From Chitinophagaceae bacterium (lineage in GTDB: Bacteria; Bacteroidota; Bacteroidia; Chitinophagales; Chitinophagaceae): a DNA stretch of 58,065 nt. How positions within the stretch are numbered: the stretch's first letter is position 1; each line of letters starts with the position of its first letter. The notes under the pieces are model-generated. The model worked only from the letters and a program-made list of their open reading frames with translations, did not search any database and was not told where the DNA came from. The DNA lies in assembly GCA_025449645.1 (NCBI GenBank), contig JANWIY010000137.1, forward strand, positions 1 to 58,065. Reading direction: 5' to 3'. This document shows positions 1 through 58,065 of this stretch, piece by piece. Made by a program: the position numbers and the translations under genes.

Positions 1-231
1 TATTTTGGGACCCATAAACCGCTTATCCTGAAATCACTCAATGCCCTGGAAGAAAGACTCGACGAGAAGGTTTTTTTCCGGGCCAACCGCAAACATATTG
101 TAAACCTCAGACTGATTGAAAAAATAGAACCCTATTTTAATGGCGGCTTACTGCTGGAACTGAAAGGAGGAGAGAAAATTGAAGTAAGCAGGAGACAAAC
201 CGTAAAGTTCAAAGAAATGATGAGCTTGTAA
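1..231 (+). CDS. LytTR-family response regulator, C-terminal fragment
   Basis: The first 76 codons are open from the window edge and end in TAA. They read as the end of a LytTR DNA-binding domain: a VFFRANRKHIVNL stretch, then a basic segment and a terminal VSRRQTVKFKEMM helix, the usual C-terminus of LytR/AlgR-type regulators. The receiver domain would lie upstream, outside the window, so the partner histidine kinase and the regulated genes cannot be judged. The gene abuts the next reading frame. Family assignment is fairly secure; the regulatory role is inferred. Confidence 0.75.
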   Translation, partial: YFGTHKPLILKSLNALEERLDEKVFFRANRKHIVNLRLIEKIEPYFNGGLLLELKGGEKIEVSRRQTVKFKEMMSL

Positions 232-249
232 TTGAGCCGCAATAGTCAC

Positions 250-1521
250 ATGAGATCTGAATTTCTTATCTCTCTGCTGTTTTTCAGCATGGCGGGGTTT
301 GCACAACCTTCAGTGGACCTGATCCGCCAGGACGGGGTGACCAACATCGAAAAAATCTTATCTGCAGACGATATGGGGGGCCGGCAGGTTTATACGACGG
401 GAATTGAAAAAGCAGCCGCTTTCATCGCCCGCGAATTTGATTCAGCAGGATTGGTTCCAATGGAGGGTAACGAAGGATACCGGCAGAACTTTACTGTTAT
501 TAAAACGAAATTGACTGAAGCAGGTGCGGTGCTGGATGGTGTGGCTTTAGGCTCCGGACAGATCATTGCTCTTACTGCGTTGCCGGAACTTACCATAACC
601 CAGAACGATCATTACCAAAAAGTAATTGTTAAAAAGGCCGGCGATTTCCGGCAGGCGTTCCTCAAATACCTGGATGCGGATAAAAATTATCTTATCCTTG
701 TAGACAGCAACCTGACAGATGACTTTTCGCGCCGGGCTAATTTTCATTTTCCACAGTTCGAAGGCTCGGGCAACCGGATCTTTATATTGACGAGTGCTGA
801 TCCCGGCGTTTTTGTTATTCATGTGAAACAGGAAATATCCAAACAATCCCTGACTAATATTGTAGGCATCCTTCCGGGGAAATCGTTAAAGAATGAATAT
901 GTAATTTTTTCTGCCCACTACGATCATCTGGGTATCGGAGACCCCGATGAAAATGCTGACTCCATTTACAATGGCGCCAATGACGATGCATCTGGAACCA
1001 CAGCCATAATCACACTGGCGAAATATTTCAGCATGCTGCACAGCAATCAGCGCTCTCTTATTTTTGCCGCGTTTACTGCGGAGGAAATCGGCGAATTTGG
1101 ATCGGCCTATTTTTCAAAGAGGTTGGATCCGGATAAGATCGCTGCCATGTTTAATATTGAAATGATTGGAACGGAAAGTAAATGGGGAATGAATTCGGCA
1201 TACATCACAGGATTTAATAAAACGGATATGGGTACCGTCCTGAGGAGAAACCTGGGAAAAACCAAATTCAGTTTTTATCCGGATCCTTATCCGGATCAGG
1301 ATCTGTTTTACCGATCCGATAATGCAACCCTTGCCAAACTGGGTGTACCCGCACATACGATATCAACTTCTAAAATGGATTCAGAACCCCATTACCATAA
1401 GCAAAGCGATGAGATTGAAACCCTGGATATGAAGAACATGACCAGGGTCATCCGGGCCATTGCCATCAGCGCGGGAACGATTATTTCGGGAAAAGATACT
1501 CCTGAAAGGATCCGGCCCTGA
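250..1521 (+). CDS. Secreted M28-family metallopeptidase
   Basis: This is a zinc aminopeptidase-like protein of about 423 residues. A hydrophobic N-terminus ending in GFAQP looks like a signal peptide, so it probably acts in the periplasm or outside the cell. M28 metal-site motifs are visible in order: AHYDHLG, then NGANDDASGT with the bridging Asp, then FTAEEIGEFGS with the catalytic and ligand Glu, and a late EPHYHKQSD with the last His. The frame is open back to a TTG at 232, but the ATG at 250 gives a cleaner signal peptide. It converges on the DUF4251 gene with only three bases between the two stop codons. Substrate unknown. Confidence 0.85.
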   Translation: MRSEFLISLLFFSMAGFAQPSVDLIRQDGVTNIEKILSADDMGGRQVYTTGIEKAAAFIAREFDSAGLVPMEGNEGYRQNFTVIKTKLTEAGAVLDGVALGSGQIIALTALPELTITQNDHYQKVIVKKAGDFRQAFLKYLDADKNYLILVDSNLTDDFSRRANFHFPQFEGSGNRIFILTSADPGVFVIHVKQEISKQSLTNIVGILPGKSLKNEYVIFSAHYDHLGIGDPDENADSIYNGANDDASGTTAIITLAKYFSMLHSNQRSLIFAAFTAEEIGEFGSAYFSKRLDPDKIAAMFNIEMIGTESKWGMNSAYITGFNKTDMGTVLRRNLGKTKFSFYPDPYPDQDLFYRSDNATLAKLGVPAHTISTSKMDSEPHYHKQSDEIETLDMKNMTRVIRAIAISAGTIISGKDTPERIRP

Positions 1522-1524
1522 CGC

Positions 1525-2040
1525 TTACCTGTTTGGGATCGCGCCGATACTTCCATAGAAAGAAATAAGCTGCCGGTAGTTGCTGGTGACCTGAACGGTG
1601 CTATAACCATCCGAACTGACACTTAACTGTATTTTGCTGGCATTCCTCTGATCCTTGGGTGTTATCAGGATAAACCATCCGCCTTTTTTGGTATCATGTT
1701 CTTCATAGCTAAAGGAGGTGCTGTTAAAACTGATCCCACCATTTGTTTCTCCCGGGCTGGCCGAATATGCGACCCCATAATAAGGCAGGTTCGCGCTTAG
1801 GGTATCGCCGGATACGGTTAAGGTATACAGACTGGTCAGGTGCCTTGTGGCCCCGCCCATTGCTGTGGCTGTTTGCGCGTTGAATGTATAATGCCGGGAT
1901 GTCATATAAGCTTTCAGCTGATTGTATTGATCAATCTTTTTATCCTCTCTGGCAGTTTGAGCCCGGGTGCCAAGCGATATGCATAAAGCCAGTGGCGTGA
2001 AAAGCCGGATTGCATTCCTGAATTTCATATGCTTTTTCAT
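1525..2040 (-). CDS. DUF4251 domain protein, exported
   Basis: A 171-residue protein with an N-terminal hydrophobic segment ending in GTRAQ, likely a signal peptide. The body carries the pattern I associate with DUF4251: a TFNAQTATAMGG segment, LTVSGDTLSANLPYYGVAYSA, and a Gly-rich GGISFNS turn, predicted all-beta. The family is common in Bacteroidota and has no known function. It lies 44 bases downstream of argH on the same strand, so it may be read from the arginine operon, but nothing in it suggests a role in arginine synthesis. Confidence 0.7.
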   Translation of the reverse strand: MKKHMKFRNAIRLFTPLALCISLGTRAQTAREDKKIDQYNQLKAYMTSRHYTFNAQTATAMGGATRHLTSLYTLTVSGDTLSANLPYYGVAYSASPGETNGGISFNSTSFSYEEHDTKKGGWFILITPKDQRNASKIQLSVSSDGYSTVQVTSNYRQLISFYGSIGAIPNR

Positions 2041-2084
2041 AGGATTTGCAAAATCCGGGCCGGAGAGGGCTCCAAGTGTTAAGG

Positions 2085-3386
2085 CTAATTGAATTTAGTC
2101 AGTACTCTTTTCATTTCTTCAGCGATCTCCGGGTTGCTCAGATTACCAAGGCTCCCTTCATGCGTATGGTTCAGGGAGCGGGTCGGATCAAAGGTAAAAT
2201 TTCCGCTGGCAATTTGATTGCCGACAATTTTATATGCTTCACGAAATGAATTTCCCTGGTTAACGAGATCATTTACCACTTCAACACTAAACAGGTACTT
2301 GTATTTTTCATCATTCAGGATATTTTTTGTTATCCGGATTTCTGAGAGCATGAGCATAGTCATTTGAAGGCATGCTTTCAATTCTTCAATTGCCGGGAAG
2401 AGAATCTCTTTTGTGAGTTGCATATCCCGGTGATATCCGGAAGGAAGATTAACCAGGAGCAGGTTAAGCTCATTAGGCACGGACTGAATGCGGTTGCATT
2501 TTGCCCTGATCAGTTCGAAGACATCGGGATTTTTTTTATGCGGCATGATGCTACTGCCTGTAGTCAGTTCATCAGGGAATGATATGAATCCGAAATTCTG
2601 GCTTATATATAAACAGCAATCCATTGCGAGCCGCGAAAGCGTGGATGCAATAAACGCCATCCCGTATGCCACTGCTTTTTCCGTTTTTCCCCTGCTCATC
2701 TGCGCATATACGGAGTTGTAGTGAAGGGTAGAAAAATGCAGGAGTTCGGTTGTCATTTTTCTCCTCAAAGGGAAAGAGGATCCGTATCCTGCACCACTTC
2801 CGAGAGGATTTTTATTTACCACATTGTAGGCGGCGGCGAGCATTTCCAGATCGTCCGTCAGACTCTCAGCATAGGCCCCGAACCACAGGCCGAAGGAAGA
2901 AGGCATGGCAATCTGCAAGTGTGTATATCCGGGAAGCAGATCAAGCCGGTATTGATTGCTAAGTGAGATCAGCAGATCAAACAACGTGCTCACTTCAACT
3001 TTAATTTCCTGAATTGACGCCCGTAGAAAAAGTTTGATATCGACAGCAACCTGGTCATTGCGACTGCGGCCACTATGAATTTTTTTTCCGGCTTCGCCGA
3101 TTGATTTTGTAAGGTTGAATTCCACCTGGGAATGCACGTCTTCCACGCCCGGTTCGATCCGAAAATGGCCCGCACGTATATCGGCCAGCATAGTCTCAAG
3201 CGCATTTTTTATTGACCGGCCTTCTTCGGCAGTCAGCATCCCAATACCTTCGAGCATGGCAGCATGAGCCAGAGAACCCTCAACGTCGTATTCGGCCAGC
3301 AGGATATCGAATTCCCTGTCCCGGCCGATCGTAAATTTTTCAATGATCTCATTGACTTTTGATCCGTCTTTTTGCCACAATTTCAT
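2085..3386 (-). CDS. argH: Argininosuccinate lyase
   Basis: Catalyses the last step of arginine synthesis, splitting argininosuccinate into arginine and fumarate in the cytoplasm. The 433-residue protein has the fumarase/aspartase superfamily signature GSSIMPHKKNPD, the HSGRSRNDQVA substrate loop and the LPGYTHLQ motif. It is slightly shorter than the usual ~460 residues but has no internal break. It is the last recognisable gene of the arginine operon and is separated from the deacylase upstream by a 175-base gap holding a family A inverted repeat, so its expression may be partly uncoupled. Confidence 0.95.
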   Translation of the reverse strand: MKLWQKDGSKVNEIIEKFTIGRDREFDILLAEYDVEGSLAHAAMLEGIGMLTAEEGRSIKNALETMLADIRAGHFRIEPGVEDVHSQVEFNLTKSIGEAGKKIHSGRSRNDQVAVDIKLFLRASIQEIKVEVSTLFDLLISLSNQYRLDLLPGYTHLQIAMPSSFGLWFGAYAESLTDDLEMLAAAYNVVNKNPLGSGAGYGSSFPLRRKMTTELLHFSTLHYNSVYAQMSRGKTEKAVAYGMAFIASTLSRLAMDCCLYISQNFGFISFPDELTTGSSIMPHKKNPDVFELIRAKCNRIQSVPNELNLLLVNLPSGYHRDMQLTKEILFPAIEELKACLQMTMLMLSEIRITKNILNDEKYKYLFSVEVVNDLVNQGNSFREAYKIVGNQIASGNFTFDPTRSLNHTHEGSLGNLSNPEIAEEMKRVLTKFN

Positions 3387-3416
3387 TGTTTAAATTTTAA
3401 CCCCAATAATTTTTAA

Positions 3417-3558
3417 GTTGATGGTTGATAGTTGATGGTTGATGGACTTCAATTGTAGGTTAACAATAAACACGAGCAATTTGCCTGACAAAGTGCAACT
3501 GAAGTAATTTACGAATTAACACAAAGGCTCCATCAACTATCAACCATCAACCATCAAC
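3417..3558. repeat. Family A inverted-repeat element, copy A1
   Basis: The left arm (3417-3446) is four 7-base units of GTTGATG type plus GA. The right arm (3529-3558) is the near-perfect reverse complement, also 30 bases. They enclose an 82-base spacer containing a smaller inverted pair (ACTTCAATTG against CAACTGAAGT). One unit in each arm reads GTTGATA, but one position apart, as expected from unit shuffling. The right arm ends three bases from the stop codon of the M20 gene. Confidence 0.85.
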
Positions 3559-3561
3559 ATC

Positions 3562-4635
3562 TCAAATAAACGCATTCAACAACTCAATATACGTCTCAAT
3601 TCCTTCCTTGATTTCATCAATATAGATAAATTCATCAGCAGTATGGCTCCTGGCCGAATCTCCGGGTCCCATTTTCAATGCGGGAAAGGGCATGAGGGCT
3701 TTATCGGATGTGGTTGGCGAACCGTAATACCCCCTGCCCAGGGCAATGCCTGCTTTTACCAGCGGATGATCAAGGGGAATGGAAGTAGACTTCATCCTGG
3801 TCGTGCGCGGTTTGAAATGACTTTTCAGATTGAGCTTCAGCGCGTCCAGGATCTCTTCAAAACTGTACAATTCGTTTACCCGAACGTCCATAACATATTT
3901 ACATTGTGCAGGCACTACGTTATGCTGTTTATTTTCTGTATCTATAACGGTTACGCTCATACGCGTTTCGCCCAGTAATGCGCTTTTCTTCCCGAACCGG
4001 TAATTACGTATCCACTCTATGTCTTCAATCGCTTTGTACAAGGCATTCTCCCCTTCATTTCTTGCGGCGTGGCCCGGCCGGCCGGATGCGACGCAATCGA
4101 TCACCATCAGCCCTCGTTCGGCAACGGCCATTTCAAGCCTGGTTGGTTCTCCAACAATACCGAAATCAATCTGACCCAGGTATGGAAGTACGAGCTCAAT
4201 GCCGTTTACGCCACTGATCTCTTCCTCTGCGCTGGCAGCAAATACCACATTGTGCTTCAGGTCCTCACTATGATAATAATGCAGAAAAACGGCAATTAGG
4301 CTTACCAGGCAGCCGCCGGCATCATTGCTGCCCAGTCCGTATAGCTTCCCTTCCTTCACGGTTGGCGTAAAAGGGTCCATACTGTAATTCTTATTTGGCC
4401 GTACGGTATCGTGATGGGAGTTTAACAGAATACTCTGCCTTGAGGCGTGATAATTCTTGTTCCGGGCGTAAATATTATTTCCAACTCGCGCGAAGGGTAC
4501 CTGGTGGCGTTCAAAAAAAGCACAGATGAGTTCAGCAGTATCATTTTCTTCTTTTGAAAAAGAGGGTGTGGCGATCAATTCCTTCAAAAGGCTTGTAGCT
4601 TCTGACTTCAAAGATTCAAGGGATAAATTACTCAT
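3562..4635 (-). CDS. M20-family N-acyl-ornithine/citrulline deacylase (ArgE-like)
   Basis: A 357-residue cytoplasmic zinc hydrolase that should remove the N-acyl group from the arginine intermediate. M20 metal ligands are visible: SHHDTV (H74, D76), GSNDAGG (D105), the AEEE catalytic pair near residue 137, and a C-terminal His in ARSHTADEF. It overlaps the acylglutamate kinase gene by 8 bases. Next to an acylornithine carbamoyltransferase, the expected substrate is N-acetyl- or N-succinyl-citrulline rather than acylornithine (inference from known Bacteroidota and Xanthomonas pathways). Sequence alone does not fix which acyl group. Confidence 0.85.
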   Translation of the reverse strand: MSNLSLESLKSEATSLLKELIATPSFSKEENDTAELICAFFERHQVPFARVGNNIYARNKNYHASRQSILLNSHHDTVRPNKNYSMDPFTPTVKEGKLYGLGSNDAGGCLVSLIAVFLHYYHSEDLKHNVVFAASAEEEISGVNGIELVLPYLGQIDFGIVGEPTRLEMAVAERGLMVIDCVASGRPGHAARNEGENALYKAIEDIEWIRNYRFGKKSALLGETRMSVTVIDTENKQHNVVPAQCKYVMDVRVNELYSFEEILDALKLNLKSHFKPRTTRMKSTSIPLDHPLVKAGIALGRGYYGSPTTSDKALMPFPALKMGPGDSARSHTADEFIYIDEIKEGIETYIELLNAFI

Positions 4636-5413
4636 GGCTGATGGTTGTTCCCGCTTTTCCGGTTAAAAGGTTTCCGAGGTCCTCTGCTTTTCCTATGATG
4701 ACTTTTTTAACTCCATGGTCAATGGCCGCAAAAGCATTATCCAGTTTTGGTATCATCCCCGCAAAGATTTTCTTTGACTCCTTAAGTTCTTCAAAATACA
4801 AGTGGTTGATTGAAGGGATTACAGATTTTTCGTCGTCCACATTCAATAAAACACCAGCTTTTTCGAAGCTGTATATAAGCCGCACCTGAAACGCACCGCT
4901 CATGGCTTTCGCTATTTCCTGTGCAATCGTATCGGCATTGGTATTCAGCAACTGGTTTTTGCCGTCGTGCGTGATCGGCGCCATTACAATGGTCAATCCC
5001 TGGTGCAGCAGAGCTCCCAGCCATTCTGCATTAACATGATCAATGTCTCCCGCTAAGCCATAATCTACTTGCGAGCGAACCCTTTTGTGTGCCAATATGG
5101 AGTTCCCGTCAGCACCGCAGATGCCGGTTGCATTGCATTGGAGCGATTGCAATCGGGCGACAATATTTTTATTGATATACCCTGCATAAACCATCGTCAT
5201 GATCTTGAGTGTTTCCGCGTCCGTTAGCCGGCGGCCATCAACAAATTGCTGTGGGATACCCATTTTCTCTGCCATCCGGGTAGCCATTTTTCCTCCACCA
5301 TGAACCAGGATCTTTTTGGCAGGGATAGCGGCAAATTTTTTAAGAAAAGAGAAAAGCGCAATTTCTTCATCAATGATATTTCCCCCGATCTTTATGACAT
5401 AAAGGTCTTCCAT
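4628..5413 (-). CDS. argB: N-acylglutamate kinase
   Basis: Amino-acid-kinase family enzyme of 261 residues that phosphorylates N-acetyl- (or N-succinyl-) glutamate, the second step of arginine synthesis. Visible motifs are the N-terminal VIKIGGNIID nucleotide loop, VHGGGKMAT for substrate binding, FVDGRRLTD, and GMIPKLDNA near the C-terminus. It starts three bases after the carbamoyltransferase stop and overlaps the deacylase start, typical of tight translational coupling in one operon. I see no N-terminal extension of the kind used for arginine feedback in some homologues. Confidence 0.9.
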   Translation of the reverse strand: MEDLYVIKIGGNIIDEEIALFSFLKKFAAIPAKKILVHGGGKMATRMAEKMGIPQQFVDGRRLTDAETLKIMTMVYAGYINKNIVARLQSLQCNATGICGADGNSILAHKRVRSQVDYGLAGDIDHVNAEWLGALLHQGLTIVMAPITHDGKNQLLNTNADTIAQEIAKAMSGAFQVRLIYSFEKAGVLLNVDDEKSVIPSINHLYFEELKESKKIFAGMIPKLDNAFAAIDHGVKKVIIGKAEDLGNLLTGKAGTTISHE

Positions 5414-5416
5414 CCG

Positions 5417-6382
5417 CTAAAATTGAGATTGAAGGATATCACTTAAAACGGCCTGCGCAGCCCATACGCGGTTTCCCGCCTGCATGGTAACAATGCTGTA
5501 CGGACCATCCAGCACTTCATCGCTGAGTTCCACATTTCTGCGCACCGGAAGGCAATGCATTACTTTAGCTTTATTGCTCACGCGCAATTTCTCATCAGTC
5601 AGCATCCATTCCGGGTCATTGGTATAAATTTTACCATAATCCTTATACGTGCTCCAGTTCTTCACGTATACAAAATCAGCATTTTTCAAAGCCTCATCCT
5701 GGTCATGCGTAATCCTTGCTCCTTTGGTAAACGCGGGGTCCAGTTCATAATCTTCCGGATGGGTAATTACAAAATCCGCCTTGCCCCAGGCATTGATCCA
5801 TTGTGAAAAGCTATTGGCAACGCATTGCGGCAGCGGCTTCACATGCGGGGCCCAGGTAAGTACGATCCGGGGTCTTTTTATTGACAGATCCGATGTCATC
5901 GATTCCGTAATGGTAATTATATCTGTCAGACTTTGCAATGGGTGCAGTGTTGCACTCTCCATGCTCACTACCGGAATGCCCGCGTATTTTACAAATTGAC
6001 GGATATATAATTCACTGTAATCGTCTTCCTTGTTTTTCAGGGAAGGGAAGGTGCGGATGCAGAGGATATCAAAATATTTTCCCAGCACGGGCGCTGCGTC
6101 CTTAATATGTTCAACCGTATTTCCGCTCATGATGGCTTCTTCTTCAAACTCAAGCGCCCAGCCTTCTTTGTCAACATTGAAAATGATGGGCTCCAAACCC
6201 AACTGACGCGCAGCCACCTGCGTGCTGAGCCGGGTACGGAGACTTGGATTCAAAAAAAGCAGACCGATCCTTTTACCTTCCCCGAGGTTTTTGTCTGCCA
6301 GCGGATTTTTCTTGTAATACAAAGCTTTATTGATCAGCTTGTCCAGGTCAGCAACATCATCTATGGAAATAAAATTTTTCAT
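5417..6382 (-). CDS. argF': N-acyl-L-ornithine carbamoyltransferase (AOTCase/SOTCase type)
   Basis: A 321-residue transcarbamylase. The carbamoyl-phosphate loop reads NPSLRTRLST (SLRTR instead of the STRTR of true ornithine transcarbamylases) and the C-terminal motif is MHCLPVRRNVE, both typical of the acylornithine branch. It transfers carbamoyl to the side-chain amine of an N-acylated ornithine, giving N-acylcitrulline. The residue I recall as separating the two substrates (Pro90 in the Bacteroides succinyl enzyme, Glu92 in the Xanthomonas acetyl enzyme) aligns with Val90 here, so the acyl group is unresolved. It overlaps the upstream aminotransferase by four bases. Confidence 0.9.
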   Translation of the reverse strand: MKNFISIDDVADLDKLINKALYYKKNPLADKNLGEGKRIGLLFLNPSLRTRLSTQVAARQLGLEPIIFNVDKEGWALEFEEEAIMSGNTVEHIKDAAPVLGKYFDILCIRTFPSLKNKEDDYSELYIRQFVKYAGIPVVSMESATLHPLQSLTDIITITESMTSDLSIKRPRIVLTWAPHVKPLPQCVANSFSQWINAWGKADFVITHPEDYELDPAFTKGARITHDQDEALKNADFVYVKNWSTYKDYGKIYTNDPEWMLTDEKLRVSNKAKVMHCLPVRRNVELSDEVLDGPYSIVTMQAGNRVWAAQAVLSDILQSQF

Positions 6383-7545
6383 GCCTGACTTACCAGATTT
6401 GCAGTTGAGGTTAAGTGGTTGATCTCTTCTGTTAAGGATTCCAGAAATTCTTGAGCCTCTTTTTTTCTGAGGGCCAGTGACGGAAGCAACCGGATGGTAT
6501 TTGGTTTTGATTCGCCCGTGAATACCTGTTGGTGGTGTAAAAGATGCTTGCGCAGATCTTTTAATTCTCCGTCAACGTCAAAGCCGATCATCAGCCCCTT
6601 TCCTCTGAGGTTTTTGAGCTCTTTAATGTCCCCTAAAGCATTCATCAGGAAATCGCCAGTCGCCTTCGCATTTTCCATCAGCTTTTCTTCTTCCAATACT
6701 TCAAGAACTGCCAGGGCCGCAGCGCAGGCCAGGTGGTTGCCGCCGAAAGTTGTGCCCAGCATGCCATGTTTTGCCTTCAGATGAGGAGCGATCATAATGC
6801 CGGCGACCGGAAATCCATTTCCCATTCCCTTTGCCATGCTGTAAATATCAGCGTTGATACCGGCGTGATCGTGAGAGAAAAATTTTCCTGTTCTTCCATA
6901 TCCGCATTGAACACTGTCTGCAATAAATACCACGTTATGCTCAGAACAGAGAGAGCGGATCTTTTGCAGGAAAGAAAGATCGGCAACATTAATGCCGCCA
7001 ACGCCCTGAATGCCCTCAATGATAACTGCAGCCGTTTCATTTCCGTGGTTTGAAAAATATTCCTCCAGCGCCTGCTCATCATTGAAAGGGAGAAAAATAA
7101 CATTTTCGGTTTGATTTACCGGAGCGACTATGGCAGGATTATCGGTAGCGGCCACGGCCAGAGACGTTCTTCCATGAAAAGATTTTCTGAATGCAACTAT
7201 TTTTTTTCTGCCATTGTGAAAGGAAGCGAGCTTGAGCGCATTTTCGTTGGCCTCCGCACCGGAGTTGCAAAGGAATAACTGGTAGTCATCCTTGCCGGAA
7301 ACCTTTCCGAGTTTTTTTGCGAGTTCGGCTTGTAAAGGAATATTGACCGAATTGGAATAGAAAGCCACCTGATTCAGCTGCTGTGTAATGCGGGATACAA
7401 AATGCGGATGGGTATGTCCAATTGAAATGACCGCATGGCCGCCGTACATATCCAGGTATTGCTGACCGGCATCATCCCAGAGATAAGAACCTTTTGCCCT
7501 GGTAATGGTGATATTATTGATCGGATATACGTCGAATAAATTCAT
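6379..7545 (-). CDS. argD: Acylornithine aminotransferase
   Basis: PLP-dependent class III aminotransferase of 388 residues that converts N-acylglutamate semialdehyde to N-acylornithine with glutamate as donor. Seen in order: YLDMYGGHAV near the N-terminus, the phosphate-binding NSGAEANENALKLA, IADSVQCGYGRTG with the PLP-ring Asp, MAKGMGNGFPV with the Schiff-base Lys, and TTFGGNHLACAAA. It is separated from argC by 119 bases carrying family A copy A2, and its stop codon overlaps the start of the carbamoyltransferase gene (ATGA). Confidence 0.93.
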   Translation of the reverse strand: MNLFDVYPINNITITRAKGSYLWDDAGQQYLDMYGGHAVISIGHTHPHFVSRITQQLNQVAFYSNSVNIPLQAELAKKLGKVSGKDDYQLFLCNSGAEANENALKLASFHNGRKKIVAFRKSFHGRTSLAVAATDNPAIVAPVNQTENVIFLPFNDEQALEEYFSNHGNETAAVIIEGIQGVGGINVADLSFLQKIRSLCSEHNVVFIADSVQCGYGRTGKFFSHDHAGINADIYSMAKGMGNGFPVAGIMIAPHLKAKHGMLGTTFGGNHLACAAALAVLEVLEEEKLMENAKATGDFLMNALGDIKELKNLRGKGLMIGFDVDGELKDLRKHLLHHQQVFTGESKPNTIRLLPSLALRKKEAQEFLESLTEEINHLTSTANLVSQA

Positions 7546-7577
7546 TTTGCCTGATTTTAATATTTACTCTTTTTTAG

Positions 7578-7649
7578 GTTGATGGTTGATGGTTGATGGT
7601 TGATGGATTTCAGGTGCGAATTCCCAAACAAAGTCCATCAACCATCAAC
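7578..7649. repeat. Family A inverted-repeat element, copy A2
   Basis: The left arm (7578-7607) is four perfect GTTGATG units plus GA, 30 bases. The right arm (7634-7649) is two reverse-complement units plus two bases. The 26-base spacer holds CAGGTGCGAATTC and matches the spacer of copy A4 at 23 of 26 positions, which makes these two copies clearly related. The element lies in the argC-argD gap, 15 bases beyond the argC stop codon. Confidence 0.88.
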
Positions 7650-7664
7650 GATTACCTCATAGTA

Positions 7665-8660
7665 TCAAAAATAATTCGCCTTCAACCTCAGTCCAGTGCA
7701 CTCATCCAGGTCAAACATCAGGTTCATATTCTGAACTGCCTGTCCGGATGCGCCCTTTAACAGATTATCGAGCGCTGAATGGATCACCAGAACATCATCT
7801 GCTTTCTCCAGCTGGAGTATACATTTATTTGTATTCACCACTTGTTTCAGAAAAATCGGCTCATCGGTGACCACAGTGAATGGATGATCAGCATAAAAAT
7901 CCTTGTAGACCTCTGTGAGTTCCTTCATGTCCCTTTTGCAATTCACCTGCGAGCTCACAAAGATTCCCCGCGCAAAATCTCCGCGCCAGGGCACGAAGTG
8001 AACGCCCGGGCCCGATTTGGAAAATCCGTGCTGCAGCTGGGCCAGTGACTGATTCACTTCAGCGAGGTGCTGGTGCGTCAAAGTTTTATAAGCCTGAATA
8101 TTGTTGACCCGCCAGGAAAAATGAGCTGTAGAAGAAAGACCCTGGCCTGCGCCGGTGGATCCTGTGATGCCGGTCGTGAATACTTCAGTAAGCCATTTCA
8201 TTTTCGCCAGGGGCAGCAACCCCAACTCAATAGCAGATGCAAAACATCCGGGGTTTGATATATTCCTTGCCCTCTTAATTTCATTCCTGTTTAATTCTGG
8301 CAAACCGTATATGAAAGGAAATTCATTTCCGGGATAATGATTATTGCCGCTGATCCGAAAATCCTGAGACAGATCAATAATCCTGATGTTTTTTTCAAAT
8401 GGATTTTCTGCGAGAAATTTTCTCGCTGCACCGTGACCCACGCACAAAAAAATGACATCAATATCCTGCTGCACTTCGTCCTGAAAACATATTCCCGTAT
8501 CTCCCGCGAGATCGTGGTGAACGCTGGAAACCTTTTTGCCTGCATTGCTCTTACTCTGAACGAAGACGATTTCGGTATGCGGATGATGGATCAGTATTCT
8601 GATCAATTCGCCACCGGTATATCCTGCGCCGCCGCTAATGCCAATTCTTATTTTCTTCAT
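7665..8660 (-). CDS. argC: N-acyl-gamma-glutamyl-phosphate reductase
   Basis: NADPH-dependent reductase of 331 residues that makes N-acylglutamate semialdehyde. It has the GISGGAGYTGGELIRIL dinucleotide-binding start, a SNPGCFAS motif with the catalytic Cys, and the HQHLAEVNQ and HFVPWRGDFARG stretches seen in the short (type 2-like) ArgC proteins. It overlaps the argG stop by four bases. The operon context fixes the assignment; the preferred acyl group (acetyl or succinyl) cannot be read from the sequence. Confidence 0.93.
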   Translation of the reverse strand: MKKIRIGISGGAGYTGGELIRILIHHPHTEIVFVQSKSNAGKKVSSVHHDLAGDTGICFQDEVQQDIDVIFLCVGHGAARKFLAENPFEKNIRIIDLSQDFRISGNNHYPGNEFPFIYGLPELNRNEIKRARNISNPGCFASAIELGLLPLAKMKWLTEVFTTGITGSTGAGQGLSSTAHFSWRVNNIQAYKTLTHQHLAEVNQSLAQLQHGFSKSGPGVHFVPWRGDFARGIFVSSQVNCKRDMKELTEVYKDFYADHPFTVVTDEPIFLKQVVNTNKCILQLEKADDVLVIHSALDNLLKGASGQAVQNMNLMFDLDECTGLRLKANYF

Positions 8661-9871
8661 TTGGCTGTATTGCTCTTGTCGTTGATTTTATGAAATATCA
8701 TTGACTGGTTTCCAAAAATTTTTGCAAATCCCTTTACATCATCCCCGGTCCAGCCGCTATTCATTTCTCCGTATGATCCAAAGCGGCTGCTCATCAGGTC
8801 GTGCGGACTTTCCACCCCGGTTACCGTAAATCGGTATGGCTCCAGCGTAACAAAAACTTTTCCGGAAACCGTGCTTTGTGTATCATCCAGAAATTTCTCG
8901 ATGTTGCGCATGGTGGGATCCAGCATCTGGCCCTCATGGAGCCAGTTCCCGTACCATGCTGCCAGCTGATCTTTCCAGTAGAGTTGCCATTTGGTCAGCG
9001 TGTGTTTTTCCAGCAGGTGATGTGCCTTGATGATAATTAATGGGGCGGCGGCTTCAAAGCCCACACGGCCTTTGATCCCGATGATCGTATCACCTACATG
9101 AATGTCGCGTCCGATACCGTAAGGTTGCGCGATCGATTGCAGGAACTGAATGGCTTTTACCGGATGTTCAAATTTTTTATCATTGACGGCAAGCAATTCC
9201 CCTTTTTCAAAGTGAAGGATGATCTTTTGCGGACTGCTGGAGGAAACCGGTGTCGGCCATGCATTCTCCGGCAGATAATCCTTTGAATTCAGTGTTTCCT
9301 TTCCGCCAACGGAAGTTCCCCAGAGGCCCTTATTGATACTGTACTGTGCTTTATCAAAGTTCATGCTTACGCCATGTTCTTTCAGAAAGAGAATTTCCTG
9401 TTCGCGGCTGAGTCTCAAATCGCGAATGGGTGTTAGAATTTCCGCCTGAGGCACCATGCTTTGAAAAACCATATCGAACCGGACCTGATCATTTCCCGCT
9501 CCTGTACTGCCGTGGGCAACATAGGCCGCACCTGTTTCCTGAACATAATTCGCCACGGCGATGGCCTGAACCATCCTCTCTGCGCTTACGCTTAAGGGAT
9601 AAGTTGCATTTTTTAAAACATTTCCGAAAATCAGGAAGCGGATGCAGGATCTGTAGTATTCTTCCGTCACATCAACGGATCTGAAAGAAGCAATATCCAA
9701 TTGCTTTGCCCTTTCTTCAATAGCAAGCATTTCCTCCCTGCTGAAGCCACCGGTGTTTACCGTGAGCGCATGCACTTCCAGTCCCTTTATCCGGTTAAGA
9801 TAAATTGCACAATAGGTTGTATCGAGGCCGCCACTGTAAGCCAGAACAACTTTTTTGTTTTCCTTATTCAT
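8657..9871 (-). CDS. argG: Argininosuccinate synthase
   Basis: ATP-dependent ligase of 404 residues that joins citrulline and aspartate. The N-terminal P-loop-like motif VVLAYSGGLDTTYC and the downstream YVAHGSTGAGNDQVRFD are diagnostic. GKVFVTLEPYRF near the C-terminus fits the shorter ArgG variant. It lies directly before argC with a four-base overlap and 41 bases after the GNAT gene. The position of argG before argC, with argH last, implies the whole pathway from glutamate to arginine is made as one unit. Confidence 0.95.
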   Translation of the reverse strand: MNKENKKVVLAYSGGLDTTYCAIYLNRIKGLEVHALTVNTGGFSREEMLAIEERAKQLDIASFRSVDVTEEYYRSCIRFLIFGNVLKNATYPLSVSAERMVQAIAVANYVQETGAAYVAHGSTGAGNDQVRFDMVFQSMVPQAEILTPIRDLRLSREQEILFLKEHGVSMNFDKAQYSINKGLWGTSVGGKETLNSKDYLPENAWPTPVSSSSPQKIILHFEKGELLAVNDKKFEHPVKAIQFLQSIAQPYGIGRDIHVGDTIIGIKGRVGFEAAAPLIIIKAHHLLEKHTLTKWQLYWKDQLAAWYGNWLHEGQMLDPTMRNIEKFLDDTQSTVSGKVFVTLEPYRFTVTGVESPHDLMSSRFGSYGEMNSGWTGDDVKGFAKIFGNQSMIFHKINDKSNTAK

Positions 9872-9912
9872 TGATCCCGACAGGTTTAATTCTTAATTAT
9901 TCATCCTGTTTC

Positions 9913-10626
9913 TTATTTCCCTTTGATCATGCGGAACAGGCCGAGAACAGCCGGCACCATATCCACTTTTTCCTTGCGGATCAGATGTTTAAGCAGCCCC
10001 CATTGCTTGATCTTCATAAAGCGTTCGTAGAGCTTGCTTTTTTTATTGAAATCACTCGAAGTGTCTTCCGGCTTGTTATTTACTTCTGCAGGATCATAAA
10101 GCATGGCGGTGCACATGCAGTTTTTGCGATCCTTACTCATCAGGATCTCATAGTTCACGCAGCTTTTGCAGCCGGCCCAAAACGCCTCATCCTGTGTGAG
10201 CTCAGAATAGGTGACCGGCTCATAACCCAGGTCTGAATTGATTTTCATCACGGCGAGGCCGGTTGTCAGCCCAAAGATCTTGGCGTTTGGATAATGCTTG
10301 CGGCTCAGATCGAAAATCTTTTTCTTGATCTTTTTTGCCAGCCCGCTCTTCCGGAAGGTGGGCGCTACGATGAGCCCGGAATTGGCAACGTATTCGCCAT
10401 GGCTCCAGGTTTCGATATAGCAAAAGCCGGCCCAGATATCATCCTCGGTAAAGGCGATCACGGCTTTGCCTTCACGCATTTTGGCTTTGATATAATCAGG
10501 GCTTCTTTTTGCGATGCCGGTTCCACGCGCCTTTGCGGAAGATTCCATTTCGTCGCAGATGATCTGGGCAAAATCCTGATGGGATGCATCTGCGGTGAGT
10601 ATCTTGAACTTTTGTTCTTGTTCCAT
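9913..10626 (-). CDS. GNAT-family acyltransferase, probable N-acylglutamate synthase
   Basis: First gene of the arginine operon, 237 residues from the ATG at 10626 (the frame is open 14 codons further). Residues ~10-145 look like a GNAT fold: a GFCYIETWSHGEYV strand pair, then the acetyl-CoA loop VAPTFRKSGLAKKIKKK (R/Q-x-x-G-x-A type), then NSDLGYEPV. A C-terminal part of about 90 residues with a Cys cluster (WAGCKSCVNYE, KNCMCTAML) and a basic tail is not part of the standard fold. No argA or argJ is seen in the operon, so this gene is the best candidate for the first acylation of glutamate; that is inference from context. Confidence 0.65.
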   Translation of the reverse strand: MEQEQKFKILTADASHQDFAQIICDEMESSAKARGTGIAKRSPDYIKAKMREGKAVIAFTEDDIWAGFCYIETWSHGEYVANSGLIVAPTFRKSGLAKKIKKKIFDLSRKHYPNAKIFGLTTGLAVMKINSDLGYEPVTYSELTQDEAFWAGCKSCVNYEILMSKDRKNCMCTAMLYDPAEVNNKPEDTSSDFNKKSKLYERFMKIKQWGLLKHLIRKEKVDMVPAVLGLFRMIKGK

Positions 10627-10653
10627 TGAATAATTACATGAGATAAAAAATGC

Positions 10654-10765
10654 CAATGACCTTGTCATTGATTAGGCAACCCGTCTGGTTACGGGGCATA
10701 GGTCCTGACGGAGTTCTATGGATGTAGTATATCAACGTCGTACCCAAAAGGGAATGGGACAAACA
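10654..10765. repeat. Cluster of short hairpins, REP-like palindromic element
   Basis: Successive small stem-loops are visible: CAATGAC/GTCATTG with a 3-base loop; CCCGT/ACGGG around CTGGTT; an ATAG...CTAT pair enclosing TCC/GGA around TGAC; and CCC/GGG around AAAA. Closely spaced palindromes of this kind resemble the REP-like intergenic elements of Bacteroidota, but they could equally be a structured operon leader. No second copy was found in this window. Confidence 0.45.
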
Positions 10766-10793
10766 GAAAAAATAACGCAGGGGGGCGCTACAA

Positions 10794-10826
10794 AAAACCC
10801 ACGCTTATTGAAGGCGTGCAATACCA
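10794..10826 (-). terminator. Terminator-like hairpin in the arginine operon leader
   Basis: Read on the minus strand, the stem CACGC/GCGTG closes on a 9-base loop and is followed by GG and six T residues. It lies about 170 bases before the GNAT start, in the orientation of the operon. An upstream ACCCA could pair instead with TGGGT, which overlaps the stem, giving two exclusive folds. This would suit attenuation, but no leader peptide rich in Arg codons was recognised. Confidence 0.4.
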
Positions 10827-10966
10827 TTCCGGTGAGGACTGATATGGGTGAGTTTTTTTTCATTTCATGAGAAAATGAGATGACAAATTTTTTTATCCAT
10901 ACACAGAAACAGCTTTTTTATAAAGTTTGAGGAATAATTTTAGTTAAAAGTCGGAGGGAAAGGGGG

Positions 10967-11043
10967 ATAATTTGAAAATTTGATGATGCTTTGCCTACCC
11001 AAGCGCAGCGAAGGTTGGGAAAATTTGAAAATGTGAAAATGCT
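10967..11043. repeat. Family B intergenic repeat, copy B0
   Basis: Two blocks of AATTTGAAAATTTG and AATTTGAAAATGTGAAAATG words flank a 30-odd base centre with CCCAA...TTGGG pairing. The same word set recurs at 15684, 38068 and 48845. The element lies between the arginine leader and the GGGPS stop codon. Confidence 0.55.
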
Positions 11044-11167
11044 TTACCTGATCGAGGATTTTCGAAGGGTAATTCGGTTCTTAGGCCTGATGTACAGGTT
11101 TTTGTGCCTTTCCGGACAGAGAATTGGTTTTGGCCGGCAGGGGGTTAAATCGGGCAGAGAAAGTGGA

Positions 11168-11929
11168 TCAGGGGCGTTCGGGGACTGAAACTGAATGCAG
11201 CGCATGCACCATTTCAGTCAGGAGGGAAGCGTCTTTTTCAATGGCACTGCCCACTACGATCAGGTCTGCACCCGCTTTGGCATTGAGATATACTTTTTCA
11301 GGGTCTTTAATGCCGCCGCCGATCAGCAGGGGCACCTCGATGAATGAAGAAACAAGCTGGATCATTTCTTCTGAAATGGGCCGCCTGGCGCCACTTCCCG
11401 CATCCATATAGATGAGTTTCATGCCCAGCATTTCGCCTGCCATGGCAGTGCAAAGAGCAATTTCATTTTTGTCGGCCGGAATCGGACTCGCATTACTGAT
11501 ATAGGATACAGTTGTTGGAGCACCACCATCGATGACCATATATCCGGTGGAAATGATTTCCAATCCGCTTTTTTTAACAACCGGGGCCGAAATCACGTGC
11601 TGACCGATGAGCAGTTCAGGATTTCTCCCTGATATCAGGGATAGATAGAGCAACCCGTCAGCATATGGCGATACCTGGGATGGCGAACCCGGAAAAAGGA
11701 TTACAGGAATATGACAATTCGCCTTGATTTGCTGAACAACCTCGTCAAGCTGGTGCGATATGACCAGGCTCCCCCCAACGAACAGGTAATCGACCCTTGC
11801 CCGGGTAGCAAGATCGATGATCCCGGCAATCTTAGCTGTATCTACTTTATCGGGGTCAATGAGAACGGCAAAGGACTTGCGCCGCTTCTTTTTTTTTGCC
11901 AGTAAAGAGGAATAAATCGCGTCCTTCAT
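11168..11929 (-). CDS. Geranylgeranylglyceryl phosphate synthase-like prenyltransferase (group II GGGPS/PcrB family)
   Basis: TIM-barrel prenyltransferase of 253 residues from the ATG at 11929 (seven codons inside the longest frame, chosen because family members start just before the AVLIDPDK strand). Motifs seen: FAVLIDPDKVD, VDYLFVGGS, VILFPGSPSQ, IYMDAGSGA and LLIGGGIKDPEKV with the C-terminal phosphate site GADLIVVGSAIEKD. Family members join sn-glycerol-1-phosphate to a polyprenyl diphosphate, the archaeal-type ether-lipid step; homologues are known in Bacteroidota. No glycerol-1-phosphate dehydrogenase is nearby. The product in this organism is unknown. Confidence 0.85.
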   Translation of the reverse strand: MKDAIYSSLLAKKKKRRKSFAVLIDPDKVDTAKIAGIIDLATRARVDYLFVGGSLVISHQLDEVVQQIKANCHIPVILFPGSPSQVSPYADGLLYLSLISGRNPELLIGQHVISAPVVKKSGLEIISTGYMVIDGGAPTTVSYISNASPIPADKNEIALCTAMAGEMLGMKLIYMDAGSGARRPISEEMIQLVSSFIEVPLLIGGGIKDPEKVYLNAKAGADLIVVGSAIEKDASLLTEMVHALHSVSVPERP

Positions 11930-12238
11930 GATGGTGGGTTCCTCATACAAATGTGCGAAAACTTTCCCGGTTTTGAAAACCAGCCCGAAACAGCTCTTCA
12001 GTTAATCGATTATTCTGTACCGGCCAAAACTTTTTTTGCGGAAACCGGTGGTTTGTATGTGCATAATTCAAATCATGTAATGCGGGCTTGCGATACAGGG
12101 TTTATCAACTATTCTTTTCCACAAGTGTTAATATTTCAGGAGAGGAAATCCCAAAATCAAAAAATACTTTCGTTACCTGCTTAACTATTCGGTAATAAGC
12201 GGCAGGTCTTCCATAAAACAATTAAAGTCGTCATTCAC
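11930..12238. other. Divergent intergenic region between the GGGPS gene and nrdJ
   Basis: About 300 bases with no convincing gene. It should carry the promoters of both flanking genes, but I see no strong promoter pair. It was checked for a cobalamin riboswitch because nrdJ follows: no B12-box motif is present. Confidence 0.5.
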
Positions 12239-15200
12239 ATGGTTACTCATACGCAATCTGCGAACGGTTTGCAGTTCAGCCGTCGCTTCACCAGGGAAGG
12301 AATCAGCGTATTTGATCAATTCGAATATGATTACAGGAGTTCGGTGATCCGGAACCCCTCGGGTGAAATCGTATTTGAGATGACGAATGTGGAAGTGCCC
12401 AAATCCTGGAGCCAGATCGCGACGGATATCCTTGCCCAGAAATATTTCCGTAAAGCTGGTGTTCCGCAACCCGATGGTTCGCTGGGCAGGGAGACCTCAG
12501 TAAAACAAGTGGCTCACCGCCTGGCCAATTGCTGGAAATCCTGGGGGATAAGGTATGGCTATTTCTCCAGCGATAACGACGCGCGGATTTTTTATGAAGA
12601 GCTTGTTTATTCCATCCTCAACCAGGCCTGTGTTCCGAATAGTCCGCAATGGTTCAATACCGGGCTTTATGAAAGTTATGGCATCACCGGAAAACCGCAG
12701 GGGCATTATTATGTCGATCAACTCGACGGGCAATTGAAAAAGTCCACCTCCGCATATGAACGCCCGCAACCCCACGCCTGCTTTATACTGAGCGTGGAAG
12801 ATGATCTGGTAAATGATGGCGGCATCATGGATCTCTGGGTTCGCGAGGCCCGGATTTTCAAGTATGGTTCAGGCGTAGGAACAAATTTCTCGAATATCCG
12901 TGGGGAAGGGGAAAAACTGAGCGGTGGTGGTACTTCCAGCGGGTTGATGAGCTTTCTCAAAATCGGCGACCGCGCAGCAGGAGCTATCAAATCCGGAGGG
13001 ACCACACGGCGCGCTGCTAAAATGGTTTGTCTCGACCTCGACCATCCTGAAATCATGGACTTCATCAACTGGAAGATGGAGGAAGAAAAAAAAGTAGGGG
13101 CGTTAATCGCTGCAGGATATCCGAGCGATTACGAAGGAGAAGCATATAAAACGGTCAGTGGCCAGAATTCAAATAATTCCGTAAGGATCCCCAATTCATT
13201 TTTTGAAAAGCTCGAGAACGGTGAGGACTGGGAGTTGAAAGCAAGAAGTGATGGAAGGATAATGAAAAAAATTCCCGCCAGGGAAGTTTGGAACCAGATT
13301 ACGTATGCAGCATGGCGTTGTGCAGACCCGGGTACCCAATACGATACTACCATAAACGAATGGCATACATGCCCCAGTGGTGGCCGTATCCGGGCTTCCA
13401 ACCCTTGCTCCGAGTATATGTTCCTGGACAACACCGCGTGTAATCTGGCCTCCGTAAACCTTCGCAGGTTCTATGATGAAGAAAGCAATAACCTGGATGT
13501 GGAAGGCTTCGAGTATACCTGCCGTTTATGGACCGTAGTGCTTGAGGTTTCTGTTTTGATGGCCCAGTTTCCATCAAAGGAAGTGGCCCAGCTCTCATAC
13601 GATTACCGCACCCTCGGACTGGGCTACGCCAATCTTGGCTCCATGCTTATGGTGATGGGTATTCCATACGACAGCGAAGAAGCCCGGGGAATTGGGGGGG
13701 CCATCAGCGCAATCATGACTGGCGTAGCTTACAAAACATCAGCTGAAATGGCCCGTGCATTGGGCCCATTTCCGAAATTCGAAGAGAACCGCCAGGCGAT
13801 GTTGCGCGTGATGCGCAATCACCGGCTCGCGGCTTACGATGCTGACGAATATGAAAAACTGCAGATCAAACCCCAGGGGATAAAAGCAAAGTATTGTCCC
13901 GACTACCTGCTAACTGCAGCCACGCGCGCCTGGGATGACGCTGTCCAGCTCGGCGAGAAATATGGCTACCGGAATGCCCAATCCACTGTGATAGCGCCTA
14001 CGGGCACCATAGGACTTGTAATGGACTGCGATACAACCGGTGTGGAACCCGACTTTGCGCTGGTGAAATTTAAAAAATTATCCGGCGGAGGCTATTTCAA
14101 GATCATAAACCAATCCGTTCCGGCTGCACTTAAAAATCTCGGTTACAGCGACCGGGAAATTGATTCGATCATCAAATATGCTGTTGGTGCCGGCACTTTT
14201 GCCGGAGCACCGCATATCAATCATCAGACCCTAAGTGAGAAAGGATTTTTTGCAGAAGAAATAAAGAAACTTGATGCATCTGTTGCTTCCGCTTTTGAAA
14301 TCGGTTTTGTTTTCAATGTGTACAATCTCGGGGAAGAATGCCTGAAGCGTCTCGGATTTCAACCTGAACAATATTATAATTTTGAATGGAACCGGCTGGA
14401 AGCGCTTGGTTTCTCCGACGACCAAATAGCAGATGCCAATGATTACGTTTGCGGCACGATGACCGTGGAAGGCGCTCCTTATCTCAAATCGGAACATCTT
14501 CCGGTATTCGATTGCGCCAATAAATGCGGAAAGATCGGCGAAAGATATATCCATGCGCATGGTCATATCCGGATGATGAGTGCAGTTCAGCCATTCATCA
14601 GCGGCGCAATCTCGAAAACGATCAACCTTCCTAATGAAGCGACGGTAGAAGAAATTGCAGATTCTTACCTGCTGAGCTGGAAGCTTGCGCTGAAGGCCTG
14701 CGCTCTTTACCGGGACGGATCCAAACTTTCGCAGCCACTCAGCAATAAATCAGACAAAAAGAAGAAGCTTGAAACACCGGAGGAAATGAAGGAGGCAATC
14801 CTGAACGAACCCCTGGGGCTTGAGCCGAATATTGTGGACATGAGCCAGCTGACTGTTCGTGAACTGCTGGAAGAAGTGCAGAAAAGAGTGCAGTCTTCGC
14901 CTGATACCAAATTGAAAAGAGAACTCGCGACCATCGTGGAACGGCGCACCCTTCCTGCAAAACGGCGCGGCTATACCCAAAAGGCAAAGATCAATGGTCA
15001 GGCAATTTTTCTTCGCACGGGTGAATATGCTGACGGAACCGTCGGCGAGATCTTCATCGACATGGCCAAGGAAGGCGCCACGATGCGAAGTATGCTGAAT
15101 TGCTTTGCAATAGCGATTTCAATCGGCCTGCAATATGGAGTACCGATGGAAGAATTCGTGGAAAAATTTGTTTTCACCCGGTTTGAACCATCAGGCATGG

Positions 15201-15610
15201 TGGAACACCCGAATATAAAAAGCGCAACATCCATTGTGGATTTTATTTTCCGTTCTCTGGCATACGAATATTTAGGAAGAGCAGACCTTGTACATGTGCT
15301 GGACAAACCTGAAGTGATGAATACAGGAAATGCGGAATGGGATCATCCTGCCGCTCCTGAGACGGAAAAAAAAACTCCGCCCTTAAGTGAAGTCAGAATC
15401 GTGGCCAAACCAGCGGCTGCACCTGCTGTGCTGGCTGCACACAAACTGGTAAAAAATATAAAAATGGATAGTGGACTGGATGCCGTGAATGCAGCTGCTA
15501 AAAGCATGCAAAGTGATGCTCCGGCTTGTAATACCTGCGGTCATATTACCATCCGCAGCGGCACTTGTTATAAATGCCTTAATTGCGGTAACAGCATGGG
15601 CTGCAGTTAG
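12239..15610 (+). CDS. nrdJ: Adenosylcobalamin-dependent ribonucleotide reductase (class II)
   Basis: Large enzyme of 1123 residues that reduces ribonucleotides for DNA synthesis using a B12-derived radical. The N-terminal third carries NSPQWFNTGLYESYG, KYGSGVGTNFS and the loop with GGTSSGLMSFL. The centre has RASNPCSEYMFLDNTACNL with an active-site Cys, and APTGTIGLVMDCDTTG. The C-terminus has a Cys-rich tail (CNTCGH, CYKCLNCG, MGCS) expected to shuttle electrons to the active site. Full length for the family. Dependence on B12 links it functionally to the riboswitch-controlled receptor at 28-30 kb. No other RNR class is in the window. Confidence 0.95.
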   Translation: MVTHTQSANGLQFSRRFTREGISVFDQFEYDYRSSVIRNPSGEIVFEMTNVEVPKSWSQIATDILAQKYFRKAGVPQPDGSLGRETSVKQVAHRLANCWKSWGIRYGYFSSDNDARIFYEELVYSILNQACVPNSPQWFNTGLYESYGITGKPQGHYYVDQLDGQLKKSTSAYERPQPHACFILSVEDDLVNDGGIMDLWVREARIFKYGSGVGTNFSNIRGEGEKLSGGGTSSGLMSFLKIGDRAAGAIKSGGTTRRAAKMVCLDLDHPEIMDFINWKMEEEKKVGALIAAGYPSDYEGEAYKTVSGQNSNNSVRIPNSFFEKLENGEDWELKARSDGRIMKKIPAREVWNQITYAAWRCADPGTQYDTTINEWHTCPSGGRIRASNPCSEYMFLDNTACNLASVNLRRFYDEESNNLDVEGFEYTCRLWTVVLEVSVLMAQFPSKEVAQLSYDYRTLGLGYANLGSMLMVMGIPYDSEEARGIGGAISAIMTGVAYKTSAEMARALGPFPKFEENRQAMLRVMRNHRLAAYDADEYEKLQIKPQGIKAKYCPDYLLTAATRAWDDAVQLGEKYGYRNAQSTVIAPTGTIGLVMDCDTTGVEPDFALVKFKKLSGGGYFKIINQSVPAALKNLGYSDREIDSIIKYAVGAGTFAGAPHINHQTLSEKGFFAEEIKKLDASVASAFEIGFVFNVYNLGEECLKRLGFQPEQYYNFEWNRLEALGFSDDQIADANDYVCGTMTVEGAPYLKSEHLPVFDCANKCGKIGERYIHAHGHIRMMSAVQPFISGAISKTINLPNEATVEEIADSYLLSWKLALKACALYRDGSKLSQPLSNKSDKKKKLETPEEMKEAILNEPLGLEPNIVDMSQLTVRELLEEVQKRVQSSPDTKLKRELATIVERRTLPAKRRGYTQKAKINGQAIFLRTGEYADGTVGEIFIDMAKEGATMRSMLNCFAIAISIGLQYGVPMEEFVEKFVFTRFEPSGMVEHPNIKSATSIVDFIFRSLAYEYLGRADLVHVLDKPEVMNTGNAEWDHPAAPETEKKTPPLSEVRIVAKPAAAPAVLAAHKLVKNIKMDSGLDAVNAAAKSMQSDAPACNTCGHITIRSGTCYKCLNCGNSMGCS

Positions 15611-15651
15611 AGAGCCTTAAAATACTTTGGACGGTTTTACTTAACCACAGG

Positions 15652-15682
15652 TCCCCGCATTTTTATGCGGGGATCTTTATTT
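15652..15682 (+). terminator. Intrinsic terminator after nrdJ
   Basis: A perfect 9-bp stem (TCCCCGCAT / ATGCGGGGA) with a TTTT loop is followed by a T-rich tract. It lies 41 bases beyond the nrdJ stop codon and is the clearest terminator in the window. Confidence 0.85.
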
Positions 15683-15683
15683 A

Positions 15684-15796
15684 ATGGAGAATGAGGAGTT
15701 GAAAATGTGGAAATATGTAAATGTTTAAATGTGCAAATTTGGAAAGACAGGTTGGCGCAACTTTTCATTCTCCATTCTCAATTGTACATTCTCCAT
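15684..15796. repeat. Family B intergenic repeat, copy B1
   Basis: Starts with an AATGGAGAATGAGGAG block, passes through GAAAATGTGGAAATATG-type words and ends (15766-15796) in CATTCTCC units that are the reverse complement of the starting GGAGAATG unit, so the ends can pair. It directly follows the nrdJ terminator. Confidence 0.6.
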
Positions 15797-15904
15797 GAAA
15801 ACCTGGTTTTCCAGAATTGGGACGATTTTTCGGTATATCTGGCAAGGAAATTGGTATTTATTCAGCAATTTTCACGAATTCCGATCGTTAATCTATAACC
15901 TCAA

Positions 15905-16030
15905 ATGAAAACCATGAAAAAGATCCTGGCCCTGGTATTATTACTCAGCCTATTGTATTCCTGCAGCAGATCTGTTACGCCGTATCAGGCCGCTACCCAT
16001 CATTATAACAGTTGCAAGTTCATGAAGTAA
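15905..16030 (+). CDS. Small putative lipoprotein, 41 residues
   Basis: A short frame starting MKTMKKILALV with a hydrophobic core and a lipobox ending LLYSC (Cys20), then about 21 residues (SRSVTPYQAATHHYNSCKF). The signal peptide plus lipobox, clean start and lack of overlap support a real gene. The TPYQAA...CK tail resembles small Bacteroidota lipoproteins I have seen annotated as hypothetical, but I cannot name a family. It probably sits in the outer or inner membrane as a lipid-anchored peptide. Confidence 0.6.
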   Translation: MKTMKKILALVLLLSLLYSCSRSVTPYQAATHHYNSCKFMK

Positions 16031-16102
16031 ATTTCCCCTGGGAATTTATTCATCATCAACCATTCCCCTTCTTTAGTACATTGCGTACCGTAATTTTCAG
16101 TT

Positions 16103-17458
16103 ATGAAGAGGCTGTGGTTGATTTTTTATTTTCTCTATTCATTGGATGTATGGGCACAGTCTGTTTCCCGCCCCTCCGCGATTGTATCCGGCCCAATGCT
16201 CGGCCAGGTGGAATTACGGACAGCCAGGGTCTGGTTACAGGTGTCTCCCGCCGTTAAATCCGTATCTGTTATTTATTGGAAGAAAGATCATCCTGAACAG
16301 GCCGGGGAAAAGAAATATACCGGCCCACTCGGCAATGAATTCAATCCTATACAAATTGAGATCGGTGGCCTGGAATTCAACAGCACCTATCAGTACCAGT
16401 TCGTTCTGGATAAAATAAAATCCGCTGCACGCGGATCCTTCATTACAAAAGATTTGTGGCAATGGCGAAAACCTGCACCTGACTTCAGTTTTCTCACTGG
16501 CAGTTGCGCATATTTCAACGAAGCGATATACGACCGTCCCGGAAAACCCTATGGCGGAGATCCTTCTATTTTTGAGTCAATGGCCAAAGAGCCAGCAGCA
16601 TTTATGCTTTGGCTGGGAGATAATTTGTATACGAGGGAAGTGGATTTCGCAAGTGCCTGGGGTCTTTGGTACAGAGCAAGCCATGATCGTGCATTACCGG
16701 CATTAAGGAATTTTTGGAAGTCCATGCCGCAATATGCCATCTGGGATGATCATGATTACGGTCCGGATAATTCCGACGGCTCTTATGGATTGAAAGATGT
16801 TTCTCTGGAAATATTCAAACGCTATTGGAGCAATCCCTCTTACGGCCAGGTTGGCAAGGGAATCTATTCCCAGATTTCTTACGGGGATGTTGATATATTT
16901 CTCACTGACGACAGGTATTTCAGGAGTTCGGATGATTTGGATGACAGTATCGCGGGCAAGCCGAATCCTGAAAAACATTTTTTTGGAAAAAAGCAACTGG
17001 ACTGGCTTGAAGATGCCCTGATGCAGAGCCCGGCTACCTTTAAGGTTATTGCGGTTGGCAGCCAGGTATTAAATCCCTTGAGCAGGGAAGAATGTTTGCA
17101 TAATTACAGTTTTGAATTCTACAGCCTGATGCAATTTCTGGATCGTCAAAAGGTCAGGGGCGTTCTATTCCTGACCGGTGACCGGCACCACAGCGAAATC
17201 ATAAAATATGAAAGAACAGGTAACTATTCATTGTATGATGTTACCACTTCTCCCTTTACCAGTGGAATTGCAAGGGTAGAGGGGGCCGAAATTAACAATT
17301 CTTATCGCGTGGAAGGAAGCCTGGTGCAGGATCGCAGTTATGCAAAATTTATTATTGCGGGTAAAAAGAATGAACGGATATTGACTGTAGAGTTCCGGGG
17401 AGTTGAGGGAAACAAACTCAGCACCTGGAGTATTTCTGAAAAGCAATTAATCCCATGA
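16103..17458 (+). CDS. PhoD-like alkaline phosphatase/phosphodiesterase, exported
   Basis: A 451-residue protein with a signal peptide ending VWAQS. An N-terminal fibronectin-like domain (residues ~25-120, VSGPMLGQVELRTARVWLQ) precedes a PhoD-type metallophosphatase domain. Metal-site motifs are LTGSCAYF, LWLGDNLYTR, YAIWDDHDYGPDNSD, FLTDDRYFR and LTGDRHHSE. Family members hydrolyse phosphomonoesters or diesters outside the cytoplasm. It is followed after one base by the YcxB-like gene, so the two are probably co-transcribed. No Pho-box was recognised upstream. Confidence 0.88.
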   Translation: MKRLWLIFYFLYSLDVWAQSVSRPSAIVSGPMLGQVELRTARVWLQVSPAVKSVSVIYWKKDHPEQAGEKKYTGPLGNEFNPIQIEIGGLEFNSTYQYQFVLDKIKSAARGSFITKDLWQWRKPAPDFSFLTGSCAYFNEAIYDRPGKPYGGDPSIFESMAKEPAAFMLWLGDNLYTREVDFASAWGLWYRASHDRALPALRNFWKSMPQYAIWDDHDYGPDNSDGSYGLKDVSLEIFKRYWSNPSYGQVGKGIYSQISYGDVDIFLTDDRYFRSSDDLDDSIAGKPNPEKHFFGKKQLDWLEDALMQSPATFKVIAVGSQVLNPLSREECLHNYSFEFYSLMQFLDRQKVRGVLFLTGDRHHSEIIKYERTGNYSLYDVTTSPFTSGIARVEGAEINNSYRVEGSLVQDRSYAKFIIAGKKNERILTVEFRGVEGNKLSTWSISEKQLIP

Positions 17459-17459
17459 G

Positions 17460-17936
17460 ATGATCATCCATTTCAAATATGATAAAAAACAAGTGCTGCA
17501 CGCCCTGAGGTATCATTTTATTTCCCGGCCCGAGATAAAGATCCTGCTGGTAATCCTTAATTTATTTACAATTCTGAGTGCTGTCCTTTTCTATCTGCAC
17601 AAAATTCAACCTATTTCCTTTCTCACATTTTCCTTATTGTGGTTCGTATTGCTGATCGCAATCTGGAGATTATTGCCATTGAGCGTTTATAAGCGGTCAC
17701 AAACATTCCTCGATCGGTTCAGCATGGATTTCAACGAGAAGGACGTGATATTGCAGACCGAACGGGGATCGCATACCTGGCAGTGGGATGATTTCAGTTC
17801 TTTTCTGGAAAGTCCTTATTTCTTTCATCTGTACTTTAACAGCCGTTCCTTTTTCCTTGTACCGAAAGATGCTTTTAGCGACCTGGGTACGCTGCAGGAA
17901 GCGAGAGCACTGTTGAAGGAAAAATTGAGGAGGTAG
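17460..17936 (+). CDS. YcxB-like membrane protein
   Basis: A 158-residue protein. Two membrane segments (about residues 27-46 and 52-73) precede a soluble C-terminal part of the YcxB kind, with FSMDFNEKDVILQTERGSHTWQWDDFSSFLESPYFFHLY and FFLVPKDAF visible in pieces. The function of this family is unknown. It starts one base after the phosphatase stop and ends two bases before family A copy A3. Confidence 0.7.
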   Translation: MIIHFKYDKKQVLHALRYHFISRPEIKILLVILNLFTILSAVLFYLHKIQPISFLTFSLLWFVLLIAIWRLLPLSVYKRSQTFLDRFSMDFNEKDVILQTERGSHTWQWDDFSSFLESPYFFHLYFNSRSFFLVPKDAFSDLGTLQEARALLKEKLRR

Positions 17937-17937
17937 G

Positions 17938-18070
17938 GTTGATGGTTGATATTTAGGTTGATAGTTGATGGACTTTAAAGGAAACTCAACGCCTTCTGTG
18001 TCAACCAAAACATATATCCATAACCCATCACCCATAATCCATCACCCAAGTCCATCAACCACCAACAATC
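17938..18070. repeat. Family A inverted-repeat element, copy A3 (degenerate)
   Basis: The left arm (17938-17972) has four GTTGATG-type units interrupted by a five-base TTTAG insertion, ending in GA. The right side (from 18051) reads TCCATCAACC then decays to CCACCAACAATCC. Between them are further CCATCACCCA units. It fills the whole gap between two convergent genes, one base after one stop codon and about six before the other. Confidence 0.75.
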
Positions 18071-18076
18071 CACCAA

Positions 18077-19714
18077 TCACGGTTTTGCCCAATCATGAAA
18101 ATAATGCGTTCCCCACAGATCGTATCTCTTCAATTCAAACGGCAGTCTTTGCTGGAAATCGTCCCAGTTGCGCGCAGATTTGGGGCTCCACAGTACCTCA
18201 CTGAGCGCCGTTACCCGTGGGAACATCATGTATTCTACTTTTGAAGGCCAGGGCATGTATTCGGTCCAGATATTGGCTTGGCCGCCGAGAATATAACGGC
18301 CATCATCAACCGGTAATTCTGCCGGAATGGGTTCATATTTATAAACTTTTTCAAGCGGGATAAATCCGCCAATGGTCAGCGAGTCATCGTGCCTGGATTG
18401 GCCATAATCAAAATAGACATAAGTAGTGGGCGTCATGATAACCGTATGCTGTTGCTTTGCCGCTTCAATGCCTCCTTTTTCCCCGCGCCAGCTCATCACC
18501 ACAGCATTGGGGGCGAGGCCGCCTTCCAGGATTTCATCCCATCCAATCAGGGTCTTGCCTTTACTGTTGATATATTTCTCCATGCGTTGAATGAAATAGC
18601 TCTGCAACTCATGTTCGTCCTTCAGGCCAAGATCATGGATTCGTTTCTGGCAAAGCGGGCATCTTTTCCAATTAGTTTTGGGACATTCATCTCCCCCGAC
18701 ATGGATGTATTTTGACGGGAACAAAAGTACTACCTCATCAATAACGTCCTGCAGGAATTGAAAAACGCTGTCCTTGCCTGCACAGAAAACGTCTTCGGCA
18801 ACGCCCCATTTTTCATAAACGATTTTACCATTTGCCTTTTTCCCATCGTCAGAAAGTATACTGTCAGGGATATTTGTTTTTTCATCGGGGAAACAACTCA
18901 ACCAGGGATAGGCGGCAATGGCCGCGCTTCCATGGCCCGGCATTTCAATTTCAGGAATGATGGTAATGTAGCGGGCAGATGCGTAAGCCACCACATCCCT
19001 GATCTGGTCCTGCGTATAGAATCCTCCATACCGCTGGTTATCACTTCCTTTCCAGGGCCGCTTGCCAATTACCGTACCGCTCCGCCAGGCCCCTACCTGA
19101 GTAAGGAGCGGATACTTTTTTATCTCGATCCTCCAGCCCTGATCTTCGGTTAAGTGCCAATGAAAATAATTCATTTTGTGGAGTGCCAGGTAATCAATAA
19201 ATCTTTTTACGAAGGAGACCGGCATAAAATGCCTTCCCACATCCAGCATTAGACCGCGGTAAGCAAAGCGCGGCCTGTCCTCAATTTGAACATCTGGAAT
19301 GGAAAGTGTTTTTGTATCGGACGGAAGAGGCAGGAGCTGTATAAGTGTTTGTATTCCGTAGAAGACTCCCGTTTCATTATCTCCTTCGATATGGACTCCT
19401 TTTTTGTCAACCGCTAAATGATATGCGCCCGGAATCGAATCATCCAGTCTTTCATAATTAAGAAAAATATTGTTATTGCCATTTGCTTTTGAGGTGGTCT
19501 GTAGAGTGAAGCCGTAGAATTGCTTCAGGTAATCGTTGAAAAAACTCACCGAATTATCCATGCCGCTTCCTTCTAAAACAATTTTGGTGGCCGGGTTCAG
19601 AGAAAAATAACCCATGGTCTTAAGCATTATTACTGAGGCGGGCTGTGGAATGATATTTACCTGCGCTTCCGCGTCGTAAACAAAAAACAAAAGGCCAAGG
19701 AGAATAAATTTCAT
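18077..19714 (-). CDS. Beta-N-acetylhexosaminidase, GH20 family
   Basis: An exported glycosidase of about 545 residues from the ATG at 19714, which gives the signal peptide MKFILLGLLFFVYDAEAQ. A GH20b-like N-terminal domain (residues ~20-150) precedes the catalytic barrel. Visible motifs: LMLDVGRHFMP, FHWHLTEDQGWRIE, IPEIEMPGHG and HVGGDECPKTNW with the paired Asp-Glu that polarises and protonates the substrate. It should release terminal GlcNAc or GalNAc from glycans or chitin fragments in the periplasm or at the surface. Divergent from the YeeE-like gene. Confidence 0.93.
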   Translation of the reverse strand: MKFILLGLLFFVYDAEAQVNIIPQPASVIMLKTMGYFSLNPATKIVLEGSGMDNSVSFFNDYLKQFYGFTLQTTSKANGNNNIFLNYERLDDSIPGAYHLAVDKKGVHIEGDNETGVFYGIQTLIQLLPLPSDTKTLSIPDVQIEDRPRFAYRGLMLDVGRHFMPVSFVKRFIDYLALHKMNYFHWHLTEDQGWRIEIKKYPLLTQVGAWRSGTVIGKRPWKGSDNQRYGGFYTQDQIRDVVAYASARYITIIPEIEMPGHGSAAIAAYPWLSCFPDEKTNIPDSILSDDGKKANGKIVYEKWGVAEDVFCAGKDSVFQFLQDVIDEVVLLFPSKYIHVGGDECPKTNWKRCPLCQKRIHDLGLKDEHELQSYFIQRMEKYINSKGKTLIGWDEILEGGLAPNAVVMSWRGEKGGIEAAKQQHTVIMTPTTYVYFDYGQSRHDDSLTIGGFIPLEKVYKYEPIPAELPVDDGRYILGGQANIWTEYMPWPSKVEYMMFPRVTALSEVLWSPKSARNWDDFQQRLPFELKRYDLWGTHYFHDWAKP

Positions 19715-19817
19715 GGCAAACAATTTTTGAATACTGCAAACTTATTCTTTTCCACGAACGCCAGCGCTGTTTTTGAGATTTTGTGCGGATATTTGTCAAT
19801 TCATCAATTGCAACTTT

Positions 19818-20378
19818 ATGCTGTCATTCATCAGCCAGCCATGGCCATGGTATATTTCCGGATTGGCAATTGCCCTGGTTATGACGATGCTTATATTCTT
19901 CGGAAAAACCTTTGGGTTTTCGTCCAACCTTTCTAATATCTGTTCCATGCTTGGAGCGGGTAAAAAGCTGCCCTTTTTTAATTTCGACTGGAGGAAACAA
20001 CAATGGAATCTATGGTTCCTCCTGGGCTCCGTTATCGGAGGATTTATTTCAATACACTGGTTGCAGTCGCCCGAGCCTATGCACCTCTCTGCCGCCACCA
20101 TAGCGGACCTGAACCAATTGCATATTCCTTTTGACGGACGACTGGAACCTGCAACGGTATTTAACTGGGAATTCCTCCTGGGATGGCGGGGGTTGATCTT
20201 ATTTTTAGCAGGTGGTTTTTTTATCGGTTTTGGAACGAGGTGGGCGGGCGGATGCACGTCGGGGCATGCCATATCCGGGCTCTCGAATTTACAACTCCCT
20301 TCGCTGATTGCCGTGATCGGATTTTTTGCCGGTGGGTTAATTGCGACGTATTTTATATTACCTCTCCTTTTCAAATAG
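19818..20378 (+). CDS. YeeE/YedE-family transporter, N-terminal half protein
   Basis: A hydrophobic protein of 186 residues from the ATG at 19818, with about four membrane segments. The Cys-bearing family motif is GTRWAGGCTSGHAISGLS, followed by LPSLIAVIGFFAGGLI. The family imports sulfur compounds such as thiosulfate, with the conserved Cys lining the path (known for TsuA-type proteins). It pairs with the next gene, which supplies the second half. The usual rhodanese or persulfide dioxygenase partners are not next to it. Confidence 0.82.
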   Translation: MLSFISQPWPWYISGLAIALVMTMLIFFGKTFGFSSNLSNICSMLGAGKKLPFFNFDWRKQQWNLWFLLGSVIGGFISIHWLQSPEPMHLSAATIADLNQLHIPFDGRLEPATVFNWEFLLGWRGLILFLAGGFFIGFGTRWAGGCTSGHAISGLSNLQLPSLIAVIGFFAGGLIATYFILPLLFK

Positions 20379-20435
20379 ATGGTAGCGAATCATGGAATCA
20401 GGATTTAATTTGTCATGAAGGATTAAAAAGAAACA

Positions 20436-20849
20436 ATGAAAGCAATTAAATATATACTGGCCGGTGTTTTATTCGGTGTCATCATGACGAAATCGGAAGC
20501 CGTGTCCTGGTATCGTATCCAGGAAATGTTCAGGTTTCAGTCATTTTTTATGTATGGTATCATGGGCTGCGCCGTATTACCCGGTATCATCATCATAGGG
20601 CTTATCAAGCGATTTCATTTAAGGGACACAGCCGGCCTACCCATACAATTCGAAGCAAAGGACAAGCGTTGGAAAGGATATCTATTTGGTGGTACCATTT
20701 TTGGGTTAGGCTGGGCTCTTACGGGTGCATGTCCGGGACCTTTGTTTGTTTTACTTGGTTGCGGATACGGTGTAATGCTGGTTGTCATTGGCAGTGCTTT
20801 GCTGGGAACCCTCACTTACGGCTATTGCAGTGACAGGCTTCCGCATTAA
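20436..20849 (+). CDS. YeeE/YedE-family transporter, C-terminal half protein (DUF6691-like)
   Basis: A 137-residue membrane protein with about four segments and the second Cys motif GLGWALTGACPGPLFVLLG. Together with the upstream gene it forms the split version of a sulfur-compound importer. The two genes are 57 bases apart on the same strand and should be made together. The substrate cannot be told from sequence; thiosulfate or another sulfur species is the family expectation. Confidence 0.82.
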   Translation: MKAIKYILAGVLFGVIMTKSEAVSWYRIQEMFRFQSFFMYGIMGCAVLPGIIIIGLIKRFHLRDTAGLPIQFEAKDKRWKGYLFGGTIFGLGWALTGACPGPLFVLLGCGYGVMLVVIGSALLGTLTYGYCSDRLPH

Positions 20850-20955
20850 ATATTTGCTGCAGGTTCTGCGATGCCCGATTTTTCCCCATCCCAAGCGGCG
20901 GAGTTTTTACGATATTAGTACAATACCCTATTATGCAATGGACTTTTGCAATAAA

Positions 20956-20984
20956 TTGGATAAGACAATAATCTTTTATATTTT
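20956..20984 (+). promoter_or_regulatory. Candidate Bacteroidota promoter before the YD-repeat lipoprotein
   Basis: A TTG (20956-20958) is followed after 18 bases by TATATTTT (20977-20984), close to the Bacteroidota sigma consensus TTG / TAnnTTTG. It lies about 70 bases before the start codon at 21054. Confidence 0.35.
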
Positions 20985-21053
20985 TCGATCTTAGTATAGA
21001 ATACGGCATTTTTGCCTTTTGTTAGTAACCCTTTAAGCATAAACCTTACCGAC

Positions 21054-21788
21054 ATGAAGAATAATCCCATTGCATTAGCGGCAATTGCAGGTATTTTGGC
21101 TTTCACTTCCTGCAAGAAAAGCAGCAACAGCAGCAATTCAAGCGGTCTTCCTAAAACTCTTACTGAAGAAGTTAATTCTCCGGCCCTGGGCCATCTTGTG
21201 GAGACATTAAATCTGCAATACGACGGAAACGGCCGGATCACAAGTTTGGTATCAACCACCGACCCGGGAACTAAGTCTCTTTATCAGTATAGTTCAAACA
21301 AAACATTCACAATGGACCTTTATGAGGCTAACCAGCTGACGATCCATGAAATATTTTGGATCGGGGCAAATAGCTTCGTGGATAGCACCTTTCAATATAA
21401 TAATACCAATGACACGAGTACAGAAAAATATACTTACAATACGGCAAATCAATTGATTCAGCTAAAGGAATACGACTATAGTTCTTCAGGTTCAACCCTG
21501 TATAGTACGGATAATTATACTTATGATGCAAACGGGAACCAGATTACTGACGTGAGCGATTTCACGACAACCAGCTTTGATTATTACACGAATTTCCCAA
21601 ATTCACTTAACGTGGGTGAGATTTATTTTGTAAGAGCAAAAAATCTGATCAAGACAATGACCCAGACTTCCGGCGGAACAACTTCAACCATCGAACACGC
21701 CTATACCTTCGACAGCAGCAACCGTCTCACGGTTGACAGTGCAGCAGCAAGTGATGGTGGCATTGACATAAAAACGTATACTTATTAA
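21054..21788 (+). CDS. Putative lipoprotein with degenerate YD/RHS-like repeats
   Basis: A 244-residue protein with signal peptide and lipobox (ILAFTSC), followed by a Ser/Asn-rich linker of about ten residues. The rest holds several units of the YxYDxxGxxxxx type (LQYDGNGRITSL, YTYNTANQLIQL, YTYDANGNQITD, YTFDSSNRLTVD), the signature of YD repeats found in RHS proteins and small Bacteroidota lipoproteins. It lacks the RHS core and toxin part, so it is not a toxin by itself. Function unknown; probably at the cell surface. Confidence 0.65.
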   Translation: MKNNPIALAAIAGILAFTSCKKSSNSSNSSGLPKTLTEEVNSPALGHLVETLNLQYDGNGRITSLVSTTDPGTKSLYQYSSNKTFTMDLYEANQLTIHEIFWIGANSFVDSTFQYNNTNDTSTEKYTYNTANQLIQLKEYDYSSSGSTLYSTDNYTYDANGNQITDVSDFTTTSFDYYTNFPNSLNVGEIYFVRAKNLIKTMTQTSGGTTSTIEHAYTFDSSNRLTVDSAAASDGGIDIKTYTY

Positions 21789-21929
21789 CTCCTTTCCGGC
21801 GCTATGCGGCAGATATAAGCCGGATAAAAGGATATGTACCGGCAAATATGGGATTTTTGGCCTTCTTAAAACTATCGTAAATTTAGGAACTGCCCATTTA
21901 AACCATTATTCATCCTTAAATCTGCAAAC

Positions 21930-22346
21930 ATGAACTGGAAACTGATCTTTCAACTTTCCCTTTTCGGTCTTGCGATGGCAATAGCAACCGTGTACTGGAT
22001 ACCATCCAGTATTGAGCCCATCTTTTGGTTAGCTATTTTTGTCTTATGCGCTTACTTCATCGCAAAAAATTGTTCCGATAAATTTTTTCTTCACGGTTTT
22101 ATGGTGAGCATTTTCAATTGCATCTGGATAACGGCTGCCCACATCGTTTTTTATAATACCTATATTGCCGGGCATACAAAGGAAGCATCGATGATGGCCT
22201 CCATGCCTATGCCCAACCATCCAAGATTGATGATGCTTGTGATGGGCCCTGTTATCGGAGCCATGTTCGGGCTTGTCTTGGGGCTATTCGCTTTTATAGC
22301 TTCGAAAATCGTAAAGAAGAATATGGTCAAACAGGGAAGTGCCTGA
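21930..22346 (+). CDS. Hypothetical membrane protein
   Basis: 138 residues with four likely membrane segments (about 5-23, 29-47, 56-76 and 103-128). A Met-rich loop (EASMMASMPMPNHPRLMM) lies between the third and fourth. I do not recognise the family. The Met/His loop could bind copper or another soft metal, but that is speculation. It stands alone between a lipoprotein gene and a convergent hydrolase gene. Confidence 0.6.
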   Translation: MNWKLIFQLSLFGLAMAIATVYWIPSSIEPIFWLAIFVLCAYFIAKNCSDKFFLHGFMVSIFNCIWITAAHIVFYNTYIAGHTKEASMMASMPMPNHPRLMMLVMGPVIGAMFGLVLGLFAFIASKIVKKNMVKQGSA

Positions 22347-22391
22347 CTTCAGGTGACCCTGACACTTCATACGAAGATCTGATCCCGTATA

Positions 22392-23303
22392 TTAGCTTTT
22401 GAGAAACTGCAATACAGTTTCCGCGAACCGCTTTGGTTCGTCGAGAAAAGAGAAATGAGCTGCATCAAAGAAAACAATCTTCTCATTTTTAAAATGCCAT
22501 GATTTGTAGGTCTCCGGGCCGACAGCATAATCCTTTGTACCAGTTATGATCAGCACGGGGCAGAGAATATCTTTAGTATACTTTGTGTAATCGGTCCAGT
22601 AGTCTTTTGTCGACCAGACGTAGTGGTTAAAATCCTGGTTGAAATGAGGAGTTGCGGCCTTCGTCAGGGAATCATCGATTTTTTCATCACGCAGGGAGCT
22701 GAACATTATTTTATAGCCAATCCCCTTTTTAGTCAGTGCACTGTCAACCTCATTCATTTGACCGAAGGCCGGCAGTTGTTTATTTAAGTGAATGGTATCG
22801 CCCACCTGCTCAAGGAGTTTAAGACCGTTATTGATGTGGCTGGCGAGAGCCGGTTTTATATCGATCATACAATGAGCGTATATCAGGGAGCGAATGCTTT
22901 GAGGATAATCTTTCGCATAGGCGGTCATGATCAGTCCCCCAAAGGAATGGCCCATGACGGACCATTTTTTTATTTTTAAAAAATTCCTAATTTCTTCTAT
23001 ATCCTGTTCCATTCTTTTCATACTGTAATTTCCATCCTTAGGTGATGAGGAACGCCCGCCACCACGCTGGTCAAAATAAATCATATGCACTTTCTGCTCA
23101 ATCAATTTGGCTACCGGCAATGCTTCGAAATAATAACTCGTTAAACCCGGACCGCCATGAAGAAAAAGGCATGGCCTGCCTTCACCAACCGTCCTCACAT
23201 AAAGGCGTACACCGTCAGATGTTTTAAAATAAAAACTTGTATCCTGCGCAGAGGTGACTTTTGAGAGTAATAAAATTGTTAAAATATATAATAGATTTTT
23301 CAT
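22392..23303 (-). CDS. Exported alpha/beta hydrolase, proline-iminopeptidase-like
   Basis: From the ATG at 23303 the product is 303 residues with a signal peptide ending KVTSAQD; the frame is open 22 codons further but those residues do not look like secreted protein. Alpha/beta hydrolase features: an oxyanion-region LHGGPGLTSYYFE, YFDQRGGGRSS, the nucleophile elbow VMGHSFGGLIM, a late Asp in GTKDYAVGP and His in DAAHFSFLDEP. The HGGPG and DQRGxGRS motifs are shared with proline iminopeptidases (S33). Actual substrate unknown. Confidence 0.8.
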   Translation of the reverse strand: MKNLLYILTILLLSKVTSAQDTSFYFKTSDGVRLYVRTVGEGRPCLFLHGGPGLTSYYFEALPVAKLIEQKVHMIYFDQRGGGRSSSPKDGNYSMKRMEQDIEEIRNFLKIKKWSVMGHSFGGLIMTAYAKDYPQSIRSLIYAHCMIDIKPALASHINNGLKLLEQVGDTIHLNKQLPAFGQMNEVDSALTKKGIGYKIMFSSLRDEKIDDSLTKAATPHFNQDFNHYVWSTKDYWTDYTKYTKDILCPVLIITGTKDYAVGPETYKSWHFKNEKIVFFDAAHFSFLDEPKRFAETVLQFLKS

Positions 23304-23473
23304 GAGAGGATGTTTATAAAGAGGATGCATTGAAAATATGATGCCACAGTCATGGGATTTATTTACCATGACCTTGAATTACCGGAACGAGCAAATCAGG
23401 AGGTATTCATTTGAAATCTGGCTCTGACTTTGTGATTAGGAAAATATGCAGATAAGCTTGTAGCCGCTTTTTA

Positions 23474-25207
23474 TTACCGGATCAGGACAACTGTTCCCTT
23501 GTAAATCTGAGTAGTATGGTCAGCTAATTTTATAGTTATTATGTAAACGTAAGCGCCTGCGGGTTCGGGAGATCCCCTGTAATTTCCGTTCCATCCAAAC
23601 CCCGGATCGCCAGGCAACGCATTATTTACATGGAATACTTTTTCTCCCCAGCGGTTAAAAATAGAAAAGTCTTCTACTGTTGTTCCTTCCAGACCGCCCA
23701 GAATGTAGAAGATATCATTCTTCCCGTCACCATTTGGAGTAAACGCATTGGGCAGACTTATCCTGGCAGTTACTTTTACAATGATATCAGCTGTTGCCTT
23801 GCAGCCTTCCTTTGAAGTAACTGTTAAAATATAGGTAGTGGTTTTTGAGGGATTAGCAATGGGTGTTTGGATTGAAGGATCTGAAAGACCTGAAGCGGGA
23901 CTCCACACATAGCTGGCCACATCTCCGCTAAGCTGAGGATCTATCGCCAGGTTCTGGCCCGGAGTTATATAGAAAGTCTGATTGGCCGGAATAACAGGTA
24001 ACGCATCGATCTCAATGCTATCTGTCGTGGTATTGCAGGCGTTATTATCTGTGACAGAAGCAGAATACAAACCCGGCGTAAGGGGAGTATAAGTTGTACT
24101 AACGGGGGAAGATATGGGTGTCCATTCCTGCACGCTGCCACTGCCTGCGGCCAGGGTAACATATACATTTCCACTTCCATCCACAAAAAGGGCAGAGGGC
24201 TCAGTGAAGGGAACTCCCGTAGTGTTCGGAAGATTGCCGCCGGCGACAGTAATGCCGCTTGTGGCTCCCGGAGGCCATTTCTCAACCCGTGCATTATTAT
24301 AATCAGCTACATATACATTCCCGCTTGCATCAACGAAAACTGCATTGGCTCCAAATAGTTGGTTAGCGGCTGAGCCCGGTCCATTTCCTCCCGCAACTGT
24401 AACACCACTTGCAGCGCCCGGTGCCCATTTCTGAACCCTGTTATTATTTTCGTCTGCTACGTATATATTTCCCGCGGCATCAACATAAACTGAAATTGCA
24501 CCGTCAAATTGGTTTGCCGCATTGCCCTTTCCGTTGCCGCCCGCGACAGTAACACCAGTGGTTGCCCCGGGCGCCCATTTTTGTACGCGCTCGTTGTCCT
24601 GGTCGGCTACGTATAAATTTCCACTGGCATCCACAAATAAACCGAATGGCAGATTAAATTGATTAGCTGCTGCGCCTTGTCCGTTCCCGCCGGCAACAGT
24701 CACACCGCTTGAAGCCCCCGGAGGCCATTCCTGTACGCGCTCATTATTATCATCCACCACATAGAGATTTCCGGCCGCGTCTACATATAAACCTCTTGGA
24801 AAATTGAGCTGATCGGCGCGGGTGCCCGGGCCATTAGCTCCGGCAATAGTAACCCCGGTTGACGACCCATGCAAAAACCGCTGGACCCTGTAATTGCCCG
24901 CATCAGAAACATATACATTTCCGGCCGCGTCCACATAGATGCCGTTGGGTAATGCAAGCTGATTCGCTGCTGCCCCGTTCCCGTTTCCTCCGGCAATTAA
25001 TTTACTTGTGTAAGTTGTAGATGATACTGTATCCACAGCAGTGCTGCCATTATACCAGACAATCTGGGAAATGGAACTTCCTGTATTTGTACTCAGCGTA
25101 GCTCCCAGGCAATTTCCTGTGCTGCTCATATTTACCTGAAATGGGCATTGAGAGAAACCCGGCCAGGTTAAAATTGCTAATATGGCTAAAATAGAGAACC
25201 TCTTCAT
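23474..25207 (-). CDS. NHL-repeat surface protein with T9SS type B sorting domain
   Basis: A 577-residue secreted protein: signal peptide ending PGFSQ, a short Ig-like region, then about six NHL repeats (residues ~70-370), each with a VDASGNLYVADxxNxRVQKW core followed by PGA. A PKD-like part (TYILTVTSKEGCKA) follows, and a C-terminal domain starting SLPNAFTPNGDGKNDIF and ending KGTVVLIR, typical of type B cargo of the type IX secretion system. It would be moved across the outer membrane by the machinery that includes the gldKLMN products encoded at 51-56 kb. The NHL propeller probably binds a protein or polysaccharide. Confidence 0.85.
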   Translation of the reverse strand: MKRFSILAILAILTWPGFSQCPFQVNMSSTGNCLGATLSTNTGSSISQIVWYNGSTAVDTVSSTTYTSKLIAGGNGNGAAANQLALPNGIYVDAAGNVYVSDAGNYRVQRFLHGSSTGVTIAGANGPGTRADQLNFPRGLYVDAAGNLYVVDDNNERVQEWPPGASSGVTVAGGNGQGAAANQFNLPFGLFVDASGNLYVADQDNERVQKWAPGATTGVTVAGGNGKGNAANQFDGAISVYVDAAGNIYVADENNNRVQKWAPGAASGVTVAGGNGPGSAANQLFGANAVFVDASGNVYVADYNNARVEKWPPGATSGITVAGGNLPNTTGVPFTEPSALFVDGSGNVYVTLAAGSGSVQEWTPISSPVSTTYTPLTPGLYSASVTDNNACNTTTDSIEIDALPVIPANQTFYITPGQNLAIDPQLSGDVASYVWSPASGLSDPSIQTPIANPSKTTTYILTVTSKEGCKATADIIVKVTARISLPNAFTPNGDGKNDIFYILGGLEGTTVEDFSIFNRWGEKVFHVNNALPGDPGFGWNGNYRGSPEPAGAYVYIITIKLADHTTQIYKGTVVLIR

Positions 25208-25377
25208 CAGCAGTAATGATCCGTATTAAGTATCTACGGGTTAAGTTCATTTGACGTTTAAAGAAAGGTATAAATATTTTTATGAATTTCCAGATTTTCG
25301 GAGTCTTATTTTCTATATAAATAACTGAAAATCCAATATTTAGCGATGAATTTGCTTTCCTTTTCCGGACAGTCCCT

Positions 25378-26187
25378 TTATTCAGATTTTCTTAATATTA
25401 AAATCTCAACGCGCATATTTTTTCGTTTTTCTTCATCAGTTCCTGCGTATGGGTAAATCATTTGGGTATTTCCCATTCCCTTCCAGGTCATTCTTGCAGG
25501 CTCAATTCCCCTGTCAATTAAAATGTCATACACTGCTTTCGCCCTATCAGTTGACAATTGATCCATTTTCTTTTTATATCCGGAGTCAGAACCTGAGTTT
25601 ATGGAGCTATTCCAATTTACGTGTCCCCGGATTTCAAAATGTTCGGTTTTGAATCCTTTTAATATTTCAGCAACATGATCTAAATAAGGTACCGATGCCG
25701 ATTCAATTATCGGCTGATCCGGCCTGAAGTAAATATTATCCAGAGTCAAAGTTTGAATGATGCTGAATTTATCTGAACCCGTAGTTTGCTTTCCCTGATC
25801 CATTGGTTGAAGGAAGATCTCAACCCGCCTGTTCAGAGCATTATTTGTAAGACTTGCAGGTTCTTTTTCCCCGAAATAATTCAATATATAATTTTGAGCT
25901 GTATTGAATTTCCTTTGAATGAATCCTGCTACATATTCACTCCTTTTTCTTGAAAGGATCATGTTCTTTTCAACCGAGCCCACAGAATCCGTGTAACCTG
26001 AAATTCTTTTTACGAAGAGATGTGAATCATTTAAAATGGCCGATATTTTTTTTGCCTCGGATGGTACAGGGATGAATTGTCCGGAATTGAAGTATACTGT
26101 TAAGGTCGTATCACCAGCCCGCTGCGCTTCACAGGTAAAATTTAGGATAGTTGAAGAGATCAGTATTAAACTTAAATATCTTAACAT
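25378..26187 (-). CDS. Tandem OmpA-like domain protein
   Basis: A 269-residue exported protein (signal peptide ending TCEAQ) with two OmpA/MotB-like peptidoglycan-binding domains in a row. The first (about residues 28-128) has VYFNSGQ, ISGYTDSVGS, LSRKRSEYV and NNALNRRVEIFL; the second (about 145-267) has IYFRPDQPII, FEIRGHVN, LSTDRAKAVYDIL and MRVEILI. There is no barrel or long linker, so the protein looks like a pure wall-binding module. The second domain has an insertion (NSSINSGSDSGYKKK) and lacks the usual TD after the glycine. Confidence 0.75.
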   Translation of the reverse strand: MLRYLSLILISSTILNFTCEAQRAGDTTLTVYFNSGQFIPVPSEAKKISAILNDSHLFVKRISGYTDSVGSVEKNMILSRKRSEYVAGFIQRKFNTAQNYILNYFGEKEPASLTNNALNRRVEIFLQPMDQGKQTTGSDKFSIIQTLTLDNIYFRPDQPIIESASVPYLDHVAEILKGFKTEHFEIRGHVNWNSSINSGSDSGYKKKMDQLSTDRAKAVYDILIDRGIEPARMTWKGMGNTQMIYPYAGTDEEKRKNMRVEILILRKSE

Positions 26188-26370
26188 GATTGATAAAACG
26201 AAATTTATTTCTTATTTTAAGGTTGGAAATTTATTTCACATCGCGGCACAATATTATTTCAGGCATTTAATTTCAAGCCTTCTATGATAGTCCCTGTTTA
26301 TAGGACAGATATTGTAGCTAACTAAGATATAAAGAACTTCTTTTTACAGTGTAATATCACATCTCCATTT
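26188..26370. other. Short gap between the OmpA gene and the IS remnant
   Basis: AT-rich and without a gene. It should contain the OmpA gene promoter and the left end of the IS remnant, whose exact boundary I could not fix. Confidence 0.4.
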
Positions 26371-26690
26371 TTAGGCGGCTTTCTTTTTCAGGTAGCAATC
26401 TGCCGGGGTTTCATATTCCAGTGACTGATGAGGTCGCTCGTGATTGTAAAATGAAAAATATTCCTTCAGCCCTTCATATAGTTGTACGCCGTCTTCTGCC
26501 TCGTGTAAATAAATGTGTTCATACTTTACCGATCTCCAGAGCCGCTCTATAAAAATATTGTCAATTGCCCTGCCTTTGCCGTCCATGCTAATCTGTATTT
26601 TTCTTTCTTTCAGCAGCTCTGTAAACACATCACTGGTAAACTGGGAGCCCTGGTCGGTGTTAAAGATTTCAGGGCGAACCGTCCTCCTTA
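26371..26690 (-). pseudogene. IS3 transposase orfB, C-terminal fragment
   Basis: The last ~105 residues of an IS3 integrase-core transposase: FNTDQGSQFTS with the second catalytic Asp, a MDGKGRAIDNIFIERLW segment with the catalytic Glu region, and the terminal YNHERPHQSLEYETPADCY. The first catalytic Asp region and the N-terminus are missing. Residues in the frame before about 26690 are out-of-frame orfA sequence, which places the deletion junction at roughly 26685-26700. Confidence 0.8.
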
Positions 26691-26869
26691 CCCCCGCCGA
26701 ATACGGCAGCCAGGTTGGCGACAGCTTCTTTTTTCCAGGTATTGATCTGTGTGGGATGCAGTTCATACTTGCGGGCCAGTTCCACAACGGTCGACCGCTC
26801 CTTTAAGGCTTCCAGTACTACTTTTGCTTTGAATTCTGCGCCGAATTTGCGCCTCCTTCTCTTTGTCAT
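26669..26869 (-). pseudogene. IS3 transposase orfA, N-terminal fragment
   Basis: About 60 residues starting MTKRRRRKFGAEFKAKVVLE, a helix-turn-helix DNA-binding domain of IS3 orfA (ELARKYELHPTQINTWKKE). After LAAVFGG the family similarity stops and the frame runs into orfB sequence in another frame. The usual leucine-zipper part of orfA is lost. Confidence 0.8.
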
Positions 26870-26935
26870 ATTATGATAATTTATGATGAAAAAATCATTC
26901 CTAAATACCTGCCCCAATTTTGGGGACCATCATAG

Positions 26936-27176
26936 CGATCTAAAAATACCTGATAATATTAGTGCTGAAGAAAACGGAGACTTGTTAATAAGAAGACTAG
27001 ACTGTGCAGTAATTGAATTAATAGTTAAGACCAAAAAGCGACCAAAGTTTGATTCGGTTAGAGGTGTATTTTGGGAAGGGGGTTTACCATATCCAAACGC
27101 TGGTTTTAGGAAAAAAAATCACATACAAATTTGCATAAGAAACACCAATTGTATAAAAGGATATTTTAGGCCATAA
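26936..27176 (+). pseudogene. Truncated hypothetical gene beside the IS remnant
   Basis: About 79 codons open on the plus strand from the IS border to TAA, ending in a Cys/His-bearing tail (KKNHIQICIRNTNCIKGYF) that looks like real protein and resembles small hypothetical proteins of Bacteroidota. The only upstream ATG (26883) lies inside the IS end, so the natural start appears to have been replaced by the insertion. The region is more AT-rich than the flanking genes. Function unknown; it may be a dead fragment. Confidence 0.35.
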
Positions 27177-27289
27177 GCATTGAAAAAGAGTTACAAAAGA
27201 GTCTAGATATTTATTTTTGACCACCAGTACCAATAAATCCTGAGGTTAAAAGGAAAATTGATGGGTTATAAATAATGTCATAAATCCAT

Positions 27290-27312
27290 AAAAAAGACCC
27301 TCAAATGGGCCC
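27290..27312 (-). terminator. Terminator after the marC-tRNA-Arg unit
   Basis: On the minus strand, GGCCC and GGGTC pair around ATTTGA and are followed by TTTTTT. It lies about 90 bases beyond the tRNA 3' end, suiting termination of a transcript that runs through marC and the tRNA. Confidence 0.55.
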
Positions 27313-27398
27313 TTTAAAAAGATTTTTCAAAATAATTTTGGAAGCATCGCTTGAATTATCCCCTACCCCTGTAATACATTGATAATCAATATATGAAG

Positions 27399-27470
27399 TG
27401 ACCTCGCCAGGAATCGAACCTGGATCTGGAGCTTCGGAAACTCTTATACTATCCGTTGTACGACGAGGCC
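27399..27470 (-). tRNA. tRNA-Arg (anticodon CCG)
   Basis: A 72-base cloverleaf on the minus strand: acceptor stem GGCCTCG/CGAGGTC with A as discriminator, D arm GTAC/GTAT, anticodon loop TTCCGAA giving CCG (reads CGG Arg codons), and T arm CCAGG-TTCGATT-CCTGG. The CCA end is not encoded. The outer pair of the anticodon stem is A-C, the only clear mismatch. Its 5' base overlaps the last base of the marC stop codon. The accessory, IS-bearing segment lies at its 3' side. Confidence 0.93.
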
Positions 27471-28048
27471 TATTTGATCAGTCCGGGCACATTGCTGCTG
27501 AAGATTTTTACGGCAATGGCCAGCAATATTACGCCAAAAAATTTACGTATTGCAACCATTCCTGCAGGGCCCAGAATACGTTCAATATAATCAAGGGATT
27601 TGAGCACAGCGTAAACAATGACGAGGTTTACAAGTATGGCAATCAGGATAGCAAGCTGGGTATAATTTGCCTTGAGGGAGATGATGGTTGTAAGTGTACC
27701 TGAGCCGGCAATCAGAGGAAATGCGATCGGAACCATCACGGAAGTTTTTGCTCCCTTTTCGCTTTTAAAGAATTCAATTCCCAGCACCATCTCCAATCCA
27801 AGAATAAAAATCACGATTGATCCTGCCACCGCAAAAGAATGGGTCTCCACGCCTAATATCTGCAGCAGGGGTTCTCCCAGAAATAAGAAAAGAATCATCA
27901 GTCCCCCCGAAACCAGGGTGGCCCTTAATTCCGGAATTCCACCCATCTTTTTTTTCAATGACAAGAGCAATGGAATCGAGCCCATCACATCGATCACCGC
28001 GAATAGTGTAAACGTGACCGTCAGTAATTCATTCAGCCCGGTTTTCAT
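27470..28048 (-). CDS. MarC-family integral membrane protein
   Basis: 192 residues from the ATG at 28048; the longer open frame runs back through family A copy A4 and is not credible. It has about six membrane segments, with the family pattern FAVIDVMGSIPLLLSLKK near the N-terminus and PIAFPLIAGSGTLTTIIS in the middle. MarC/UPF0056 proteins have no agreed function. The stop codon overlaps the first base of tRNA-Arg, so the two are probably on one transcript. Confidence 0.85.
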   Translation of the reverse strand: MKTGLNELLTVTFTLFAVIDVMGSIPLLLSLKKKMGGIPELRATLVSGGLMILFLFLGEPLLQILGVETHSFAVAGSIVIFILGLEMVLGIEFFKSEKGAKTSVMVPIAFPLIAGSGTLTTIISLKANYTQLAILIAILVNLVIVYAVLKSLDYIERILGPAGMVAIRKFFGVILLAIAVKIFSSNVPGLIK

Positions 28049-28080
28049 GTGATTGTTTTTGCAAAAATACGCGGAAAAGG

Positions 28081-28159
28081 GTTGACCGTTGACGGTTGAC
28101 AGTTGACTGATTCCAGGTGCGAATTCACAACCAAAGTCCGTCAACCGTCAACCGTCAAC
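28081..28159. repeat. Family A inverted-repeat element, copy A4 (C variant)
   Basis: The left arm (28081-28110, 30 bases) is four units of GTTGACN type plus GA. The right arm (28137-28159) is three matching units of CGTCAAC type plus two bases. Where the other copies have GTTGATG, both arms here carry the C/G version, so the arms have changed together. The 26-base spacer matches that of copy A2 at 23 positions. It ends five bases from the stop codon of the BtuB-like gene. Confidence 0.88.
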
Positions 28160-28164
28160 CAACT

Positions 28165-30095
28165 TCACAAGGTGAAGTTCACCCCAACCATAAAATTAAA
28201 CCGCTTGCTATTATACCCGTAAATATCAAAATACTGCTGATTGGTGATGTTCTGCAAATCAGCATATATCCGGGCGTGAGGCAATTGCCAGCCTGCGAAA
28301 AAGCCCAGGGTGTAATAAGGAGCCATGGGATCGGGACCAATATCATATAGGCCCTTTGGACGGGCACCAACATATTTAAAGGATGGCGCCAGCGTGAGTT
28401 GGGAAATGGGCTGCAGATTCAGGCGACTGTTCACAGTAAAATCCGGACGGCGGTAAAGATTATTTGTTTTGACACCCATATCCGTTCCTTCGCCGGTCAC
28501 GAAACTGAAATTGCTTACCCAGTTTGCAATACCGCCCAGGCGCATATTGCTTTCGATTTCGAATCCATAGTCATGCTGACTGCTCTCGTTCACATAGATC
28601 GAGGCGAATGTATTCGGATCGGTAAAGAAGATAATCAGGTTGCCGACATCCCTTTTGAAAGCGGCTATCCTGAATACGGATCCGCCATCATTGCTTTCCG
28701 TCTGCACGCCAATTTCATAGGTTGTGCTGGTCTCCGGTTTAAGCGCTTTGTTTCCATATTCGCTGTACAACTGGTAAAGGGAAGGAATCTTATAAGCAGA
28801 GGAAATATTTACGAATATCTTGCTGTGGTCACCGGTGTTGAAAGAAGGATTGATGGTATAGGTGAAATTATTTCCATAAATGGAGTGATGATTTACCCGC
28901 ATACCGGCTTCAAAATTAAATCCGTGAAGACCCGTGACCAGGTAAGAAGCGTAAGCGGAGTATTGATCAATATGGACGCTGTCGCCATTGAGAGCCTCTG
29001 CATACGGACCGAAGCTGCCGAGGCTGTAATACGACTGATCCGTTTTTTGATTGATGAATTGAATTCCACTTACCAGTTGCATGTGTTCTGTAAAACGGAA
29101 GTTTGCGTAAGATTCTGCCGTTAAATTGGATGCGAGGTACCTTCCATGGGAATAATAGGCGGCAGGATCGGACCGGTCCGTGCTGTCGTCAGTAAAATAT
29201 CTCCGGGAATACTGATAGCTTACCTGCGTGTTCCAGACAATATTTTTTTTATGATAGTTGAAATAAAGAGCGCCCATGTTATTTTTATTCTTGCCTCCGT
29301 AATCTTTGTCATCTGTGAAAGCGCCTTCGTCAAGACCGAAATGATAATCACTCACAGTGCCCAGTAATTTCATGTTGAATGCGTCACAGAATGTAAATTT
29401 CAGTTCGGCCTGGAGATTATTCTGGGAGAACCCATCCCTATCAAATCCTTTCTTTCCCGCACTGTCGTAAGCCGAGGAAAATCCATCGCTTCCCTGGTAA
29501 TTGTATTGAATTTTATATCCCAGTTTTTTATGGGTTCCGTCAACTCCTGCGCCTGCCCGGAGTGTGTTGTACGTGCCGTAGCTGAAGTTCCCGTTTGCGG
29601 CCAGTGGTTTCGCACTTTCTTTCTGAGAAATATCTGTACCAAACCGGCAACGGCATCGCTGCCCCAGATGGTGCTTTGGCCACCCTTGAGTATTTCGATT
29701 CGATCAATCTGCTCCAGCGGAATGCTGTTCAGGTCGAAGGTATTGCTGATCTGGGATGGATCTGTGACGGGAACACCGTCTACGACGATCAGGAGGTTGC
29801 CTGCATCGGCGCCTCTGAAATAATTCTCGATATTGGTGCCCATCGTATTGTTGCTTCCGATCAGCATGAAGCCGGCCTGGGTATTCAGCAATTCGGTGAG
29901 CGTGTGGCCGGCATTGTTCCGGATGGTTTCAGAATCAATCACTGTGATAATCTTACCCGTTTGTGATTGTTTGATACTGGTTTTTGAGCCCGTCACCACT
30001 ACTTCATCCAGTTGTTTGGATCTGACGGAATCTTCTTGCGCATTCGCCTGCAAGGCAATACTGATCGCCAGCAGCGGGAAGTAAATTTTTTTCAT
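28165..30095 (-). pseudogene. btuB: BtuB-like TonB-dependent receptor, broken by a one-base frameshift
   Basis: Two frames on the minus strand together give a ~643-residue outer-membrane receptor. The first part has a signal peptide (MKKIYFPLLAISIALQANAQ), a QLDEVVVTGSK TonB box and a plug domain (VVDGVPVTDPS, RIEILKGGQSTIWGSDAVAG). Near 29621-29630 the frame fails: ESAKPLAANGNFSYGTYNT and the rest of the barrel continue in the next frame, as if one base were lost in ATATTTCTCAGAAAG. The barrel then runs intact to the C-terminal Phe-containing FMVGVNFTL. The cobalamin riboswitch upstream marks it as a corrinoid receptor. Either a true mutation or an assembly error. Confidence 0.8.
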
Positions 30096-30242
30096 GCTCA
30101 TTCTTCGTTTTAATTGTTTTGTTAAGAAGAATAAGCTTTCGATCCAATGAAATAAGTAGAAATGAAAGTTCTGCAACAAATGCTGTTTGCAAAAACCTGC
30201 ATCTCCGGCCTTTCACCCGAAAGCTCAGTGATAAAAAAGTAC

Positions 30243-30420
30243 ACCTGGCAGGTCTTCTGGCTTGTTCCCTGTTTACTGCCTTCCCGCCCCGGATAAGCCG
30301 GAACAGTGGCTGCAGCGTAAACAGTTTCAGGTTCATCACCTGAAGAACTCACAGCTACGGGGATAGCGCCGGTTTTACACCGGACTTCCCTTTTAACCCC
30401 GAACATTCGGGGACCAGATT
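30243..30420 (-). promoter_or_regulatory. Cobalamin (adenosylcobalamin) riboswitch
   Basis: On the minus strand the conserved elements appear in order: AAAAGGGAAGTCCGGTG, then CCGGCGCTATCCCCGTAGCTGTGAG, a variable hairpin (TTCAGGTGATGAACCTGAA), the B12 box GCAGCCACTG, then GGCGGGAAGGC and the closing GCCAGAAGACCTGCC. It lies about 150 bases before the receptor start at 30095 and should switch the receptor off when B12 is plentiful. Confidence 0.93.
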
Positions 30421-30463
30421 TATGCAAATGTAAAGGAGGGAAACAGAATACAAAAAGAATTTA

Positions 30464-32536
30464 TCAACGTCTGGGCCTGTTGCAGTTGATGGTGAGGCCG
30501 GCAAAATAATTGACGCCGGGTGCCGCATTATAATAGCGTCCGACAGCTGCGTTCACGTCATTTCCCAGACTGTATTTCACATTGAAGGCATTATCAACGC
30601 CTGCAAAAAAGGAAAGATTTAATCTTTTTGTCAGATTTGTTTTATACCCGATTTTTCCACCTAACAATTGATAGGAACCGGCATATGCTGTATTGGCATC
30701 ATCAAGCGGCAGCTTATCACTGTAGTAGTAAGTGAGATGGAGGAAAATGCCCGGTGTAGTGAAAAGATCCAGGCCCCCGGAAACGGTGTTTTTTGCAACG
30801 CCAGGTAAATATTTACCCGAATAATTATTAGCATCTTTCTCAAAGTTATTATAGGTAAAATGGTCCAAAGTATAGGATAACCAGATCTGTGCACTTGTAA
30901 ATGCAGCGGTTGGGGAGGAAAGGAATTGATAGGTGATTTGTGATTCAATGCCCTTTTGTTGTGTACCCCCTGCATTCACATAATAATCAGAGCCGGAAGA
31001 ATCCTGACGCACAACAATCGCGTGCTGCAATTGGAAAATAAATCCCACTATTTCTACATATAATCGCCGTTCAAGGAAACTGCTTTTTATTCCGGCTTCG
31101 TAGTCAATTCCCTGTTCGGGTTGCAGGTAGGTATTGATGCTTTGATTAGAAGGCAGTATTTCGGCAGTAGTTGGCGGTGAAAATCCTTTTGATACACTGC
31201 TGTATAAAAGCAGGTCATCTGTGACTTTTTTGGCTATGGCCAAACGGGGTGCAACCTGGTTATCGAAAGTTATATTACGAGGTGTGAAACCAGGGACCGA
31301 TAAGCGGTTTATGCCGGTGAAAGATTTATTGTAACTGGCACCTGCGGTAACCTGCCAGCCATGCATGAACCGGAAATCGCCCTGGGCAAAAAGGGAGTAA
31401 GTCCACAGATTGATCATATCATTAGTCTGCACCGTATCCGGCGACCCATTCGTATTTCCGAAGTCCTCGGTCTTAAAAAACCCCTTTTGCGCTTCCCCGC
31501 CCATGTTCAGATGAAATATGCCGGACTCATAGGTAACGAGTGTTCTTCCGCCGAAATGCGGTTCATTCCGGATCTCATAATTCAGGAAAGTAGGATTGAG
31601 ATAGTTGGTATACGCGCCATAAAAGTTTGTCATATTCTGCCAATGCTCGTTGAAATGATAGGTATTCGAAATAGCGGCCATAAAAGTTTTCTGATAAATG
31701 GCAGCCTGTGCTTTTTGTGCTGATGGGTTCGGGCCGCCGGCAGGTCTTGCCTGTTTGGGATTGGCATTGTATTAGGCAAGGGTTAGTGCGCCGGGTGTCT
31801 GATAATAAAGATCACCATAAGAAACAAGACTGCTCAGTGTTTGTTTATCGGTGTTTTTAATTACGCTTTCCCAAATGGCCATATCTCTCCGGAGATTGGT
31901 ATGATCCCGGTATCCGTCAGAAGTCTGATGAGAAAAACTGATACTGTTTCCGTTTCCTGAGTCACCAAATCTGACCTGCGCATTTACTGTATTGGTTGAA
32001 TAAGATCCGAAAGTATAACCCGCTGTAAATCCAGGTTGCCAGCTATCAGGCATGGTTTTAATTAACACAGCACCGCCGGTGCCGGCACCATACAGACTGC
32101 CCGCGGGGCCTTTGATTACTTCAATCGATGCAATATTGAAAGGAGGGAGCTGGGTGAGATAAGTATTCCCTCCGGGATCGGTAAAAGGAATTCCGTCCAG
32201 ATATATTTTCACGTTGCGGACGCCGAAAGGAGAACGCAGGGTGCTGCCACGAAAACTCAGGCGATAACTCCCCGGAGATCGTTCTTCCATTCGCACACCC
32301 GGAATGCTGTTGAAAGCAGAAACGATGCTGGTACCACCGAACCTGCTGAATTGTTCCGGGGTGAGGACACCGATGGCTGCCGGTACGTCTGCAAGCCGCC
32401 TGTTTTGCTGGTATGCAGTTACGACAACTTCCTGGAGTGTTTTTCTGTCGACTGAATCGGAGATTTTTATACTGTCTTCCTGTGCCCGGGCAAAAAGAGA
32501 TAGCATTGTTCCGGCCAGTAAGATCAGTGTTCTCAT
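30464..32536 (-). pseudogene. TonB-dependent receptor, interrupted by an in-frame stop
   Basis: One continuous frame of 691 codons encodes a full receptor except for a TAA at 31772-31774 (codon 255), after PGALTLA. Before it: signal peptide ending FARAQ, LQEVVVTAYQQNRRL TonB box, and plug motifs YLDGIPFTDPGG and IEVIKGPAGSLYGAGTGG. After it the barrel continues in the same frame (YNANPKQARPAGG onward) to the end. Related receptors usually have Gln or Glu at this place, so a CAA-to-TAA change would explain it. Family features suggest uptake of a siderophore or other chelate; the substrate is unknown. It precedes the riboswitch and BtuB gene on the same strand. Confidence 0.82.
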
Positions 32537-32642
32537 CCTTTTGATTTATTCCGCGACAAAAGTAGAGAAGAATTATTCATTATCTTAACCTATTATATAA
32601 AAGGACAGAGGGCCTTTTCATGTTTCCGGGATAAACGGGTGT

Positions 32643-33992
32643 ATGCAAAAAAATTCGAAGCTGGGTATTTTTGACTGCACGATGATCGTTGTGGGCCTGG
32701 TGCTTGGCATGGGCATTTTCAGAACGCCGGCAAATGTAGCGCAGGCAGTACCGGATACCGCGATTTTTTTTCTAACCTGGATTGTCGGTGGCACAGTGGC
32801 GCTTTGCGGTGCCCTCACTTATGCAGAGATCGGATCGCGCCTTCCGGTCATTGGCGGCTATTACAAAGTGGTTTCATATGGGTATCATCCCTCCATTGCG
32901 TTTGCGATCAATTGCATCATTCTTGTATCAAATGCAGCATCCATTTCCGGCGTTGCCCTGATCGGGGCTGAATATATTTCCGGAGTTATTTTTCCTGCGG
33001 TGCAGGATGTGCATGCACTGCAAACCAGGGAAATTGGGATTGCCCTGGCTTCCATCCTGATCTTCTATGGTGTGAACCTGCTGGGCCTGATCATGAGCGC
33101 GCGTACACAGAATGTACTTATGCTGATCAAGATCTCTCTCGTGGTGTTACTGATAACGCCCTTGTTTTTTGCTCATGCAACCACAGGGATCCTTCATCAG
33201 GCTAATCAGATATCGCCCGGATGGATGGCCTACCTGAAAGGGTTCGGAACAGGACTCATTGCCGTATCCTTTACCTATGGCGGGTACCAGCAAACCATCA
33301 ATTTCGGTGCAGACGTGGCCAATCCAAGCCGGAATATGCCAAGGGCCATTTTCCTGGGTATTGGTATTATCATTCTGCTTTATTTAAGTATTAATTATGC
33401 TTATGTGCATGTGATCGGACTGGAGGGGCTCCGGAATTCGAAGGGCATTGCTTCGGTAATGGCCGGGCATGTATTTGGAGAAGCAGCCGGGAAAGTGCTT
33501 TCCATATTATTATTTATTTCCGTGCTTGCTTATGTGAATGTTTCCCTGATGAGTAATCCGCGCGTAATGTGTGCCATGGGTGAAGACAGAGTAATCCCGG
33601 CGGTATTTGCGAAGCGTATTCAGTCCAATGGCGTATTGTTTACTTCCCTCTCTCTTTACACGGCTGTTTGCCTGCTGGTTGTATTCTGGGCGAAGGCCTT
33701 TGACGAGATCCTCAGCTTTACCACATTCCTCGATTGTTTTGGCATGGCCACATCAGCGAGTACCATTTTCATATTAAGGAAAAAAAAAGTGGAGCCTGAA
33801 TCCGGAGATTTTTACAGGATGAAAGTATATCCGCTGATGCCCCTGGTTTTTATTTCCGCTTATGTATTTGTTGCAATAAGTATCTCTGTGAGCAAGCCCC
33901 GGATCGCGCTCACCGGCCTGGGCGTGCTTGCCTTTTTTGTGATCATTTATTTTATTGGCGCCGGCCGAAAAAAACTGAACGCGAAGCGCTGA
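32643..33992 (+). CDS. APC-family amino acid permease
   Basis: A 449-residue inner-membrane transporter with about 12 segments. Start LGIFDCTMIVVGLVLGMGIFRTP carries the G-x-G-I-F substrate motif of TM1. GGTVALCGALTYAEIGSRLP and GFGTGLIAVSFTYGGYQ match TM2 and TM6 of the amino acid/polyamine/organocation superfamily. C-terminus is short and basic. It is divergent from the second receptor. Family members move amino acids with a proton or by exchange; the specific amino acid cannot be told. Confidence 0.85.
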   Translation: MQKNSKLGIFDCTMIVVGLVLGMGIFRTPANVAQAVPDTAIFFLTWIVGGTVALCGALTYAEIGSRLPVIGGYYKVVSYGYHPSIAFAINCIILVSNAASISGVALIGAEYISGVIFPAVQDVHALQTREIGIALASILIFYGVNLLGLIMSARTQNVLMLIKISLVVLLITPLFFAHATTGILHQANQISPGWMAYLKGFGTGLIAVSFTYGGYQQTINFGADVANPSRNMPRAIFLGIGIIILLYLSINYAYVHVIGLEGLRNSKGIASVMAGHVFGEAAGKVLSILLFISVLAYVNVSLMSNPRVMCAMGEDRVIPAVFAKRIQSNGVLFTSLSLYTAVCLLVVFWAKAFDEILSFTTFLDCFGMATSASTIFILRKKKVEPESGDFYRMKVYPLMPLVFISAYVFVAISISVSKPRIALTGLGVLAFFVIIYFIGAGRKKLNAKR

Positions 33993-34004
33993 ACACCGGG
34001 TCCA

Positions 34005-34040
34005 TTTTTTACTTTTTACTTTTTCCTTTTTCCCGAAAAA
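34005..34040. repeat. Short tandem TTTTTAC-type repeat after the permease
   Basis: Just past the permease stop codon the sequence repeats a seven-base word (TTTTTAC, TTTTTAC, TTTTTCC). It resembles the other stop-proximal heptad arrays in this window but has no inverted arm, and could also serve as a T-rich termination tract. Confidence 0.4.
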
Positions 34041-34154
34041 TTTACCACATCGTAGTATTTCCCCAACCTCCTTTTATCTCTATTTTGCTCTTCAGAAATG
34101 GGAGTTCCGAAACCCATGCATTTTGCAAAGAGTAGGATCTATCAAACAGGGATT

Positions 34155-34337
34155 ATGAAAAAGCTTGATTTGAAAATGCTAACTGAACTGAATGAGGCGG
34201 AAATGCTGGCTTTGAACGGCGGCGGTTTTTTAAAATCCATTACAGGATGGGCGCTGATTTCTTCCATCATTGAAAACTGGCAGGATATCCGCGAAGGTTT
34301 CAGTGATGGTTATGCCCAGTTGCCGCCCAGACATTAA
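34155..34337 (+). CDS. Double-glycine leader peptide 1, putative bacteriocin precursor
   Basis: A 60-residue precursor from the ATG at 34155 (the frame is open further, but the leader starts here). The leader is MKKLDLKMLTELNEAEMLALNGG, with the LxxLxxxExxxLNGG pattern cut by C39 peptidases. The predicted mature peptide is 37 residues starting GFLKSITGWALISSII, a short amphipathic or hydrophobic helix followed by an acidic and Pro-containing tail. Followed by a small membrane protein, a second GG peptide and a dedicated exporter. No modification enzyme is nearby, so an unmodified (class II-like) peptide is likely; it could also be a signal. Confidence 0.72.
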   Translation: MKKLDLKMLTELNEAEMLALNGGGFLKSITGWALISSIIENWQDIREGFSDGYAQLPPRH

Positions 34338-34358
34338 TAAAACATTTAAAGCAGCAAG

Positions 34359-34493
34359 ATGAAAATTGATCGTAAATGGGTCGTGCGGAATATCTCGATG
34401 ATGATTTGCTTTATCATCGTGTATCTCATCATAAATTATATCATAACCCATTTGCCATCATTTATCCGCTCACTTAAAAATTATCAAAAATGA
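34359..34493 (+). CDS. Small single-span membrane protein between the peptide genes
   Basis: A 44-residue frame: a basic start (MKIDRKWVVRN), one long hydrophobic segment (ISMMICFIIVYLIINYIIT) and a basic tail (SLKNYQK). Its TGA stop overlaps the ATG of the second peptide gene (ATGA), which implies translational coupling and supports a real gene. By position it could be an immunity protein or an export helper; nothing in the sequence decides this. No family recognised. Confidence 0.62.
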   Translation: MKIDRKWVVRNISMMICFIIVYLIINYIITHLPSFIRSLKNYQK

Positions 34494-34678
34494 AAACGAC
34501 CAGGTTTAACTATTGCCTGCAAAACATGCAGGAACTTTCGGTGGAACTATGTGAAAAGATCAATGGCGGAGAAACACTCTGGTATTGGATTGCATATGGT
34601 GTGGGAGATTTTTTAAAAGGCATGACCAGCGGAGCGCCGAATTCCGGTCAGCGTTTATATAATGCCGCACTCGGTTAA
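34490..34678 (+). CDS. Double-glycine leader peptide 2, putative bacteriocin precursor
   Basis: A 62-residue precursor with leader ending LSVELCEKINGG (cleavage expected after residue 27) and a predicted 35-residue mature part beginning ETLWYWIAYGVGDFLKG. The aromatic, Gly-rich segment (WYWIAYGVG) recalls pore-forming class II peptides. The ATG overlaps the stop of the small membrane gene; an internal Met13 is an alternative start. The two peptides differ in their mature parts and could act as a pair. Confidence 0.72.
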   Translation: MKTTRFNYCLQNMQELSVELCEKINGGETLWYWIAYGVGDFLKGMTSGAPNSGQRLYNAALG

Positions 34679-34682
34679 TTAC

Positions 34683-34709
34683 AAAGGAGACTTCCCTGAA
34701 GTCTCCTTT
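34683..34709 (+). terminator. Strong hairpin between peptide and exporter genes
   Basis: A perfect 11-bp stem (AAAGGAGACTT / AAGTCTCCTTT) with loop CCCTG, five bases after the stop codon of peptide 2. There is no long T tract behind it, so it is more likely a partial terminator or RNA-stabilising stem that lets the precursors be made in excess of the exporter. Confidence 0.65.
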
Positions 34710-34729
34710 CATTCCCTAAAATTGAAATT

Positions 34730-35893
34730 ATGTTTGCGCCCATTGCTGAAATCAGCGATACTGCTTTGTATTATCTGCCATCCATCCGAAAATCCGGATT
34801 TCATATTTATTATCTGATGCTCCTTTCCGTCTTTTCAGGCCTGGCATCACTTTTCCTGATTCATGTTTATATTTCAGTGCAGGTGCCTGGAATCGTTCGT
34901 CCGGCTCAGGAACGAACAAATATCAGGTCACTGGTTTCCGGCATCATTGACACGCTTTATTTTAAGGATGGGGAAAGGGTTGGCAAAAATGAAATTATTC
35001 TTTCCATCAGGGACGAAGCCTTACGGGTAAAGAAGAAAATGAATGAAGAAGAGATGACTGTTCAGCAGAATTATATTCATGATCTGTTGATGCTAACCAC
35101 ACACAAAAGCCTGGATCAGGTAACAGGTTTACTCCGCACAGCCTTATACATAGAGCAGGCGAAACGATATCTTTCAAGGGAAACGGAAGAATTGTTGAAC
35201 CTGAAAAAGGCTAACAGGGAGGAAGCGGTAAATGCTTTGCTGGTAAGGGATAAGGTGATATCTCCAAAAGAATTCTTTGATTCGCAGATCCAGCAGGCCA
35301 GGATGGAGTCGGCATTTAAGGCTTTTCGCGGCGAACAATTTACTGCCTGGCAGCAGGAACTGGCGAAATGCAGGTCGGGTCTTGCAGAAATGCTAACCCA
35401 ATATGAAGAATTCCGGTCGCGTAAAGAATCCTATTGCATCCGTGCTCCCGTAACCGGCACAATTCAGGGCCTTGTCTCCATGTATCAGGGCACGACTGTA
35501 CAGCAGGAGGAAACCATCTGCTCCGTTTCTCCAGATGGCCAACTCGTCGGTGAATGCTATGTATCCACAAGAGATATTGGTATGCTCAGGGCCGGTCAGC
35601 AGGTGCGTTTTCGGATTGACGCATTCAGCTATCATTATTTTGGGACGATCAAAGGAAGTGTGGTTTCAGTGGACAATGATTTCACAATGATGGATGGCAG
35701 ACCTTTTTTTAAAGTCGTTTGCCGATTCGACGAACATGAACTAAAACTAAAGAACGGTTACAGTGGTCAACTGAAAAAAGGGATGAGCTTCAGTGCCGGG
35801 TTTGTCATCAACAACCGATCGCTCTGGCAACTATTATATGATGGGGTGGATGACTGGCTCAATCCTGCCGCATCTCCGGCCCGGCGGGCATAA
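34730..35893 (+). CDS. HlyD-family membrane fusion protein of peptide exporter
   Basis: A 387-residue adaptor with one N-terminal membrane span (about residues 26-50) and a periplasmic part: a beta strand pair (VPGIVRPAQERTNIRSLVSGIIDTLY, with the lipoyl-like half GVR...DGERVGKNE), a coiled-coil hairpin (about 95-230) and the second lipoyl half (CIRAPVTGTIQGL, QEETICSVSPDG). It bridges the inner-membrane ABC exporter and an outer-membrane channel. No TolC gene is inside this unit; the TolC gene at 39682 is the nearest. Confidence 0.87.
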   Translation: MFAPIAEISDTALYYLPSIRKSGFHIYYLMLLSVFSGLASLFLIHVYISVQVPGIVRPAQERTNIRSLVSGIIDTLYFKDGERVGKNEIILSIRDEALRVKKKMNEEEMTVQQNYIHDLLMLTTHKSLDQVTGLLRTALYIEQAKRYLSRETEELLNLKKANREEAVNALLVRDKVISPKEFFDSQIQQARMESAFKAFRGEQFTAWQQELAKCRSGLAEMLTQYEEFRSRKESYCIRAPVTGTIQGLVSMYQGTTVQQEETICSVSPDGQLVGECYVSTRDIGMLRAGQQVRFRIDAFSYHYFGTIKGSVVSVDNDFTMMDGRPFFKVVCRFDEHELKLKNGYSGQLKKGMSFSAGFVINNRSLWQLLYDGVDDWLNPAASPARRA

Positions 35894-35898
35894 TAAGG

Positions 35899-38064
35899 AT
35901 GCTCATGAGAAAAGGAATTCTCCAAAGGCAGAGAGATGCAACGGATTGCGGGGCTGCCTGTCTAGCTTCCGTGGCAGCTAACTACGGACTCCGGATTCCA
36001 GTCACCCTTGTCCGTCAATATGCCGGAACGGATAAACTGGGAACAAATCTTTTCGGATTGATGGAAGCGGCTAAACGTCTGCATTTCCAGGCTAAAGCAG
36101 TAAAAGCCAATCCTGCAGATCTCGGGGAGATACCCTTACCCGCCATCTTCCACATGGTTCAGGATGCCGGGCTTCAGCATTTTGTAGTGGTTTACCGCAT
36201 CCGCAGGAACCATGTGTTCTATATGGATCCGGCCAGAGGAAAAATAGTCAGGCAATCGTCGAATGCATTTAAGAAAGCCTGGACCGGCGTACTGATGCTT
36301 TTATTACCCGAGGCAAATTTCCGAAGGGAAAATCAGCATACACCCGTTTTCAAAAGATTCCGGAAGTTGATCGACCCCCACCGGACTATGATTGTACAGG
36401 CATTATTCGGTTCGCTGGCATATACGATACTTGGACTGGCGACCTCGATTTATATAGAAAAGATCGTTGATTTCGTACTTCCTGATGAAAACAGGAAACT
36501 GATGAATCTGCTGGGTCTGATCATGGTCATCATTTTACTCTTTCAAATCGGGATCGGGTATTTCAAGTCCCTGATCATGCTTAGAACCGGGCAGCAGATC
36601 GATGCGCAACTAATCCTTGGATATTACAAGCACCTGATGGGTCTTCCGCAGACATTTTTTGACAGCATGCGGGTTGGGGAAATTATTAGCCGCGTTAACG
36701 ATGCCGTGAAAATCCGTGCCTTTATTAACGATACGGCCTTATATATGATCATTCAAATGATGACGATGGTATTTAGCGTGGCTGCGATGTTTTTATATTA
36801 CTGGAAGCTCGCCCTGGCCATGTTGCTCATGATACCTGTCTATGTGCTCTTATACATGATCAGTAACAGGATCAATGCAAAATGTCAGCGGAAAATGATG
36901 GAAACAGGAGCAGCGCTGGAAAGCCAGCTGATAGAAAGCATCCGCGGTGCCGGAACAATAAAGAGATTTGGTACTGAAAATTATTTTAGCCGGCAGACTG
37001 AAAAAAAATTCATTCCGCTGATGCGGGCGGTACACAATGCAGGGAAATCAACTATCAGGCTCGGTAGTCTCTCTGAACTAAGTACCCGGTTGATAACTAT
37101 TATCATTTTATGGATTGGAAGTTATTTCGTGATGGACCGGCAGTTATCCCCCGGGGCGCTTTTGTCTTTTTATGCACTGGCTGGCTATTTCACAACGCCT
37201 GTTCAGGCCCTGATCGGAATGAATAAGAATATGCAGGACGCATTGATCGCCGCCGACCGGTTATTCGAAATCATTGATCTGGAAACAGAAAAAACCGAAG
37301 GAAGTTATTGTACGGCTTCAGCTATATCACCGGGCAACATCGAATTCAGAAATGTGCAATTTCGTTATGGTTTCAGAACAAAAGTATTTGACGGATTGAA
37401 TCTCACTATTGAAAAGCACCAGATCACAGCCATCCTGGGGGAGAGCGGTTCGGGAAAATCCACACTTCTTTCCCTCATACAACGGTTGTACCCGCTGAAT
37501 GAGGGAACTATATTCATTGGGGGAACGGATATCCGATATGCAAGCCATGCGGCCCTTCGCCGGATGATTGCCGCTGTTCCCCAGCAAACGGATCTTTTCA
37601 AGGGCACCCTGATGACCAATATTGCTTTAGGTGAGGAAAATCCGGATATGGAAACTGTCTTGCAGTTATGCAGGCGGCTGGGATTGGAAGAATTTATTGA
37701 TAACCTTCCCGGACAATATGAGGCGGAGATCCAGGAACAGGGCGTTAATCTCTCAGGGGGCCAAAGACAGCGGATCGCCATCGCCAGAGCATTATACCGG
37801 AAACCGGAAATTCTAATCCTGGACGAGGCTGAATCCGCACTCGATCCAGAAAGTGAACAAAAAGTAAATGAAACAATTCAATGGTTTTATGGTCAGAAAA
37901 AAACCGTCATTTTCATTACCCATCGTTTGTCGACCATAAAAGGCTGCCATCGGATCATTCTGCTTAAAGACGGAAAGCTCGCCGCACAAGGATCACACGA
38001 AAACCTGATCGCGGAGAACGGGGAATACGCGAGGTGGTGGGAGGCGAAGGAGGAAATGTGGTAA
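35899..38064 (+). CDS. Peptidase-containing ABC exporter (C39 peptidase-TMD-NBD)
   Basis: A 721-residue exporter. Residues 1-135 form a C39 cysteine peptidase with Cys17 (TDCGAACL), His94 (LQHFVVVY) and Asp110 (YMDPARG) in place, so it should cut the GG leaders during export. Next come about six membrane segments (residues ~165-430) and the ATPase part with Walker A GESGSGKST, signature LSGGQRQRIAIARAL and a Walker B ending LILDEAESALD (Glu where Thr is more usual). It starts five bases after the HlyD gene. Substrates are most likely the two adjacent GG peptides. Confidence 0.92.
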   Translation: MLMRKGILQRQRDATDCGAACLASVAANYGLRIPVTLVRQYAGTDKLGTNLFGLMEAAKRLHFQAKAVKANPADLGEIPLPAIFHMVQDAGLQHFVVVYRIRRNHVFYMDPARGKIVRQSSNAFKKAWTGVLMLLLPEANFRRENQHTPVFKRFRKLIDPHRTMIVQALFGSLAYTILGLATSIYIEKIVDFVLPDENRKLMNLLGLIMVIILLFQIGIGYFKSLIMLRTGQQIDAQLILGYYKHLMGLPQTFFDSMRVGEIISRVNDAVKIRAFINDTALYMIIQMMTMVFSVAAMFLYYWKLALAMLLMIPVYVLLYMISNRINAKCQRKMMETGAALESQLIESIRGAGTIKRFGTENYFSRQTEKKFIPLMRAVHNAGKSTIRLGSLSELSTRLITIIILWIGSYFVMDRQLSPGALLSFYALAGYFTTPVQALIGMNKNMQDALIAADRLFEIIDLETEKTEGSYCTASAISPGNIEFRNVQFRYGFRTKVFDGLNLTIEKHQITAILGESGSGKSTLLSLIQRLYPLNEGTIFIGGTDIRYASHAALRRMIAAVPQQTDLFKGTLMTNIALGEENPDMETVLQLCRRLGLEEFIDNLPGQYEAEIQEQGVNLSGGQRQRIAIARALYRKPEILILDEAESALDPESEQKVNETIQWFYGQKKTVIFITHRLSTIKGCHRIILLKDGKLAAQGSHENLIAENGEYARWWEAKEEMW

Positions 38065-38067
38065 CGG

Positions 38068-38387
38068 AATTTGAAAATTTGAAAATTTGAAAATGAGGAA
38101 GACAATGTGTTAATGAGGGAATGTGGAAACGTGAAAATGTGCTCATGTAATTTGAAAATGAGGAAGGCAGTGTGTTATTGTGAAAATGTGCTTATGTGGA
38201 AATGCTTCGTTTAGAGAAGCGAAGCGAAAGTGGGGTAGTCTAAATTTGAGGTTGCACATGTGTATATAATTGAATTGGAGGATTTGGAACTTTCTTATTT
38301 GGATTATAAAATAAACGAATTTCCGGACGTCTGACTAAATTTGAAGGTCAGTAAAGAATTGAGCTGCCCTCATTTTCACATTATCAC
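38068..38387. repeat. Family B intergenic repeat, copy B2
   Basis: Begins four bases after the exporter stop with three AAAATTTG units, continues through AAATGAGG, AATGTGTTAATGAGG and GAAAATGTGCTCATG words to about 38200, and ends at 38367-38387 in CCCTCATTTTCACATTATCAC, the reverse complement of those words. A GCTTCG/CGAAGC hairpin sits at 38203-38224. No gene is seen in the 332-base gap. Confidence 0.6.
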
Positions 38388-38396
38388 TTTTCCTCC

Positions 38397-39560
38397 ATGA
38401 ACCTTTCTTATATTATCAATGAACTGGGCGAAGAGCGGGAGAACTACTTCGGCGCTATTGCCCCACCCATTATCCAAACCAGCAATTTTCAGGTGAGAAG
38501 GGTGGATGAATTGAAAAAATTGTTTGAAGATGAATATAGTGGCTATCTGTACAGCAGGGGGCAGAACCCCACGGTGAATATCCTAAGGAAAAAACTTGCG
38601 GCCCTGGATCAGGCGGAGGACTGCCTGGTTTTTAACAGCGGCGCCTCGGCAATCTTTGCTGCGGTGCTCGCAAATACCAGGTCGGGGGATCATATAATAT
38701 CAGTTGACAAGCCATATTCGTCGGTTCAAAGTATTTTTGACAATACCCTTTCCCGGTTTGGAGTGGAGACAACCTATGTCGACGGTTCCCGCCTTGAAAA
38801 TTTTGAAAAAGCAAGGCGGCCAAACAGCAGGTTTGTTTATCTGGAAAGTCCGAATTCCTGGTCCTTCGCAATCCAGGATATTTCGGGAGTTGCTGCTTTT
38901 GCAAAACGGCATGGGATTACCACCATGATAGATAATTCCTATTGCACCCCACTGTACCAGCAACCTATTACCCTGGGAATTGACCTATGTATGCAAACTG
39001 CAACCAAATATATCGGTGGCCACAGTGATACACTAGGAGGCATACTCACGGGGTCGAAGGAAAGGATAAAAAAAATATTCGACTCGGAGTTCCTGGCTAC
39101 GGGCAGCGGCATCCAGCCTTTTAATGCCTGGTTGCTGGTCCGGGGCCTGCGGACCCTTGAATCCAGGATGGTGCGCATTACTGAAAGCTCATGGAAAGTG
39201 CTGGATTACCTGAAAAAGCACCCCTTTGTAGAACGTGTGCTTTTTCCCCTGGATATCGATTTTCCACAATACGCACTGGCAAAAAAACAAATGAAAAATG
39301 CCTGCGGTCTGATCAGTTTTTATGTAAGGGCCGTGTCCAGAGAGCAAATTGTAAAATTCTGCGAGGGGATGAAACATATTATGATGGCCGTTAGTTGGGG
39401 TGGTCATGAGTCCCTGATCCTGCCGCGTTGCACCTACATTGAAAACATCCAGTTCGATGCCGCTAACCCTGACCACCGGATGCTCAGATTGTACGTTGGA
39501 TTGGAAAATCCGGATTATATCATGGAGGACCTCGAACAATCCTTCCGCCTATCATTCTAA
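38397..39560 (+). CDS. Cys/Met-metabolism PLP enzyme (cystathionine synthase/lyase-like)
   Basis: A 387-residue fold-type I PLP enzyme. Motifs: YLYSRGQNPTVNILRKKLAAL, the phosphate site NSGASAIFAAV, DNSYCTPLYQQP with the ring Asp, and TATKYIGGHSDTLGG with Lys204 for the Schiff base. The family covers cystathionine gamma-synthase, beta/gamma-lyases and methionine gamma-lyase; which reaction is not clear, since the substrate-specific residues were not resolved by eye. It stands alone between repeat B2 and the tolC unit. Confidence 0.85.
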   Translation: MNLSYIINELGEERENYFGAIAPPIIQTSNFQVRRVDELKKLFEDEYSGYLYSRGQNPTVNILRKKLAALDQAEDCLVFNSGASAIFAAVLANTRSGDHIISVDKPYSSVQSIFDNTLSRFGVETTYVDGSRLENFEKARRPNSRFVYLESPNSWSFAIQDISGVAAFAKRHGITTMIDNSYCTPLYQQPITLGIDLCMQTATKYIGGHSDTLGGILTGSKERIKKIFDSEFLATGSGIQPFNAWLLVRGLRTLESRMVRITESSWKVLDYLKKHPFVERVLFPLDIDFPQYALAKKQMKNACGLISFYVRAVSREQIVKFCEGMKHIMMAVSWGGHESLILPRCTYIENIQFDAANPDHRMLRLYVGLENPDYIMEDLEQSFRLSF

Positions 39561-39584
39561 TGGCATTTTTAAGGTTTTTTTTGA

Positions 39585-39614
39585 TTGAGAATGAGAATGT
39601 ATTCTTTACTTTAG
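39585..39614 (+). promoter_or_regulatory. Candidate promoter of the tolC unit
   Basis: A TTG (39585-39587) is followed after 19 bases by TACTTTAG (39607-39614), near the Bacteroidota consensus TTG-N19-TAnnTTTG, about 70 bases before the tolC start codon. Confidence 0.4.
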
Positions 39615-39681
39615 CAAAATTTCTGGCAACACCTTGCTCCGGCAGGCTGTGCAGGGGAAGAATTCCCAATAAACTTGTTAC

Positions 39682-41136
39682 ATGAGAACTACCAAAGCGC
39701 TGACCTTTTTCCTATGCTCTTTCATTTTTAATTTAAAAGCTGCCGGCCAGGATAAATGGGATCTCCGCCGTTGTGTTCAATACGCAATAAGCAACAATAT
39801 TTCAATCAAGCAGGCTGATATAGATGCCCGTACCGCTAAACTCAATTTCGATCAGGCAAAATGGACGCAATTAGGGTCTGCCAGCTTTAATACACCCATT
39901 GGGTTAACATTCGGACGGTCCATTGACAGAACAACAAATATTTATGAAAATACCCAGTCCCTTTTCCAGGGATATACTTTATCCGCGGGCATAACCCTTT
40001 TCAACTGGTTTGCATTGCGCCGTTCGGTGGAATCGAATAAATTCAGCTATGAAGCACAGAAAGTGAATATTGACAAAGTCAAAAATGATGTCACGCTGAA
40101 TGTGGCTGCGGGCTATTTACAGGCTCTCCTTGCCAAGGAACAGGTTACACTTGCCAGAACAAAGCTGGAGCTCACCCGCCAGCAATTAGATAACACCGAG
40201 AAACTGGTAACCGCCGGTTCAGTTCCTGAATTGAATGCTGCGGAGCTGGAAGTTCAATTTGCCACGGATACATCTTCCGTGATTTCCGCACAGGAAACAT
40301 ATGATATCGACAACCTTCAGTTAATGGCAATTCTGAACCTCGATGCAGCTTCACAGTTCGATCTGGAAACGCCTCCGATAGAGACTATTCCGGTGGAGCC
40401 CATTGCCAGCCTTCAGCCGGACCTCGTGTATGCTGTTGCCGTAAGCACATTCCCGCAACAAAAGATGAACGACCTGAGGATCAGCGCAGCGCAAAAAAAT
40501 GTGGACTATACCCGCGGTCTGCTATATCCTACCCTTACCGCTTTTGGAGGACTTGGTGATAACTTTGCAAATAGCCTCCAACGGTTAAATTTTACCCAGA
40601 CCATTATTTCAACCGGAGCTTATGCGGTCGATCCGGCCAACAACCAGTATCCTGTTTTTGCGCCAAATGTTACGACGTCCTATAGCAGTCAGCCCATCAG
40701 CAAGGTATTTAATGGCTATGGTACCCAGATAAGCAACAACTTTGGCCAGCAGGTCGGTTTGCAATTGAACATTCCGATTTTCAATGGGAATTCGTCCCGG
40801 ATCAACTACAAAAAGGCTCAATTAAATGTGATTACCGCAAAACTCACCAAAGACAATGACCTGCTTACGCTCAAACAAAATATTTACCAGGCCTATTATA
40901 ATGCTGTTGCCTCCATGGAAAAATACGAAGCCAATAAGAAGGCAGTTGCAGTTGCCGAAAGATCCTTTGATCTGTCTACAAAGCGATACAATATCGGTAT
41001 GCTGAATACCATCGACTATCTCACCAATCAGAATAATCTTTTTACCGCACGCATAAACGTGCTCATCTCCCAATATGATTATGTGTTCCGTATGAAAGTA
41101 CTTGAATATTATAAGGGCCTTGGGATTAAACTATAA
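39682..41136 (+). CDS. TolC-family outer membrane efflux protein
   Basis: A 484-residue exported protein (signal peptide ending KAAGQ) built of two TolC repeats: long helices with periodic hydrophobics (residues ~90-200 and ~365-460) and short beta segments. WDLRRCVQYAISNNISIKQADID at the start and NIGMLNTIDYLTNQNNL near the end are typical. It forms the outer-membrane duct of an efflux or export system and lies 22 bases before the adaptor gene. It might also serve the peptide exporter upstream (inference). Confidence 0.88.
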   Translation: MRTTKALTFFLCSFIFNLKAAGQDKWDLRRCVQYAISNNISIKQADIDARTAKLNFDQAKWTQLGSASFNTPIGLTFGRSIDRTTNIYENTQSLFQGYTLSAGITLFNWFALRRSVESNKFSYEAQKVNIDKVKNDVTLNVAAGYLQALLAKEQVTLARTKLELTRQQLDNTEKLVTAGSVPELNAAELEVQFATDTSSVISAQETYDIDNLQLMAILNLDAASQFDLETPPIETIPVEPIASLQPDLVYAVAVSTFPQQKMNDLRISAAQKNVDYTRGLLYPTLTAFGGLGDNFANSLQRLNFTQTIISTGAYAVDPANNQYPVFAPNVTTSYSSQPISKVFNGYGTQISNNFGQQVGLQLNIPIFNGNSSRINYKKAQLNVITAKLTKDNDLLTLKQNIYQAYYNAVASMEKYEANKKAVAVAERSFDLSTKRYNIGMLNTIDYLTNQNNLFTARINVLISQYDYVFRMKVLEYYKGLGIKL

Positions 41137-41158
41137 AACACCTTCATAACCTGACAGC

Positions 41159-42550
41159 ATGAAAAAGAAATTGCTCTGGATCATCATAAGCCTTGTAGTT
41201 ATCGTTCTTATCCTCGTCATTCTCAAAAAATCGGGGGTAATCGGAAAAGAAGAAGGTATCAAGGTGTCTATGGAAAAGGTTCAAAAAAAATCAATTACTG
41301 AAACCGTCACTGCGAGCGGGAAAATTTATCCGGAAATAGAGGTAAAAATGAGTTCTGATGTTTCAGGCGAAATTGTTGAGCTCAATGTGCAGGAAGGCGA
41401 TAGTGTAAAAAAAGGTCAGCAGCTGGCTAAAATTTATGCCGATATCTATGGTAATCAGGTTAACCAGGCAGCCGCTCAGGTGAATCAGCAGGAAGCGATG
41501 GTGGACAATGTTTCAGCAACCCTTCCCGGCTTAAAAGCAAGCATGGATGCCGCGCAGGCGCAGTACGACCGCCAGAAGCAGTTGCTTGCACAGAAAGTGA
41601 TATCCCAATCGGAATTTGAAACAGCAGAAACAACCCTGAGAACTGCCCAGGCAACTTATAATGCAGCACAGCAAAGTGTGCACAGTAATATGGCGGCCGT
41701 GGCCAGCGCAAAAGCCAACCTCGCCATTCAGGCGGAGAATGTTAGCCGTACCACCATCACTTCACCAATTAACGGGGTGATATCCCTGCTTAGCGTTAAA
41801 AAAGGAGAACGCGTGGTAGGGAATTCCATGATGGCCGGAACTGAAATGATGCGCGTGGCCGACATGAGTAAGATCGAAGCCATCGTAGACGTGGGTGAAA
41901 ATGACATTCCGAAAGTTCTTCTGGGTGATTCCGCTACGGTGGAAGTAGACGCTTATAACAACAGGAAATTTAACGGTATCGTTACCCAGATTGCGAGCAG
42001 TATTGTTGCAACTTCAGCATCCTCTACATCAAGCAGTGGCAATAGTACCAATGATGTCACCAATTATAAGGTACATATCCGCCTTGATCCCAATTCTTAT
42101 AAGGATCTGATAAATCCTAAAAGACCCAAGAGCCTGGTCTTCCGTCCGGGAATGACAGCGAATGCGGACATTCAAACTAAAACACACACGAATGTACTTT
42201 CCGTTCCGATCAATGCTGTAACGACCAGAGAAAAAACAGCAGGCTCTCAGGCCGCAGCCAAAGACGCAAAAGCAGGGGACGATAATGCTGATAATGCTGA
42301 TAACAACGCCATGAGTTCAGGCGGAGGAGATCTTGATGAAGTGGTGTTTCTGTTGAAGCCGGATAACACTGTGAAGAAAGTGAAAGTGAAGACCTCAATC
42401 CAGGATATCAATAACATTGAAATTACCGATGGTCTGAAAGCAGGAGATGAGGTGATTACCGGGCCTTATGGTACCGTCAGCAAGACTCTCAATGACGGAA
42501 CAAAAGTTACGGTTGTAGCAAAGGATAAACTTTTCGAAACCAAAAAATGA
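41159..42550 (+). CDS. Efflux periplasmic adaptor (MacA/HlyD-like membrane fusion protein)
   Basis: 463 residues: one N-terminal membrane span (about 4-22), a barrel-sandwich start (TVTASGKIYPEIEVKMSSDVSGEI with EGDSVKKGQQLA), a coiled-coil hairpin with many Ala and Gln (about 100-195), the closing lipoyl half (TTITSPINGVISLLSVKKGE) and a beta-barrel/MP domain. A low-complexity insertion (KDAKAGDDNADNADNNAMSSGG) lies near residue 370. The expected ABC permease (MacB-like) or RND pump does not follow; the next gene is gpsA. Confidence 0.88.
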   Translation: MKKKLLWIIISLVVIVLILVILKKSGVIGKEEGIKVSMEKVQKKSITETVTASGKIYPEIEVKMSSDVSGEIVELNVQEGDSVKKGQQLAKIYADIYGNQVNQAAAQVNQQEAMVDNVSATLPGLKASMDAAQAQYDRQKQLLAQKVISQSEFETAETTLRTAQATYNAAQQSVHSNMAAVASAKANLAIQAENVSRTTITSPINGVISLLSVKKGERVVGNSMMAGTEMMRVADMSKIEAIVDVGENDIPKVLLGDSATVEVDAYNNRKFNGIVTQIASSIVATSASSTSSSGNSTNDVTNYKVHIRLDPNSYKDLINPKRPKSLVFRPGMTANADIQTKTHTNVLSVPINAVTTREKTAGSQAAAKDAKAGDDNADNADNNAMSSGGGDLDEVVFLLKPDNTVKKVKVKTSIQDINNIEITDGLKAGDEVITGPYGTVSKTLNDGTKVTVVAKDKLFETKK

Positions 42551-42592
42551 CCCCGTCCAAAGGCTGTATATTTATACCAAATTCAAGCGCAA

Positions 42593-43630
42593 ATGCGTTT
42601 TGGGATCATAGGAAGCGGCAGTTGGGCAACCGCGCTGGCAAAGATTCTCACTGATACCGGCCATTCGATAAACTGGTGGATCCGGAATGAATCGATCATC
42701 CGGCATCTGGAAAGCCGGAGGCACAACCCGCAATACCTCAGCTCGGTTTATTTTGATACCGCTAAATTAAAACTCAGCACCAATCTGCCCGAGGTGATAC
42801 GCGATTCCAGTTGCCTGATTGTAGCCTTTCCATCCGCTTATATCGAAAAGATTTTTGAAGAACTTCCGGCCGATGTCTTTCAGAATAAGCAAGTGCTGTC
42901 TGCAGTCAAAGGCATTCTGCCGGGTAAAAACCTGCTGCTAAATGAATACCTCAAGAACCGGTTTCAGATCGGATTGGACAGGTATTTCACACTTATGGGA
43001 CCCTGCCACGCCGAAGAGATTGCGGCTGAAAAGTTATCTTATCTGACTTTTTCAGGCGTAAACGAAACCTCAACGGGAGAACTTGCGTCTAATTTCTCGA
43101 CGGACTACCTGAATACCATTACGAATACAGACTTATATGGCGTTCAATATGCCGCCGTGCTGAAGAATATCTATGCCCTTGGGGCAGGCATGGCGCACGG
43201 ACTTGAATATGGTGACAATTTCCTCAGCGTTTTCATTGCCAATTGCGCTGATGAAATGGCCGGATTTCTGCATAAAGCCGGTATCCGCCATATCGAGGTA
43301 GGAATTCACGACAGGGAGGCTTTGCACCCGGCGAAAAAAAGCGCCAATTATGCGGCTTCCGTGTACCTCGGCGATTTATTGGTGACCTGTTATTCCCTTT
43401 TCAGCCGTAATCGCAATTTCGGCAACATGATCGGAAAAGGTTACTCGGTGAATGCGGCAAAGTTGGAATTGAATATGGTGGCAGAGGGGTATAATGGCAG
43501 CAGTTGCATTTATCACATAAACAGGTTGCTGAAAGCCGACATGCCGATAGCCGAAACGGTCTACCGGATCCTATGGGAAAATGTTAATGTTAGGCAGGGG
43601 TTTAAACAAATGGAGTCTTTGTTGGTCTGA
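42593..43630 (+). CDS. gpsA: Glycerol-3-phosphate dehydrogenase, NAD(P)-dependent
   Basis: 345-residue cytoplasmic enzyme that reduces dihydroxyacetone phosphate to sn-glycerol-3-phosphate for phospholipid synthesis. The N-terminal GIIGSGSWATALA is the dinucleotide fold; later SAVKGILPGKN, MGPCHAEEIA and AAVLKNIYALGAGMAHGLEYGDN with the catalytic Lys are clear. It lies 42 bases after the adaptor gene. It supplies the sn-1 phosphate acceptor of ordinary lipids, the mirror image of the one used by the GGGPS-like enzyme. Confidence 0.93.
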   Translation: MRFGIIGSGSWATALAKILTDTGHSINWWIRNESIIRHLESRRHNPQYLSSVYFDTAKLKLSTNLPEVIRDSSCLIVAFPSAYIEKIFEELPADVFQNKQVLSAVKGILPGKNLLLNEYLKNRFQIGLDRYFTLMGPCHAEEIAAEKLSYLTFSGVNETSTGELASNFSTDYLNTITNTDLYGVQYAAVLKNIYALGAGMAHGLEYGDNFLSVFIANCADEMAGFLHKAGIRHIEVGIHDREALHPAKKSANYAASVYLGDLLVTCYSLFSRNRNFGNMIGKGYSVNAAKLELNMVAEGYNGSSCIYHINRLLKADMPIAETVYRILWENVNVRQGFKQMESLLV

Positions 43631-43647
43631 ACTATAAAGGAAATTTT

Positions 43648-43797
43648 ATGATGCCGCTTTCTTTTCAGGGCTTTGGGTTTACCGCCCTTCTCATCATGGT
43701 AGCGGTGCTTTCTGCTTCGCAGTTGGTGAGGTATCTGAGGGAAAGATTTGAACATAAACATGGTTCGGCAGATAAAATAAAGGTTGATGGTAGATAG
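43648..43797 (+). CDS. Possible small membrane protein closed by repeat A5
   Basis: A 49-residue frame: MMPLSFQGFGFTALLIMV with one membrane span, then a basic tail. The last five codons, including TAG, lie inside the family A repeat that starts at 43783. The hydrophobic start is plausible, but the gene has no recognised family and may be a remnant cut by the repeat. Confidence 0.35.
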   Translation: MMPLSFQGFGFTALLIMVAVLSASQLVRYLRERFEHKHGSADKIKVDGR

Positions 43798-43918
43798 TTG
43801 ATGGTTGATGGACCTTCGTGAAAGTCAGCTTCCCAGATAGGATTGATCGTCATAGTATGGCCTGCAAAATTACATTTTGGTAATTGCACCTGATTTCCAT
43901 CAACTATCAACCATCAAC
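43783..43918. repeat. Family A inverted-repeat element, copy A5
   Basis: The left arm (43783-43812, 30 bases) is four GTTGATG-type units (the second reads GTAGATA) plus GA. The right arm (43896-43918) is three reverse-complement units plus two bases. The spacer is 83 bases; near its right end, read in reverse, is a TCAGGTGCAATT similar to the A2/A4 core. The right arm ends 11 bases from the hemW stop codon. Confidence 0.85.
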
Positions 43919-43929
43919 GAAAAGAGTGT

Positions 43930-45057
43930 TCAGTCAAAAAACAAAGCCCCCGCAATTCCGTCCGCAAATAATTTCCCCTTTGAAGTAAGTACTAATTTCT
44001 CATCCTCCTTTTTCATCTGGTCCTCCGCAATAAAATGGGCAGCATTTTTTTCCAGAAGATTTCCGCGGGCCGGACCAAATGCGCGCGTGATGTGCAGTAA
44101 ATCGAGACCTTCCATGGTCCTGAGGGAAGTCATGATGTACTCGTTCAGCAGGTCAACGGTTTTCAGGGTTTCGATTTCAAAGCACAATTCATGGTTGGCA
44201 ATGGATTGAATGTATCGTGAATTATTCGCGATATTCCATTGGCGCGTTTTACCGTCGAAGGAGTGCGCGGAGGGCCCCAGGCCCAGATACTTTTTAGATT
44301 GCCAGTAGCCGCTGTTGTGGCGGCTTCTTTTTCCCGGCCTGGCAAAATTGGAGATTTCATAATGTTCGTAGCCCGCTTCCTCCAGGCAAAGGATTCCCTG
44401 CAGGAACTGCCTGGCCTGATTTTCCGGCACCACTTCCTGCATTTTCCCTGCCTTTATTTTTTCATACAAAGCAGTTTTCGGTTCCACGGTTAATGCATAA
44501 CATGAGAGATGCGGGACCTGCAGGCCAATAGCCTTGCGCATATTTATCTGCCATCTTTCATCTGTCATACCTGGCAGCCCGTAAATCAGGTCAATGCTGA
44601 TATTTTCCAATCCGGCCGCCTGTGCATCCGGTACAGCGCTTAAAGCCTGATATTCGTCGTGGGCCCGGTTCATCCACAAAAGGTCCTCATTGAAAAACGA
44701 CTGCACTCCAATGCTGAGGCGGTTAATGCCCGCCTGCCTCCATTGGTTTAGCCTTTCGGGATGGATATCATCCGGATTGGCTTCGAGGGTGATCTCGGCG
44801 TCCGGGGCCAGTTTGAAATGGGAGTAAATGCGTTGAAGGATGGTCGCGATCTCCCCACCGGTCAGAAGCGATGGAGTACCGCCGCCAAAATAAATGGTTT
44901 CTACAGGCTCGTTCAGAAGATAATCCGATCTCAGATCCAACTCTTTCAATAAAGCAACCGTAAAATCGTTTTTCATTGCCAGGGAAGTGGAGAAATGAAA
45001 ATTGCAATAGTTGCAGGCTTGTTTGCAAAAGGGAATATGGATATAAATGCCTGCCAT
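43930..45057 (-). CDS. hemW: Radical SAM heme chaperone HemW
   Basis: A 375-residue radical SAM protein with the cluster motif CKQACNYCNF (Cys11, Cys15, Cys18), FGGGTPSLL for SAM binding, SIGVQSF, and the HNSGYW motif that separates HemW from the coproporphyrinogen oxidase HemN. HemW hands heme to target proteins; it is not an oxidase. Divergent from the BamA-like gene, with a 48-base gap. Confidence 0.9.
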   Translation of the reverse strand: MAGIYIHIPFCKQACNYCNFHFSTSLAMKNDFTVALLKELDLRSDYLLNEPVETIYFGGGTPSLLTGGEIATILQRIYSHFKLAPDAEITLEANPDDIHPERLNQWRQAGINRLSIGVQSFFNEDLLWMNRAHDEYQALSAVPDAQAAGLENISIDLIYGLPGMTDERWQINMRKAIGLQVPHLSCYALTVEPKTALYEKIKAGKMQEVVPENQARQFLQGILCLEEAGYEHYEISNFARPGKRSRHNSGYWQSKKYLGLGPSAHSFDGKTRQWNIANNSRYIQSIANHELCFEIETLKTVDLLNEYIMTSLRTMEGLDLLHITRAFGPARGNLLEKNAAHFIAEDQMKKEDEKLVLTSKGKLFADGIAGALFFD

Positions 45058-45105
45058 GCAGTATGACGAATTTTATCGAATATTATGATTGATTTCTGAG
45101 TGCGA

Positions 45106-46899
45106 ATGGCAAAATTAAGATTATATGGCTGCACGGTCGTGATGATGCTCACATCCCTTTTCAAAGGATATTCCCAATACAGCCTCAAAGTGAGGATGCA
45201 GTCGTCTGATTCCGTTCTTTCCGCCGCTGCACTGAATATTCCTGCTTCCTTTAAAGACAGGAATGCCTGTACGGATTATGTGTACAAGCTGACCGGAATT
45301 TTACAGGACAAAGGATTTGCCTCTGCTTCCATTGATAGTGTGCGGTTTGATTCTGCGTTTGCTTTCATACAGCTTTATATCGGTGATAAATTCTCCTGGT
45401 ATGCGATTCATGTTAAACCAGAAGACTTACCCCTGCTGCGTGCGGCCGGCTGGAGTACAAAAAAGCTTACGGGCAGGCCCGCCAGGCCCGGTAGCCTGCA
45501 GTCGGAAGAATTGGTATTGCTAGATTATCTGGAAAACAACGGATATCCGTTTGCCCGCATCCTGATAGACAGCGTGCAGATTGAACATGGAGCCATCAGC
45601 GGCCGGCTAAAGATTGAGAAAGGGCCCTTATATAAAATCGACAGTATCCGAATTTATGGATCCGCCAGGATTTCTTCCTCCTTCATGGAAAGATACCTGG
45701 ATATACCTGAAGGAAGCATTTACTGCAAATCAAAACTTCAAACCATAAGCAGGCGCATACTCGAATTGCCTTATGTTCAGGAAGAGCATAACTGGAATGT
45801 AACCATGCTCGGAACGGGTTCCATACTGAATCTATATCTCAAGCCGAAACGAAGCAGCCAGATTGATGTGCTGGTCGGATTTCTTCCCAATAACAATCAG
45901 CTGACGAGTGGTAAATTGCTCGTGACCGGTGAAGCAACTGCAAATCTTAAAAACTCTTTCGGTAACGGGGAAAGTTTCGGTCTGGATTGGCAGCAATTGC
46001 AGGTGAAGTCACCCCGACTAAACATTTACTATCAGCAGCCATATATTTTTAATTCACCCTTTGGTATGAATGCCGCATTCACACTTTACAAAAAAGATTC
46101 ATCCTATATCACAACAACCGGCACCCTGGGCGTTCAGTTTGCATCCACGATTACCCACACGGGTACGGTATTTATTCAAAGTACCAGTTCCAACCTGCTG
46201 AATGTAGATACACTTCAGGTGATTGCCACCCGCCAGCTTCCTTCTATAGCAGACGTGAGCGCAGTAAGCGTGGGGGCAACCTATGAGATCAACAACACGA
46301 ATTACAGATTCAATCCCGTTCGCGGCAATGAGTTTGTATTTACGGGATCAGTCGGAACAAAAAAAGTGAAGAGAAACAGTCAGATCAGCAAACTCATTGA
46401 CCCTTCAGATTCCTCCTTCAATTACGGATCACTCTATGATACCGTTAAACAAAGTTCGTATCAGTTTCGCCTGAACCTCGCGGCCGCCCATTACTTTGGT
46501 CTCTCACAGGCATCTACAATCAGGTTGAGTGTGAATGCAGGATGGTATCAAAGTGCCAACACATTCAGGAATGAACTTTTTCAGATTGGAGGTTATAAAC
46601 TGCTGCGTGGATTTGATGAAGAAAGTATTCTCGCAACCCAGTATTCGGTCGGAAGCCTGGAATACCGGTACTTAATTGGAATGAATTCTTTTCTTTTTGC
46701 TTTCTTCGACGGTGGATGGGCAAAGAACGATGTACCGGGTTACAGCCTGAATAGTATCTATCTGGGCATCGGGCTGGGACTTGCTTTTGAAACCAAGGCG
46801 GGGATCTTTAATATTTCATACGCGATCGGAAAACAAGACAGCAATCCGTTTGCATTCCGTCAGGCAAAAATCCACTTAGGTTATGTAAACTTTTTTTAA
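45106..46899 (+). CDS. BamA/TamA-like outer membrane protein (Omp85 superfamily)
   Basis: 597 residues from the ATG at 45106 (a GTG lies two codons earlier). Signal peptide ending FKGYSQ, then POTRA-like repeats (residues ~30-240: a VLLDYLENNGYPFARI unit and KGPLYKIDSIRIYGSARIS), then a 16-strand-type barrel. The L6-loop-like sequence GGYKLLRGFDEESI, with a conserved Arg, marks the superfamily. It may be an accessory factor; the essential BamA is usually longer. Specific role unknown. Confidence 0.8.
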   Translation: MAKLRLYGCTVVMMLTSLFKGYSQYSLKVRMQSSDSVLSAAALNIPASFKDRNACTDYVYKLTGILQDKGFASASIDSVRFDSAFAFIQLYIGDKFSWYAIHVKPEDLPLLRAAGWSTKKLTGRPARPGSLQSEELVLLDYLENNGYPFARILIDSVQIEHGAISGRLKIEKGPLYKIDSIRIYGSARISSSFMERYLDIPEGSIYCKSKLQTISRRILELPYVQEEHNWNVTMLGTGSILNLYLKPKRSSQIDVLVGFLPNNNQLTSGKLLVTGEATANLKNSFGNGESFGLDWQQLQVKSPRLNIYYQQPYIFNSPFGMNAAFTLYKKDSSYITTTGTLGVQFASTITHTGTVFIQSTSSNLLNVDTLQVIATRQLPSIADVSAVSVGATYEINNTNYRFNPVRGNEFVFTGSVGTKKVKRNSQISKLIDPSDSSFNYGSLYDTVKQSSYQFRLNLAAAHYFGLSQASTIRLSVNAGWYQSANTFRNELFQIGGYKLLRGFDEESILATQYSVGSLEYRYLIGMNSFLFAFFDGGWAKNDVPGYSLNSIYLGIGLGLAFETKAGIFNISYAIGKQDSNPFAFRQAKIHLGYVNFF

Positions 46900-46993
46900 A
46901 AGATCCGCGTTCAAGTAGCAACTTTGCAATTCCTCCGGATTCCATGGAAAGGACAAAGAGGATCAGGATTTTTTCAATTGAACCATTGTTTCC

Positions 46994-48013
46994 TTGACAA
47001 AACTTTACCCCTTTCTTTGTTTTTTTTTATTGCAGGCTATATGGGCCTCAGCGCAGACCCCGGCTGATTCCATTCCCACAAAAGATACGGTTGCCATACA
47101 TGAAAACATGCCGGACTCGGCAGTACAAGTTGTAAAGCCTAAGCGAAAGGTTCCGAAAGCATTGGCGGATTCACTGATTCATCCTCATGGAGATAGTCTC
47201 CAGCAATATAAGGCGTCTGGTCTGACAGATTCGTTGAGGTTCAGCAATACCAAAACCCGGGAATGGCCTGTTCAGTGGATGGATTTGCTGAAGTCCTTTC
47301 CTTACCTGAACTTTTCCGGTAGTGCGGTAAGGATCAGGCAGGAGTTATATGAAGCCAAATCTTATGATGGTATATTTTACCTGATGGTCGGCATGCTATT
47401 CTTTTTTGCCATCGTAAAGTTGGTTTTCGGTAAATACCTGGGCAACCTGCTGACTCTTTTTTTCCGGGTTTCCATGCGTCAGCAGCAGATCCGGGAGCAG
47501 GTGCTTCAATCGCCTTTTCCATCCATATTGCTGAACCTGCTTTTTTTGCTTTCCGGTGGTATTTACGGGTCCTTTTTGCTTATTTATTATAAAGACATAA
47601 GCGAGGATAGGTTCTGGGCATTCTTTCTTTACGGATCCCTTTGCCTGGCCGTCATATATCTGGTAAAATTTGTATTTCTGAAAATCACGGGTTGGATATT
47701 CAATATTCAACGTCCGGTGGAAACTTATCTCTTCATTGTGTTCATGACCAATAAGATCATCGGCATTTTCTTATTACCTTTTCTGGTAATCCTATCATTT
47801 TCAAGCCCTTTGATTACGCTGACCGGCATGACGATCTCGGCCATCATGATCGTAATCTTCTATATTTACAGGCTAATCGCCTGTTTTAATACACTCAGGA
47901 AGGAAATAAAAATCAGTGGGTTACACTTTTTTCTCTACCTTTGCGCCTTTGAAATAGCACCTCTCCTATTGATTTACAAAGTGTTACTTACTTATTTGGG
48001 AAAAGCTTATTAA
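46994..48013 (+). CDS. DUF4271 membrane protein, TTG start
   Basis: 339 residues: signal peptide (TKLYPFLCFFLLQAIWASAQ), a Pro/Lys/Asp-rich linker (about 20-105), then about seven membrane segments (from residue ~120). The only normal start compatible with the signal peptide is TTG at 46994: the frame is closed by a TGA at 46979 and there is no ATG in between. DUF4271 genes often precede hemD in Bacteroidota, as here; no function is known. Confidence 0.75.
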   Translation: MTKLYPFLCFFLLQAIWASAQTPADSIPTKDTVAIHENMPDSAVQVVKPKRKVPKALADSLIHPHGDSLQQYKASGLTDSLRFSNTKTREWPVQWMDLLKSFPYLNFSGSAVRIRQELYEAKSYDGIFYLMVGMLFFFAIVKLVFGKYLGNLLTLFFRVSMRQQQIREQVLQSPFPSILLNLLFLLSGGIYGSFLLIYYKDISEDRFWAFFLYGSLCLAVIYLVKFVFLKITGWIFNIQRPVETYLFIVFMTNKIIGIFLLPFLVILSFSSPLITLTGMTISAIMIVIFYIYRLIACFNTLRKEIKISGLHFFLYLCAFEIAPLLLIYKVLLTYLGKAY

Positions 48014-48040
48014 TTTTGCAGTCGCGCTTTTAAAAAATAC

Positions 48041-48844
48041 ATGATTAAAAATAGGGAAAAAAAGGACTTTGCCGAGATGTCAGAAATTGCCGTCAAGAAA
48101 ATTTTAATCACCCAGCCGCGACCGGAATCTGAGAAGTCGCCGTATTTTGAACTTGCCAGGCGGCATAATGTGGAGATGGCTTTTTTGCCCTTTATCCGTC
48201 TCGAAGGCATTGCATCAAAAGACTTCCGGCGTCAGAAGGTGGAAATAGGGAATTATTCCGCCGTCATTTTTACGAGTCGTCACGCCATTGACCATTTCTT
48301 TCGCACGGCAGAAGAAATGAAGATCACCGTTTCCCAGGATACCAAATATTTTTGCGTAACGGAAGCTGTTGCCCTCTACCTCCAGAAATTTATTCTTTAC
48401 AGAAAGCGAAAAGTATTTTATGGTGCTGACGGCACCAATAAAAGTATGCTTGAGGTTATTAACAAGCATAAGGAAAATGAAAAGTTTCTGTATCCCACCT
48501 CGGAAAATCAGCAGGACAATGAAATTGTGAACTGGATGAAAGGCAATCACTGTGAATTCGCGACTCCCTATATGTACCGCACCATCAGCAATGATATCCG
48601 GGAACCCTTTAGCAAGGAAGCCTTCGACATCATTTGTTTTTTTACTCCAAGCGGCGTTAAAAGTCTCTTCGACAATTTCCCCGGATTCAGGCAAAACGGC
48701 ACACTCATCGGCGCTTTCGGAAGCAATACTTCGCGGGCTGCAGAAGAAGCCGGACTGGTGCTTGAAATCAAAGCCCCCCAACCCATGGCTCCTTCCATGA
48801 TCTCAGCCCTTGAAAAGTATTTGAGTGAAGCGAGGAAGAAGTGA
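48041..48844 (+). CDS. hemD: Uroporphyrinogen-III synthase-like protein
   Basis: 267-residue two-lobed protein. Visible HemD-type segments: KKILITQPRPESEKSPYFE at the start, VIFTSRHAIDHFF, KNKHKENEKFLYPTSENQQ-like hinge pieces, FDIICFFTPSGVKSLFDNF and GAFGSNTSRAAEEAGL. HemD closes the tetrapyrrole ring for heme and corrinoids. The Bacteroidota form is poorly conserved, so the assignment rests on these segments and on the DUF4271 neighbour. Confidence 0.8.
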   Translation: MIKNREKKDFAEMSEIAVKKILITQPRPESEKSPYFELARRHNVEMAFLPFIRLEGIASKDFRRQKVEIGNYSAVIFTSRHAIDHFFRTAEEMKITVSQDTKYFCVTEAVALYLQKFILYRKRKVFYGADGTNKSMLEVINKHKENEKFLYPTSENQQDNEIVNWMKGNHCEFATPYMYRTISNDIREPFSKEAFDIICFFTPSGVKSLFDNFPGFRQNGTLIGAFGSNTSRAAEEAGLVLEIKAPQPMAPSMISALEKYLSEARKK

Positions 48845-49050
48845 GGGGAAATGTGGAAAGCAAATGTGCTCATGTGTTAGTGTGAAAATATGTAAATGGA
48901 GGGAAGCCCTAATGCGGAAAAGATAATTTGAAAGTGCAAATGTTATGATGTACTAATGGCGCGGATCCACATTTCCAAATTATCAAATTTGCCTTTCCCA
49001 ATTCCACATTAACACATTTGCTTTCCACATTAACACATTATCACATTTGC
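48845..49050. repeat. Family B intergenic repeat, copy B3
   Basis: Begins directly after the hemD stop with GGGGAAATGTGGAAAGC and GTGCTCATGTGTTAGTGTGAAAATATG words. From 48967 the words appear as reverse complement (CCACATTTCC, AAATTATCAAATTTG, CACATTAACACATTTG twice), so the two halves can pair over most of the 206 bases. The right half runs to within two bases of the next gene's start codon. Confidence 0.65.
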
Positions 49051-49052
49051 TC

Positions 49053-51068
49053 GTGAATCGCCTCGCAACACAAACCTCACCCTATCTCCTGCAGCACGCG
49101 CATAATCCGGTGGATTGGTTTCCCTGGGGCGACGAAGCATTTGAAAAAGCCAGGAAAGAAGATCTCCCTTTGCTGGTGAGTATTGGCTACTCGGCATGCC
49201 ACTGGTGTCATGTAATGGAAAGAGAAAGTTTTGAGGACCCTGCAACAGCGGAGATCATGAACAGAAATTTTGTAAATGTCAAAATTGACCGGGAAGAAAG
49301 GCCCGACCTCGATCATATTTATATGGATGCGGTACAGGTCATCGCGGGTAATGGAGGATGGCCACTGAATGTATTTCTGACTCCGGAAGGCAAACCGTTC
49401 TACGGGGGCACTTACTTCCCGCCCGTGAATGCCTATAACCGGCCATCCTGGACCAACCTTTTACAAAATGTCTCGACCGCCTTCCGCGAAAAGCGTAAGG
49501 AAATCGAAGCCCAGGCAGAAAATATCACAAACCATATTGCAGGTTCCGATCCCTTTGGTCTGGATAACCATCAGGGATCTTCCAACCCTATTGAATTTTC
49601 AGAAGCACAATGCGGAATTGTATTTGAGAACCTGATGAAAACGGCCGATCTCATTCATGGAGGATTTGGTCCCGCGCCGAAATTTCCACAGACTTTTTCA
49701 ATCCGCTTTTTACTTCAGCATTATTATTATACTGGCAGCAAACCTGCTCTTGAACAGGCCTGCCTATCGCTCGACAAAATGATTTATGGCGGTATCCACG
49801 ATCAGCTTGCTGGCGGTTTTGCCAGATATTCAACGGATGCGGAATGGCTTGCTCCCCACTTTGAGAAAATGCTTTATGATAATGCCCTGCTAATCTCTAC
49901 GATAAGTGAAGCTTATCAGATTACCCGGAAACCGCAATACCGGGAAACCGTCGTCCGGACTATGGAATTCATCAGTCGCGAACTCAGATCCCCGGAAGGA
50001 GGGTTTTATTCTGCACTGGATGCTGACAGTGAAGGGATTGAAGGAAAATACTATGTATGGGACAAGTCTGAGACCGATGTCCTGCTTGGCAAAAACGCGG
50101 CCTCATTTTCGGCTTATTATGATATTACAGAGAATGGGAACTGGGAAGGGAAGAACATTCTCCGTATTAAGGACCCCTCTGGCCGGATACCCGGAGAAAT
50201 TGATGGGTCATGCAGGCAAATTTTGATGGAGGCGCGGCATCGGCGGATCCGGCCGCAATTGGACGATAAAATTTTACTTGGCTGGAATGCCCTCATGATC
50301 ACGGCTTCCTGCAAAGCCTTTGCTGCCCTTGGTCTTGATGAATACAGGGAGCTGGCTATTGAAACAATGGCTTTTATAGAAGAAAAATTAAAAGGAGAGG
50401 GTATATCCCCGTTCTTCCATACCTATAATAAAGGTATGGCCGCTATTCCTGCATTCCTGGATGATTATGCCTGCCTGATCGAAGCGTATATCCAGTTGCA
50501 GGAGATCACGGGGAACGGGTATTATCTGAAAAAAGCCCATGAAATTACAAAATGGGTTATAAAGCATTTCAGTGAAAAAGAAACGGGCTACTTCTTTTTT
50601 ACCCATGAAAAACAGGATGATGTGATTGTGAGGAAAAAAGAAATCTATGATGGGGCTGTTCCTTCCGGTAATTCAATCATGGCCATCAACCTGCTCTACC
50701 TGGGTATCGCTTTTGATATAGGTGAATGGAAACAAAGAAGTGCAATGGCTTGCCGGGGTCTGAATTCCGCAATTTTGAAATATCCGGGATCTTTTGGAAT
50801 ATGGGCAACTCTGCTAAACGCGTTATCGTATGAAATGTATGAGATTGTGTTAAGTGGGGGTAAAAAAGAGGAAAAACACGTTCAATTTTTGGCTGAATTC
50901 ATACCCAATAGGATTTTTCAATTAACTTCGGCAAACCACGCTGACTTTCCACTTTTGGGAAAAAAACCGGTTACCGGCTTGTCGCAGTTTTTTCTTTGCA
51001 GGCACTATACTTGTCAACAGCCTGTAACAGAGGTCAATGAGCTGCTCGGGCTAATGGAAACCACTTAA
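49053..51068 (+). CDS. DUF255 thioredoxin-domain protein (YyaL/SPATA20 family)
   Basis: 671 residues with an N-terminal thioredoxin-like domain ([20 protein letters not shown] with CHWC) and a large six-hairpin glycosidase-like domain (residues ~180-600, [29 protein letters not shown]). A GTG at 49053 gives [19 protein letters not shown], the family's standard start; the longer TTG frame from 49047 adds only two residues. The function of the family is unknown, though a thiol-linked sugar-related reaction is suspected. Start codon sits two bases after repeat B3. Confidence 0.88.
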
Positions 51069-51142
51069 AAAAAACCATTTAGAACAGCCTTAAATAACAA
51101 TAAGACGGATCCTTTTCCGTTAATAATAGTATAGGCAATACT

Positions 51143-51172
51143 TTGACTTGTTAAAAATTAACTCTATAATTG
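51143..51172 (+). promoter_or_regulatory. Candidate promoter of the gldKLMN operon
   Basis: TTG (51143-51145) followed after 19 bases by TATAATTG (51165-51172), close to the Bacteroidota consensus TTG-N19-TAnnTTTG. It lies inside the longest gldK frame, so it supports the start at 51238. Confidence 0.5.
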
Positions 51173-51237
51173 CGATGAAGATATTCTCAAAAGGCATATT
51201 CTCAAAAGATTATTTTTGTCCAATACCCTTTAATATT

Positions 51238-52521
51238 ATGAAAATGAAAAACCTGTCCGTTCTGATGTCACTGGCTGCGGCTCTTGCCCTAACCGGCTGT
51301 GGCAAGATAGGTAAGTCCCACAAAGGATTGCCCGATGATGGTCAATTGCACGGAGTAGCTCCTGCCAGCAGATACAACATGACAAAGCCTCCGGGAATGG
51401 TTTATATCCCACCGGGAACCTTTCACATGGGGCCAAGCGACGAAGATATTAACTACGCTTATACTGCCCGCAATAAACAGGTTTCTATCCAGGGATTCTG
51501 GATGGATGCGACCGAAATCACCAATAATGAGTATCGCCAATTCGTATACTGGGTGCGGGATTCTATCGCCGCTACCCTGATGCAATATGGTAAAGAAGTG
51601 GATGGCAAATTCCAGGTTGACTGGAAAAAAGCCAGCACCATTAAGTGGGGTGATAAAGCAACGATTGAAAAAATTGACCAGTTGATCCTTACGCCTGAAA
51701 ACAGGATTTATGGTAAAAAGGAACTGGATCCTAACAAAATGGTCTATCATTCCGAAACATTCGACCTTAAGCGCGCGGCTCAAAAGATTAATGAAGGCAA
51801 ATCACGTTCTGAATTTATTGAAAAAGCAGACACGCATATTTATCCGGATACCCTGGTGTGGATACGCGATTTCTCTTATTCCTATAATGAGCCGATGACG
51901 AAAAGATATTTTTCTCATCCTGCCTTTGGTAATTACCCTGTTGTGGGTGTAAACTGGAAGCAGGCAACTGCGTTCTGCGAGTGGAGAACCCAGTACCTGA
52001 ATTCATTTCTGGACAGGACCAGGAGGGCAAACGAATCCCCTTACCGTTTACCAACGGAATCTGAGTGGGAATACGCAGCCCGCGGCGGACGTTCACAGTC
52101 TATGTTCCCCTGGGGTAACTACTACCTGAGAAACAAAAAAGGCTGTCTTCTGGCTAACTTTAAACCAGGTCGTGGTAATTATCCTGAAGATGGCGCTTTC
52201 TACACAGCACGTGCTGATGCTTACTGGCCAAACGATTTCGGTCTGTATTGCATGGCAGGTAATGTTGCTGAGTGGACCTCATCCGTTTATTACGAAGGAG
52301 CTTACAACTTTCAGCATGATATGAACCCTGACATCCGCTACAATGCTAAGGATTCCGATCCTCCGCGTATGAAGCGTAAAGTAATCCGCGGCGGAAGCTG
52401 GAAAGATGTGGGATATTTCCTGCAGACCAGCACCCGGGCGTATGAGTATCAGGATACGGCAAAATCATATATCGGTTTCCGGTGTGTGATAGATCTGCCC
52501 GCGACCCTGGCTCACAGGTAA
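51238..52521 (+). CDS. gldK: Gliding motility/T9SS lipoprotein GldK
   Basis: 427 residues from the ATG at 51238, which gives the signal peptide MKMKNLSVLMSLAAALALTGC with the lipid-anchor Cys21; the earlier ATGs add a non-signal segment. The body is a formylglycine-generating-enzyme-like (SUMF1) fold: MVYIPPGTFHMGPSDED, FWMDATEITNNEYRQFV, YRLPTESEWEYAARGG, GLYCMAGNVAEWTSS and RKVIRGGSWKD. With GldN it forms the outer ring of the type IX secretion system. First gene of a four-gene operon. Confidence 0.92.
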   Translation: MKMKNLSVLMSLAAALALTGCGKIGKSHKGLPDDGQLHGVAPASRYNMTKPPGMVYIPPGTFHMGPSDEDINYAYTARNKQVSIQGFWMDATEITNNEYRQFVYWVRDSIAATLMQYGKEVDGKFQVDWKKASTIKWGDKATIEKIDQLILTPENRIYGKKELDPNKMVYHSETFDLKRAAQKINEGKSRSEFIEKADTHIYPDTLVWIRDFSYSYNEPMTKRYFSHPAFGNYPVVGVNWKQATAFCEWRTQYLNSFLDRTRRANESPYRLPTESEWEYAARGGRSQSMFPWGNYYLRNKKGCLLANFKPGRGNYPEDGAFYTARADAYWPNDFGLYCMAGNVAEWTSSVYYEGAYNFQHDMNPDIRYNAKDSDPPRMKRKVIRGGSWKDVGYFLQTSTRAYEYQDTAKSYIGFRCVIDLPATLAHR

Positions 52522-52644
52522 CAATTAATTCGCAGCCAGTATAAAATTTTTTAAAATAAACAACGTTTGATTCACTAACAAATCAACCGGAATATCCATT
52601 CCGGCACCCTTGGAAAACCCATTAAAAACTAAAAACTTAAAACT

Positions 52645-53412
52645 ATGTCAGCCGGAGTTTCTAAATCAACAGAAAAGCTTGTAAACATAATCGTCTGCGT
52701 TGGTGCAGCCGTCGTAATCTTTGGTGCTTGGCAGAAAATCACCCACCAGAGGCTGGCTGACTTCTTCCTTACAGCAGGTCTTCTTACGGAATCCCTGATC
52801 TTCCTGGTGTATGCATTCATGCCTCCTCCCGGTGGTGAAATGCACGCCCTGGCAGAAGCGCTTCCCAAGCTGGCCGCACATTCCGGAAATCCTTCATTGG
52901 AAAAGATGGACAAAATGATGCAGGAAGCTGATATTAATCCGGTAACCCTGAGTCGCCTTAGCGAAGGATTTAAAAAATTCGGCACTACCATTGAAAAAAT
53001 CAGTGATGTTTCCGGAGCCCTTGCCGCGACAACTGAGTATACCGCAAAAACCAAAGAAGCGGCTATTGCTCTGGACAGTATGAAACACGCTTACCAGGGT
53101 GCAACCAATACCATTTCAACATTGAACACCGCAGCGGAAAGCACTAAACAATTTCATAGCCAGGTTCAGGTACTTACCAAAAATCTGGGTCAGCTGAATA
53201 CCCTCTACGAACTGGAACTGCAGGATAGCAACAATCACCTGAAAGCCATGAACAGCTTCTACAGCAATCTGGCACAGGCGTCTGAAGCCATGAACGGCAG
53301 CGTAGCGGATGCGAAGAAAACACAGGAACAGGTTGCTATACTGGCCAAGAACCTCAGTAACCTCAACCATGTTTATGGTAATATGCTGAGCGCAATGCAG
53401 GGAAGACAGTAA
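52645..53412 (+). CDS. gldL: T9SS inner-membrane motor protein GldL
   Basis: 255 residues with two membrane segments at the N-terminus (about 11-29 and 40-58) and a long cytoplasmic coiled-coil region. Glu49 lies in the second span (LLTESLIFLVY), at the position I recall as the essential proton-handling Glu of Flavobacterium GldL. GldL and GldM form the proton-driven rotary motor that powers type IX secretion and gliding. Lies 123 bases after gldK. Confidence 0.93.
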   Translation: MSAGVSKSTEKLVNIIVCVGAAVVIFGAWQKITHQRLADFFLTAGLLTESLIFLVYAFMPPPGGEMHALAEALPKLAAHSGNPSLEKMDKMMQEADINPVTLSRLSEGFKKFGTTIEKISDVSGALAATTEYTAKTKEAAIALDSMKHAYQGATNTISTLNTAAESTKQFHSQVQVLTKNLGQLNTLYELELQDSNNHLKAMNSFYSNLAQASEAMNGSVADAKKTQEQVAILAKNLSNLNHVYGNMLSAMQGRQ

Positions 53413-53479
53413 CCATTATTTAATTAACGGAATACCAATTCCCGAAAAACCATTGTTAACACATTAAATTCTCACGCTC

Positions 53480-55075
53480 ATGTCCTTACCTAAAGAGCCC
53501 AGGCAAAAGATGATCAACATGATGTACATCGTGCTTACAGCGCTGCTGGCACTGAATGTATCTGCTGAGATTCTTAACGCCTTCCAAACAGTAAACACAA
53601 GTATTAGCCATTCTAACGAGGCTATTACAGACAAAAATAACCTTACCTATAAAGCTTTCGAAGCAAATCTGAATGACCAGCAAACAAAGGCCGCCGCTGA
53701 GATTTGGGCTCCTAAAGCAATGGTTGCAAAGAGAATTTCAGGTGACGTCTATGATAAGATTGAAGATCTGAAAAAGAGATTGAAACAGGAATCCGGTCTT
53801 CAGGTGGGTAAAAATGGTGAAGAGGATTACAGAATTGCAGACCTGGATGCAGCCACCCGTCTGATGGATAACCAGGGTGAGGGAAAGAAATTATTCATTG
53901 ATCTGAAAGACTATAAACAACAACTTTTAGATGTGCTGAAACCGGAAGAATTTGCGGGCCAGCCCCTGATTCAGGCAGATGTTATTAAAGCCAAGGCTGA
54001 TTTTGCCAACCAACTTCCTTTGAATCTGGAAGTTCCAAAATCACATTCCGGCAACGCAGGTACCGGTGACTCCGTGAAAGACTGGGTAACCAATTACTTT
54101 CACATGACGCCTACCATTGCTGCCCTGACGATCCTGAGCAAATTCCAGAATGATATCAAGAACTCCGAATCCCAGATGATCGATTACTTACATAAGAAGA
54201 TCGGAGAAGTAAAAGTAGTATATGACAAATTCCAGGTACTTGCCCAGGCAAGTTCAAATTATGTGATGCCCGGCGACGAACTGGATATTACAGCCGGTGT
54301 GGGAGCATTTAGTGCTGCCGCCAAGCCTGTAATCACCATTAACGGCCAGGGCCAGGAACTTGGCTCCGATGGTACAGCCGAATATAAAACCAAGGCTGAT
54401 GGTGCAGGTGAGCACACCGTAATGGTTCATATTACATACACCAAGCCTGATGGAACCCCGGCTACCGTTGACAAACCCGTGAAATACACCGTTGGTTTAC
54501 CTTCCGGAGCCTCTGTATTCCTTGAAAAAATGAATGTGGTTTATATTGGTGTGGACAATCCATTAACCATCTCTGGTGGTAGTGTGGGACGGGAAAAAGT
54601 ACACGTAAGCTTTACCAGCCCGGGTGCTTCCATGTCCAACACAGGCGGCGATCATTATGTGATTAAGCCTACAACACCGGGACTGGCCAAGATCATTGTA
54701 AATGCAAATGGCAAGAATTTTACATTCGACATACGTGTGAAGAATCTGCCCTTGCCGGCAGGTTTTATCGGAACCAAGAAAGGCGGTGCTATCTCAACGG
54801 CTGAATTTAAAGCCATCGGAGGTCTGCAGGCCCATTTGGAAGATTCTGATTTTGATGCACCATTTCATGTGGTGAGCTACAAACTCGGAGCTATCGGCGG
54901 TGGAATTCCCCAATACACGGAAGCCTCAAACGAGGGTGTGAGATGGTCGGGAAATGCGGCGCTTATTGTAAGCCGTGCAACCCCGGGTACCAACATCTTC
55001 TTTGACCAGATCCACGTAAAGGGACCTGATGGCAAGGAACGTGAAATTGCGCCCATGGTATTTAGTCTTAAATAA
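53480..55075 (+). CDS. gldM: T9SS inner-membrane motor/periplasmic shaft protein GldM
   Basis: 531 residues. One N-terminal span (MINMMYIVLTALLALNVSAE, residues ~10-30), then a helical periplasmic part (to ~220) and several beta-rich domains (YVMPGDELDITAGVGAF, TVDKPVKYTVGLPSGA, NVVYIGVDNPLTISGGSVG), matching the four-domain dimeric shaft known for GldM/PorM. It carries motor motion from GldL to the GldK/GldN ring. Confidence 0.94.
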   Translation: MSLPKEPRQKMINMMYIVLTALLALNVSAEILNAFQTVNTSISHSNEAITDKNNLTYKAFEANLNDQQTKAAAEIWAPKAMVAKRISGDVYDKIEDLKKRLKQESGLQVGKNGEEDYRIADLDAATRLMDNQGEGKKLFIDLKDYKQQLLDVLKPEEFAGQPLIQADVIKAKADFANQLPLNLEVPKSHSGNAGTGDSVKDWVTNYFHMTPTIAALTILSKFQNDIKNSESQMIDYLHKKIGEVKVVYDKFQVLAQASSNYVMPGDELDITAGVGAFSAAAKPVITINGQGQELGSDGTAEYKTKADGAGEHTVMVHITYTKPDGTPATVDKPVKYTVGLPSGASVFLEKMNVVYIGVDNPLTISGGSVGREKVHVSFTSPGASMSNTGGDHYVIKPTTPGLAKIIVNANGKNFTFDIRVKNLPLPAGFIGTKKGGAISTAEFKAIGGLQAHLEDSDFDAPFHVVSYKLGAIGGGIPQYTEASNEGVRWSGNAALIVSRATPGTNIFFDQIHVKGPDGKEREIAPMVFSLK

Positions 55076-55090
55076 AATATATCCAGGTTA

Positions 55091-55124
55091 CGCCACGTTA
55101 TAAGTGGCGGACTTGTTTTAGTCC
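55091..55124 (+). terminator. Two small hairpins between gldM and gldN
   Basis: CGCCAC/GTGGCG around GTTATAA is followed directly by GGAC/GTCC around TTGTTTTA and then TTTTCT. This could be a weak terminator or a processing site that lowers gldN expression compared with gldM; only a mild effect is suggested. Confidence 0.35.
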
Positions 55125-55148
55125 TTTTCTCACGATAAATTTAAGTAC

Positions 55149-56183
55149 ATGAAGAAGCGTTTGATCAAATTATCCCTCCTCGCAGCAATGATTGCTTTGG
55201 CAGTGGGAACGGTGGATGCGCAGGCGCCTACACCAAGGAAAAAGACTAAAAGGTCAACCGTAAAGAAGAAAACAAACACGAGCAAGAATAGCAGCGCCGT
55301 CACAACGGTTGCTCCTCCGAAAGATACTGTAAAGCCGGTCCAGGAATTTATTGCCGATATCAAACTGGATACGCCCCGCAAGTCACTTCGTAACGATGCG
55401 TCAATTGAACTTAACCTGGTAAAGGACCGTACGCCTTTGGCATACGAGCATATCCGGGAAGATGATGCCGTTTATCGTCAGCGCGTATGGAGGGAGATTG
55501 ATGTTCATGAGAAAATGAACCTTCCTTTTGTGTACAAGGCAGATGAAGATAATGGTAACCAGCGGTTCATAAGCATATTGCTGAATCTCATCAAAAGCGG
55601 TGAAGTGACGGCCTTCGATGCGACTATGGATGACCGTTTCACTACACCAATGACCTTCCGCCAGATTGCTGAAAGTATGGTTGGTAAGCCAAGAACGATC
55701 CAGATCCCGGACATGAATATCGATCCGGACGGATCCAAGGGTATTACCAAAGACACCACAATCGAGGAAGAATTTAACCCCGATCAGGTTGAGCGTTATG
55801 AGATCAAGGAAGAATGGGTTTTCGATAAGGAATCGTCCAGAATGTATGCCCGTATCCTGGGCATTGCACCGGAAAAAACAATTCTGAACCCCGATGGATC
55901 TTTCCGTGCAGTAGTCCCGGTTTTCTGGGTTTATTACCCTGATTTAAGACAGTATCTGGCCAAGTATGAAGCGTATAATGGTAAGAACTATGGGGCCAGA
56001 ATGAGCTGGGAAGAGCTATTTGAAAGCCGCATGTTCGCCAGCCGTATTATCAAGTCAACCATTGACAATCCCGGCGATCAATTCATCAACGCCTATATCA
56101 AGGATCCGATCCTGGATTTACTGGAAGGAGACAATGTAAAAGATAAGATTTTCAATTACGAGCAGGATCTCTGGTCTTATTAA
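55149..56183 (+). CDS. gldN: T9SS protein GldN
   Basis: 344 residues with a signal peptide ending VDAQA, a basic linker (RKKTKRSTVKKKTN), then the GldN/PorN domain: IREDDAVYRQRVWREIDVHEKMN, RFISILLNLIKSGEVTAFDA, EEWVFDKESSRMYARILGIAP and a RMSWEELFESRMFASRI end. It binds GldK and GldM at the outer membrane. Last gene of the gldKLMN operon, followed by a strong terminator. Confidence 0.93.
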   Translation: MKKRLIKLSLLAAMIALAVGTVDAQAPTPRKKTKRSTVKKKTNTSKNSSAVTTVAPPKDTVKPVQEFIADIKLDTPRKSLRNDASIELNLVKDRTPLAYEHIREDDAVYRQRVWREIDVHEKMNLPFVYKADEDNGNQRFISILLNLIKSGEVTAFDATMDDRFTTPMTFRQIAESMVGKPRTIQIPDMNIDPDGSKGITKDTTIEEEFNPDQVERYEIKEEWVFDKESSRMYARILGIAPEKTILNPDGSFRAVVPVFWVYYPDLRQYLAKYEAYNGKNYGARMSWEELFESRMFASRIIKSTIDNPGDQFINAYIKDPILDLLEGDNVKDKIFNYEQDLWSY

Positions 56184-56203
56184 TAATAAAAAGAATAATT
56201 TGA

Positions 56204-56237
56204 AAGGGCTGTCTGCATGCAGGCAGCCCTTTTCATT
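56204..56237 (+). terminator. Intrinsic terminator of the gld operon
   Basis: A perfect stem of at least 12 bp (GGGCTGTCTGCA / TGCAGGCAGCCC, with one G-U pair) flanked by AAA and followed by TTTTCATTTTA, 20 bases after the gldN stop codon. Confidence 0.85.
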
Positions 56238-56399
56238 TTACCCCCAAGTCCCAATTTGGGAAGATAGTATTTCTACTATAAGTAGTTGAATTTGCATGGA
56301 TTAATGTGTTGATAATTATTTTCAAAATACACCTAGGTGTTCTTGTTTAATAGAATTGTTTTGCTATTTTTACAACGGTTTTTCATAGGATATTGGATT

Positions 56400-56440
56400 T
56401 TAAAAACGGGGCTGAATTTCTATTCTGGCCCCTTTTTATT
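56400..56440 (-). terminator. Terminator after uvrC
   Basis: On the minus strand, GGGGC and GCCCC pair around a 15-base loop and are followed by GTTTTTAAAA, about 30 bases beyond the uvrC stop. The rest of the gap (56238-56400) is AT-rich with nothing named. Confidence 0.55.
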
Positions 56441-56467
56441 TTTGAACTTCCCGGTCTTCCGGAACCC

Positions 56468-58065
56468 TTACCCAGCCTGGGTTTCCTCTTTCTTCTGATC
56501 TAAAAAGAAAGCGGATATTATTTTTGCTTTGGCGGTTCCGACAACCGCACTCAATTCTGACTCTGTTGCCGCCTTTACATTTTTCACTGAGCGAAAAGTT
56601 TTCAACAGGTGGTCGGCCGTTTGTTTTCCGATCCCTTTGATATTTTCCAGTTCATTGACAAATGTTCCCCGGCTTCTTTTATTTCTATGGAAGCTGATTC
56701 CAAACCGGTGTACTTCATCCCGGATCTTTCGGATGAATTTCAGGCTGCTGCTGCTATAAGGAAGTTTCAGGGACTCCTGGTCCCCGGCAAAGAATATTTC
56801 CTCTTCATTCTTGGCAAGGCCTACAAGGGTCATCCTGCCATTCAGGCCTAATTCCTCAATACTTTCCAAAGCAGCATGCAATTGCCCCTTACCGCCGTCA
56901 ATAATCACCAGTTGAGGAAGGGACTGGCCTTCTTCACTCAGCCGCCTGTATCTGCGGTATACCACCTCTTTCATCGTAGCAAAGTCATTGATGCCTTCTA
57001 CCGTTTTTACGTTGAAATGCCGGTAGTCTTTTTTATTTTCAATACCATTTATGAAACATACCATCGCAGATACCGGGAAGCTGCCCTGAAAATTGGAATT
57101 GTCGAAGCATTCAATATGCGTTGGCAATTCCGAAAGCTGAAGATCTTTCTGTAATTGCAGCAAAACTTCGTTTCTTTCTTCCGGTGTTTTCTTAAGCAGG
57201 TGCAGCATCTTTTTCTTTTCGGCCTCTTCCCTGAAATAATTCACGTTCATTTCAGATAGTTCCAGCAATTTCTTTTTATCACCTCCTTTCGGAATAGTAA
57301 CTAAAACACCCTCTTGGGGAAATTCAATGGGAAAGGGCACGATGATCTCAGGCGCTCTGCTATTGAACGTGTCCCTCAGCTGCGCGATGGTAAATACAAG
57401 GATCTCTTCATTTGTTTCTTCCAGGTGAGTCTCAGCTTCGGTGGTATGCGTCTGCACAATTGTTCCGTTCTCCACCATGAGGTAGTTCACAAACGCGGTA
57501 TCCTGATCGCGGAACATCGAAAAAACGTCGGCCAGTCCGATATGCTTGTTTACAATCACGGATCGCGCCTGATAATTTTCCAGGTGCTCGATTTTTTTCC
57601 GCAGGATTTCAGCTTTCTCAAATTGCATATCCGAAGCAACTTCTTTCATCTCCTGTCTGAAGCCACTGATCACCGGGCCCAGATTTCCTTTCAATATATT
57701 TTTCATTTTTTTTAATCCTTCCATGTAATCAGCTTCTGATTGCAGTGCCTCGCATGGGCCTTTGCAATTGCCCAGGTGATATTCCAGGCAGACCCTGAAT
57801 TTTTTCTTCGCAATATTTGAAGAGGTCAAATTCAGCTTGCAGGTCCGCAGTTGAACATTCGACTTAATAAAACTGATCAGTTCTCTCACTTTGGCAACCG
57901 AAGTGAATGGGCCGAGGTATTCAGAGCCGTCTTCGATATTTCTACGGGTGAGAAAAACACGGGGAAATGGCTCTTTCTTAATTACAATATATGGATAGCT
58001 TTTGTCGTCCTTTAAATTGATATTAAATCTTGGCTGGAACTGTTTGATCAGAGAATTTTCCAGCA
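56468..58065 (-). CDS. uvrC: Excinuclease ABC subunit C, N-terminus off the window
   Basis: 532 codons are open to the window edge, including LENSLIKQFQPRFN at the edge, so the GIY-YIG nuclease part is mostly outside. Visible: CLEYHLGNCKGPCE, a UVR motif (LRKKIEHLENYQ), the RNase H-like nuclease with IECFDNSNFQG and LVIIDGGKGQLH, and the C-terminal helix-hairpin-helix pair (IKGIGKQTADHLL, LSAVVGTAKAK). UvrC makes both cuts around DNA damage in nucleotide excision repair. Confidence 0.95.
   Translation of the reverse strand, partial: LENSLIKQFQPRFNINLKDDKSYPYIVIKKEPFPRVFLTRRNIEDGSEYLGPFTSVAKVRELISFIKSNVQLRTCKLNLTSSNIAKKKFRVCLEYHLGNCKGPCEALQSEADYMEGLKKMKNILKGNLGPVISGFRQEMKEVASDMQFEKAEILRKKIEHLENYQARSVIVNKHIGLADVFSMFRDQDTAFVNYLMVENGTIVQTHTTEAETHLEETNEEILVFTIAQLRDTFNSRAPEIIVPFPIEFPQEGVLVTIPKGGDKKKLLELSEMNVNYFREEAEKKKMLHLLKKTPEERNEVLLQLQKDLQLSELPTHIECFDNSNFQGSFPVSAMVCFINGIENKKDYRHFNVKTVEGINDFATMKEVVYRRYRRLSEEGQSLPQLVIIDGGKGQLHAALESIEELGLNGRMTLVGLAKNEEEIFFAGDQESLKLPYSSSSLKFIRKIRDEVHRFGISFHRNKRSRGTFVNELENIKGIGKQTADHLLKTFRSVKNVKAATESELSAVVGTAKAKIISAFFLDQKKEETQAG

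Follow-up and report, generated by a model that had tools for sequence, protein, structure and literature searches.

The stretch of DNA analysed here (the window; 58,065 nucleotides of the Chitinophagaceae bacterium contig JANWIY010000137.1) carries five inverted-repeat elements made of seven-base GTTGATG-type words, each standing just behind a stop codon, and raises the question of what kind of repeat these elements are and what keeps them at the ends of genes.

A dispersed family of heptad-armed elements

The five copies described in a sequence-only reading of the window (at 3417, 7578, 17938, 28081 and 43783) were all recovered at these sites, and ten of the window's 24 listed close inverted repeats coincide with them (I2, I3, I6, I7, I8, I9, I12, I13, I15 and I16). 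They far exceed chance: the pattern GTTGAYNGTTGAY matches 20 times as against 0.02 expected in shuffled sequence. The same reading was borne out in its account of the left arm, which is 4 x 7 + 2 = 30 bases long and ends in GA in four of five copies (3417, 7578, 28081 and 43783; 17938 is irregular), and of the position, as all five lie beyond the TGA stop of a minus-strand gene, at distances of 3, 15, 9, 4 and 11 bases in window order.

Table 1. Elements of the window, their parts and the genes beside them
Feature	Coordinates	Strand	Parts	Flanking genes
Element 1	3417..3558	unstranded	left arm 3417-3446 (4 heptads + GA), spacer 3447-3528, right arm 3529-3558	M20 peptidase gene 3562-4635 (-); Lyase_1 (argH-like) gene 2085-3386 (-)
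Element 2, short form	7578..7649	unstranded	left arm 7578-7604, 32-nt core 7605-7636, right arm 7637-7649	argC-like gene 7665-8660 (-); class-III aminotransferase gene 6379-7545 (-)
Core of element 2	7605..7636	-	imperfect palindrome, asymmetric; coming from the argC-like gene, the 'A half' is met first	
Element 3, irregular composite	17938..18067	unstranded	broken left arm 17938-17972, right arm about 18048-18067	convergent gap: YcxB-like gene 17460-17936 (+), GH20 gene 18077-19723 (-)
Element 3, inner part	18018-18048		words from another repeat family	
Element 4, short form, GTTGACN words	28081..28160	unstranded	left arm 28081-28107, core 28108-28139, right arm 28140-28160	after TonB-dependent-receptor barrel gene 28165-29373 (-), before MarC gene
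Element 5	43783..43918	unstranded	left arm 43783-43812, spacer 43813-43895, right arm 43896-43918	convergent side of radical SAM / HemN_C (HemW-like) gene 43930-45057 (-)

The earlier reading overlooked that the spacers of elements 2 and 4 are one conserved 32-nt core common to further copies; the spacers of the copies at 3417 and 43783 had no further match within the sampled sequence. The elements belong to a dispersed family of this soil bacterium in which a heptad arm (GTTGAYN)n, the 32-nt core and a reverse-complement arm directly follow gene stop codons, and because dispersed copies share the core they must have been copied somehow. Covariance model R1 scored element 2 at E 5e-24 and element 4 at E 3.2e-21, both being among the sequences from which it was built, and the RNA folds predicted for the five window copies had z values of -3.4 to -8.3. 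In an Rfam 15 scan of the window the sole hits above the gathering score were a cobalamin riboswitch and a tRNA, and none fell on an element.

Across the genome of the window (3.59 Mb) a two-unit pattern gave 424 overlapping matches as against 11 for its reversed control, and 32 ungapped full copies were found in a 1.457 Mb sample of 100 stretches (the first 20 kb of contigs, except for C27, which was picked around known hits). GTTGATG is the dominant word, with T as the third letter at column 3 in 23 of 32 copies and at column 10 in 26 of 32, and words of the GTAG or GTGG kind are a minority. The arm length, earlier described as constant, kept four heptads as its mode (28 of 65 left and 33 of 65 right arms of full copies) and ranged from 2 to 8 heptads, 2 being the minimum that the method can count, so that constancy was in part contradicted, as was the reading itself by its own refuting criterion of varying arm lengths. 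Amongst inverted pairs of the same sample with at most one unit mismatch the period was 7 in 61 of 77, 8 in 15 and 14 in one, and allowing two mismatches added one pair each at periods 5 and 6; in relatives it was 7 in 13 of 21, 8 in four, 6 in two, and 9 and 11 in one each.

Placement at stop codons and matching of the arms

Of the 64 GTTGATG-like elements of the genome's own sample, 19 lay in tandem, 19 in convergent and 6 in divergent gaps, with 7 at contig edges and 13 overlapping a called ORF; ORF calls were crude for these counts and the 13 overlapping elements were excluded from the position counts. Most of the overlapping elements listed look like longest-ORF starts running upstream through the element, and arrays inside longer frames do occur (four, the clearest being L062 8221-8282). 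In tandem gaps the upstream stop was nearer than the downstream start for 18 of 19 copies, with a median distance of 2 bases (p 8e-5), and with gaps of at least 40 bases considered there were 19 elements to 101 convergent gaps as against 6 to 166 divergent ones. Of tandem or convergent elements, 66 of 70 lay within 35 bases of a stop, whilst random placement within the same gaps gave 53.7 (maximum 61 in 2000 simulations). For 16 of the 20 inverted word pairs in convergent gaps, the two ends lay no more than 35 bases from the two stops. When all word families were pooled, 20 of 171 convergent and 13 of 182 divergent gaps were occupied, which was not a significant difference (p 0.15). The sequence-only reading had proposed a mobile, or at least positioned, 3'-end element; its positional part stands on the 18 of 19 copies nearer the stop, and its mobile part found no occupied and empty pair of sites with a target duplication.

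The two arms of a copy match each other more closely than they match the arms of other copies, agreeing at 11.73 of 13 positions as compared with 10.71 for shuffled partners (0 of 5000 shuffles as high; n = 64). In the alignment of 32 copies (A1), 36 cells were changed on both sides as against 20.8 in shuffles (0 of 500), with 15 pairs changed on both sides (10.6; 5 of 500) and 39 further pair types (34.7; 42 of 500), statistics of a kind that relatedness alone can push beyond such shuffles, as the tool itself warns. Arrays of the same word pair mostly in inverted orientation, with 83 inverted and 6 direct pairs in the genome's own sample and 24 and 9 in relatives, and 77 non-overlapping inverted pairs compared with 7.6 (at most 16) in 200 relocations. 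The halves of the core match each other worse than shuffled halves do (8.27 versus 8.81 of 14 positions), so the core is not kept as a stem, and RNAalifold pairs the arms and only one core pair; a maintained core stem was consequently rejected.

Sister species and more distant relatives

Between the two sister species compared (genomes G000 and G066), the sites with alignable flanks held an element in both genomes, apart from one that could not be read, and no close occupied and empty pair was seen in these rows. Sites persist and some of their words differ, at an evolutionary distance where the ArgC-like gene has 76 of 123 four-fold sites identical. Nine ortholog pairs had a full core placed in both genomes (L299, L302, L309, L315 and L316 omitted), and in three of them the core fitted better inverted while the flanks were collinear. 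One is clear: the L303/L062 core matches at 30 of 32 positions inverted and 22 direct, the best of 31 paralogs reaching 26. For L307/L084 the values are 26 inverted and 17 direct, with one of 31 paralogs as good, and for L301/L130 they are 22 and 16, a fit that 22 of the 31 paralogs equal. For only three of the nine cores did the ortholog match better than all 31 paralogs; in the other pairs it is not clear that the core descended site by site, and for the same reason we rate our preferred explanation slightly lower, and its two main rivals slightly higher, than we otherwise would. Changes on both sides of a pair at orthologous sites were considered as proof of selection and found weak (7 such changes as against 61 on one side), and arm pairing in the nine pairs (204 of 234) was little above the identity of arms across species (197 of 234).

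The architecture is not tied to its word, as the same plan occurs in relatives with other words. In 80 loci of relatives we found 20 inverted pairs of seven- or eight-base words, every one spelled differently, 15 of which lie within 15 bases of a stop. Longitalea luteola, Flavihumibacter petaseus and Chitinophagaceae bacterium 26-R-25 are among the relatives with such pairs. A separate comparison of single genes covered argC in 30 of 33 matching genomes, hemW in 30 of 32 and M20 in 12 of 33. Congeners carried other words after the argC-like gene at 7 of 30 loci and after the M20 gene at 5 of 12, several of these calls being made by eye and exceeding shuffles only slightly, and the 12 M20 loci counting as misses L329, whose reading frame came out wrong, and L322, where masked bases intervene. 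The 30 argC gaps held one further hairpin above shuffles (L185; 13 versus 8), an ordinary G+C-rich one, and the hemW gaps L193, L197 and L206 scored 11-12 versus 8-10 and lacked heptad arrays. At the GH20 slot the best congener proteins were 39-78% identical and most were not clear orthologs; five downstream stretches there were left out of the evidence. These comparisons raise the possibility, which we would put a little below an even chance, of a Chitinophagaceae-wide gene-end class defined by architecture, wherein the slot, the seven- or eight-base unit and arm pairing are retained, the word changes from family to family and from species to species, the core can invert in place, and it is the pairing plan rather than the sequence that would be inherited or selected.

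Possible function and competing explanations

The explanation we prefer, at a tentative probability of roughly 45%, is a high-copy family of gene-end hairpins with a 3'-end stem-loop function, maintained by slippage and by copying that matches the arms. A short copy has a 5' purine-rich heptad arm at or just past the stop, followed by the asymmetric 32-nt core and the complementary 3' arm, and in a transcript these arms would pair into a long stem at the message's 3' end. Such a stem-loop may block 3'-to-5' decay and/or help to end transcription, and could serve both genes when these converge. Slippage would alter the number and spelling of the words, template switching (hairpin-templated copying) or copying from one locus to another could preserve the match of the arms, and this arm-matching copying could also turn the core round; selection would then keep a pairable arm pair and not a particular word. 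Were this true, relatives would provide a natural experiment separating structure from sequence, with many hairpins at known gene ends of which some are rewritten in other words, core flips could mark template switching, the family would be a testable candidate for a means of setting or protecting mRNA ends in these bacteria, and a noticeable share of the repeats between their genes would be accounted for.

Tests for a signal in the transcript were negative, so the case for function rests on position and arm matching. TTTT followed within 12 nt of the arm in 9 of 59 copies as against a background of about 11%, with T at 33% compared with 30% in intergenic sequence. G-U (70) and A-C (61) mismatches did not differ over 35 copies read in sense. 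Stops occurred in 25 of 38 words compared with 25.1 after permuting letters within words. An 'all-frame stop codon' purpose was rejected here, as the excess of distinct words holding a stop when read inward (25 of 38, versus 9 of 38 outward) is explained by word composition. Canonical bidirectional intrinsic terminators made from repeats are accordingly very improbable: convergent placement with both ends at stops would suit them, as would the sister families built of AAAGTAA words, whose 3' arms are T-rich, yet there is no U-tract after GTTGATG-type arms, the spacers are long, and copies occur within a gene cluster. The copies at 3417 and 7578 lie inside what looks like an arginine-biosynthesis cluster, judged from Pfam families and gene order, and such a location speaks against a strong terminator.

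A selfish, non-autonomous MITE- or REP-like repeat, moved by some enzyme, surviving mainly just after stops since it is harmful elsewhere and having no host function, is a lesser but substantial possibility. The dispersed copies with their shared core would be expected of it, as would a copy number that differs enormously among congeners (from 0 to 424 pattern matches per genome) and the short, repeat-free gaps that some congeners have at the same place, and insertion should be least harmful just after a stop. The elements also resemble MITEs in their terminal inverted repeats, and REPs and BIMEs in being high-copy extragenic palindromes near gene ends; a flanking ORF can obtain its stop codon from the end of a REP, as described in PMC3733652. 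The REP hairpin, however, has a GTAG or GTGG tetranucleotide as its 5' foot (according to PMC6006769), where the foot here is mostly GTTG and the body a heptad array, and the Y1 transposase family PF01797, which 23 of the genus's 33 genomes possess, gave no hit in the window's genome or the other five heptad-rich genomes (G000, G066, G088, G064, G071 and G072, which are 86, 80, 99, 77, 58 and 74% complete respectively, five of the six thus being incomplete). This leaves a RAYT/REP origin unsupported and makes the spread of such repeats a testable question. Against mobility in general stand the alignable sites occupied in both sister species, a stop adjacency tighter than random within the same gaps, and the recurrence of the plan with other words. 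It is less probable again, and on balance unlikely, that the elements are a mutational by-product tolerated at gene ends, with neither mobility nor function, in which slippage made the heptad arrays and template switching at quasi-palindromes their inverted partners. PMC4679880 reports that in most genomes heptanucleotides outnumber the other classes of 5-11 nt repeats, and proposes slippage as their origin, template switching would yield matched arms and flipped cores, as in the plastid small inversions of PMC2939885, and the missing RNA-strand signal fits; but a 32-nt core shared by scattered loci, arrays that start at the stop codon and not anywhere in the gap, and orthologous sites still occupied despite the divergence at four-fold sites of the ArgC-like gene would all be left unexplained.

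Each of three described systems shares part of this design. Plastid small inversions, given in PMC2939885 as 5-50 bp segments between inverted repeats of 11-24 bp, likewise turn a short spacer round between related species, but as single-locus hairpins and not as a dispersed family of word arrays. The TAACTGA repeats, which PMC4679880 places in Beggiatoaceae, Cyanobacteria and a few Bacteroidetes, are also intergenic period-7 arrays of a seven-base unit and hold stops in all three frames, whereas they are direct and, in the Guaymas genome treated there, mostly just upstream of starts, in contrast to the inverted pairs of varying words after stops seen here. The BrickBuilt MITE of Porphyromonas gingivalis (PMC4596501), also from the Bacteroidota, combines tandem repeats with inverted ends; as that account describes it, a direct array of 23-nt units lies between a leader and a tail with transposon-type ends, whereas the present elements have paired, inverted heptad arms set at stop codons.

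Window copies, arms and core

The sequence-only reading had placed five inverted repeats of GTTGATG-type units in the window, all 3-15 bases beyond the stop of a minus-strand gene and four with a 30-base left arm, and this description held: the repeats lie where they had been put, 10 of the window's 24 listed close inverted repeats coincide with them, the stop is TGA in all five copies, and the left arm measures 30 bases in four of them. The two-unit pattern (consecutive heptads of the GTTGA[TC]N type) has 20 matches in the window, where 0.02 would be expected. The window's genome (G000) amounts to 3.59 Mb in 190 contigs and is 86% complete, and the window's ArgC-like protein is 90% identical to its counterpart in the MAG 'Chitinophagaceae bacterium isolate palsa_953'; records of this kind suggest that the genus belongs to Chitinophagaceae. 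The names argC, argD, argH and HemW are our reading of Pfam families and gene order.

Repeat elements and other features, with arm words in corresponding gene gaps of congeners
Feature	Location	Words or position
Heptad element 1	window 3417	3 bases past stop
Heptad element 2	window 7578	15 bases past stop
Heptad element 3	window 17938	9 bases past stop
Heptad element 4	window 28081	4 bases past stop
Heptad element 5	window 43783	11 bases past stop
Octad-like inverted arrays	window 15680-15800, 38041-38395, 48850-49051	AAATGTGN, AAATTTGA
Short hairpin-like motifs	window 10996-11020, 38203-38236	AAGCGCAGCGAAGGTTGGG / AAGCGAAGCGAAAGTGGGG
Cobalamin riboswitch	window 30230-30433	
tRNA	window 27399-27470	
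A-rich/T-rich pairs (examples)	L045 11983-12105, L060 2062-2179	AAAGTAA/AAATTAA
Same-direction arrays	L062 8221-8282	CCATCAAC, CCGTCAAC
argC slot	G000, G066	GTTGATG
argC slot	G088	GTGGATG
argC slot	G064	GCTTAAC/GCGGAAC
argC slot	G072	GCTTAAG
argC slot	G071	GCTTGAG/GCGTGAG
argC slot	G079	GGTTAAA/GGAATAA
M20 slot	G000	inverted arms
M20 slot	G088	GTATATG/GTGGATG, 28/28 pairs
M20 slot	G072	AAGCTTA
M20 slot	G079, G081	ACGCNNA-type, small margins

In a sample of 100 stretches of this genome plus the window (1.457 Mb in total), a strict definition of the arms yielded 21 inverted pairs (over the whole sample or its first 60 stretches), seven of them spaced by exactly 32 bases, and an iterated profile search recovered 32 ungapped full copies, with the consensus, oriented from the upstream gene where present, GTTGATGGTTGATGGACTTTAGGTGYGAATTCGCACCTGAAATCCATCAACCATCAAC. 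Arm words vary among copies (GTTGATG, GTTGACG, GTGGATG, GTAGATG and GGTTATG) and the two arms of one copy covary: across 64 copies from G000 and its congeners G066 and G088, which have the 32-nt core in common, their agreement is 11.73 of 13 positions, compared with 10.71 for shuffled partners, and none of 5000 shuffles reached as high a value. In an alignment of 32 copies, cells changed on both sides numbered 36 against 20.8 when shuffled, an excess that kinship alone can produce. RNAalifold paired the arms and a single core pair. The core is asymmetric, its half-to-half agreement (8.27/14) lying below that of shuffled halves (8.81/14), and seen from the upstream gene one half type comes first in 21 copies versus 7 at the best-showing column pair (p 0.013 for that chosen column).

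Among 33 genomes of the genus, two-unit matches, which overlap and number several per element, reach 424 in G000, 361 in G088, 291 in G066, 204 in G071, 102 in G072 and 86 in G064, and range from 0 to 24 in the remaining 27, with the reversed control commoner than the pattern in G079 (39 vs 23). A covariance model of the short form, which has the 32-nt core, matched 150 of 150 scored candidates in G000, 149 in G088 and 112 in G066, both strands being counted, so that one element may count twice. It gave 2 to 10 matches in six further genomes and none in the other 24. The latter include G064 and G071, which are rich in heptad arrays that thus carry no recognisable form of the core. Under stricter filters, 12 of 296 genomes of a phylum sample (own included) matched at E 1e-4, the matches outside our genome being weak (best 7.9e-9). 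The three-unit pattern is present in 9 of 60 genomes of the family, own included; in the family survey genome G009 its reversed control is abundant (18 + 23), so that a further family of heptad words is probable there.

Placement at gene ends

Judged against crude ORF calls, 64 GTTGATG-like elements comprised 19 in tandem gaps, 19 in convergent gaps, 6 in divergent gaps, 7 at edges and 13 overlapping a called ORF. Those in tandem gaps lie closer to the upstream stop in 18 of 19 cases (median distance 2 bases), as do 35 of 43 tandem elements of all word families. Convergent gaps hold 19 GTTGATG-like elements per 101 gaps versus 6 per 166 divergent gaps (p 6e-5); with all word families pooled and array pairs only, no significant difference was found (20/171 vs 13/182 gaps, p 0.15), and 16 of the 20 convergent pairs reach to within 35 bases of the stop at either end. 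Some genes terminate within the arm, overlapping it by 5, 12 or 19 bases, consistent with the TGA in each heptad. Elsewhere, the two same-direction arrays of L062, of pyrimidine-side words, sit inside an open frame of 354 codons, which looks like an insertion tolerated in frame.

Position and arm matching suggest a function at gene ends. Tests were negative for a U-tract after the arm (9/59), for an RNA-strand signal of G-U versus A-C (70 vs 61) and for stop codons in the words beyond composition (25 vs 25.1 of 38 words), and strong termination is disfavoured, since elements 1 and 2 sit in a likely arginine gene cluster. In copy number and place the family is like REP/BIME repeats, its unit recalls heptanucleotide repeats and its core flip recalls plastid small inversions, and it falls outside the full definitions of both REPs and intrinsic terminators. 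Among the matches listed in a search of open-access titles and abstract openings, with most subscription journals outside its scope, we found no account of inverted pairs of heptad arms located at stop codons.

Turnover between sister species and possible mechanism

Flanks were alignable between G000 and its sister species G066 for 14 of the 35 elements in G066 and 16 of the 85 in G000. Apart from L064/L315, which reads N in G066, repeat words are present in both genomes at these sites (both listings combined), though at a few of them (L299/L079, L302/L115, L307/L084 3765) only as single arms, with a long spacer or with other words. No close pair of an occupied and an empty site, at which the target duplication of a MITE would show, was found there. 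Nine pairs with full cores are identical at 197 of 234 arm positions and, in direct register, 209 of 288 core positions; by contrast, the ArgC-like gene has 76 of 123 four-fold sites identical. Word differences are plain between L301 and L130 and slight or absent in several other pairs, and the core of the ortholog is nearer than that of every paralog in only three of the nine (L217/window, L303/L062 and L310 2732/L108).

In three of these nine pairs an inverted core gives the better fit. For L303/L062 (30/32 inverted vs 22/32 direct, the best of 31 paralogs reaching 26) an in-place flip is well supported, and for L307/L084 (26 vs 17, one paralog equally good) it is probable. The case of L301/L130 (22 vs 16) is equivocal: 22 paralogs fit as well, which makes it just as likely that another copy replaced the core. 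Slippage with template switching would yield arm length changes, arm matching and core flips, and copying between loci would be required for the common core. Of the 33 genomes in the genus, 23 have the Y1 transposase family of REPs; a search of the six heptad-rich ones (G088 99% complete, the others 58-86%) found no member.

The same plan with other words

A word-independent detector, seeking two tandem arrays with mutually reverse-complement unit words, found 77 non-overlapping pairs in our sample, with a period of 7 in 61, of 8 in 15 and of 14 in one, against a mean of 7.6 and a maximum of 16 in 200 random relocations of the arrays within their own contigs. Same-direction versus inverted pairs numbered 6 vs 83 in this sample and 9 vs 24 in relatives (80 loci, 1.386 Mb in all, retrieved through ArgC from named records that are for the most part MAGs and strains of Chitinophagaceae). 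At ≤2 unit mismatches the relatives hold 20 inverted pairs of period 7 or 8, every one with different words (AAGTACC, GTTACCG, GCTCAAC, AATTGAA, GCTGAAT and others) and 15 of them ≤15 bases from a stop; two, those on L217 and L218, are by their coordinates the post-argC elements of G066 and G071, which are counted again below.

Inverted arms occur in the gap downstream of the argC-like gene in 7 of 30 congener loci, the pairing score clearly exceeding the best of five shuffles in four (16-18 vs 6-11). The margin is narrow (11 vs 9-10) for G064, G072 and G079, which also rest on heptads read by eye. Downstream of the M20 gene they occur in 5 of 12 loci, the gap in G084 and G073 being just 2-12 bases, whilst the HemW-like slot has an inverted heptad pair only in G000 among 30 loci and single arms in G088, G071 and G072. 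Slots with other words may hold an ancestral element rewritten or may have been filled independently, G000, G066 and G088, with their common core, being the exception.

The octad-like arrays of the window belong to a second family of repeats that shares the plan of the heptad elements, and similar pairs occur elsewhere in our sample, many close to stops. A third family in this genome, with AAAGTAA/AAATTAA words in A-rich 5' and T-rich 3' arms, comes close to a bidirectional terminator in shape. The short hairpin-like motifs of the window apparently form another small repeat family.
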